A DNA stretch of 41,674 nt from Candidatus Martarchaeota archaeon (GTDB lineage Archaea; Micrarchaeota; Micrarchaeia; Micrarchaeales; Micrarchaeaceae). Numbering within the stretch: position 1 is the stretch's first letter; each line of letters starts with the position of its first letter. The DNA is taken from contig JAMCYW010000028.1 in assembly GCA_023473255.1 (NCBI GenBank), positions 1 through 41,674 on the forward strand, read 5' to 3'. The notes below the pieces were generated by a model. It had not been told where the DNA came from. It did no database searches and was given only the letters and a program-made list of their open reading frames with translations. The translations under genes were made by a program, and so were the position numbers. This document shows, piece by piece, positions 1 to 41,674 of this stretch.

Positions 1-73
1 GAGAAGAACCAACGTTGCGTTCAAAAGGAAACTTGCACCTTGAAATGAGGCCAAAACACGTATGGATGTGCGA

Positions 74-1201
74 TCATATATTGGAGAAAAATTCTTCAGA
101 CTCCTTTTTGAATTCGGCTTCATTGGCCAAATGCCCATCGAATCTGAATGAACCCTCAAGATAATGGCCTCCTGCAGTCTCATAAAACTCCTTTAAGAGG
201 CTCTTTTCCTTGGAAGCTATCATTATGGATGGCCCAGTATCTGCGTTAAGGTAAATGCCCTCATTTTTGTCCTGGAAATCAAGGATCTTTCTTATTAGCG
301 AAATGCTTTCCGGAGTCTGGACGATGAGGCCTCCGGATAAAAGCACTGAATGAAGATTAAGCGAATCCTTCTGCCCCCTCTTAAGGAGATATTCATCATC
401 AAAGCTGTTTTCTACTGCTGCATTCAGCGCAGCATATTTATCGGCTATCCAGCTCCCATAAAAGACTGACCTAACCGCAGTTTCGTGCGCCTTGTCGGTT
501 GCGATGTTCTGGCTGTTCGGGAATATCCCATAATAAAACTTCATCGGGTTATCCCTTAATTTTACTGCAAAGCTTTGATCAGGATCAATCCCTGGATAAG
601 ACAACCATATTGAAAGCCCATTAATGCATGCCCTTGTGCCAGATCCAGATACGAGTTTGGCAAACCTCGAAGCGATGGATTCTTTATCTGCAGAATTGGG
701 AAACACGTTTTCAATAAGCGATGAGGAGGCTGCTGCCGCGACTGCCGAAGATTCGCTCATCCCCTTGGCATTTTCATAACGCCTAAAACGCCTGATATTG
801 AACTGAAAACTGCCATGCAGGCCAAACCTTTTTTTAAAGTAGCCCAATGCCCTGTCGGCCTTCGCCTTATACGTGCTTGAAGTTTCTCCATCAAGCCTTA
901 CCAAGTCCCTGCCCTCTTCTTTTAGATATCTGCATGACGCAATGCAATAGGAAAAATCGGTGTTGAAGGAGATCGAAGGATTGAAAGCAATTTTTTCATT
1001 TTTATCATAAAATCCCAAAAATTTTTCAAAGGCTTTAATCGGATAAGATGTCGATGTTGTTGTTTTCATGTCTTCGGTTTCAGGCAAGTCATAAACGATC
1101 TCTTTATAGGCTCCAATTTCCATAAGGGAATTTTTTATCTTCTCGCCTTTCTCCTTCAGTTCACTATAATTCAAATCAAATCTCTCCATAATCTTATGCA
1201 C
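74..1201 (-). CDS. GHMP-family diphosphomevalonate/phosphomevalonate decarboxylase-like enzyme
   Basis: ORF with PSISFNTD, ESSAVAAAASSSL, SGSGTRACINGLSIW and NADTGPS motifs, which align with MVD-family KYWGKRD/NSSISLTLD, ASSASGFAALA, GSGSACRS and FDAGPN. GTG start at 1201 or ATG at 1189. Confidence 0.8.
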   Translation of the reverse strand: MHKIMERFDLNYSELKEKGEKIKNSLMEIGAYKEIVYDLPETEDMKTTTSTSYPIKAFEKFLGFYDKNEKIAFNPSISFNTDFSYCIASCRYLKEEGRDLVRLDGETSSTYKAKADRALGYFKKRFGLHGSFQFNIRRFRRYENAKGMSESSAVAAAASSSLIENVFPNSADKESIASRFAKLVSGSGTRACINGLSIWLSYPGIDPDQSFAVKLRDNPMKFYYGIFPNSQNIATDKAHETAVRSVFYGSWIADKYAALNAAVENSFDDEYLLKRGQKDSLNLHSVLLSGGLIVQTPESISLIRKILDFQDKNEGIYLNADTGPSIMIASKEKSLLKEFYETAGGHYLEGSFRFDGHLANEAEFKKESEEFFSNI

Positions 1202-1240
1202 CTTCGGAAGCCGAACCTGCGCATGTTGGAAAATTTCAAA

Positions 1241-1315
1241 TGCTCCCTTCGGGATTTGAACCCGAGTTTCGGCCGTGAGAGGGCCGCATCCTTGACCGGA
1301 CTAGATGAAGGGAGC
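1241..1315 (-). tRNA. tRNA-Glu (anticodon CTC)
   Basis: Minus strand GCTCCCTTCATCTAGTCCGGTCAAGGATGCGGCCCTCTCACGGCCGAAACTCGGGTTCAAATCCCGAAGGGAGCA folds as a cloverleaf. Anticodon stem CGGCC/GGCCG with loop CTCTCAC; T-loop TTCAAAT. Confidence 0.93.
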
Positions 1316-1341
1316 GCATTATAATTATATGCTTTTTATCT

Positions 1342-2196
1342 TTATCGTCGCATTATCTTGTGGCTTGGGATCTCATACGGCATGAGCCTGTCCTCTATGA
1401 AGCCCGTAATCCCGAATCCAGATTCGCTATCGAGTTTTATCATGCTTTCGAAAAACTCGCTCTTTTCTTTTTCAGTATTAATAGGTTCAAATGAATAGTT
1501 ATTTATTGCTTTTATCGCTTCGTCAAGGCGCCCAAGCGCATCTGAAAGCCTGCCAAACGACTCTTCAGGCATGGCTCTTATGGCCATCGACTTCTTGAAG
1601 AACTCTATCTGCATTGCGGCTTTTCCGGAAGAATGGCAGAATTTAAGGGGCTTGGAATACAATTCCGAAAGCATTGCCGATATTGCATCGCTCTTCTTGA
1701 TGGCCCTGTTTGCCATCAAGGCCGGGGCAGAGAGCATATTTATTTCAGAATGCCTGCCTGAAATGGAAGCGTCTTCTTTGAGCGTATCTATGTAAGTGTC
1801 CCTGCTCTTCTTGCTTATATTGTAGAAAAAATTGACATATGATGTAACTCCGAGCTTTAGTTCATTGTAGAGTGTGTCCGGGCTTACCTCAATGTCTCTG
1901 TAAAGCTCGTTGGCCGTCTCCTTAAGCGTCTGCATATGCTTTGTTATCCTCTTCATAGCCGGGTATACGTCGTCGTTGTTGTAGAATTTCTCCACGTTGG
2001 CGTTTATCAAGAACGACATGGCAAGAAGGAGCGATTTTATCGGTATTATATTTATCCTGCAGCGCAGCTTGCGGCTCCTGTTTTCAGAACTCTTCGATGC
2101 CCTTGCATGTTTTGATGAAGTCTTCTGCACATTATCACTTGCTGGTCGCCGGAATCTTTCTAATATATGGCAGCAAAGCTTTAAGCCTGTTGCCAT
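1342..2196 (-). CDS. hypothetical protein, helical, with basic N-terminal stretch
   Basis: 284-aa ORF between the tRNA and the next ORF. No recognised family. Confidence 0.6.
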   Translation of the reverse strand: MATGLKLCCHILERFRRPASDNVQKTSSKHARASKSSENRSRKLRCRINIIPIKSLLLAMSFLINANVEKFYNNDDVYPAMKRITKHMQTLKETANELYRDIEVSPDTLYNELKLGVTSYVNFFYNISKKSRDTYIDTLKEDASISGRHSEINMLSAPALMANRAIKKSDAISAMLSELYSKPLKFCHSSGKAAMQIEFFKKSMAIRAMPEESFGRLSDALGRLDEAIKAINNYSFEPINTEKEKSEFFESMIKLDSESGFGITGFIEDRLMPYEIPSHKIMRR

Positions 2197-2201
2197 AAAT
2201 G

Positions 2202-2387
2202 CTATCTCATGTTCGATGCCCTGTTCTCAATAGCCTCCCTTGCCGAATGCCTGCCTATTGCCTTCGCCTTCATTGTGCCTATGCCTTCGAAATTGTTCTT
2301 GCGCGCTATTTTAGCAACATGATTAAGCTTGTTTGCGTGCGCGTTGTAGGCCTTTGCGCTTGTGCGAAAGGCGCACAAGGTTTCCAT
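2202..2387 (-). CDS. small basic hypothetical protein
   Basis: 61-aa ORF starting directly after an in-frame stop. Same strand as, and ends 5 bp upstream of, the 1342..2196 ORF start. Confidence 0.4.
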   Translation of the reverse strand: METLCAFRTSAKAYNAHANKLNHVAKIARKNNFEGIGTMKAKAIGRHSAREAIENRASNMR

Positions 2388-2456
2388 CTAAGCATATGCG
2401 CGCCACTGCCGATGTTTTTCCAGTGCCTATTCAAGCTATTATATGGGCCAAATAGG

Positions 2457-3545
2457 TTACCCTGTCGAAGCGGTTGCGCCTGCATGCCCCAGCGTGTAGT
2501 TTATTACGCTGTCGAGTGTCTGAGGTATCGCCTGATATTTGCAGTCTACTATGAATGCGGGGGTCTCTGTTATGTTATAGAAAACAGCAAGCTGCGCCTG
2601 ATGCTCCATAACAATAGGTACGCTTTCCATGCATGTATTGAATTCAGGCACATTGAGGCCTGAGCCGTTTACGATTGATGAAAGTATGTTCTCCGAAAGC
2701 GGATTCCCGTTGAACACCGTGCTTAGGTTGCTCATGAAATCGCCGAATTTCTGTTGCGTTGAAGCACATGCGAGGTACATGCCAAGCAATTGCGTTACGT
2801 TGATTCCATATTTAGAATATTTCTCTACTGAGTTGCCCTCGAATATGAACTTGTAGGTCATGTTTATTGTTGAATTGTATCTCTTGCTGGCGTTTATCGC
2901 ATCGCGTATGGCCGAGAACGCACCTGGCGCATAAGGATCTGTTATCATATATACCGGATATGGGGGGCTTGTCGTGCACAGCACCTTGCCGCTTAGGCTT
3001 ATAGCCCCAACGCCTATCGCTTTGTTCTGCGTATGCGACGTAGGGCTTAAAGTCTGCATGAAAGGATGCGCAAGGCTCAGGTTCTGCCCGTACAACGTCA
3101 TTGAAAACATAAGCCTCTGGCCGGTGAACGGGTCCTTGTAAGGCATCGTTATGAGCCATTCGTTTTGGTTGCCCATGAACGATACGTTAGATTCGTTTGG
3201 CAGCACATAGTATGGCAGCAAGGCAAGCGAGCTGTTTATTGTAGAATAGCTTGCGATTATCCGCTCTGCCGCGCCAAGCGCCTGTGTGCTGTTGTATTTG
3301 GGCGTTATGCAGGTGCCGTTTAGGCTCGCCCCGTAGCTGCACTGCACTGTAGTCTTGAAGGTTGAAAGTTCGAATGCAAGCGCAACAAGTATTACTATCA
3401 ATACGATAAGGGATATATGCAGGTAATCAAGCCCTCCGAGCCTTGAAGCGCGCTTGACTATGAATACGGGCTCCTTTGCACTTCCTTTAGCGTAGCCGCG
3501 CTGCTTTGCATTCGTTGGTTTTTTTCTCTCCATGAAACCATCCAT
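2457..3545 (-). CDS. membrane-anchored DsbA/thioredoxin-fold protein lacking CXXC
   Basis: N-terminal TM segment (LHISLIVLIVILVALAFEL). VYMITDPYAPGAFSAIRDAI occupies the place of the DsbA DPYCPYC region, and ITETPAFIVDCKYQ resembles the cis-Pro loop. The ATG at 3545 (MDGFMERKK) is preferred because the longer ORF runs into the tRNA. Confidence 0.7.
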   Translation of the reverse strand: MDGFMERKKPTNAKQRGYAKGSAKEPVFIVKRASRLGGLDYLHISLIVLIVILVALAFELSTFKTTVQCSYGASLNGTCITPKYNSTQALGAAERIIASYSTINSSLALLPYYVLPNESNVSFMGNQNEWLITMPYKDPFTGQRLMFSMTLYGQNLSLAHPFMQTLSPTSHTQNKAIGVGAISLSGKVLCTTSPPYPVYMITDPYAPGAFSAIRDAINASKRYNSTINMTYKFIFEGNSVEKYSKYGINVTQLLGMYLACASTQQKFGDFMSNLSTVFNGNPLSENILSSIVNGSGLNVPEFNTCMESVPIVMEHQAQLAVFYNITETPAFIVDCKYQAIPQTLDSVINYTLGHAGATASTG

Positions 3546-3558
3546 AAATATTGGCAGA

Positions 3559-3669
3559 CGGGCCCGGCGGGATTGCCATACGGGCATGAAATTAATCAAG
3601 AACCGCACTTTGAACCCGCGACCGTCACCTTAGGAGGATGTCGCTCTGTCCAAGCTGAGCTACGGGCCC
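3559..3669 (-). tRNA. tRNA-Arg (anticodon CCT) with a 36-nt intron in the T-loop (3573..3608)
   Basis: Exons 3609..3669 and 3559..3572 join to GGGCCCGTAGCTCAGCTTGGACAGAGCGACATCCTCCTAAGGTGACGGTCGCGGGTTCAAAT CCCGCCGGGCCCG. Acceptor GGGCCCG/CGGGCCC, T-stem GCGGG/CCCGC. A BHB-like fold is present at the junctions. Confidence 0.88.
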
Positions 3670-3843
3670 ATCACTCGTTATTGAATCCTAATCCTTTTAA
3701 GCTTTGCCTAAATGCACTTTGATTGCCGGTTAAACCCCACGTCAATGCGAATCATGGGAGCAAGCATGGACTATGCGCGGCTCAACAGGAACATGCCTGT
3801 GGCATCCTCCCACTCATAAACTGCAATCTGCGCCGTTGTATAA

Positions 3844-3897
3844 TTTTGTGTCATATAAAACATAAAATATAAATATTTTGTGTCATATAAAACATAA
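3844..3897. repeat. two direct copies of TTTTGTGTCATATAAAACATAA (3844..3865 and 3876..3897) flanking a TATA-like element
   Basis: Exact 22-bp repeat with 32-bp spacing, just upstream of and abutting the ATG at 3899. Confidence 0.9.
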
Positions 3898-3898
3898 T

Positions 3899-5236
3899 AT
3901 GGAAAACGATGAGCTTTTATCTGTGCTGTCGTCATGGAATTTTTGGGGCGACAAGAAGATAGATACGGGTTTGGAAAGACCGTTTTATGTCGATAAAATT
4001 TTGAACTTATTAAACGAGAATAATATCATCGCCGAAACAGGCGTTAGGCGATGCGGCAAGTCGTTTATTGCAAAGCAGGTCGTAAAACGGTTGATCAACG
4101 AAACCGATGGAAAGAACGTGCTTATAATAAATCTAGAAGATGAGAGGTTCATAAGCAGGAATTACGAGCTGTTGCTGCAGGCTTATGAATCTTATAAGAG
4201 TATATTGAAGCCAGGTAAAAAACCTCTCATTGTCATAGACGAAGCACAGGAGGTTGAAGGATGGGAAAAATTCGTCAGGGGCCTTACCGAACGAAACGAG
4301 GCAAAATTCATAATCACAGGATCGTCTTCAAAATTACTAAGCTCGGAATACTCTACCTTGCTGTCCGGAAGGCAGATAACGATATACATCGCACCGTTAA
4401 GTTTTCCCGAATTTCTGGCATTCAAGGGAATGAAAACAGATCAACTAAACATAGTAACAAATGCCGAGAAGATAAAACAGCATTTTGATGAATATCTGCA
4501 TTTCGGAGGATTCCCCGTTGTTGCATTAAACAGCGAAAAGAACGAACTTCTGCTGAGCTATTTTGATACTATAATGGTAAAGGATGTCATTTCTAGGTAC
4601 AGATTGAGAAATGAGGCTAAACTTAGATCGTTGGCAAAGTTCTACCTTACTAACATATCATCCGAGATCACATACAATAGCGTGTCGAGATTCCTGAACA
4701 TTCCGGTGAAAACGGCACAGCGCTTCTCCGAATATATCGCCAGCTCAAGTATCATCTTCTTTGTAGATAGGCTATCCTTCTCTCCCAAAGAAAAAGAGAA
4801 CAGCCCGAGAAAAGTCTATTCCATAGACAACGGCATCGCTAGTGCCATAGGTACGAATTTCATGGAGATAAAAGGGAGGATGCTTGAAAACATCGTGGCG
4901 CAGCACATATATGTGCACTGTAAAAAAGACAGAAATTCAAGCATGTATTATTGGCGCGAAAATGGGCAAAGATCCGAAGGAAAGGCTGTGGATTTTGTCT
5001 TTAAGCGCGGCAATGCCCTATGTCCTATACAAGTAAGTTATTCGGTAAGGGACCCTAAGGCGAAAAAGCGTGAGATAAGCGCGCTGATAAGATGCGCAAA
5101 GGAATTAAATGTCAAAAAGGGTATCATAATAACGTATGAGTATTCAGGCAGTGAAAAAATAGAAGACATAAACATAGAATACAAAAAGGCGTATAACTGG
5201 CTCATGGACGATCCGTGCACAATGGTTGTAGGGTAA
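3899..5236 (+). CDS. AAA-family ATPase with DUF4143-like C-terminus
   Basis: ETGVRRCGKSF (P-loop), LIVIDEAQEVEGWE, FIITGSSSKLLS and LSGRQITIYIAPLSFPEFLAF, typical of this family. ATG at 3899 preferred over the TTG of the ORF track. Confidence 0.9.
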   Translation: MENDELLSVLSSWNFWGDKKIDTGLERPFYVDKILNLLNENNIIAETGVRRCGKSFIAKQVVKRLINETDGKNVLIINLEDERFISRNYELLLQAYESYKSILKPGKKPLIVIDEAQEVEGWEKFVRGLTERNEAKFIITGSSSKLLSSEYSTLLSGRQITIYIAPLSFPEFLAFKGMKTDQLNIVTNAEKIKQHFDEYLHFGGFPVVALNSEKNELLLSYFDTIMVKDVISRYRLRNEAKLRSLAKFYLTNISSEITYNSVSRFLNIPVKTAQRFSEYIASSSIIFFVDRLSFSPKEKENSPRKVYSIDNGIASAIGTNFMEIKGRMLENIVAQHIYVHCKKDRNSSMYYWRENGQRSEGKAVDFVFKRGNALCPIQVSYSVRDPKAKKREISALIRCAKELNVKKGIIITYEYSGSEKIEDINIEYKKAYNWLMDDPCTMVVG

Positions 5237-5296
5237 TGCGGAAACGGCATCGCCTAATCCAGACAAGGAAGCTCGCACGATTTATCGGCGGGCAGT

Positions 5297-7189
5297 TTAC
5301 ATCCTTTCTACCGCGTTTATGCCTACGATGGCAAGCATCTCCCCAATTACCTTTTTGAATGCAAGCACAAGCGCAAGCCTTGCGAGCATCCTTTCCTTAG
5401 AATCTGCCTTGAGCACGGGATCGTGCTCGTAGAACTTGCTGAACGCAAGCGCGGCACCGCTTATATAGTCTATTATGACATTGGTCTTGTATTCTGAAGC
5501 GGCCTTTTCGACGATATCCTTTGCAATCGAGAACTGCTTTATCAGCGCGAATTCGTGGTCGCTGCAGAGCACGCTTGCATCCGCGCCTACGATGTCCTCA
5601 GTTCTTATCCCTGAATTTTCTATTATCCTTGAAGCCCTGGCGTACATATACTGACAGTACGGCCCGGAGTTGCCCTCAAAGTTAAGTGCGTTCTCCCACG
5701 AGAATGTAAGCTTCTTTTCTTGCGACAGCTTCAGGAACTCGAATCTTATCGCAGATACGGATATGTCCCGCGCTATCCTGTCCTTTGCGTCATCTGGAAG
5801 ATTGAACCTCGTGCCTATGAGCGAGACCGCCCTCTCATGCGTCTCCTTCAGAAGGTCGTCTGCGGTGTATCCTACCCAGGTGCCCTTCCTTCCGGCGAGT
5901 TTGGCGTTCTCCAATTCTACGACTCCATATGCGATGTGCTTGAATCCAGATGCCTTGCCTGCTTCTCCTATCGCTTCCAATACCATCTTTATGAGGTTCT
6001 GCTCGTAGCTCTGCCTCGCGTCTATGGTGTTTATCGATATGGAGCCATTCCCGAAATTCATGATGCTGCCTTCCCTGGAAGTCGAATAGAGCTCCTTTCC
6101 GTTGGGCTGGTCCATAAACTTTGAATACTTGAATGTATTATCGAGCAGGCCGAACTTCCACATGTGGAATGCAATGTCCTTCGCCAGGTAATTCGGCGCG
6201 CCGTTGCTTCTTACCAATACCTTTACGCTTTCCTTCAATCCCTTGAATTCTTCGGGAAGGTCTTTTATGTCGTTGAAGTCTATCACAAGGCAGTTTGCAT
6301 ATTTGCCTTCAGTAAGCTCCTTGGCAATGCCCTTTCTCTTCAATATCTGCAGCGACTTTTCCAGAAGATTCTCCCTTACTATATCGCTCTCCCAAACAAG
6401 GACATCGTGGAATATGTTGAACGCAAAGGCAGTCTTGTATTCGGCGTTGACATAGCTCTCAGAAGATTCCCTTGATATCTTAGACTCGTAAGTGCCGTCA
6501 ATCTCCATGTTCTTGAGCGTCTCGTCAATCTCGGCTTTTATGTCGTTATTTTCCATGAAGGCATTAACCTTGACGTATACATCCCCTAAGGCATGGTCGT
6601 ACTTCTTCGAGGTGTCCAATGCAATGCCCAATCTCTCCAAATGCATAAGCCCCCATATGGCCTGCGCGGCCTGAAACCCAAGATCGTCTATGTAGTCCTG
6701 GCGCTCTACGGCATATCCGCACGCCTCGAATATCCTCGATAATGTATCGCCGAGCAGCGCGCTTCTAACCTGGCCTACGTGCCACGGGTGCACGGGATTG
6801 ACGCTTGGGGATTCTATAATCGCCTTTTTGCCGTCTCCCTTGCCTGACGAGCAGTACGCTCCATTTTTCAGCACCGCCTTCAGAACCGACGCAGAAAAGC
6901 TTTTCCGGTCTATGTGAAAGTTTATGAATCCGTTCGATGTGCCTATTGCAGATATTCCGCTTATGAGCGCCATATTTTCAGAGATGCCGGACGACACATC
7001 GGCGGGGCTCTTGCCTAATGCCTTTGCTATCTTAAGCGATATGGAAGACGCAATGTCCCCGCTGCCTTTCGAGAAATCCAATGACCTTGCAATATCGCTA
7101 TCCTCTGCGCCATACCCTGCCTTCTTTATTGCATCTGCAAGGGCTTTGGCTATGCCATCTCTCAGTGCCATGTAAGGTGAATCGTCCAT
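5297..7189 (-). CDS. argS: arginyl-tRNA synthetase
   Basis: SPSVNPVHPWHVGQVRSALLGDTLSR, DYIDDLGFQ, YGVVELENAKLAGRKG and a C-terminal DALR-type domain (NFEGNSGPYCQYMYARASRI). Confidence 0.95.
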   Translation of the reverse strand: MDDSPYMALRDGIAKALADAIKKAGYGAEDSDIARSLDFSKGSGDIASSISLKIAKALGKSPADVSSGISENMALISGISAIGTSNGFINFHIDRKSFSASVLKAVLKNGAYCSSGKGDGKKAIIESPSVNPVHPWHVGQVRSALLGDTLSRIFEACGYAVERQDYIDDLGFQAAQAIWGLMHLERLGIALDTSKKYDHALGDVYVKVNAFMENNDIKAEIDETLKNMEIDGTYESKISRESSESYVNAEYKTAFAFNIFHDVLVWESDIVRENLLEKSLQILKRKGIAKELTEGKYANCLVIDFNDIKDLPEEFKGLKESVKVLVRSNGAPNYLAKDIAFHMWKFGLLDNTFKYSKFMDQPNGKELYSTSREGSIMNFGNGSISINTIDARQSYEQNLIKMVLEAIGEAGKASGFKHIAYGVVELENAKLAGRKGTWVGYTADDLLKETHERAVSLIGTRFNLPDDAKDRIARDISVSAIRFEFLKLSQEKKLTFSWENALNFEGNSGPYCQYMYARASRIIENSGIRTEDIVGADASVLCSDHEFALIKQFSIAKDIVEKAASEYKTNVIIDYISGAALAFSKFYEHDPVLKADSKERMLARLALVLAFKKVIGEMLAIVGINAVERM

Positions 7190-7203
7190 AAAACCACTTT
7201 ATT

Positions 7204-8745
7204 CTACATTATGCTGTCAAAACCCTTAAGCTGCTCAGGTATCATGTCTATGACGTCCTGTGCGGTTATGTGCAGACCTTTCTTTTCGAAAAGCATATCG
7301 CCTATCTTCGAATGCATGTATACTGCCGCGACTGCGCTCTCAAAAGGCTTCATGCTCATGCCGGCATAGCTGGCTATCATGCCAGTTAATACGTCTCCAG
7401 TGCCCATGGTAGCCAGGGCAGGGGTCAAAGACTTGTTTATCTTAAGCGTTTTGCCATTGGTTATTATTGTCTCGTTGCCTTTTAATACGAGCGTGCAGCC
7501 GTATGTGTCCGCAAATTCAATGGCGCTGTGGAGCTTCCTGTCCATGCTTGCCTTTGCCAGGTCTATCCCTGTGAGCGTTTTGAATTCTCCTTCATGGGGA
7601 GTTATTATCGAATTCCTCCCTATATAACTCTTGTACAGCGCGATGCCTTTTATGGCTGATGCGTCGATGACCACTATATTGCCTTTATTTTTTTCCATAG
7701 ACAACAGCGAGGCCGCGCTTTTGTTAGAGATAGACTTCTGCAAGAGCCCTGGCCCAAACGCCAGCACGTTGTGCCTTAGCATGCCAATCGCCTTTATTGC
7801 ATCAGCATCAATAACATCGCCAGGAAGGCTTCTTACGATCATCGACGGGGACATTCTAGAGACGTCGCCAGCTATGCTGCCTGGCACAATGGTATGCACA
7901 TATCCCGAATTGGAACGCAGTGCGGCCATTGTAGCATTGGCTGCAAACGAAGACAATATTGGAGCGCCATGGTACTCCTTGCTGCCCCCTAATATTAGTA
8001 CATTTCCATTGGCATGCTTGTTGGAGCCAATAAACTTGGGCCTTGTGATTGACTTTACGTCGCCAGGCCCTGCGAAAAGCTCTAGAGTGGGAGGTATGCC
8101 TATGTCTATTATTGCAGTGCTGCCGCTGTAATGGCTGTTCAGCAGCCCGTTCTTGAGTTTGTGTATCGCAAGCACGCTGTCGGCTTTTACGCTTACCCTG
8201 TTTGCAATGCCCGTATCGGCATTCATGCCAGAAGGCATGTCTATCGAGATGATATATTTCTTAGACTCGTTCATGCTCTCTATTATATGGTATAAGGTGC
8301 TTGAGAGCCTGCCTCTAATGCCAATGCCGGCTATAGAATCGATTACGTCTTCAGATCTTTTAAGCATCTTTGGGAACTCGTCTATGTTGTCCATGTTGAT
8401 ATCGTGTATGTCAACTATGTCGCCGAGTATGCGGTAGTTGAAGCGCGTTGTCCTGTTTGTTATGTCATTATGGTTGCCTACGAGTGCGACTTCGACATCG
8501 GCATAATTGAGCATTCTCCTGGCGGCTGCAAGGCCTATGGCTCCTTTGCCTCCAGTGCCGACTACGAAGAGCATCCTGTCGCCCTTGTGCCTGTGCCTGA
8601 GCCCACTGGCTATCTCAAAGCCCGCGTTTTCAACCATCAGCTGTTCCCCGAAGCCCATGGCGTTGCCGTTCTCCAATATGGAATACGCATCCGTGGTGCT
8701 GAGAGTTTTTTTGGTATAAATTGTAAACTCTTTTAAGCTTTGCAT
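7204..8745 (-). CDS. nnr: bifunctional NAD(P)H-hydrate epimerase / ADP-dependent dehydratase
   Basis: N-terminal YjeF-type domain (ENAG, GTGGKGAIGLAAAR) plus C-terminal carbohydrate-kinase-like dehydratase domain (NVLILGGSKEYHGAP, ITPHEGEF, TMGTGDVLTGMI). Confidence 0.93.
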   Translation of the reverse strand: MQSLKEFTIYTKKTLSTTDAYSILENGNAMGFGEQLMVENAGFEIASGLRHRHKGDRMLFVVGTGGKGAIGLAAARRMLNYADVEVALVGNHNDITNRTTRFNYRILGDIVDIHDINMDNIDEFPKMLKRSEDVIDSIAGIGIRGRLSSTLYHIIESMNESKKYIISIDMPSGMNADTGIANRVSVKADSVLAIHKLKNGLLNSHYSGSTAIIDIGIPPTLELFAGPGDVKSITRPKFIGSNKHANGNVLILGGSKEYHGAPILSSFAANATMAALRSNSGYVHTIVPGSIAGDVSRMSPSMIVRSLPGDVIDADAIKAIGMLRHNVLAFGPGLLQKSISNKSAASLLSMEKNKGNIVVIDASAIKGIALYKSYIGRNSIITPHEGEFKTLTGIDLAKASMDRKLHSAIEFADTYGCTLVLKGNETIITNGKTLKINKSLTPALATMGTGDVLTGMIASYAGMSMKPFESAVAAVYMHSKIGDMLFEKKGLHITAQDVIDMIPEQLKGFDSIM

Positions 8746-8796
8746 GGTATATTCTATTAGCTAACTTAAAATATAAAACCTTTGCAGGGAGTAATA

Positions 8797-9669
8797 ATGC
8801 CGAAAGTATATAGGGTCAACAACAAGCTTGCAATCTACCTTCCAAACGAAGTAGTCTCAGAACTGGGCATAATTGACGGAGAAGAGGTAGATTTTCTAAA
8901 GTACAAGGACAAGTACTTCATATTTGCGAAGAAGAGCGACATAGCGGATTCCATACTCTCAAAGCGCGAGCCCACACAGCAGTCAGCAAAAGCCAATGAA
9001 GGGAAGCAGATATCGCCTGCCGAACTTGCAATACTGAAAAAACTGGACACCCTTAGATACAGCCAGCGCACGAAGAGCAGGGTCAACGACATGCTCGATC
9101 AGGGCGAGAAAGCTACGCTGCAGGCGCTGCTCAAGAAAAGGTATATATCGCTGTTCAAGAAGGGCAGCGACCCGGAGCCTTTATACGGCATAGAAAAAGA
9201 GATATACAATGCGTTCCTGATGCGCAAGAATGTCATGGCGCAGAAGGGCAAGGCCGCGCCTCAAGCATTTCAGGCAAGCCGCACAAAGTTCGATTATGCT
9301 GCGAGTGCCCAAGCTGCCAGCGCAACAGACAGCGAAGCGATAGAGCTGCTTCAGAAGCAGGGCTTCATAGTTCTGTCCAGCGAGACTGAAGCGGCAAATG
9401 TATCGGCAGCGTTGGAAGACAGCATACATCACGGGCTAATTCTCGGAACGCGTGCATTCAACAAGAAATTCTATGTAGTGACAAGGGGATACATAACGAA
9501 GAACACGTCAGCCATACTAAATATAATAAGGCAGAAGAGCATGAACGTCAAGGACATAGCGAATGAGGCAGGCCTTGAAGAGGACGGAGTGCGAGCGATA
9601 TTGTACATACTTGCGGAGAACGGAGAAGCTACTGAGCTTAGGAAAGACATATTCAAATCGGCCGAATAA
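8797..9669 (+). CDS. transcriptional regulator: N-terminal SpoVT/AbrB-like domain and C-terminal winged helix
   Basis: MPKVYRVNNKLAIYLPNEVVSELGIIDGEEVDFLKYKDKYFIF is a swapped-hairpin AbrB pattern. The C-terminus SAILNIIRQKSMNVKDIANEAGLEEDGVRAILYILAENGEATEL resembles wHTH. TATA-like AAAATATAAAA upstream. Confidence 0.75.
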   Translation: MPKVYRVNNKLAIYLPNEVVSELGIIDGEEVDFLKYKDKYFIFAKKSDIADSILSKREPTQQSAKANEGKQISPAELAILKKLDTLRYSQRTKSRVNDMLDQGEKATLQALLKKRYISLFKKGSDPEPLYGIEKEIYNAFLMRKNVMAQKGKAAPQAFQASRTKFDYAASAQAASATDSEAIELLQKQGFIVLSSETEAANVSAALEDSIHHGLILGTRAFNKKFYVVTRGYITKNTSAILNIIRQKSMNVKDIANEAGLEEDGVRAILYILAENGEATELRKDIFKSAE

Positions 9670-9674
9670 GGCGC

Positions 9675-9830
9675 TCACGCATATATGAAATGGTCTATTA
9701 TAAGTATTATGAAAGCGAACGCTACGACGAATCCTATAACTATCTTAGGGTTCACCTTCGGGCCTTTGCTGGGCGCATCGTAGAAACTCAATACTCCTGC
9801 CTGCGATTGCGGCGATGATAAGGATGCCAT
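9675..9830 (-). CDS. preprotein translocase subunit Sec61-beta (archaeal SecG/Sec-beta)
   Basis: 51-aa ORF, below the ORF-track cutoff: MASLSSPQSQAGVLSFYDAPSKGPKVNPKIVIGFVVAFAFIILIIDHFIYA. Matches the archaeal Sec61-beta pattern (GL.SFYD...GPKV.PK then one TM). Confidence 0.9.
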   Translation of the reverse strand: MASLSSPQSQAGVLSFYDAPSKGPKVNPKIVIGFVVAFAFIILIIDHFIYA

Positions 9831-9949
9831 TTTAACCAAGAGCTAATGTCTGTCAAACTTTTTATACCTTGCGCAAAAATCATGGCATTGCTCCAATAAG
9901 TAGAAAAAGGTTTTTAGCCTTTCAATACTATAGGGATTCCAGTGTTGCA

Positions 9950-10798
9950 ATGCGAATGTTATTAATCGTGCTTGCGCTTGCCATGCTGCTCTATACGGGC
10001 GCAGGCAATGCGTCTACCGTTACATTAGTCGGGTCGTGCCATGCGTCATTTAATGCTGGAGCTTCCAGTGGCGCCATAAGATTCACTATCTCAAATATTG
10101 GCAATGGCACTGCAAGTAACATTATCGCCGTGCCGCACATCGATGGTGCATCAACTAGCAATTTATCAGAGGCATACAGCCTGCTGGCTCCATTTTCAAA
10201 CCATACATTCAGCTTCACTCTCTACAACGCGTCGATTCCAGGGATTTATCCTGAATACTTTACAATAGAATATGCACAAGGGTCTGCGTCGGTGTTTGAG
10301 GTCTTCCCATGCCTGAGCGGCATAAAGGCAAATACTACGAGCCTGGTAAGCATAATAGGCATGTCAAGGAAAGGCAGCAAGATAATCGCAAACATATACA
10401 GCCTCTCATCTGAGCCTCTTAACGTTACGCTGTCTGCGGTAGCGCCGCCTAATATAGGAATTTCATCATCCAATATAACCGTGCTTATGGAGCCTAATAG
10501 CGAATACAATGCAACATTCAATATTACTTCAAGGAATATAACTAGTTACGGGTCGATTTCAAACGAATCATTCACGTTTTCCGTATTTATCTCATATATA
10601 AAGAACAATCTTCATTACTCGTCGCTTGGGGTAATGCATATACAGCAGAATGCTCCAGTTTCGCATCCGCTGCCTATATTCCTTATTGGGATAACGGCAA
10701 TATTCATAGCCGTAATAGCGCTGATAGCATTGTCTTTATTCAAGGGCAAGGGGCGCAAGAGCGTAGATAAAGAAGCAGCTGGTAAAGATGCTCGATAA
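9950..10798 (+). CDS. secreted/membrane-anchored protein with CARDB-like beta domains
   Basis: Signal peptide MLLIVLALAMLLYTGAGNA, beta-rich region with many N-x-S/T, C-terminal TM and basic tail. An upstream TTG start at 9869 is possible. Confidence 0.65.
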   Translation: MRMLLIVLALAMLLYTGAGNASTVTLVGSCHASFNAGASSGAIRFTISNIGNGTASNIIAVPHIDGASTSNLSEAYSLLAPFSNHTFSFTLYNASIPGIYPEYFTIEYAQGSASVFEVFPCLSGIKANTTSLVSIIGMSRKGSKIIANIYSLSSEPLNVTLSAVAPPNIGISSSNITVLMEPNSEYNATFNITSRNITSYGSISNESFTFSVFISYIKNNLHYSSLGVMHIQQNAPVSHPLPIFLIGITAIFIAVIALIALSLFKGKGRKSVDKEAAGKDAR

Positions 10799-11471
10799 TA
10801 GACATCCGTACATAAGCGTTGTCATACCTACGCTCAATGAAGGCAAGAACATAGGCAAGGCAATATCTGGCGTAAAGCTGATGCTTAAAAACTACAGGTA
10901 TGAAATACTGGTTATAGACAAGCATTCTACCGACAATACTGTAAGCGTATCAAAAGCAATGGGCGCACGCATACTGTATGAAGATAAGGGCAAGGGTTTT
11001 GCACTGATAAAGGGCTTCGGGGAAGCAAAAGGGAAAATAATAATATCGATGGATGCAGACCTTTCGCACAGGCCAAATGAGCTTAAGCTGCTTATAGCGG
11101 CAATAGAAGCCGGATACGACATATGCATGGGGTCTAGATTTCTTATAGGAGGGGGATCGGACGACATGCCGCTGTTCAGGAAGCTCGGCAATAAGGCATT
11201 CGTGCTTCTCGTAAACATCATATACCGGGCGAACTATACAGACCTATGCTACGGATATAGGAGCATGAACCGGGAGGCTTTCAAGAAGGTGCATCTTACG
11301 TCTAATGGCTTCGGGATAGAAACCGAGATAAGCATAAAGGCGAAGAAGGCAGGCCTTAAGATAATAGAAGTGCCCAGCTATGAGAAGAAAAGAACATACG
11401 GGGTGGGAAAGCTGCGCTCCTTCAGCGACGGCTATGCCATACTGAAGACTATATTTGGAAACATCGGATAA
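10788..11471 (+). CDS. GT2 family glycosyltransferase (dolichol-phosphate mannosyltransferase-like)
   Basis: ISVVIPTLNEGKNIGKAISGV, DKHSTDNTV, ISMDADLSHRP, GSRFLIGGGSDDMP. Overlaps the preceding CDS end. Confidence 0.92.
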   Translation: MLDNRHPYISVVIPTLNEGKNIGKAISGVKLMLKNYRYEILVIDKHSTDNTVSVSKAMGARILYEDKGKGFALIKGFGEAKGKIIISMDADLSHRPNELKLLIAAIEAGYDICMGSRFLIGGGSDDMPLFRKLGNKAFVLLVNIIYRANYTDLCYGYRSMNREAFKKVHLTSNGFGIETEISIKAKKAGLKIIEVPSYEKKRTYGVGKLRSFSDGYAILKTIFGNIG

Positions 11472-11486
11472 CCTGCCATATAATAA

Positions 11487-11963
11487 TCAAATGGTCGCAT
11501 TCTGCCTTTCTATGTAATAAAGCCCGTATTCTACCCCTGAAGGCGGATAAATATCTGTCCTTATGGCTTTCAGCGCAGTATGGTTTTGTATATAGCTGCA
11601 TGTAGACTCTATGGGGCCAAGGACGCTGCACCAATAGCCTACATCAAGCACGAAGCAAGGATATTCGTCTGCGTATTCGGAATAAAGCCTGCCGTTAAGG
11701 AGATTGCCTATCTGCGTAGCAGATTTGCCGTTGACATTGAAGAGCGTAGGGTCTGCAGTGAAGACAAGGCATGAATCTGGTATGAGGTAACTTGAGTTGT
11801 ATACGAAGTTCTCGTAGAACCTTGCCCCACCTGCCTGAGGTATGCTTGAAGGGCTGATTGAAAGCGGCATTATAAAAGATGAGAATGCATATGCCACGAG
11901 GAGCAGCGCCGCTGCTGCTATGACAAGCTGTAAATCCGTTTTATTATTGTGCATGCTGATCAT
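11487..11963 (-). CDS. small single-TM membrane protein, hypothetical
   Basis: One N-terminal TM and an extracellular-looking Cys- and sequon-bearing domain. Start overlaps the end of the upstream PMT-like gene. Confidence 0.6.
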   Translation of the reverse strand: MISMHNNKTDLQLVIAAAALLLVAYAFSSFIMPLSISPSSIPQAGGARFYENFVYNSSYLIPDSCLVFTADPTLFNVNGKSATQIGNLLNGRLYSEYADEYPCFVLDVGYWCSVLGPIESTCSYIQNHTALKAIRTDIYPPSGVEYGLYYIERQNATI

Positions 11964-13254
11964 CCATATTTTTGCGCTTTGGCCTTCCAAGCGATATCAA
12001 TGTTTCCATTCCGAACCCTGCGAATATGCTTGCCTGTGCAATCAGGCTTAGCATGAATCTCCAATCAACTCCGTATACAACGCTGCCTGCGTAGAATGCC
12101 GTATAAATCAGGAAGAATGCCAGGAACCAAATGCCAAGCGCCAAAAGCTCCCTTCGCTTCCTAAGTATAAACATCGATATGGCGCCGAATATCCCAAATG
12201 CGGTGAATATTATGGGCTGCATCACGTAATCAGATTTATACGCGTCGAACCAGAAGAAGAAATTGCTGCATATGTTTGCGCCGAAGTTCTGCAGGTTTAT
12301 TGCGCTTTTCGCCACTACCGTGTATCGCAGGTTGCAGCTCTCCTGCACATATGCCCCTTGGAATCCGAAGGAGCCGCCGACGAGCTCGCTGTGCGCAAAC
12401 CCGAGCTCAGGCGATATCGCCATTGCAAAGACAAGCAGCATTACGAGAGCCTTTGTATTGAAGAGGTTATCCTTTACCATCGATATGTTGGCTTTTATAG
12501 ATGGCATTATGCCTTTATTGTCTAGAACCACATACATAAAAGGGATGACAACGAGATACACGACGGCATCTACCTTCATGTATGCGAGCAACGAAAGAGA
12601 AAAGAGCGCCAACCCGAACGTCCAAAGGGTTTTCTTTCTTAAGAAGATCAGCATGCAAAATATCGATATGAGCGAGTAAGCCAGCATCGTCATGTCTGAC
12701 GTTGTAGGCATGGCCCATACGAGCATGACTGGCGACAGGGCGATGAAGAGCTCAGAAAGCAGCGCTATCCTGCGCTTGCCGAAAAGCACAAGCGCAGAAA
12801 GATATGTGAATGCGACTGCAATGGCGCTCAGTGCAAAATTCGTATAATATGCCGAATACCTGTGTACCCCAAGGATTAAGAAACCGATGGCAAGGTTGAA
12901 CGATTCGCCTATGGGCTCATGGAATATCTCTCCGGAAAAGCATGACGTCATAGTTCCATAGTTGCACATCCATGCCTGGCCTGTATGCAGCAGGTCGAGA
13001 GCCATAGCCTGATATATTGCGTCGTCGAAGAAGAGCTGCTGCGTAGGCTTGACTATCATAATCTCAAGCACCACGAAGGCGAGAACAATGACCACCATGA
13101 GCAGGACGTGCATCCTGTCCAATCCATAGTTTGAAAGCACTGAACGTATGTCCTTCCTCGATTTCACAGCTGCTATAATCGTGCCTGCCAGAGACGCCAG
13201 TATGCCGAAAGTGAACAGGTACTCCTGCAGGCCTGGCGATATGGCAACCATCAT
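11944..13254 (-). CDS. polytopic ArnT/PMT-like (GT39-type) glycosyltransferase
   Basis: FDDAIYQAMALDLLHTGQAWMC (early loop acidic motif FDDAIY), HRYSAYYTNFALSAIAVAFTYLSALVLFG, multiple TMs. Confidence 0.7.
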   Translation of the reverse strand: MMVAISPGLQEYLFTFGILASLAGTIIAAVKSRKDIRSVLSNYGLDRMHVLLMVVIVLAFVVLEIMIVKPTQQLFFDDAIYQAMALDLLHTGQAWMCNYGTMTSCFSGEIFHEPIGESFNLAIGFLILGVHRYSAYYTNFALSAIAVAFTYLSALVLFGKRRIALLSELFIALSPVMLVWAMPTTSDMTMLAYSLISIFCMLIFLRKKTLWTFGLALFSLSLLAYMKVDAVVYLVVIPFMYVVLDNKGIMPSIKANISMVKDNLFNTKALVMLLVFAMAISPELGFAHSELVGGSFGFQGAYVQESCNLRYTVVAKSAINLQNFGANICSNFFFWFDAYKSDYVMQPIIFTAFGIFGAISMFILRKRRELLALGIWFLAFFLIYTAFYAGSVVYGVDWRFMLSLIAQASIFAGFGMETLISLGRPKRKNMDDQHAQ

Positions 13255-14969
13255 ATACCTCTCTTGTTGGTTACAGTTATGCCGTTTATGAACATGTATT
13301 TAGTATTGGTCTTCTTCATGGTGAGCAGTGCATCTTCTGGGTTAAGCACTATTGGCATACCGTGTATGTTGAAGCTGGTGTTCAGCACTATGCCAAGGCC
13401 CTGGTTCTTTTTCACCGCTTCCAAGACCTTTGCATACAAGGGGTTTTCGCCTCCTACTGCCTGCGGCCTTGCGGTCCAGTCAACGTTTACAGTGGATTTT
13501 GCAATGTGCTTAGCATCGGCATTAACGGGATACGCCATAGTCATGTACTTATCGATGCCCTTCGAATCGTATTTGACTACAGAGCTTATATCGGATTCGA
13601 GTATGGAAGGTGCGAACGGCTGGAACCACTCCCTTCGTTTAACGTAGAGGTTCAGCCTGTCTTTGACGGAATCAGAACTGCTCGATGCAATAATGCTCCT
13701 GTCGCCCAGCGCCCTGGGCCCGTACTCCATCCTTCCCTGGAACCAGAAGACGTAATTGTCATTTGCTATGAGCTCTGCGGCATGCTTCGCCTGATCCTCA
13801 GGATTCTCCTTTTCGTATTGGAACTGCCTATCGGATTTTATTACGCTCTCCGTCTGCTCTTCAGTGTACGCATCGCCAAGATATGCATCGAACTTGTATT
13901 TGGCATTTCCCGTAAGCATATGGTGGGCATATAGTGCGCTTCCAAGCGCTATGCCTCCATCTCCCATATGTGGGAATACATACCAATGCTTCAGCGCTTC
14001 AAGCCTCCTGAGCTTCATGTTTGATTTGATGTTGGAAAATGTGCCTCCGGCGAACGCCACGTCGCCTATGTTGAACCTGTCTATCGAATTGCTCACGAAT
14101 TTCATCAGCACGTTTTCGAAGAGCTGCTGGGCCATGTATGCGGTCTGTTCCCGCGGCAGCTGCCATGCAGTCCTTTGCAGCATGTTGAACTGCTTGCCAG
14201 GGCCGTATTTGGCATTCATGCTCGTGCCATGGACGCTGAAATATTCCCTGAACTTATTTTCTTCAAACGTGAACGGGTACGAGTAGTCCGCCATAGCCAT
14301 TATTTTGCCCTCGTCCTCCAGTTCGCGCATGCCTAATATATTCGTTACCTGTTCGTAGAATATGCCTATTGAATCCCTAGCATTTATCTTGACATGCCTT
14401 TCAAGCTTCCCATTATCAAATATGCTTACAGATCCGGATAGCCCGTCCCCCAATCCATCTACGGTTATTACGAGCGCCTTGCTGAACGGCGATGTGAAGG
14501 CTGCGGTTGCGGCATGTGCTGTGTGGTGCTCTACTACGTGCAGCCTAAAATCCTTAAATCCCATATGCCTCAATTTCCTTGCTATTATGCTGCTGCTTAT
14601 CTCTCTGCATAGCGGCAATATGCCTATAGACGTCATTCCATATTTTAGTTCATGCCTGAAGTTGTCGAATTGCGGCTTGGGTATCTTCCTGCGCCTGAAA
14701 AGGTAGTATTTTTCCTTCATGCCCGGGTATATTCTTTCCAGGGTCTTAGTAAATTCAGTAGTGCTATACGCTATGTGCTTTATCTCAGAGGGCTTGAGCT
14801 TGGCATATGACAGTGCGGCAGTTATGGCATTATAAGGGAATTTTACCTCCAGTTTCCTTTTGGTAAACCTCTCCTCGTTTGCAGCGTAAACTACCCTGTT
14901 ATCTTCAACCAGAGCTGCCCCGGCGTCATGGCCGTCCCAAATGCCTAAAACATACATAATATCAGCCAA
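13251..14969 (-). CDS. carbamoyltransferase (NodU/CmcH/TobZ family)
   Basis: VLGIWDGHDAGAALVEDNRVVYAANEERFTKRK, EHHTAHAATAAFTSPF, WFQGRMEYGPRALGDRSII, LNTSFNIHGMPIV. 4-bp overlap with the next gene. ATG at 14957 also possible. Confidence 0.95.
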   Translation of the reverse strand: MADIMYVLGIWDGHDAGAALVEDNRVVYAANEERFTKRKLEVKFPYNAITAALSYAKLKPSEIKHIAYSTTEFTKTLERIYPGMKEKYYLFRRRKIPKPQFDNFRHELKYGMTSIGILPLCREISSSIIARKLRHMGFKDFRLHVVEHHTAHAATAAFTSPFSKALVITVDGLGDGLSGSVSIFDNGKLERHVKINARDSIGIFYEQVTNILGMRELEDEGKIMAMADYSYPFTFEENKFREYFSVHGTSMNAKYGPGKQFNMLQRTAWQLPREQTAYMAQQLFENVLMKFVSNSIDRFNIGDVAFAGGTFSNIKSNMKLRRLEALKHWYVFPHMGDGGIALGSALYAHHMLTGNAKYKFDAYLGDAYTEEQTESVIKSDRQFQYEKENPEDQAKHAAELIANDNYVFWFQGRMEYGPRALGDRSIIASSSSDSVKDRLNLYVKRREWFQPFAPSILESDISSVVKYDSKGIDKYMTMAYPVNADAKHIAKSTVNVDWTARPQAVGGENPLYAKVLEAVKKNQGLGIVLNTSFNIHGMPIVLNPEDALLTMKKTNTKYMFINGITVTNKRGI

Positions 14970-15109
14970 ATCAAAACAGTAAATGATTATGCGATAAACA
15001 GTTTATAAACCTATACTAAAGCACATAAGCCTGCAATAATTTCAGAAGCATAGAAAAGTATTTATATGTGGCATATTCATAAATATTGAAAACCCGAAAG
15101 AGTGTTAAT

Positions 15110-15502
15110 ATGAAATTTTTAGATGGCGTTTTGATGGGCATGGCAATGACCACGACCCATAAATATTTTAGGATGCTGATGCTGTTGGCCGCGATAGGCT
15201 CATTTGCTACGGTGCTCAGCAGTGCAGGGAACAGCCTTACAAGCAACGTACTGGCGCCAATCTGCGCAGTGTACGGTGCTGTGCATTCTGCGATATTTAT
15301 ACTTGGCCTTACGCTAATGATATTAGGAGGTGCGCTATACGCAGGTTCGCATATGATGCCAGGGACAAGCAAAGGCACTCTCCAGGGATACGGAATGGGT
15401 ATGATACTCGGCGGCGTAATAGGCGTTGTAATAGCTATTGCATCTCCTTACATATTGGGGCTGATTACTAGCAACAACAATATAACTGCCCAGTGCTCTT
15501 AG
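15110..15502 (+). CDS. VirB2/TrbC-like pilin candidate (small polytopic membrane protein)
   Basis: N-terminal hydrophobic segment, then VYGAVHSAIFILGLTLMILGGALYAGSHMMPG..LQGYGMGMILGGVIGVVIAIASPYIL (two TM with a short polar Gly-rich link, as in VirB2/TrbC). First gene of the locus. Confidence 0.6.
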   Translation: MKFLDGVLMGMAMTTTHKYFRMLMLLAAIGSFATVLSSAGNSLTSNVLAPICAVYGAVHSAIFILGLTLMILGGALYAGSHMMPGTSKGTLQGYGMGMILGGVIGVVIAIASPYILGLITSNNNITAQCS

Positions 15503-15556
15503 CAACAATATAACTTCCCAGTGCTCTTAGCAACAATATAACTGCCCAGTGCTCTT
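15470..15556 (+). repeat. three tandem copies of a 28-bp unit AGCAACAATATAACT(G/T)CCCAGTGCTCTT (first copy 31 bp)
   Basis: Read directly: 15470..15500, 15501..15528 and 15529..15556. Covers the 3' end and stop of the pilin-like gene. Confidence 0.95.
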
Positions 15557-15582
15557 CTTAATGAGCGGGCATAGCGCGCTTT

Positions 15583-15609
15583 TGTGGGATTTGCAATCCC
15601 ACATTTTTT
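15583..15609 (+). terminator. hairpin plus T-run terminator candidate
   Basis: TGTGGGATT TGC AATCCCACA TTTTTT: 9-bp perfect inverted repeat followed by 6 T, between two co-directional genes. Confidence 0.75.
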
Positions 15610-15632
15610 AAATCCTAGCTGCTATTATTATT

Positions 15633-16379
15633 ATGTCTGTGATAGCCTTGAAGAACATACTTGCTTATGCATATGAGACATACATGCAGAACATAAAGTA
15701 CATACTGCTCTTTTCACTCTCATTTGTCATAGCGTTTATCATACCTGTATTCGCTGCATTCCCTACATACAATGATGCAGGCGCAATATTCATAAGGACT
15801 GCAAGCGTATACTCAAATTTCAACCTTTTGGACATAGCCGTGATAGTGGTGTCAACACTCTTTTCGCTTCTGTTCCTGAGCTTTGCGGTCGTTGCAATAA
15901 CAACTATAATAAAGCACAAGCGCACAAGCACAAGGATAACAAAAGAGATAATAGAAGGATTGGAATCATACACCGGCAGGGTGTTTGCCGTGGTGCTCCT
16001 TTTTACTTTTGCATTAATGGCGGTAAACGTGCTTTCGTATTCTACGCATTATTCGGGTCTGCTGACCGCTGTCATCGGGCTTGCGCTTACCCCGTTTCTG
16101 ATATACGCGCCATATTCAATAGTAATTGATGAAAACAGGGTAGGCAGATCAATAAAGGCGAGTGCAAAATTCTTCTTCAAGCGCTTCGACTACTTCCTGA
16201 TATGGCTCTTGACTGCGATAATACTGCTGAGCATAGTGGATTTTGTATTTATAACCTTGAGCGGGACTATGCTATCAAGGTATCTTGTGCTGGTGGTGGA
16301 TTCCGTATTTGTGCTTCCATTCCTTGTTGTCCTCCAGGCCGAGATGTATATGCGCAGGTTTGCCATGCTCAATAGGTAA
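15633..16379 (+). CDS. polytopic membrane protein (DUF7847/UPF0259-like)
   Basis: About 6 TM segments and IDENRVGRSIKASAKFFFKRFDYFLIWLL. Family assignment tentative. Confidence 0.65.
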   Translation: MSVIALKNILAYAYETYMQNIKYILLFSLSFVIAFIIPVFAAFPTYNDAGAIFIRTASVYSNFNLLDIAVIVVSTLFSLLFLSFAVVAITTIIKHKRTSTRITKEIIEGLESYTGRVFAVVLLFTFALMAVNVLSYSTHYSGLLTAVIGLALTPFLIYAPYSIVIDENRVGRSIKASAKFFFKRFDYFLIWLLTAIILLSIVDFVFITLSGTMLSRYLVLVVDSVFVLPFLVVLQAEMYMRRFAMLNR

Positions 16380-16407
16380 TAAAAATCTTTATTGCTAAAG
16401 TGTAAGC

Positions 16408-17679
16408 ATGCCGAATAGGCGCATTGGCATGTTACTTGCCATGGTATTGCTTGCAGCGCTTCCAGCCGGCGCTATCGCCGGATCCGCGATTTCCTCTTCA
16501 AGCGTTACGAATTCATTGCAGAATTCATACTGCATAATAACCCAATCTTATAATACGCCAATAGGCGCCTGCATAATGAGCGCCCTGCCAATCGCGCTGA
16601 TAGGCATACTGCTTTCTATGATGCTAATAGCCGTCTCATACATGTTGGGAGAGGTATTCAACATAAGCAATCTGAAAGGGTGGTACAAGGGCGAACTTTG
16701 GGAGGTGGCAAAAAGCGTTGCAATAATAGTAATAATATTTGCGGTGCTCGTCATAATGAGCGGCATAGCCGCCACGCTTTATGGGCTGCCGTACAGTACA
16801 TCGCTGACAGGTAACCAAGTGAGTGCATCCGGCATAGTGCTCAACAATCTTGTAGGGGTATATACTGCCACAATGAATGATTACATCGTGCCTCAATATT
16901 CTGTTGTCAACGGGGCTCTCAACGGCATGATAGGCCTGTCGCTTGCCGTAGGCGCGCTCAAAAGTTTTACATATTCCCTATACTTTCCAATACCGATACC
17001 ATTCGCAGGATCGCTGGATTTTGGCTCTACTGGAAGCATATACAAGAGCAGCGTAATAGAATCGCTTGCAGCAGCGCCTAACCTGTCATTTGTGGTAGAC
17101 ATAATATCGCTGATTATAATACCTATAGAAATACTATTTTCTCTTCTGAGCGCGTATTTCATAGATATAGCTGCCATAGGCTTATCGGTATTTCTTCCTA
17201 TAGGAATAGTCCTAAGGGCAATTCCGTTCCTAAGGGGAATAGGTGGCACCATGATTGGCATAGGGATAATGATATCATTGATATTCCCATCCCTATTGCT
17301 GCTATTCAACATTCCTGTATCTAGCCTCATGGTGGGCCCCACTCCGACTGCCCAACCCGCATATTCGTGCAGCAGCAGCAACTACGTCTACTGCCTTATC
17401 ATGAACTTTATCAGTACGACTACAAATACCATACTGGGTGCGATAAAGAATATGGGATATTCGCTTACTGGAGCATATTACGGGCTGGCAACGTTTTTCT
17501 CGTCGCCGCCAAGCATATTCCCTGCGCTTAATTACATAACTGGCGAAGTAGAACAGGTCATACTGCAGTTCATACTGCTCATACTGGACATAATAATAAC
17601 GATTACGATCGGCAATTCAATAGCAAAGATGCTGGGCGGAAAGGTGCGCCTCGGGATAGGTAAATTTAAAGTTGCATGA
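16408..17679 (+). CDS. VirB6/TrbL-like polytopic membrane protein, paralog 1
   Basis: Signal peptide, YMLGEVFNISNLKGWYKGELWEVAKS, GIVLRAIPFLRGIGGTMIGIGIMISLIFP. Confidence 0.7.
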   Translation: MPNRRIGMLLAMVLLAALPAGAIAGSAISSSSVTNSLQNSYCIITQSYNTPIGACIMSALPIALIGILLSMMLIAVSYMLGEVFNISNLKGWYKGELWEVAKSVAIIVIIFAVLVIMSGIAATLYGLPYSTSLTGNQVSASGIVLNNLVGVYTATMNDYIVPQYSVVNGALNGMIGLSLAVGALKSFTYSLYFPIPIPFAGSLDFGSTGSIYKSSVIESLAAAPNLSFVVDIISLIIIPIEILFSLLSAYFIDIAAIGLSVFLPIGIVLRAIPFLRGIGGTMIGIGIMISLIFPSLLLLFNIPVSSLMVGPTPTAQPAYSCSSSNYVYCLIMNFISTTTNTILGAIKNMGYSLTGAYYGLATFFSSPPSIFPALNYITGEVEQVILQFILLILDIIITITIGNSIAKMLGGKVRLGIGKFKVA

Positions 17680-17699
17680 ATAATAAATTATGATAATGG

Positions 17700-18845
17700 T
17701 TGGTGTTTGTTTTGCTTATAAACAGTTGCGCATTGTTCGGAGGATCGACATACGTAAATAGCTGGCTCGGCATAAACTACATGGTTATAGCTGCATCATT
17801 CGCCGTCCTTGCTTTCCTATACATGCTCGCCAGGTTTTTCCCAGGCGCAACAAAATCAAAGGTGTCTAGCTTATTAAAGGTAGACATGGCCCAGTTGATG
17901 CTCAGCATAGTCCTAATATTGATACTCTTGGGCATGTCGCAGCTTACGTGCAATATAACATCTTCGCTAAGCCAGACGCTTGTCGGCACGTCCCTGTCTC
18001 CATTCCAGTATGCCGATTTTTATATAGGAAACTTAGCAATGAACACAGGGCTTAAGCTCCTCGGGACAATATACAGCACATCTGTAACATATGCCATAGA
18101 CGCTTCGGTGCTTACCAGGATTGGAGAAGCATCCCCTTTGCATAGCTTAGGCAATGCATCTGTCGTTGGCATAGACATCAACATAGGGCAGGATTTCGGG
18201 GCAGCGTACGGCAGCCTTTCGGATGTCTATTTTGATTTATTCGCGCCCTTTACCATAGTGGCCATCGGCGCATTATTCCTGCAGTACATATCGTTGCCGC
18301 TCATAGAATTTACGGCTTTCGTAGTCGTATTGCCCATAGCGCTGGTCTTGCGATCGATATCGCTTACGGGCTCTGGGTTGCGAACGACAGCCAATGCATT
18401 CCTGGCGATAGCCATAGCTGCGTATCTTGTATATCCTTTGATGATAGCATTCAATGCGTATGCGATACACTGGATATTCAGCGGAAACAATCCCTTATAT
18501 GGGTGCACCGGATGCATAAGCACTGCATATTCGCTGAATAACCTGCCGTCATCATCATTCTTCAATTCTGTATCGAGCCAAGGCGCAACCTTTGATGGCA
18601 TTACTACGCCGGCAATAAGCTCGCTCATAGGCAGCACATATTTCAGCAACCTGGGTGCGCAGTTCGACCCGATATATGTGGTAAGCAGCGCGCAAACTTT
18701 GATAACGGAGATATCGCAATTTATATTCACCGCCATATTTATGTTCGGCATAGACATAACTGTAACGATAGGATTCGCAATGGGTCTGGCTAACGGGCTC
18801 AATTCTGGAGTAGAAGGCGCAGGGTCATTCTGGGGCAGTCTATGA
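17700..18845 (+). CDS. VirB6/TrbL-like polytopic membrane protein, paralog 2
   Basis: YMLARFFPGATKSKVSSLLKVDMAQLMLS, ALVLRSISLTGSGLRTTANAFLAIAIAAYLVYP. TTG/GTG start. Confidence 0.65.
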   Translation: MVFVLLINSCALFGGSTYVNSWLGINYMVIAASFAVLAFLYMLARFFPGATKSKVSSLLKVDMAQLMLSIVLILILLGMSQLTCNITSSLSQTLVGTSLSPFQYADFYIGNLAMNTGLKLLGTIYSTSVTYAIDASVLTRIGEASPLHSLGNASVVGIDINIGQDFGAAYGSLSDVYFDLFAPFTIVAIGALFLQYISLPLIEFTAFVVVLPIALVLRSISLTGSGLRTTANAFLAIAIAAYLVYPLMIAFNAYAIHWIFSGNNPLYGCTGCISTAYSLNNLPSSSFFNSVSSQGATFDGITTPAISSLIGSTYFSNLGAQFDPIYVVSSAQTLITEISQFIFTAIFMFGIDITVTIGFAMGLANGLNSGVEGAGSFWGSL

Positions 18846-18852
18846 GGTTGGT

Positions 18853-20331
18853 ATGATGTTTGACATATTGGGCATTGGAAAAATAATACTTCAGCTTCCA
18901 TCATTCAGCAACGTGAAGTCAGACTTGATACCTCTGGCGTTCATGGCCCTGCTTTTCGATTCTGTGATAATAGGCATATGGTACATTGTCGCCACGCTGC
19001 TGCAGAACCAAGGCGCAAAGGAGTCCGCAAAGAACGAATTCTACCAGTTCGTCGGCACAATAGTCATGATAAGCATAATCATATTCGTCATAACGACCTT
19101 CGGCGTCATATTCTACAACGGGCTCAATTCAACATCGCTCATGGACAGCTCGTCCATATACGCACTGTGCAATGGCATAGCTGCGCATTCGCAGCTGGGC
19201 ATATTGAACCCTGCGCATTCGGTGACTTCGCATTCCGCATCGCTGCTGGTCCAGAGCAGTTCGTCATCTGCATCTTTTCCAGGGCTATGCAGCCTTGTAA
19301 ACTCCCCGTCATCTTTGACTGAAATGGTTGACTATCCGCTGGCTGCGTCAGGGGTAATAATAGCAAACATGACTAACCAGACTGCAAATAACATGAACAG
19401 CTTCTTCATATACGATGCATTCCTCGGATTTCTGGAAACGGTCTCCCCAACGATAATGTACTGCGGCAACCCTGCCTTTCTGCTGTGCCTTGGCCCTATT
19501 CCAACGCCTATGGTATTCTTCCTAACCGTTTCTTTCACCCCGTACAAAGGGATAAGCCTTATATACAGGACTCTTGCAACATTGGGCTCGGTGCTCAACC
19601 TTGCATTTGAATCGTTCATAGTCCAGCTCAATTTCATTTCCATATTCATTTACGCATGGCCGTACCTGCTGTTCATAGGCATCATATTCCGCGCGACCGT
19701 ATTCACGCGCAAGATAGGCGGGCTTTTCATAGCCGTAGCCATAGGCGTTATCCTGTTTTATCCGTCCGTGTTCGCAATAGAATACCTATCATTAGGCAAC
19801 GGGATCGGCTCCGCTCTCACCGCAAGCTCAAGTTCTACCATAAGCATAGCGTCAGCCTACGGCTTCAATTCCCTGTTAAGCGAAAATACGACCTATATAC
19901 CTTCGTCTGTGTACAACTCCATATCAAAAAGCTATAACCCGTATGTAGTCAATTTCTACGACATGCCTCAGATAAAATATGCAGGCAAGGCAAACGGATG
20001 CTGGCCTTCAGGTGGAAATTTAATATCAGCTGAAGCTGAAGACATAGCATACTTGTTCATACCGTTCAGCAGCATAGCCTCGATGATCAATGTGGCTGCG
20101 TCATCTGTGATATCGACCGATCCGATAAAATCCTTCTATCTGCCATCGTACTGTTCACCGGCTGAAGCTGCAGATACGCTTTACACTCTAATGGACGAAT
20201 ACGGCGTCATATCCGTATCGGCATACTTTCTGCCCATAATCAATATACTGATAGTTATTACTGGTATAATAGGGCTTTCTGGACTTCTGGGCGGGGATAC
20301 CGAATTGGCAGGTCTTTCGAGGTTGGTATGA
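18853..20331 (+). CDS. VirB6/TrbL-like polytopic membrane protein, paralog 3
   Basis: YIVATLLQNQGAKESAKNEFYQFVGTIVM, GIIFRATVFTRKIGGLFIAVAIGVILFYP. Confidence 0.7.
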   Translation: MMFDILGIGKIILQLPSFSNVKSDLIPLAFMALLFDSVIIGIWYIVATLLQNQGAKESAKNEFYQFVGTIVMISIIIFVITTFGVIFYNGLNSTSLMDSSSIYALCNGIAAHSQLGILNPAHSVTSHSASLLVQSSSSSASFPGLCSLVNSPSSLTEMVDYPLAASGVIIANMTNQTANNMNSFFIYDAFLGFLETVSPTIMYCGNPAFLLCLGPIPTPMVFFLTVSFTPYKGISLIYRTLATLGSVLNLAFESFIVQLNFISIFIYAWPYLLFIGIIFRATVFTRKIGGLFIAVAIGVILFYPSVFAIEYLSLGNGIGSALTASSSSTISIASAYGFNSLLSENTTYIPSSVYNSISKSYNPYVVNFYDMPQIKYAGKANGCWPSGGNLISAEAEDIAYLFIPFSSIASMINVAASSVISTDPIKSFYLPSYCSPAEAADTLYTLMDEYGVISVSAYFLPIINILIVITGIIGLSGLLGGDTELAGLSRLV

Positions 20332-21428
20332 TGCATGCTAGAATCATAAGGAGCAAAGCCATCTTGTTGATAGCTGCGGCGCTGGTGTTCTTACAGCTTG
20401 CAGTGCCCTCAGGTGCAAGCACTGTAAGCGCATGCACGTTCAATTCTCAAGTAGCTGCAAATTTCGACGGCGCAGGCGCAATGATAAGCATAGCGCTGCT
20501 GCTAATACTAACAATGTTCATAATAACCGGCATAACCTATGCGTTGTCATCCGTCTTCAAGCTGGACAAGCTTGCAAGGTTCAGCAGAGTGGAGATAGGT
20601 GAGATAGCTGTAACATTGCTTATAGTGCTCATATTCCTGGGCACATTTTCTGCCTCCAATGCAATATCTGGGCCAAGCTCTTTCTTCCCTGCTGCAAATC
20701 ATCCAATAAGCTCGCAGACATTCTCGTCAGCGTGCGAAGGGCTTTCTGCAAGTTCATTTAATCTGGTGGGCCCTCTGATAGTCTTCGGCATGCAACAGGA
20801 GGTCGTCTCTCTATTTGCATCTATAAGCATAAGCGTATCGCCGAACTTTTTCGGTTTCAGCGTAAACCCGTTTATGGGCCTTAAGGTTATATCTAGAGTA
20901 TTAACATTCGCAATGAGCGTAGGCACAGGATTCATAGGCCTCATGGTGGGTATGATTGTAGTGCTTTATATAATATACGGGGTCTTTCCGCTGTTCTTCT
21001 TCATAGGCATAGTGCTGAGGACAATACCGTGGACAAGGGCTGCAGGCGGCTCATTCCTCGGGCTATTCATAAGCTTCTACATTCTATTTCCATTGCTCCT
21101 GCACTTCTTGCTGGCTGCCAATATTGTTGCAATTCCGACATCTACACAATCAAGCACCAGCAGTGCTTTAAGCTCAACCGCGTCCAGCGTAAGCCAAGAG
21201 TTTTCATTGGGCCCTTTGAGTGTCTTATCCGATCTTGCAAACATGGTCAGTGTGCTTCCCTCGCAAGTACTTAGTAATTTCATAACGTATATAATAACAC
21301 CAACGATATTCACGTTGGTTGCAGTAGCGATATCGCTTATAATCGCATTCGATTTCAGTGAAACCATAGGCAGTTTCCTCGGTGCATCGAGCCTTACATC
21401 AAGTAGGATGTTGAACAAGGTCGTGTGA
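20328..21428 (+). CDS. VirB6/TrbL-like polytopic membrane protein, paralog 4
   Basis: Signal peptide, YALSSVFKLDKLARFSRVEIGEIAVTLLIV, GIVLRTIPWTRAAGGSFLGLFISFYILFP. 4-bp overlap with the preceding gene. Confidence 0.7.
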   Translation: MMHARIIRSKAILLIAAALVFLQLAVPSGASTVSACTFNSQVAANFDGAGAMISIALLLILTMFIITGITYALSSVFKLDKLARFSRVEIGEIAVTLLIVLIFLGTFSASNAISGPSSFFPAANHPISSQTFSSACEGLSASSFNLVGPLIVFGMQQEVVSLFASISISVSPNFFGFSVNPFMGLKVISRVLTFAMSVGTGFIGLMVGMIVVLYIIYGVFPLFFFIGIVLRTIPWTRAAGGSFLGLFISFYILFPLLLHFLLAANIVAIPTSTQSSTSSALSSTASSVSQEFSLGPLSVLSDLANMVSVLPSQVLSNFITYIITPTIFTLVAVAISLIIAFDFSETIGSFLGASSLTSSRMLNKVV

Positions 21429-21432
21429 AAAC

Positions 21433-23949
21433 ATGTCAAAAAGAAAGAATTCAAAGAACATGCAAAAGTTTGCCGGTGCGGCGCTATTCCTATTCGTTAT
21501 GCTGTTCTTTGCACTGCATGCGCCATATGTTTCGCATGTGCCAATGCAGGCAAACTCAATACTATCAACGTACCATTTCGCATATGCCCTTCCGAATTTC
21601 GCTATGGCATCTGTATCGGCAAGCAATTCGAATGATGGCGCAAGCAGCACAGTGCGCAATCTAAGCGATGTTGCGTTTCTTCCTGCATGTGCTTGCGGCA
21701 GCACCATATCCCGTTGCGGCGTTACGGAAAACGCATGTGCATGCCCGTCCGATTGCCCTGAAATATCCACTTTAGTGTTGTGTGTCGGCTCTGTAGGCAA
21801 CCGTGGAATCGAGAAATACTGCACATCATTACCGCCTCCTCCTGCATTCTCTGTATCTATATCTCCTACATCTGACACATATTACATAGGACAAACCATA
21901 TCGATAGCTGCGTCAGTCTCTAACGGCAATTCGCCATACTCATACCAATGGTACAACGACACAACCGGAACGCCGGTAGCCATTTCGGGGCAGACATCAT
22001 CGACATATTCCGCTACTGCATCAGCTACGGGCAAATTCTCATATTATGTTATAGCGACGGACAGCTCAGACAAAACTGCGCAGTCTTCAACAGGCCAGTA
22101 TACCGTAGTCAGCATGGGGGGAACTCTTTCGCCGACTAAATCCATATTGGATGCAGGCCAAAACGTAGAATTGCAGGCATCGTGGGTTGGCGGAGTTCCA
22201 AATTATATTGTAACATATTATTCCGGCACGTCATCAAGCTGTTCTTCCGATACAAATGTTGTTGCATCCTACTCGAATATACCAACTACGGCAAATTCGA
22301 TATATGTATCTCCTACGTCATCGGCATACTATTGCGTTGCGGTGACCGACAGCGTTGGCCAGACGATAAGCATTGGGCCGTCCGACATAACTGTAAATCC
22401 TGCCCTATCAACTCCAACCATATCTTCTGCAAGCACGACATACGATGACGGGCAGACAATAACGCTTGCAGCTTCGGTATCCGGAGGCACGCCTCCATAT
22501 ACTACATATGAATGGTTTAATTCTACAAGCGGCACAGGCATTCCTGTCCAAATATCATCATCTTCGACATACACCGAAATTGCAAATGGCAGGGGCACCT
22601 TCGATTATTACGTAGACGTAGCCGATTCTGCAACATCGCCTGCCGTTTCACCGGATTCAAAACCTATACAGATAACGGTCAACGGGCTTCCAACGCCTAC
22701 GATAACGCCGTCTGGGACTGCGATTTCGCAAGGAAGCAGTGTAACGCTCAAAGCCTCTGCAACTGGGGGCACGCCTCCATACACATACCAATGGTACAAC
22801 GACACTTCAGGAACGCAAATTCCCATAACTGGGGCAGAATCTTCAGAATACATATTTACGACTTCTTCATCTACCGCATTTGGGCTGTACTATTATAGCG
22901 TAAAGGTGACCGACAGTGCATCGCCTCCGCTTTCTGCCATATCTGCAGAAGCATCAATAAACGTGCTCCCTAAAGCATACCAGAGCCTTTTGGGCGCCCC
23001 TGAAACATGGCTCTCCATCGCATTCGTATTTACATTGATAGTAATACTGATAGCAGCCATAGTGTACATGCTTGCAAGCGTCATAAGCAGCTCTAATGCA
23101 AAGAACTGGGCGCGCATCCAAATATACGAAGCGGTCTTTTCGGTGGTGCTATTCATAGCATTCATATCGGTAATAGGCGTATTCTTCATAAATCCACAGG
23201 CAGCATACAGCAGTGCGGGCCTGGTGCCAAGCACATGCTCTGCTACCGATATAAATACACTTTTCAACATGTCTGCTTGCGATATCGGCGCATTCAGCAA
23301 CACTGCCTTCGGATATTTTGGAGGTTTATTTTATTTGGGATACGTAATAGGATTCGTTCCTGGCTTTGACGTCGTCGCGCACGTCCCAGGGCAGATGGGC
23401 ATCTCAGTCAAAGCAGGCTTAGAATCGGTATTCCCCAAAAGCCTGGAAGCCGGGCTTTCATTAGCATTTTCCATGATACTATTCATGCTAATGCTAAACA
23501 ACATACAGCTTATATTGATAGCGGGGTCGTTCTTTTTCCTAGTTGTATTCATCAGCATAGGATTGCTGATAAGGGTACTTGGATTTACAAGGTCGTTCGG
23601 AGGCGTACTGATAGCATTGGGCTTAGGGCTCGGCATAGTCTTCCCATTGCTTACGAGCATAACATACGGCTTTATAAATGTCCAGATGCAGTCCCAAGGC
23701 TTAACATATCTGCTTTCCTCAGCCAATCTGGCGACTTTAGTGGCTGGATTCCTATCGCCTGCAACTGCAATAAGCGGCAGCGTATATATGTTACTGATGT
23801 CTATGGTGGAAGGCATAGGCTACCTTGCGGCTGGGCTTACATTCGTCCCTTTTATAAATTTCATAATATTAGATGCTTTTATAGTTGACTTTTCAAAAGC
23901 AATAGGAGAAAGGATAAACTTCATGTCCATGATGGGCGGACTGATATAG
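21433..23949 (+). CDS. VirB6/TrbL-like polytopic membrane protein, paralog 5, with N-terminal Cys-rich segment and four Ig-like domains
   Basis: Four repeats of the form TPT(I)..G..V.L.AS..GG.PPY.YQWYNDT.GT..; then YMLASVISSSNAKNWARIQIYEAVFS and GLLIRVLGFTRSFGGVLIALGLGLGIVFP. Confidence 0.75.
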   Translation: MSKRKNSKNMQKFAGAALFLFVMLFFALHAPYVSHVPMQANSILSTYHFAYALPNFAMASVSASNSNDGASSTVRNLSDVAFLPACACGSTISRCGVTENACACPSDCPEISTLVLCVGSVGNRGIEKYCTSLPPPPAFSVSISPTSDTYYIGQTISIAASVSNGNSPYSYQWYNDTTGTPVAISGQTSSTYSATASATGKFSYYVIATDSSDKTAQSSTGQYTVVSMGGTLSPTKSILDAGQNVELQASWVGGVPNYIVTYYSGTSSSCSSDTNVVASYSNIPTTANSIYVSPTSSAYYCVAVTDSVGQTISIGPSDITVNPALSTPTISSASTTYDDGQTITLAASVSGGTPPYTTYEWFNSTSGTGIPVQISSSSTYTEIANGRGTFDYYVDVADSATSPAVSPDSKPIQITVNGLPTPTITPSGTAISQGSSVTLKASATGGTPPYTYQWYNDTSGTQIPITGAESSEYIFTTSSSTAFGLYYYSVKVTDSASPPLSAISAEASINVLPKAYQSLLGAPETWLSIAFVFTLIVILIAAIVYMLASVISSSNAKNWARIQIYEAVFSVVLFIAFISVIGVFFINPQAAYSSAGLVPSTCSATDINTLFNMSACDIGAFSNTAFGYFGGLFYLGYVIGFVPGFDVVAHVPGQMGISVKAGLESVFPKSLEAGLSLAFSMILFMLMLNNIQLILIAGSFFFLVVFISIGLLIRVLGFTRSFGGVLIALGLGLGIVFPLLTSITYGFINVQMQSQGLTYLLSSANLATLVAGFLSPATAISGSVYMLLMSMVEGIGYLAAGLTFVPFINFIILDAFIVDFSKAIGERINFMSMMGGLI
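21934..22816 (+). repeat. intragenic near-identical 40-bp segments (21934..21973 and 22777..22816)
   Basis: CCATAC(T/A)CATACCAATGGTACAACGACAC..C.GGAACGC: 36/40 identical, offset 843 bp (281 codons), in Ig-like domains 1 and 4. Confidence 0.9.
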
Positions 23950-23956
23950 TGTTTGC

Positions 23957-25177
23957 ATGATCCGCATAAAAAAAATAGCAAGGAACACGCTTTTCTTTGC
24001 AGCCGCAGCAATGCTGGTTATTGTGCTGCTGCATGCAGCTAATGCGTCAACCGCTACACACGCTATAACGCCAGTATCCTTAAGGATTATAGGAGGTGGA
24101 GGAACTGGAGGCAAAGGGGCTGGAAGCGGAGGAGCCGCTTTAACCCCTCCTACTGTATCTTCTCAATGCGCACTGGTGCCGTTAGCAATATCCGCTAGCA
24201 TAGAGAAGAACGAATCATGGTACTGCCCCATAAACGAGCAGGTATACAGTGCGTGGCTAAACTATCTGCCTCTGGCACTTATAGTGCTGCTGCTGGCTTT
24301 CTTCATTGCCTCAATGATATTCATGATAGGCACTGCATTGAGGAATCAAAAGATGAGAAATTTCGGGATCGGCGAGATATACGAGGTCCTTGCAAGCGCG
24401 CTGATAATAGGGCTTTTCGTGTACATAAGCGCGGTCATGTTCGGCATCGTGCCTGCCGTATTCGTAGGCAATATAAATCCCTTTGCGACATCACTGCACC
24501 TCATAACGAGCACGATAAGCTCGGCTGAAAATATTTATACATCGCTTTTCAACGTCTACATGACAGACGCATTCATAGGCAGCATAAGCGTGTCAATAAC
24601 GACACCTGTCACAAAAACAGGCGCCCTTACTAGCCTGATCGAAAGCGCCCAGCAGATAATATTAGTCCTATTCATGGCTCCGGCACAGACGCTGGCGTCA
24701 TATATTGCAGATGGCATCTTTGCGCTATATGCTGAATACTACCTGATACTGTTCTTTGCAGTAGCCGCCGTCCCGGTATTCCTAATCCCAGGAGTCATCT
24801 TCAGGGTGATGATACCGACAAGGGCATTGGGCGGGATGATGATAGCACTAGCGCTGGGGTTCTACTTTGTGATGCCCATAATGTTTTCAGTGGCATATTA
24901 TTTCACAGCGCCGCAACTGATGTCGCAGCTCAGCGCTGAGTCATTGCTGCTGAACAGGTTCAGCACGTCTAGCGTGCAGCTCAGCTCTATCAATCCGTCA
25001 AACCCTGCCATGGGCGTCCTTAGCGAAATAAACACATCGATGCAGAGCTTTTGGCTTCTGATATTGTTCTATCCTACGCTGATAATATCTGTCACATATG
25101 CATTCGTAGTGCAGGCTGCCAACTTCATCGGCGGGGCAGCACAAATGGGCGGAAGGATAAGGGGCGGATTCATATAG
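23957..25177 (+). CDS. VirB6/TrbL-like polytopic membrane protein, paralog 6
   Basis: Signal peptide, Gly-rich linker IIGGGGTGGKGAGSGGA, FMIGTALRNQKMRNFGIGEIYEVLAS, GVIFRVMIPTRALGGMMIALALGFYFVMP. Confidence 0.7.
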   Translation: MIRIKKIARNTLFFAAAAMLVIVLLHAANASTATHAITPVSLRIIGGGGTGGKGAGSGGAALTPPTVSSQCALVPLAISASIEKNESWYCPINEQVYSAWLNYLPLALIVLLLAFFIASMIFMIGTALRNQKMRNFGIGEIYEVLASALIIGLFVYISAVMFGIVPAVFVGNINPFATSLHLITSTISSAENIYTSLFNVYMTDAFIGSISVSITTPVTKTGALTSLIESAQQIILVLFMAPAQTLASYIADGIFALYAEYYLILFFAVAAVPVFLIPGVIFRVMIPTRALGGMMIALALGFYFVMPIMFSVAYYFTAPQLMSQLSAESLLLNRFSTSSVQLSSINPSNPAMGVLSEINTSMQSFWLLILFYPTLIISVTYAFVVQAANFIGGAAQMGGRIRGGFI

Positions 25178-25192
25178 GAAACAAATAAAAGG

Positions 25193-25199
25193 TTTTATA
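25193..25199 (+). promoter_or_regulatory. candidate TATA element (TTTTATA) for the ATPase sub-operon
   Basis: AAGGTTTTATACC in the longest gap between the VirB6-like block and the VirB4 block. Confidence 0.4.
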
Positions 25200-25235
25200 C
25201 CAATAAGTATGAATGCAGTTATATGAGAGATTTGG

Positions 25236-26072
25236 ATGGCTAACAAAATCGTAAATTTCCTTGGGCTACTCATGGTATCTGCGATGCTTCTAATCATAAG
25301 CGTTGTCCTTCCAGTATCCATAATGCCGTATTTCGCAAAGCTCATACTGCTTCTCCTTGCTGTCATAGTTGACATACTTGCATTCTCATCGCGATACTAT
25401 GCCTATCTGCTTATGCCGATATTAAAGCAGAGGAGCAGGCACATAATATTGAGCAAGGAGGACGCATATTGGATGGCTACATCTGCAGATTCAATATTGC
25501 ACAGGAACAATGAGGATTACATTGCAACGGTCTACATATCGATACCGCTGTATCTATCAGCTACTGAGATGCCTGACGAGCAGAAGCTCGAATTTTCAAG
25601 GCAGGTGAGCAGGCTTGTAGGTATTGCGCGCGATCCTGTAAGATTCACAAGCCAGATGTATGTGATGAACAAGGATTCGTACATACAGCAATTGCGCGAC
25701 GCCATAAATTTATCGGAAAACGAGGAAGCCGAATTGGAGCAGAAGCCTGATGCATCGAAGGATGCCATTGAAAGGGTGAAAGGAAAGACTGCAATGTGGA
25801 GGAACCTTCTGGACAGCATAAGCAAGGATCTCTCGTTTGAGCTTATAAGCTATGCTTCGGTATCCGGAGTGGGCAGCAAGGAATACGAGGCCGTAAGCGT
25901 TGCCCAGCAAAAAGCAAGGGAGCTGATGTCAGGCATAGGTTCAATATTCGGGATTACGCCGAGCATAATAACCGGCATGCAGCTCAAGAAGTTCATAGAG
26001 CCAGATTCGCTTATACCATTCTCTACGGTTACGGAACAGATAAACAAGAATCTTGAGGAAGAGGTCATATAA
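25236..26072 (+). CDS. VirB3-like 2-TM plus VirB4 N-terminal-like domain protein A
   Basis: Two adjacent N-terminal TMs followed by a soluble domain (ATVYISIPLYLSATEMPDEQKLEFSRQVSRLVGIARDPVRFTSQMYV ... EAVSVAQQKARELMSGIGSIFGITPSIITGMQLKKFIEPDSLIPFSTVTEQI). Position immediately upstream of the VirB4-like ATPase. Confidence 0.55.
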   Translation: MANKIVNFLGLLMVSAMLLIISVVLPVSIMPYFAKLILLLLAVIVDILAFSSRYYAYLLMPILKQRSRHIILSKEDAYWMATSADSILHRNNEDYIATVYISIPLYLSATEMPDEQKLEFSRQVSRLVGIARDPVRFTSQMYVMNKDSYIQQLRDAINLSENEEAELEQKPDASKDAIERVKGKTAMWRNLLDSISKDLSFELISYASVSGVGSKEYEAVSVAQQKARELMSGIGSIFGITPSIITGMQLKKFIEPDSLIPFSTVTEQINKNLEEEVI

Positions 26073-26902
26073 TGGATGAAGAAGGAGCAATATTCCTGAT
26101 ATTTTCGCTTATGCTCATACTCATAGCGTTCTCTCTGCTGTCGTCATTCGGCAAGGGGATATACCCTATCATAGCCGTGCTTATACTGGTTTTAGGCGTA
26201 GTGATGATACTCGCTTTAAACTGGGCTGATTTCATTATAATGCCGGGGATTACGTCGATGCTGGGCATCACGTTCCAGCCGGCCAATAATTACTACATAA
26301 CTAAGAGGCAGGACGCAGTTGTGAAAAATGTAAGCGGGCTCTTCTATGCCACTGGATACGTAACCGCGAACATATTCGGCTACCTGTTCAAGGAGGAGAG
26401 CGCGCCTGAAGAGGATGAGGAGCGCCTGATGCTCGCCCCAGAATCATATGAGCGCCTCGTGATGAACATCGATTTCCCATATAAGTTTCATGTGATATCG
26501 TCAGGCATGGACATACAGAATGTTAGAGACGAACTTGAAGGCAAGCGTTCCTACCAGGAATTCGAGATGTCCCGCGCTTTGCAGGGCAACGCCAACGAGG
26601 TTACAATAACAGACATACAGAGGAAGATGAACGTAGTGCAGGCAAAGATAGACCGCATATCGAAAGGCGAAAAGCCAATAGCTACGCTTATGTATATAGA
26701 AACCACTGCGATAGGGGTAAGCGAGAAAGCTGCGTTTGACGCATTGGAGGAGCAGGTGAAAAGGCTGCAGGTAGCATTCAGCGCATTCGATCTTGAGTTG
26801 CGAAGGATAGTGGGCAGGGAACTTTACACATTATTCCAGTTTAATTTCGCATTGCCTGTATCGTTTGCAGAAGAAGCCTCTCAGTTCAATCAGCAGAGTT
26901 GA
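26072..26902 (+). CDS. VirB3-like 2-TM plus VirB4 N-terminal-like domain protein B
   Basis: Same architecture as the previous CDS (two TMs, then alpha/beta domain with long helices). Overlaps it by 1 nt (ATAATGG). Confidence 0.5.
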   Translation: MDEEGAIFLIFSLMLILIAFSLLSSFGKGIYPIIAVLILVLGVVMILALNWADFIIMPGITSMLGITFQPANNYYITKRQDAVVKNVSGLFYATGYVTANIFGYLFKEESAPEEDEERLMLAPESYERLVMNIDFPYKFHVISSGMDIQNVRDELEGKRSYQEFEMSRALQGNANEVTITDIQRKMNVVQAKIDRISKGEKPIATLMYIETTAIGVSEKAAFDALEEQVKRLQVAFSAFDLELRRIVGRELYTLFQFNFALPVSFAEEASQFNQQS

Positions 26903-26929
26903 TAATTTATTGCATTAATGAATTAGGGT

Positions 26930-28444
26930 TTGAATATGACATTGTTGAAATTGCAGCATATAATGAGCAACGAGATTGCAAAGAGGGCATTCCTTTCCAG
27001 GCCTCCCGAGCCTCCGTCAAATGTGCTGATAAACGATCCTTTCCAAGGCATATATATAGGAAATACGAAGATATTCAAGGTGCCTTTCAGCTGGACATTC
27101 GCAAATGTCACAAACCCGCACATAGCGGTTGTCGGAATAACCGGCGCAGGCAAAAGCTATTTCGTAAAAACGTTTTTGATACGCGCCAACTACGTCTGGG
27201 GCACCAATGCTGTAATAATTGACTGGGCTGCCGAATACAAGGCATGGGTAAAGCAGAGCGGCGGCACCATAGTATCGCTCGGCAAGGGCGACTACATAAA
27301 CATCATGGACCTTTCAGGCATGAAGCCACTGGACAGGGTCAAGCAGATACTTACCGCATTTGACATACTGACCGACATAGGCATGTATCCGGAACAGAAA
27401 AGGCTTACTGAAGAAGCCCTCGAGCAGGCGTATGTCAACGGAGGGTTCAACCTTTCCGAGCGCGCCCCTGACGGCGTGGATGCGCCTACCATAAAAGACG
27501 CCATATCCCTTCTTGAAGAGCATCTGCAGGAAGGCACATATGAATATCCTGCAGAGCTGGAAAATGCAATATATAGGCTGAGGCAGTTCGCGCGCGAAGG
27601 CGAGGACTATTTTGCAAGGAAAAGCACGCTAAATCTATCAAAGATTGCAGAATCCGGAATGGTGGACATAGACCTGTCAGGATTGCCCGACGAAAGGTTC
27701 CGTGCCCTCGCAGCCCTCTTCATATTGCAGACATTAAAGGAGAGAATGCGCGTAGAAGGCTGGAGCGAATCTAAAGGCATAAAGACGATGGTGGTGCTGG
27801 ATGAAGCATGGAAGGTGGCAAGCGACGAGAAGAGCGATGCCATAATGATAGTCAGGGAAGGAAGAAAATACCAATTCGGCCTGATAGTTGCATCGCAGAA
27901 TCCAACCGATATAAACGAGGCCATATTCTCTAATGTGGGCACTACGTTCATGCTTAGGATAAAGTTCGAGAAATTCATGAATTACCTGCAGGGGTCTATG
28001 AACTTCTCAGAGTTCATAAGGTCTGAGATAAGCAAGTTCGGGGTAGGGCAGGCAGCCGTGAATATGGCGTTCCAGACTGCGCAGCATTTTCCAGAGATAT
28101 TTATACTTGGGCGCATCAAAGGCGAGGAGCCGCTTTATGTTTATACATTGGATATGGCCGATGTGCTGACGCAGAGCGAGCTTTCAGCCGGCATTATGCA
28201 GCGCGACTACCAATTCGAAGGCGATGAGCTCAAGAACAAGTTCATAGAATATAATGTGACGTTAGAGGTAATAAACGCAGTATTCGCCCAGCTTGATGCG
28301 CAGAAGCGCTCTATGAAAATGCTTGATTTTATAAGGCTGATGAAAGAGAATGGAGTTAACAACAATGACCTGGTAACGTTCCTTAAAAGCATAAGCATAG
28401 AGGATACGCTGATAGCCAGGATAATATCCGCATCAGGTAGTTGA
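26930..28444 (+). CDS. VirB4/TraC-type ATPase (HerA-FtsK superfamily)
   Basis: Walker A VGITGAGKSYFVKTF, Walker B MVVLDEAWKV (DEAW signature), VASQNPTDINEAIFSNVGTTFMLRI. Confidence 0.9.
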   Translation: MNMTLLKLQHIMSNEIAKRAFLSRPPEPPSNVLINDPFQGIYIGNTKIFKVPFSWTFANVTNPHIAVVGITGAGKSYFVKTFLIRANYVWGTNAVIIDWAAEYKAWVKQSGGTIVSLGKGDYINIMDLSGMKPLDRVKQILTAFDILTDIGMYPEQKRLTEEALEQAYVNGGFNLSERAPDGVDAPTIKDAISLLEEHLQEGTYEYPAELENAIYRLRQFAREGEDYFARKSTLNLSKIAESGMVDIDLSGLPDERFRALAALFILQTLKERMRVEGWSESKGIKTMVVLDEAWKVASDEKSDAIMIVREGRKYQFGLIVASQNPTDINEAIFSNVGTTFMLRIKFEKFMNYLQGSMNFSEFIRSEISKFGVGQAAVNMAFQTAQHFPEIFILGRIKGEEPLYVYTLDMADVLTQSELSAGIMQRDYQFEGDELKNKFIEYNVTLEVINAVFAQLDAQKRSMKMLDFIRLMKENGVNNNDLVTFLKSISIEDTLIARIISASGS

Positions 28445-28445
28445 A

Positions 28446-28760
28446 ATGGCAGCTAAAAATATCGGATCATATTCGATAACGAGGCCTGAATTAAGGCGCA
28501 TATTGGTAGCATACAAGGTCGATGAGAAGAATGTGGAAAAGCTGTTCTCCGATATGGAGAAGGCGCACAGGCACATAAATATCGTCACGTTTATATCCCT
28601 GCTTGAGAAATCAGACATACAAAAGCCTACAATATCTAACATATTGAGGAGGCTCGGGATGGACGATGTGAAGATAAACAACGCTCTCAACATGGCAGAC
28701 GAGCAGAAGCTTGCATCAGAATCGGGGCGCATATACGAAGCCATAATAGACTTCGACTGA
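28446..28760 (+). CDS. small all-helical accessory protein
   Basis: 104-aa ORF starting 1 nt after the VirB4-like stop. Segment resembles the C-terminal tail of the VirB4-like protein. Confidence 0.65.
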   Translation: MAAKNIGSYSITRPELRRILVAYKVDEKNVEKLFSDMEKAHRHINIVTFISLLEKSDIQKPTISNILRRLGMDDVKINNALNMADEQKLASESGRIYEAIIDFD

Positions 28761-28762
28761 GA

Positions 28763-29143
28763 GTGGCATATATGGACAAAAATTACAGGTGTATCCTATG
28801 CGGGCAGGAGAAGAATGGCATACCGGTCAAGGCTGACTATATCATAAACGGCATAAGATGGTTTAAGCGCAACGTGACCAAAAACGAGAAGCATTATACT
28901 CTAGTGGTGTGCAAAGACGATTATAAAAAATACCACAAGGCGCGCTCATCTTTCATCAGAAAGCAGGTCGAATACGTAGCGCTTGGCATAATATTTACCA
29001 TAATGCTTGCCATAACCTCGCGGGGAAACCTGACTGGCATATTCGTAGGGGTAATAATAACGTTGTTCCTGTATTTCCTGTCATTGCTGAGTTATATGCC
29101 TCCACTTGCGCTGCCAAATAAATACGATGATGCGCCCAAGTAG
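28763..29143 (+). CDS. zinc-ribbon-like protein with C-terminal TM pair
   Basis: YRCILCGQEKNGIP (CxxC), later VVCKDDYKK, then two hydrophobic segments. Confidence 0.65.
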   Translation: MAYMDKNYRCILCGQEKNGIPVKADYIINGIRWFKRNVTKNEKHYTLVVCKDDYKKYHKARSSFIRKQVEYVALGIIFTIMLAITSRGNLTGIFVGVIITLFLYFLSLLSYMPPLALPNKYDDAPK

Positions 29144-29158
29144 CCCACAGTTCAACGC

Positions 29159-29165
29159 TTTTATA
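29159..29165 (+). promoter_or_regulatory. candidate TATA element (TTTTATA)
   Basis: CGCTTTTATAATTAA in the 86-bp gap upstream of ATG 29229. Confidence 0.4.
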
Positions 29166-29228
29166 ATTAACTGACAATAATAAGTATGCAATGCGCATTG
29201 GAATGTGCTCGCCCGAGATTGTGATAAA

Positions 29229-29957
29229 ATGGTTGAAAATGTAGGAACCGTAGAACCAAAGATTTCAGAATTTTCCATAAAAGGGACGCTGTTAGGGGAT
29301 TTTTCCGCGATGTCAAACAGGTTTTCTACGCTGCAGATGTTCTCAATAAAAATAAATCACGACAGCCTTGTATTGCTTACTGTGGAAAGCAGGGACATAC
29401 AAAAGAATCCATTCTTATTTTTCATAATAACATTCAAGGCAGACGCTATAGAAGTCAAATACTCGATAGCGCTGGATACGAGCGAAAAGATGAGGCGCAT
29501 CTATGTTGTCAAGAACCTTCTCTCCGTACTGTCGCTTGTAGCGGATCTCTATTCGCCAGACCCAGTATCATTATACCAGTATGTAGATTCATCGATAGAT
29601 GAATTGACTGGGTCGCTATCGCAAAGCTACAGTGCGCTATTCAATAATTATGATTCGCTATTCAATGAATATAGGGAGCTCAAAAGGCTAAACATAGAGC
29701 TTGCATCGTCAAACAAGAACCTTACTGCCCAGGCAACTGAGCTCAGCGCGCAAAATAACGAGCTTACTGAAAGGCTAAAGCAGCTTGAGACGTATTCCGA
29801 CGAATCCCTGATGGTCATGATTGAGGAATGGATAGATTCTCATAACAATACGATAGACCTGGCCGAGTTCGCAAAGACCTACAGAATAACCATACCGAGA
29901 GTTGAGCAGATGCTAAACAAGATGGTTTCAATGAGTTATATAGAGCTTAAAGGTTAG
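29229..29957 (+). CDS. coiled-coil protein with C-terminal winged-helix-like domain
   Basis: Long heptad region NYDSLFNEYRELKRLNIELASSNKNLTAQATELSAQNNELTERLKQLE, then IDLAEFAKTYRITIPRVEQMLNKMVSMSYIELKG. Confidence 0.7.
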   Translation: MVENVGTVEPKISEFSIKGTLLGDFSAMSNRFSTLQMFSIKINHDSLVLLTVESRDIQKNPFLFFIITFKADAIEVKYSIALDTSEKMRRIYVVKNLLSVLSLVADLYSPDPVSLYQYVDSSIDELTGSLSQSYSALFNNYDSLFNEYRELKRLNIELASSNKNLTAQATELSAQNNELTERLKQLETYSDESLMVMIEEWIDSHNNTIDLAEFAKTYRITIPRVEQMLNKMVSMSYIELKG

Positions 29958-29961
29958 TTGC

Positions 29962-30096
29962 ATGATATACAATGCAAGGATAAACAAGAGGATAAAATAT
30001 ATCCGCATATATACTGTGCTAAAGCATGTCAGGGGCGAGCAGAACATGCTGACCAAGCTATTCGCCAGGGTATTTGCTGGTAAAAACAAAGATTGA
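29962..30096 (+). CDS. 44-aa basic microprotein
   Basis: MIYNARINKRIKYIRIYTVLKHVRGEQNMLTKLFARVFAGKNKD, tightly packed between two co-directional genes. Below the ORF-track cutoff. Confidence 0.45.
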   Translation: MIYNARINKRIKYIRIYTVLKHVRGEQNMLTKLFARVFAGKNKD

Positions 30097-30111
30097 TGCG
30101 GTGCACTGCAA

Positions 30112-32469
30112 GTGGTCAACTTCAAAAAAATATTGGCATTGATACTTATAATGGTCATAGTGCTAGTTGGGATATTCGGGTATATTGCAGTTATGCTGCG
30201 GAATGCATCATCAATTCCTGCGCCTATCACTGCCGTGCATAATGTGACTACTGAGTTATATTCATCTATGATATCGCAGAACATGCTATTCTATAACCAG
30301 AACAGCTCTGCATTTCCATATTCGCTGCTCTCCTATGAAGCTGCAAATGTCCCATATGCAATTTTAAATGTATCGCTGCTGGGATCACTTCCACCTTCTA
30401 ATGTGTACATGCTCAACTATTCTAACGACTGCTTTAGCTGCGGAAACGCATTTGCAGCAGCAAGTGCAATAAAAAACGACCTAGTATCATACGGCGTGAT
30501 TAATTCAGGAGCATCGGTAGGCATGCTTTCCAAGCCGGATCTAACAACGATAAATAACGATTCGCTGCTCATAATAATAAACGGGCTAATGCCCTCTTAC
30601 ATGTTTGAGTACATAAATGGCACAAATGAAACAATGCTGCAGTACCTGCTGAATCGCGGCACAAGCATAATATATGTCGGGCAGAGTTTTTCCAGGCTTG
30701 TTCTTCCGGGCGGGGTCGTCGTGCCAAATTCGAACAACCTTCCATTCCTGTCTACATTTTCAACATCTCTTCCGAAAACAAGAACATTTTATTTTAGCAA
30801 TGCCACATTTGGTTTTACCTCAGGGAAGACATACGGCACTGCGTCTTATGCAAACATTTTCAACGGTTCCATAATAGCATTTTCAAATTATCTTAATTCA
30901 TGGGGGAGCCCAAATGAAGCGGGCAGCGACATAGCGAAGGCGGCCGCCCAGGAATTCTGGATACCAAAATACGCTTCTGGCATCGGATTTATACCAGTTG
31001 GCAATTACAACAAAAGCTCGGGAAACATAGGCATAATATTGAATCAAACGGGATTTGCATACAACCCGACGTCATTGCCTAAGCTCAATGCAGGTTACCT
31101 GCGCGTCGCATTGTATGACAATATGACATACAATATTACTAATGCCAGCATATACAGGTATTATCTGTACTCTCCAAATTATTCGATAAACGGATCAATA
31201 TCGCTGCCGGCAGCCATTATTCCGGGCGCATCTACTCCTGCAACGCTTGAAGTATTTACAAAGTCATCCATACCTATAAGCATACAGCCCCATCTCAGCA
31301 TATATACCCTCAACATGAGCAGGGTTGAGACGCTGCCTCTGCAATTCTTTTCGGCGTATGGCAACTTCACCTTCTTAAAATACATAACGCTGCGGCTTCC
31401 CCCCGGGGAATACATTGCAAGGCTGGAAAGCTTCTCGAACATGCAGTATGCTGCTGCGCTTTTTCAAGTGCCTAAAATAAAACTTTCCATGTCCAACGCA
31501 AACTTTTCGTCAAACGTATATAATATAGCAGTGTCATCGGGCGGCATACCCTTATCAGGCGTGAACTACTCAATATCCGTAAATGGGCTATACAAAAGTT
31601 CGGGCGTTATAAGCAACGGCACACTGTATTATGCACTGCCATCAGGGTCGCCAAAGATAAACGGCAATGCCACATTTGCTATTTCAATGCTTTCAAGGAA
31701 CTTTACATACGTATTTGTGCGCCCATCATCTGCTATAAAAATAAGCAGCCAATACATAGAGCTTGCAGTAGTTGCAATAATAGTATTGATGATGGTTACG
31801 CTGGTGAGGGCGCCCAACAGGGACGAATTTTATATAGACGTGCCTAATCTGCCAAGGCAGGATAAGATACCAATAAAGCTAAAGCCCAATGAAGTAATAG
31901 GCGTCTTTGACAAGCTCAACTCCTATTACCATTGGAAGTATATGCCCCTGTCAAAAAACGAGGTAAGGATGGCAATCGCAACGAATCTCAGGAAGAACAA
32001 TATGCCGATTAACCTTACATATAATAATGTGGATGTCATACTGAGCCAGCTAGTCGAAAAGAATGAATTGGTGTCGATAGATGACCTATATGCGCCTAAG
32101 GCATGGATAGACGCGAGCAAGCACGATATAGAATACCTCGCAGTGTTCAAGAAACTGAGGCTTTATTTCGTTTCGCATGCGCTGATATTCAGCGATCTTG
32201 ATGCGAGCACTGTGGCAGACATGACAATAGTGTCGCATGGAGAAAAGCTATACGTTGTTATATTCTCGCCTACAAGCCGATTCAAGAACATACCTGTATA
32301 TGCGAATTCCATAACATATATCGCATTCATTAATGAAGATAGGCTGGAAGAATTCAAGGATTCGCTTTATAGCAATGTCTCTCCAGATGTGGAGCAGCTG
32401 AAACTCTATATATCTGCCGGGATGATAAGGCTCATAGACGTAGACAACCCAGATGGCATAAGAATATAA
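30112..32469 (+). CDS. large membrane-anchored surface protein (N-terminal TM, about 530-aa sequon-rich ectodomain, second TM, about 200-aa cytoplasmic tail)
   Basis: GTG start; TM ILALILIMVIVLVGIFGYIAVML; many N-x-S/T; second TM YIELAVVAIIVLMMVTLV followed by a charged helix-rich domain. Confidence 0.75.
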   Translation: MVNFKKILALILIMVIVLVGIFGYIAVMLRNASSIPAPITAVHNVTTELYSSMISQNMLFYNQNSSAFPYSLLSYEAANVPYAILNVSLLGSLPPSNVYMLNYSNDCFSCGNAFAAASAIKNDLVSYGVINSGASVGMLSKPDLTTINNDSLLIIINGLMPSYMFEYINGTNETMLQYLLNRGTSIIYVGQSFSRLVLPGGVVVPNSNNLPFLSTFSTSLPKTRTFYFSNATFGFTSGKTYGTASYANIFNGSIIAFSNYLNSWGSPNEAGSDIAKAAAQEFWIPKYASGIGFIPVGNYNKSSGNIGIILNQTGFAYNPTSLPKLNAGYLRVALYDNMTYNITNASIYRYYLYSPNYSINGSISLPAAIIPGASTPATLEVFTKSSIPISIQPHLSIYTLNMSRVETLPLQFFSAYGNFTFLKYITLRLPPGEYIARLESFSNMQYAAALFQVPKIKLSMSNANFSSNVYNIAVSSGGIPLSGVNYSISVNGLYKSSGVISNGTLYYALPSGSPKINGNATFAISMLSRNFTYVFVRPSSAIKISSQYIELAVVAIIVLMMVTLVRAPNRDEFYIDVPNLPRQDKIPIKLKPNEVIGVFDKLNSYYHWKYMPLSKNEVRMAIATNLRKNNMPINLTYNNVDVILSQLVEKNELVSIDDLYAPKAWIDASKHDIEYLAVFKKLRLYFVSHALIFSDLDASTVADMTIVSHGEKLYVVIFSPTSRFKNIPVYANSITYIAFINEDRLEEFKDSLYSNVSPDVEQLKLYISAGMIRLIDVDNPDGIRI

Positions 32470-32509
32470 TTGCCGTAAAATGCGGCAGCGCCCTGCAAGG
32501 CTGCACTCC

Positions 32510-34117
32510 CTATTTGCCTAATGGGTCTGCCTCATCATCTGGCTGCCCATCTGCATCTCCCTTCTCTGTGGCTTTCGGATAATGGCTTGCCACCAGCGTG
32601 GAGATGCTCTTCTCTATCGATGCTTCATCTTCTCTGGTCAGTTCGTTAAGATCCTTTGAAAGCCTTTTAGCGTAGCGCATTATTGTCTTGTACTTATTGG
32701 TCTCTACGTTGAATTGTTGTTTCCCGCGTATGTATCGCTGCATTCCCCTCGCTGCGTCCATGAGTGCAAGCTTTATCTCGTCTATTATCTCATCTGTGCT
32801 TGCAATCGCCTCCTTGCCAACTCCAGAATAAGGAATGTATACTGAAGAGACATTGACGAATATGCTGACTGGCTGGTTTTCTATATCTATCCCATACCTT
32901 TTCCACTGTATGCTGCGCACAGCCTGAGTTATGGCGCAGCTTCCACTATCAAAAAGCAGCGGCACCCTGTTTGCAAACCTTAGGATGCTGCCGGAATACT
33001 CATCATCGCCTAGTTTCTTGCCCGAATTGCCACCAAACGATATGGCAGCTTCTACTACAAATGGTATGCCTCCATAGAAAACAGACGGCTTCCTTTCCAC
33101 TACATTTATGAAATCAGGATTCAGTATGTTTTTCATTGCGATCTTAATCTGGTCCTCGCCGATCGGGCTTATAATGCTGGTCTCTGGAGCTATCCATTTG
33201 ACTTGCTTGAAACCTTTGACCATCTTTTCTGCATCGTCCCACTCAAGTTTTCGCGGATCTTTTTTCATGTCCAATCCCGTAAGTGCGCCCAACTCATTTA
33301 CCTTTGCACTGCTTACTCTTGCAAAGGTGTCTTCTAGAAATGCGGAAATCTTCCTGCTTTCGGATTTATGCGCAAATTCTATAAGATCGTTAACAGATAT
33401 TCCGAGCGGATGCGGCTTTGTGGGTTTTGGCCTTTTTGGTATTTCATTGACCGCGCGTATAAATACATACTCCTTATTATCGGGATCAACAAACCTTATC
33501 TCCATGTGTGGATTGGCGAGCGCAGTCCTTTTAAGATATTCATATACGCCATGATCGCTATTCTCATATTTTACGGTTGCGAACTCCGCTTCTATGCTGA
33601 GCCCTGTAATGCTCTCTTCAATGTCCTTATAATCCGAGATTACTGGCTTGTTATGCACTGTGTCTATCGATATGCTGCACGAATATCTCTCTGCATTTCC
33701 CGTTACCGATTTGACCCTTATCTGCTTTCCAGTAGTTATCTGCGAGAATAATGTGCACCCGGATGCCCCAATGCCCTGCTGGCCTCTCTGTTGCATATAT
33801 CTGTGGAATTTTGTTCCAGCAAGGATGGTGGCTAAAGCCTTGCCTATATATTTTTTGGGTATCCCGGGCCCATTGTCCGAAACAACAACGCTGTATTTAT
33901 TTTCGCCTATATTGCTTATGCGTATGCTTATAAGCGGAAGGATTCCTGCCTCCTCGCATGCATCAAGTGAGTTAGTCACGTATTCGTGAACTACTGTAAC
34001 GAGCGATCTGACCATTCCAGCGTATCCCAGCATTTGCTTGTTCTTTTTGAAAAATTCCGAGATAGAATGTTCTTTGAACTCAGTGAACATCTCATTCGCT
34101 TTTTTCGCCTCTGCCAT
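32510..34117 (-). CDS. top6B: DNA topoisomerase VI subunit B
   Basis: GHKL ATPase motifs: VTNSLDACEEAG, VVSDNGPGIPKKYIGKA, GQQGIGASG. C-terminal transducer region. Confidence 0.95.
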   Translation of the reverse strand: MAEAKKANEMFTEFKEHSISEFFKKNKQMLGYAGMVRSLVTVVHEYVTNSLDACEEAGILPLISIRISNIGENKYSVVVSDNGPGIPKKYIGKALATILAGTKFHRYMQQRGQQGIGASGCTLFSQITTGKQIRVKSVTGNAERYSCSISIDTVHNKPVISDYKDIEESITGLSIEAEFATVKYENSDHGVYEYLKRTALANPHMEIRFVDPDNKEYVFIRAVNEIPKRPKPTKPHPLGISVNDLIEFAHKSESRKISAFLEDTFARVSSAKVNELGALTGLDMKKDPRKLEWDDAEKMVKGFKQVKWIAPETSIISPIGEDQIKIAMKNILNPDFINVVERKPSVFYGGIPFVVEAAISFGGNSGKKLGDDEYSGSILRFANRVPLLFDSGSCAITQAVRSIQWKRYGIDIENQPVSIFVNVSSVYIPYSGVGKEAIASTDEIIDEIKLALMDAARGMQRYIRGKQQFNVETNKYKTIMRYAKRLSKDLNELTREDEASIEKSISTLVASHYPKATEKGDADGQPDDEADPLGK

Positions 34118-34121
34118 AGGA

Positions 34122-34637
34122 TCACACGAAAATATCTTTTTTATTTTTTCTGTGGGCAGCCTCCATCCTTCTGTATGCGAGTTTGTGCGAACCGCCTTCT
34201 ATTATTGTTTTTACCGCAGCCGTAGCTTCCTTAATCTGTTCTGTATTGCCTATGAAGCTTACAGTATCGCCATAAATGCTAACCTTGGCAGAGCTGACCG
34301 TTTCTATGTACTTTTTTGCCCTTCCTTCGCTGCCTATCAATCTGGCCTTGATAATCTTTATCCTGTTTTTGCTATTGGCATAATCTGTTATGTTAAGGTG
34401 GGAAAAGTAATAATTTTCGTCCAGCAGGAGCTCAGCGGATTTAATGTCAAATCCGCGCCCGAACGCATAAAGCACATTTCGCGCCAGGTATTCTTCGAAT
34501 GCTTCGCCGTTTATGGCTATGCCTCCATGCATATCTATGATAATCTTGCATCTAAGCGATTTTTCCAGGCCTGCCAATATGCTCTTTCTCTCTTTCAATA
34601 TGGCGAGCCTTTCCATTGGTATGTAAAGTTCTTGCAT
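34122..34637 (-). CDS. KH-domain RNA-binding protein (Pno1/Dim2/Krr1-like)
   Basis: Two KH-like units; IKIIKARLIGSEGRAKKYIETVSSAKVSIYGDTVSFIGNTEQIKEATAAVKTIIEGGSH. Confidence 0.9.
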   Translation of the reverse strand: MQELYIPMERLAILKERKSILAGLEKSLRCKIIIDMHGGIAINGEAFEEYLARNVLYAFGRGFDIKSAELLLDENYYFSHLNITDYANSKNRIKIIKARLIGSEGRAKKYIETVSSAKVSIYGDTVSFIGNTEQIKEATAAVKTIIEGGSHKLAYRRMEAAHRKNKKDIFV

Positions 34638-34742
34638 GGTATTTCCTCAATTAAAAACGCAGAATGCGTTGGTCAGTGCAAGTAAATCATTATGTTATAA
34701 TATATAAAAGGTTTCTTTTCAAACCTATATACCGGTGAGCCA

Positions 34743-35078
34743 TTGCACATTTCAATAGAAAATTTTCAGAAGCGTGATATGCGCATAGGCATAATAATGG
34801 AGGGAAACGAATTTTACGAAGCCCAAAAACCTGCATGCCTGCTAAGCATAGATTTCGGCGAGCCGATAGGCGTTAAAAATTCTTCTGCACAGATATTGAA
34901 TTACCGCGTAAACGAACTAATCGGCAGAAAGGTCATCGCAGTGGTAAATCTGAAGATCATGCTGATTCCAAATTCCACATCTGAAGTTTTGGCCATGGGC
35001 GCATTGACCAAAAATAGTGTGCAGCCGCTGTCGGTTGACGGCAGCACAGAGCCAGTCATAGATGCTAAAATAGGGTAG
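34743..35078 (+). CDS. CsaA-like / EMAP-type tRNA-binding domain protein
   Basis: FQKRDMRIGIIMEGNEFYEAQKPACLLSIDFGEPIGVKNSSAQI..NELIGRKVIAVVNL...SEVLAMGA. TTG start with TATA element (TATATAAAAGG) upstream. Confidence 0.9.
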   Translation: MHISIENFQKRDMRIGIIMEGNEFYEAQKPACLLSIDFGEPIGVKNSSAQILNYRVNELIGRKVIAVVNLKIMLIPNSTSEVLAMGALTKNSVQPLSVDGSTEPVIDAKIG

Positions 35079-35086
35079 TTGTAAAG

Positions 35087-36454
35087 ATGTACGAGCTTAA
35101 GCGTGCAATAACGCTGACCGATGCCATAATGATAAACCTAGGCGCCATCATAGGCGCAGGCATATTTGTAATAATAGGCATTGCAATAGGGGCTGCAGGC
35201 CCTGCTATAATAATATCGATCATCATATCTGCCATCGTAGCCATTTTCACAGGATTAAGTTTCTCAGAAATCGCGAGCCATGTAGCAAAAGAGGGAGGCT
35301 CATACGAATATGCCCGGGTGGCATTGATGCCGTCTGCTGGCGTAATGGCCGGATTGGCATGGACGTTCGGCAACATAATAGCAATAGCTGCAGTCTCGCT
35401 CAGCCTGGGAAGCTATGTAAACATCTTAACTCACGCATCGATACCTTTGCCATATTTTGCCATAATCTCTATACTGGCCTTTATGCTGATCAACATATTC
35501 GGGGTAAAGAATTCAGCAAAGACAATAACCTGGCTAGTCGCCATAAACATACTGATTCTTATAATATTTGTCATTGTCGGCATGTTTTATTTCAAGCCGT
35601 CAAATTTTGCATATATGCTTCCCTATGGCACAAGCGGAATGCTTACTGGGGCTGCATTAATATTCTTCGCTTTCACCGGGTTCTCAAGGGTAACTACCAT
35701 AAGCGATGAGGTAGTCGATCCTGAAAAGACGATACCAAAAGCAATAATAATATCGATAATTATATCGACAGTATTGTACATAGCAGTAGCGATAGTGGCT
35801 CTGGGCCTTGTTCCATATTCGAGCCTTGCTGCATCATCAGCCCCATTATCTACTGCCATAGCCTCTATACACAACAATGTGCTGGATCTGATAATAGCGA
35901 TAGGCGGCATTGCAGCTACTGCGGGCGTCATGCTTACCGGCATATTGGGAACATCGCGCGTATTCTATGCAATGGGCAGAGACCTAGAACTTCCTAAGGC
36001 GCTTTCAAGGCTAGACAGGTTTTCCACACCTATAAACTCAATAGTCCTATCGTCACTTTTGGGCATAGTATTTATACTTCTCGTATCGTTTGGAAACATA
36101 GTCGAAGCGTCTAATGCCTCTATATTGGTCTCATACTTGATAATAAACATAGCTGCATTCAATCTATGGCTCAAGCTTCAGAAAGGTGCAAGTGGAGACG
36201 CCGGAAGCGCGCCTATGCCTTTAAGGAAAAAGAAGCACTTTGGCGCCATACCTATACTTGGTATAGCAAGCATATTGCTGATACTGGCATACATAAAGCT
36301 GTATGGCCTTGCCATATCGTTTGGCATAATTGCTGCGAGTTCGATATACTACGCAATTAGGCACTCATTATACAAAGAGATGTTTTCAAGAATCAGCATA
36401 AGAATACCTAAGCGCAGCAAGGTAAGAACATTTGGGAAGAGCAGGCCTGCCTGA
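35087..36454 (+). CDS. APC-family amino acid permease
   Basis: LTDAIMINLGAIIGAGIFVIIGIA (APC signature), 12-TM pattern, FAFTGFSRVTTISDEVVDPEKTIPKAI. Confidence 0.93.
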   Translation: MYELKRAITLTDAIMINLGAIIGAGIFVIIGIAIGAAGPAIIISIIISAIVAIFTGLSFSEIASHVAKEGGSYEYARVALMPSAGVMAGLAWTFGNIIAIAAVSLSLGSYVNILTHASIPLPYFAIISILAFMLINIFGVKNSAKTITWLVAINILILIIFVIVGMFYFKPSNFAYMLPYGTSGMLTGAALIFFAFTGFSRVTTISDEVVDPEKTIPKAIIISIIISTVLYIAVAIVALGLVPYSSLAASSAPLSTAIASIHNNVLDLIIAIGGIAATAGVMLTGILGTSRVFYAMGRDLELPKALSRLDRFSTPINSIVLSSLLGIVFILLVSFGNIVEASNASILVSYLIINIAAFNLWLKLQKGASGDAGSAPMPLRKKKHFGAIPILGIASILLILAYIKLYGLAISFGIIAASSIYYAIRHSLYKEMFSRISIRIPKRSKVRTFGKSRPA

Positions 36455-36495
36455 CGGGTTTATCTTTTTATATGTTAATTGGGTAATTGAAGTGT

Positions 36496-38892
36496 ATGGA
36501 CGACGCATTCAAGGATTGCAGCATCGATGAAACGATAAAAAAGCTTTCTTCTAGAAACAACGGTCTGTCAGAAAAGGAGGCATCGGAAAGGCTTGAAAAG
36601 TATGGATACAACGAGATAATCGGAAAGCAGAGAAATTACTACCTGCTTTTCCTAAAAAAATTCTATGGCTCGGTTCAACTTCTGCTTTGGGCGATAGTTG
36701 CCATATCGCTTGTGCTAAAGCACTATGATGATTTTTATATCATATTGATATTGCTGATATTCAATGCGCTGATCGGATTTTTCGAGGAATATCGCGCGGA
36801 CCGCTCTGTAGACGCGCTAAAAGCTATGCTTGCGAAGATATCGACTGTAAAGCGCTCAGGAAAGATGACGCAATTACAGTCGCGTTTAATCGTGCCTGGG
36901 GATATCGTGCACTTCAAGCTTGGCGAAATAATACCTGCTGACTTGAAGCTGATTGATGCAGACATGCTGCAGATAGACGAGTCAATACTTACTGGAGAGG
37001 CACTTCCTGTCCAGAAACAAAAAGGCGCATTGGCGTACAGCGGGTCAACAGTAAAAAAAGGAGAAGGCACGGGGATAGTGATAGGCACAGGATACAATAC
37101 ATTCTATGGCAGAACCGCAAAACTAATTGAGAACGCCAAGCCTAAATCGCATCTAGAAGCTGCAATAATGAACATAGTCAAATACCTGGTAGTCGGGGAC
37201 ATCATTGTAATAGCGATAATGTTCGCCTACGGCATCCTTGAGGTCCATGAAAGCATTGCCATACTGCTTCCATTCCTGCTTGTCATGTTCATCGCATCGG
37301 TTCCAGTCGCGCTCTCCGCTGCATTTACTGTTTCCATGGCTCTTGGGACTGAAAAGCTTGCAAAGAAATCGGTGCTGGTAACTAAGCTCGAGGCAATAGA
37401 AGATACTTCTAACATGAATGTCATATGCATGGACAAGACAGGGACCATAACAAAGAACGAGATATCAGTAAAGGAGATATTTTCGTTGAAGTACAAGAAC
37501 AACGAAGTACTGCAATTTGCATCCGAAGCGTCAAGAGCCGATGACAACGATCCGATAGACAATGCAATAATAAATTACGTCAAGCCGATAGGGGTAAAGA
37601 CAGGGCGGCAGCTTAATTTCATGCCATTCGATCCATCATCAAAAAGAACCGAAGCCCTGGTGAGCTCTGGCAAAAAACGCTATTATGTGACAAAAGGCGC
37701 TGCACATGTGATTATGGGCATGTGTGCAATAGACAAAAAAGCACGCTCCAGATTGCAGGCAAAGGTTGAAAAATTTGCCTCAGAAGGCTTTAGAACCCTT
37801 GCCATAGCGACAAGAGAATCGACCCGAAGCAAATGGGCATTTATAGGGCTTTTGGCTCTTTACGATATTCCTCGCCCGGACGCAAAGGATCTTATAGATG
37901 AATTGAAGGCACTCGGAGTATCGGCCAAGATGATTACTGGGGATAATATTGCAGTGGCAAACGAAATAGCGCATGAGGTGGATCTTCACGGAGGCATAAT
38001 AGACATACGCGCAAAGGACAACAAAAATGAGAGCATGCTCTCAAAGCGCATAATAAAAGCCGGCGGGTTTGCAGACGTATACCCTGAAGACAAATACACT
38101 ATAGTAAAAGCATTGCAGAAGAGCGGGCACATAGTGGGCATGACTGGCGATGGGGTTAACGATGCCCCTGCACTGAAGCAGGCAGAGGTTGGGATAGCAG
38201 TGTCAAGCGCTACGGATGTAGCCAAGAGCGCGGCATCCCTGGTCCTTACAAAAAATGGCATAGAGGTCATAGTCGATGCAGTAAAGGAAAGCAGAAGGAT
38301 ATTCCAGCGCATGGCTACATATGCGATGGTTAAAGTAGCCAAGGTTTTTCAAATTATAGGATTTATAGCCATAGTATTCGTGCTTTTCAAGTTTATACCG
38401 ATAACGCCATTCCTGCTTATACTGCTGATATTCACCAACGATATAGTCAACATAGCCCTGTCGACCGATAACGAAATGTATTCTAAGAAGCCCAATGCGT
38501 GGAGGATACGCCCCATAATAATAAGCTCTGCAATAATGGGGATTATACTTATGGTGGAGGCATTGGTGCTGGTGCCCTTGGGGCTTGGCATATTTAAATT
38601 CACAGTTCCAGAATTTCAGACCGCTGCATTTCTGATGTTCAATATTGGAGATAACCTGACGGTTTACAACATACGATCTAAAGCAAGGTTTTGGGATTCA
38701 AGGCCCAGTACGCCGCTTGTATTGTCATCGATTTTAGGCATGGGGATAGGGATAGCGTTTGCAGCGTCTGGATTGCTTATGAAAAGCATAAGCGGCTATG
38801 CAATCATATCAATAATAGGCGTGGCTATAGCATTTATGTTCTTGATAGACATAGTGAAGACGCACCTGTTCAAGAGATTTGGGCTCGATTGA
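36496..38892 (+). CDS. P-type ATPase, PMA/H+-ATPase-like (type III)
   Basis: CMDKTGTITKNE, MITGDNIAVANEIA, MTGDGVNDAPALKQAEVGIAV, ESILTGEALPV. ATG at 36496 preferred over TTG 36487. Confidence 0.93.
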   Translation: MDDAFKDCSIDETIKKLSSRNNGLSEKEASERLEKYGYNEIIGKQRNYYLLFLKKFYGSVQLLLWAIVAISLVLKHYDDFYIILILLIFNALIGFFEEYRADRSVDALKAMLAKISTVKRSGKMTQLQSRLIVPGDIVHFKLGEIIPADLKLIDADMLQIDESILTGEALPVQKQKGALAYSGSTVKKGEGTGIVIGTGYNTFYGRTAKLIENAKPKSHLEAAIMNIVKYLVVGDIIVIAIMFAYGILEVHESIAILLPFLLVMFIASVPVALSAAFTVSMALGTEKLAKKSVLVTKLEAIEDTSNMNVICMDKTGTITKNEISVKEIFSLKYKNNEVLQFASEASRADDNDPIDNAIINYVKPIGVKTGRQLNFMPFDPSSKRTEALVSSGKKRYYVTKGAAHVIMGMCAIDKKARSRLQAKVEKFASEGFRTLAIATRESTRSKWAFIGLLALYDIPRPDAKDLIDELKALGVSAKMITGDNIAVANEIAHEVDLHGGIIDIRAKDNKNESMLSKRIIKAGGFADVYPEDKYTIVKALQKSGHIVGMTGDGVNDAPALKQAEVGIAVSSATDVAKSAASLVLTKNGIEVIVDAVKESRRIFQRMATYAMVKVAKVFQIIGFIAIVFVLFKFIPITPFLLILLIFTNDIVNIALSTDNEMYSKKPNAWRIRPIIISSAIMGIILMVEALVLVPLGLGIFKFTVPEFQTAAFLMFNIGDNLTVYNIRSKARFWDSRPSTPLVLSSILGMGIGIAFAASGLLMKSISGYAIISIIGVAIAFMFLIDIVKTHLFKRFGLD

Positions 38893-38896
38893 ATAT

Positions 38897-39958
38897 CTAT
38901 TTTATTAGGCTGGTTATATTGCCCGTTATGGACTGATAGGCCTCGCACGATGTCCACTGCTTTGGCTCCTTGCCGTTGTCTATGGCGTCCCTTATGCTAT
39001 TGGCGAGTTCGCCATGCCACACATTTTTCAGATCATAGCCTATGTCCCGCACATTGCCCACCTTCTGGTCCCACATTATGGACGGAAAGATGTTGCCAAA
39101 ACTGTCCAAAAATAGCGATGCATCTAGGCTCTTGCTTTTCATTGGCATACTGTCTGTCCTAACGTATTCGGCAAGCTTCTTAAGGAATGTATCCTCTATC
39201 CTAGGTATAATCCCGAAGCCGCGCTCCCTTTTGCTAATGATGGTCTCAAGCTCGTCTGCAACGCTCTTCCTTTTCGCCAGCATGTCGAGGTTTGAATTAC
39301 CGTAATAATTAGATGATATCTGCCCAAGGTTCATATGGAAATCCTTATATTTTATATAAGGTATGTCATTCTTGACTGCATCGAATGTCCTCTGAAACTG
39401 CCCTTCGTTATAGCCGCTCATCGTATAGCCGAATACGAAGTACAAATTCTTGTAGTCCTTCTGCAGGTCGTGCAGCTTCTTGAATGTGGTTATAGCCCTA
39501 TCATAATTCCCAGGCACGCCGCGTATCTTGTCGTGCAGCTCCCTATATCCGTCAAGGCTTATCGTAATCGCTATCTTAGGTATGCCGATGTCCAGCATCT
39601 CCTTAATGCGCCTGACTATAAGGTCGTGGCTGCATAGAGAATTCGTCGGCATTGTCAGTATGTATAGCCCTTTTGAGTTTTCGTAAAATGCCTTTGCTAT
39701 CTCAACTATATCGGGCCTGAGGAAAGGCTCGCCGCCCGTAAGCTCTATCCATTTAAAAGACGTGTTTTTCTTTGCAAATGTCCTTATCTCGTCAATACTA
39801 AGCTCGCCCTTTGGCTTGAACTGCCATATATTGCATGTCATGCATCTGGACTGGCACCAGTATGTGATGGCGAAGTTTAATTTATACGGTTTATCGAGTT
39901 TCTTGAAATTGCTCTCTAATGCTACTTTGCCCAATCCCGCAAGCTTTATCATAGACAA
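38897..39958 (-). CDS. radical SAM protein
   Basis: CQSRCMTCNIW (CxxxCxxC) and LTGGEPFLRPDIVEIA. Convergent with the P-type ATPase. Confidence 0.92.
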   Translation of the reverse strand: MSMIKLAGLGKVALESNFKKLDKPYKLNFAITYWCQSRCMTCNIWQFKPKGELSIDEIRTFAKKNTSFKWIELTGGEPFLRPDIVEIAKAFYENSKGLYILTMPTNSLCSHDLIVRRIKEMLDIGIPKIAITISLDGYRELHDKIRGVPGNYDRAITTFKKLHDLQKDYKNLYFVFGYTMSGYNEGQFQRTFDAVKNDIPYIKYKDFHMNLGQISSNYYGNSNLDMLAKRKSVADELETIISKRERGFGIIPRIEDTFLKKLAEYVRTDSMPMKSKSLDASLFLDSFGNIFPSIMWDQKVGNVRDIGYDLKNVWHGELANSIRDAIDNGKEPKQWTSCEAYQSITGNITSLIK

Positions 39959-40044
39959 AAATTCACCATCAGATATTTAATCTATCTTCTCTATTAAATA
40001 TTTATATTTGAGCGTTTGCTTTTAATATACGATGGCTGATTATA

Positions 40045-41499
40045 ATGGATTCAAATAATATTAATCTAAAAAAACTCAGTGGATTCCTGTGGGAAGTCGA
40101 AAAGGACGAATCTAATGGCATGAATGTGCCAGTGCATGTTTATGCTAGCGAGAACATAGCAAACAGCATGAAGAAGGACAGGACCCTGATGCAAGCCGTC
40201 AATGCAACCACCCTTCCATCAATAGTAAATGCTATGCTTGTAATGCCGGACGGGCATGAAGGATACGGATTTCCTGTGGGCGGGGTTGCTGCTTTTGATG
40301 CAAGCAACGGCATCATATCACCAGGCGCAATAGGCTTCGATATTAATTGCGGCGTTAGGCTAATTAAAACAAATCTGGATGCAACTGAGCTTGCGCCCAA
40401 ATTAAAGACCCTTATGGACAGGCTCTTCAGCAATGTTCCCAGCGGCGTGGGCAGCAAAATAAAGCTTGGGTTCACAAACGCAGATCTTGAAAAAGTCGCT
40501 ACTGAAGGCGTAGGCTATATAATAGGCAAGGGCTTCGGCTTTAAGGACGATGCTGAGAGGATAGAGGAATACGGGTGCATACAGGGTGCTGATCCAGATA
40601 AAGTCAGCAAGATGGCAAAGAGCAGGGGCGTGCAGCAGCTCGGCACCTTGGGGGCAGGCAATCACTTCTTAGAAGTTCAGAAAGTCAATAAGATATTGGA
40701 TGCAAAGCTCGCCTCCGCTTTCGGACTGCAGGAAAACCAGATTGTAATAATGGTTCACAGCGGATCCCGAGGCTACGGCCATCAGGTATGCAGCGATTAT
40801 CTCAGGGTGCTGGGCGAATACCAAGCATCGCACAACATAAAGCTAGCAGATCCCGAATTGAGCTATGCCGATATCGGGAGCAAGGAAGCTGATGACTATC
40901 TGGCTGCAATGCGCTCTGCGGTCAATTTTGCATTTGTAAACCGGCAGATAATGACTAATTCGATAAGAAAGAGCTTCGAAGAAACATTCGCGAAGAGTGC
41001 AGATTCGCTGGGCATGGAAATTGTATACGATGTTGCGCACAATATAGCTAAATTGGAGGAGCATAACGTAAACGGCAAGCGGATGAAGCTCTACGTCCAT
41101 AGGAAAGGCGCTACAAGAGCGTTCGGCCCCGGAAGCCCGGAGCTGCCGAAGATATATCGCGATTTTGGTCAGCCGGTAATAATACCTGGAAGCATGGGCA
41201 CTGCAAGCTACGTACTTGCTGGCAGGGCTGAAGCTATGGATGAAACTTTCGGCTCATCATGCCACGGATCAGGAAGGCTCATGTCAAGGCACCAAGCCAT
41301 AAGGGACATCCCTGCGTCAAAGACGCTTGGAGACTTAAGGACTAAAAAAATAGAAGTAAGGGTAAGGAGCACAAAACTTATAAGCGAGGAAGCCGAATGG
41401 GCATACAAGGACGTCGACGAAGTGGTCAGAAGCATCGCAGGCGCAAAGATTTCCAACATCGTTGCAAGGCTGGTCCCTCTGGGGGTAACTAAAGGATGA
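40045..41499 (+). CDS. rtcB: tRNA-splicing ligase RtcB
   Basis: VMPDGHEGYGFPVGGVAAFD, GAIGFDINCGVRLI, GTLGAGNHFLEVQ, MVHSGSRGYGHQV, CHGSGRLMSR. Confidence 0.96.
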   Translation: MDSNNINLKKLSGFLWEVEKDESNGMNVPVHVYASENIANSMKKDRTLMQAVNATTLPSIVNAMLVMPDGHEGYGFPVGGVAAFDASNGIISPGAIGFDINCGVRLIKTNLDATELAPKLKTLMDRLFSNVPSGVGSKIKLGFTNADLEKVATEGVGYIIGKGFGFKDDAERIEEYGCIQGADPDKVSKMAKSRGVQQLGTLGAGNHFLEVQKVNKILDAKLASAFGLQENQIVIMVHSGSRGYGHQVCSDYLRVLGEYQASHNIKLADPELSYADIGSKEADDYLAAMRSAVNFAFVNRQIMTNSIRKSFEETFAKSADSLGMEIVYDVAHNIAKLEEHNVNGKRMKLYVHRKGATRAFGPGSPELPKIYRDFGQPVIIPGSMGTASYVLAGRAEAMDETFGSSCHGSGRLMSRHQAIRDIPASKTLGDLRTKKIEVRVRSTKLISEEAEWAYKDVDEVVRSIAGAKISNIVARLVPLGVTKG

Positions 41500-41674
41500 A
41501 AAATTCGCATCACTGATAGAAAAATAGGGGATGGGATAAAGAATGGCTAAAAATCCCATAGCCCAAACGCATATGCCAACTCTGCAGTATAGTCAAATAT
41601 GCATTTATCCGAAGGTCTACTTTCGCTTGAGCCTCGAAGCCATATAATCCTGCTCTACTTGGTTGGTGTTATTA

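Follow-up and report, generated by a model that had tools for sequence, protein, structure and literature searches.

The archaeal Ced and Ted systems are the closest described relatives of the operon presented here. Ced is found in Sulfolobales, where it comprises CedA, CedA1, CedA2, CedB, CedD, and CedE, is encoded chromosomally, and transfers DNA without a relaxase (PMC11868833, PMC9905601); CedA and CedE have been proposed to hetero-oligomerise (PMC11868833). Ted (TedA, TedB, and TedC) is found in Thermoproteales (PMC9905601). In the conjugative type IV secretion system (T4SS) of R388, a VirB6 homopentamer sits above a VirB4 hexamer of dimers (PMC9259494). Cryo-ET of Micrarchaeota cells has revealed tubes and pili-like contacts as well as a 21-nm docking barrel whose composition is unknown (PMC11329633, PMC4110969), and the exchange of material between DPANN archaea and their hosts is an open question.

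The DNA analysed is a window of 41,674 nt, by which the whole stretch is meant, on contig JAMCYW010000028.1 of a Ca. Micrarchaeota (DPANN) genome (GCA_023473255.1). Within it, a 15-gene operon (Table 1) very probably encodes a resident machine, as judged by sequence and fold, with a VirB2-like pilin, VirB6/CedA-like channels, a VirB4/CedB-like ATPase, and anchored domains like the VirB4 N-terminus, and without a relaxase or coupling protein. The full explanation, in which the operon is a resident, vertically inherited T4SS/Ced-like transfer machine including a six-part channel, is favoured by a modest margin (probability of roughly 0.6). Its putative role, which is inferred since function was not shown, would be to move DNA or other large molecules across the surface of these tiny host-dependent archaea.

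Table 1. Features of the Micrarchaeota operon, with coordinates in the window and the evidence for each.
Feature	Description	Coordinates	Strand	Evidence
pil	VirB2/TrbC-like pilin	15110..15502	+	signal peptide, two TM helices, short basic K/R-containing loop, terminal Cys pair
hairpin + T-run	possible partial terminator in the pilin/M6 interval	15583..15603	+	
M6	6-TM protein, role unknown, not an A paralog	15633..16379	+	syntenic in complete operons; hhalign to A4 0.3%
A1	VirB6/CedA-type polytopic protein	16408..17679	+	hhalign to A2-A6 98.6-99.4%; position-1 clade 24/24
A2	VirB6/CedA-type polytopic protein	17700..18845	+	hhalign to other A proteins; position-2 clade 24/24
A3	VirB6/CedA-type polytopic protein	18853..20331	+	hhalign to other A proteins; enlarged in some relatives
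A4	VirB6/CedA-type polytopic protein	20328..21428	+	NCBIfam CedA NF041796
A5	VirB6/CedA-type, large N-terminal Ig-like region in this species	21433..23949	+	hhalign to other A proteins; position-5 clade 24/24
A6	VirB6/CedA-type polytopic protein	23957..25177	+	AF2 model (pLDDT 80.8) and Foldseek
S1	2-TM anchor + VirB4-N-terminal-like domain	25236..26072	+	S2 paralog, hhalign 97%
S2	2-TM anchor + VirB4-N-terminal-like domain	26072..26902	+	AF2 model (pLDDT 81.3) and Foldseek
ATP	VirB4/CedB/CedD-like ATPase, N-terminal domain absent	26930..28444	+	Pfam and NCBIfam profiles, Walker A and B
sm	104 aa, stand-alone copy of the ATPase C-terminal helical domain	28446..28760	+	hhalign to ATPase columns 430-509, 97.4%
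Zn	Zn-ribbon-like + 2-TM protein	28763..29143	+	class-wide synteny; Cys motif and two TM helices in sequence
CC	coiled-coil protein, wHTH-like C-terminus	29205..29957	+	sequence features, class-wide linkage
SURF	membrane-anchored, ~520-residue ectodomain and conserved cytosolic tail	30112..32469	+	conserved and linked across the class

The genes are all co-directional across 15110-32469, and every listed reading frame was found to be open at its coordinates. A TATA-like element lies at about 15061, upstream of the pilin ATG, and from M6 to Zn the genes are tightly packed, spaced by -4 to 58 bp. The hairpin is weak evidence for a terminator, as 14 such sites were observed and 15.5 were expected from shuffles. 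The GC content equals that of the flanks, which encode a carbamoyltransferase and a PMT-type glycosyltransferase upstream and top6B downstream, the latter being a fixed neighbour of the operon in two families. An Rfam scan gave no match. SURF has no known relative by sequence, and its PDB search returned two matches, both designed proteins; a sequence search found no PDB relatives of CC. Giant anchored proteins also occur in other orders, and these contain no Pfam domain. A first-pass annotation had listed a pilin, six polytopic paralogs, two 2-TM proteins, an ATPase with GITGAGKS and LDEAW motifs, and Zn-ribbon, coiled-coil, and surface proteins, lying between a glycan cluster and top6B, with no relaxase, VirD4, or integrase in the window. 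All of these claims held, and the two 2-TM proteins were found to be paralogs of each other.

The six A proteins are genuine paralogs, with an hhalign probability of 96-99% for every pair. A4 matched the CedA model NF041796 (E 2.6e-7, and 2.7e-8 in a genome search), although its 30 bits fall far short of the equivalog cut-off of 330. The same profile matched in 25 of 60 genomes of the phylum and, among controls, only in Sulfolobus acidocaldarius. When the A6 model was searched against 350,542 PDB chains, R388 TrwI/VirB6 came out on top (8rt9_F, prob 0.97; 7o3v_G, prob 0.99), with R388 VirB6 chains at ranks 1, 2, and 6 and at further ranks. Most A proteins matched no VirB profile by sequence, the transmembrane cores of the window copies had no informative Pfam match, an HMM search of A6 against PDB sequences gave nothing relevant, and hhalign of the A family against single plasmid proteins was not resolved. 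In A5, Pfam Ig_3 was detected (1.3e-13).

The number and order of the A genes are strikingly fixed. Of the 64 operons, 61 contain exactly six, ordered A1 to A6; the remaining three comprise two frameshifted MAG loci and one operon in which a long A6 start hid an A5 that is present. All 15 detached clusters likewise contain exactly six, and seven genomes of other orders carry two such clusters apiece. The nearest neighbour from another locus shared the A position in 144 of 144 cases, and positions 1, 2, and 5 are monophyletic. Each A position is thus its own ortholog line, one-to-one over the phylum, and the expectation of six non-interchangeable paralogs that always occur together is met by operons, clusters, and position clades alike.

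The ATPase matched Pfam DUF87, AAA_10, and P-loop_TraG, and the NCBIfam models for CedD (2.6e-19), CedB (8.6e-19), and VirB4 (1.5e-16). Here too the bit scores are far below the equivalog cut-offs (68 against 700 for CedB, 69 against 600 for CedD), and the Micrarchaeota proteins are homologous to CedA, CedB, and CedD and not equivalogs. Both ATPase motifs are essentially invariant across 19 orthologs, and hhalign against single plasmid proteins led from the ATPase family to VirB4. For S2, the top three matches of the model among the same PDB chains were from the R388 T4SS (8rtb_A, 8rtd_O, and 8rtd_T; prob 0.96), which we take to be TrwK/VirB4 by size (747-808 residues). For both A6 and S2 the Foldseek matches have modest E-values (0.024-0.05) and TM-scores mostly below 0.4. 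The window S proteins had no informative Pfam match, a Pfam scan of 71 S2 orthologs returned nothing beyond spurious coiled-coil or TM matches, with no VirB3 profile among them, an HMM search of S1 against PDB sequences found nothing relevant, and hhalign of the S family against single plasmid proteins was not resolved. On the model's prediction, S1 and S2 are better read as a 2-TM anchor with a VirB4 N-terminal-like domain than as VirB3. In some genomes S1-S2-ATPase occurs without adjacent A genes, so the A genes and the ATPase need not be co-transcribed.

The pilin copy in the window had no informative Pfam match alone, and a family-wide scan was needed. Among 14 orthologs, TrbC was matched in six (best 9.7e-8) and T4SS_pilin in six. 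Against 255 plasmid ORFs, hhalign ranked R388 VirB2 first, weakly (6.9% probability), and an HMM search against PDB sequences gave nothing relevant. Both terminal Cys are kept in 32 of 32 orthologs. With 84% probability, hhalign pairs the pilin with the N-terminal helices of A2, and a similar pilin-channel relation has been reported for CedA1/CedA and VirB2/VirB6 (PMC9905601). Parts expected of a T4SS superfamily member include a VirB4-type ATPase, a VirB6-type channel protein, and a VirB2/TrbC-type pilin. The ATPase is supported by profiles and hhalign, the channel protein by the CedA profile of A4 and the VirB6 fold match of A6, and the pilin by the TrbC and T4SS_pilin matches of its orthologs.

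At least 52 distinct genomes share this set of genes in the same order, far beyond chance. The ATPase is present in 246 of 295 genomes of the phylum and in 89 of the 96 high-quality ones, and its identity falls with taxonomic distance, from 97-99% within the genus to 66-83% in the family, 61-69% in the order, and 52-60% in the class. The system is a phylum-wide, vertically inherited core system. The operon is also present in the cultivated strain Ca. Micrarchaeum sp. A_DKE (NZ_CP060530). The genome from which the window comes carries a second, minimal module elsewhere with a single A gene (the beta module, pil-A-S-ATPase). The first-pass annotation had proposed a resident chromosomal T4SS-like apparatus of a DPANN archaeon that is not an integrative conjugative element (ICE), which is upheld by profiles, folds, and vertical distribution. 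Its VirB2, VirB6, and VirB4 assignments stood, VirB3 was refined as above, and the outcome it named as refuting, membrane proteins from unrelated transporter families, is largely excluded. It had missed the origin of sm, the VirB4-like nature of S1/S2, the second minimal system, and the kinship with Ced/Ted.

From the fixed set of six A genes and their position-specific orthology, a hetero-hexameric channel is the best explanation of why there are six. In this mechanism, A1-A6 would together build a single hetero-hexameric base for the channel within the membrane, an inference for which the evidence is evenly poised. S1 and S2 would anchor a hexameric ATPase beneath the A ring, and the ATPase would drive pilin assembly into a short tube, possibly held by a terminal disulfide. 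It may then move a polymer, most likely DNA, through the ring; this too is inferred, and could as well prove wrong as right. Contact with the partner cell would be made by the variable Ig-like and other extra domains of the A proteins together with the SURF ectodomain or, in other orders, the giant anchored protein, and the single-A module would represent a homomeric, ancestral-type version. A bolder reading, slightly less likely than not, is that the hetero-hexamer is obligate, with one gene per ring position, was fixed before Micrarchaeota diversified, and is a probable route for DNA or macromolecules between the DPANN cell and its partner. Against a hexameric ring, VirB6 of R388 is pentameric, so a six-membered ring is not copied from a known structure. 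Also weighing against the full explanation, seven genomes from other orders have two six-A clusters each, and the A genes do not always adjoin S1-S2-ATPase. Cargo and direction are inferred, with no expression, structure, or transport data. Since Ced/Ted, the archaeal DNA exchange machinery, is the characterised system most closely related to the operon, the absence of a relaxase does not exclude DNA transfer. DNA exchange as in Ced and the host contact suggested by the first-pass annotation are both possible, and neither has been shown.

Other readings were weighed. The six paralogs could instead each build a homo-oligomeric channel of their own, or serve as surface variants, with use varying over time or by partner. 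This remains possible, as individual A proteins differ widely in length from one genome to another, reaching 1237 aa, and Rickettsia VirB6 paralogs likewise have divergent flanking domains (PMC2653234); however, free gain and loss would then be expected, which the constancy of 64 operons and 15 clusters contradicts. A protein-secretion or host-contact machine for episymbiosis, with effectors rather than DNA as cargo, is judged less credible than not. In its favour, Patescibacteria depend on T4SS genes to grow as epibionts (PMC12102498), the giant Ig/VirB4 proteins of nanohaloarchaea are proposed to act on hosts (PMC10266531), A5 contains an Ig-like domain, and ARMAN cells form pili-like contacts (PMC4110969). 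Against it, neither an effector nor a coupling ATPase was seen, the operon's own ATPase comes nearest to the models of DNA-translocating CedD/CedB, and the connecting tubes in a Micrarchaeota co-culture imaged at high resolution were host-derived (PMC11329633).

An ICE or its recent remnant can practically be ruled out. VirB2-, VirB4-, and VirB6-like genes are present, and Mia14 has been suggested to carry conjugative elements (PMC5498576); however, a conjugative element should have a relaxase, a coupling protein, and a mobile or patchy distribution, and none of these was met. Neither PF03432, the sole relaxase family searched, nor the VirD4-type coupling protein PF02534 was detected in 13 genomes, five of them single-contig. 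Plasmids (72,556 records) matched the ATPase only in part and at no more than 22-27% identity, phages gave one partial match at 21%, and viral contigs none. The top6B neighbour, the flank-like GC, and the ATPase divergence that tracks taxonomy are equally at odds with an ICE, and it was rejected. It is similarly near-excluded that unrelated transporters merely adjoin a HerA-type DNA repair ATPase. Pfam alone names no membrane protein, and HerA profiles also match the ATPase, but this reading is opposed by the conserved gene order, by profile hits to CedA and TrbC, and by adjacent genes that independently match the folds of VirB4 and VirB6.

No description of the six-A apparatus was found in the open-access literature searched, the coverage of which was incomplete, and the main text of the A_DKE papers does not mention secretion systems or pili. 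For DPANN-host exchange, the operon provides a defined, phylum-wide 15-gene candidate machine, and with it the Ced/Ted class of archaeal T4SS relatives reaches into DPANN. The channel protein has diversified strictly six-fold and its single-gene version persists in the same genome, which offers a direct test of the transition from homomeric to heteromeric rings. If the hetero-hexamer is real, a fully differentiated channel ring would be a first among type IV-class machines, here beside a homomeric relative in the same genome.

Among known systems, the nanohaloarchaeal giant Ig-VirB4 proteins (PMC10266531) also belong to DPANN, combine a VirB4/TraG-like ATPase with Ig-like ectodomains, and are a proposed T4SS; there, the ATPase is fused to a giant adhesin, and no six-gene VirB6 set was found in the relevant sections of that paper. 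Patescibacterial T4SS (PMC12102498) are resident, mostly relaxase-less, and found in small epibiotic cells with VirB4/VirB6/VirB2-like parts, but they are of the MPF_FATA lineage with PrgI/VirB3, and the relevant sections describe no such VirB6 expansion. The Rickettsiales rvh T4SS (PMC2653234) is vertically inherited in host-dependent cells and has multiple VirB6 paralogs with divergent extra domains. However, these number five rather than six, and rvh belongs to diderm bacteria and retains VirB8-VirB11 and VirD4; the two VirB6 expansions appear, by inference, to be independent. R388 and other conjugative T4SS (PMC9259494) provide the best structural matches for A6 and S2, whereas VirB5, VirB7-VirB11, VirD4, and a relaxase were not found in the Micrarchaeota sequences analysed (no operon protein had a Pfam match to VirB8 or VirB11), and VirB4 of R388 is one protein. 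Ted shares the chromosomal VirB2/VirB4/VirB6 trio and a pilin with a cleavable signal peptide, which is also predicted for the Micrarchaeota pilin; it differs in having one TedA, with no S1/S2 or conserved surface proteins described. Ced differs in having one or two CedA-type proteins rather than six, and in Micrarchaeota the ATPase lacks an N-terminal domain, which is carried by the two anchored proteins S1/S2, the operon adds M6, sm, Zn, CC, and SURF, and the pilin has a signal-peptide-like segment and a terminal Cys pair. Nevertheless, the two have in common a chromosomal archaeal location, a CedA-like channel, a CedB/CedD-like ATPase, a 2-TM pilin, and VirB4 N-terminal parts spread over separate proteins, and Ced has a second CedA paralog in CedE. 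The beta module of Micrarchaeota is closer still in size to Ted and Ced.

The window is one entire contig of a genome (G000; contig C18) of 618 kb and 83% completeness. The first-pass annotation had claimed a type IV secretion system (T4SS)-like apparatus in an interval which was found to hold 15 co-directional genes, and this structural claim held. The GC content of the operon equals that of its flanks.

Coordinates and content of the operon, the second module and other observations
Feature	Location	Strand	Content
T4SS-like operon	window 15110-32469		pilin, M6 (6-TM), A1-A6 (VirB6/CedA-type polytopic), S1, S2 (2-TM, VirB4-N-terminal-like domain), ATPase, sm (104 aa), Zn (Zn-ribbon/2-TM), CC (coiled-coil/wHTH), SURF (surface protein)
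top6B	follows SURF	opposite to operon	
Minimal Ced-like module (L181)	G000:C26:9318-12860	-	pilin 134 aa, one A protein 338 aa, S 249 aa, ATPase 456 aa
28-bp tandem repeat, 2.9 copies	window 15475-15556		duplicates pilin gene 3' end past stop codon
AAA ATPase	window 3878-5236		strong match to PADLOC candidate family PDC-S01 (2e-102)
VirB4-like ATPase (G086)	L190:2626-5826		split directly before Walker B by intein-like insertion

The operon ATPase matches DUF87, AAA_10 and TraG P-loop as well as the CedD, CedB and VirB4 models, and its structure matches are HerA and VirB4. The C-terminal domain of the ATPase is copied in sm (97%). S1 and S2 are paralogs, and the three best PDB matches of the S2 AlphaFold model (pLDDT 81) are R388 T4SS chains of VirB4 size; a split VirB4, likely and new, is predicted by this modeling. 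Similarly, R388 VirB6 provides the two best PDB matches of the A6 model (pLDDT 81). The E-values of both fold matches are modest (0.02-0.05), so their strength rests on rank among 350,542 chains and on the agreement of neighboring genes. A4 matches the CedA model at 2.6e-7. This model found matches in 25/60 Micrarchaeota genomes, those that could be placed all lying within A genes, and among named controls only in Sulfolobus acidocaldarius. In the pilin family, Pfam TrbC (best 9.7e-8) and T4SS_pilin each match 6/14 orthologs; the window's own copy matches neither. The pilin can be aligned to the initial helices of A2 (84%), a pilin-to-channel-helix relation published for CedA1/CedA (PMC9905601). 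All 32/32 pilins have one Cys where helix 1 begins and another at the C-terminus, which suggests, by inference, a disulfide-closed pilin. Kinship with the Ced/T4SS class at the level of homologs is new and very likely, on sequence and model evidence without experiment; novelty was judged against literature mostly lacking subscription papers. The insertion in the G086 ATPase, read from sequence only, has a Cys at its start, Asn-Cys at its end and a LAGLIDADG-type motif.

A1-A6 are paralogs of one another and carry a core motif common to all A proteins, single-A modules included (R, R, G and P in 97%, 95%, 93% and 100% of 150 proteins); the invariant set of six is new. Among 64 loci with both M6 and S1 (52 distinct S1 sequences), 61 show exactly A1-A2-A3-A4-A5-A6. 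The three exceptions are all accounted for: A2 is split in L109; A3 and A4 are split in L120, as are M6 and top6B; and in L068 A5 is present but masked by a long A6 start. Detached clusters contain exactly six A genes in 15/15 cases. A tree was built from 150 A proteins, and in 144/144 cases the closest protein from another locus occupies the same position. Positions 1, 2 and 5 each form a monophyletic group (24/24 each), the deep branching of positions 3, 4 and 6 is unresolved, and within each cluster type almost all positions form clades. An obligate six-membered ring would be expected to leave such a pattern, six different paralogs in fixed order with none lost, an inference to which we assign roughly 50%.

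The operon is intact in families f1, f2 and f11. In other orders the S-ATPase-Zn-CC-SURF block is isolated, and the A genes occupy two unlinked clusters per genome. Five S-ATPase-sm-Zn blocks (L040, L074, L078, L088, L104) lack neighboring A genes; genome G026, which has L040, carries its six in detached cluster L180. In six loci of other orders (L167, L169, L171, L172, L176, L178) a giant single-TM protein of 1153-1669 aa closes one of the two six-A clusters; the four scanned have a lipobox-like Cys at the start and no Pfam domain. A minimal second module, pil-A-S-ATPase(-CC), occurs in several examined lineages, including A_DKE (L182), and its co-residence in G000 itself is new.

Conservation throughout the phylum is likewise new: within a survey confined to Micrarchaeota, the ATPase is present in 246/295 genomes and in 89/96 of those at least 90% complete. 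Its identity is 97-99% within the genus and drops to 52-60% across the class. S2 relatives were found only in Micrarchaeota genomes, among them some bins labeled Marsarchaeota and the cultivated Ca. Micrarchaeum sp. A_DKE (NZ_CP060530). Plasmids gave just 22-27% partial matches to TraC/DUF87-type proteins, phages one partial match (21%) and viral contigs no ATPase match. Neither coupling protein (PF02534) nor relaxase (PF03432) was detected in 13 genomes, five of them single-contig.

Cargo and direction are not established. DNA is favored by inference, since the ATPase is closest to models of DNA-translocating enzymes, with confidence no better than evenly balanced; effectors or host metabolites remain possible as cargo. 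The surface parts, Ig-like or giant and anchored, hint at contact with another cell. By analogy with R388 and Ced, A1-A6 would build a membrane pore to which S1/S2 would tether the ATPase ring, and pilin would be pulled out of the membrane into a tube. In R388, the VirB6 channel base lies above a VirB4 hexamer of dimers (PMC9259494). In Ced, CedA is the channel, the VirB4 N-terminal parts are split off from the CedB/CedD ATPases, and a hetero-oligomer of CedA/CedE has been proposed (PMC11868833).
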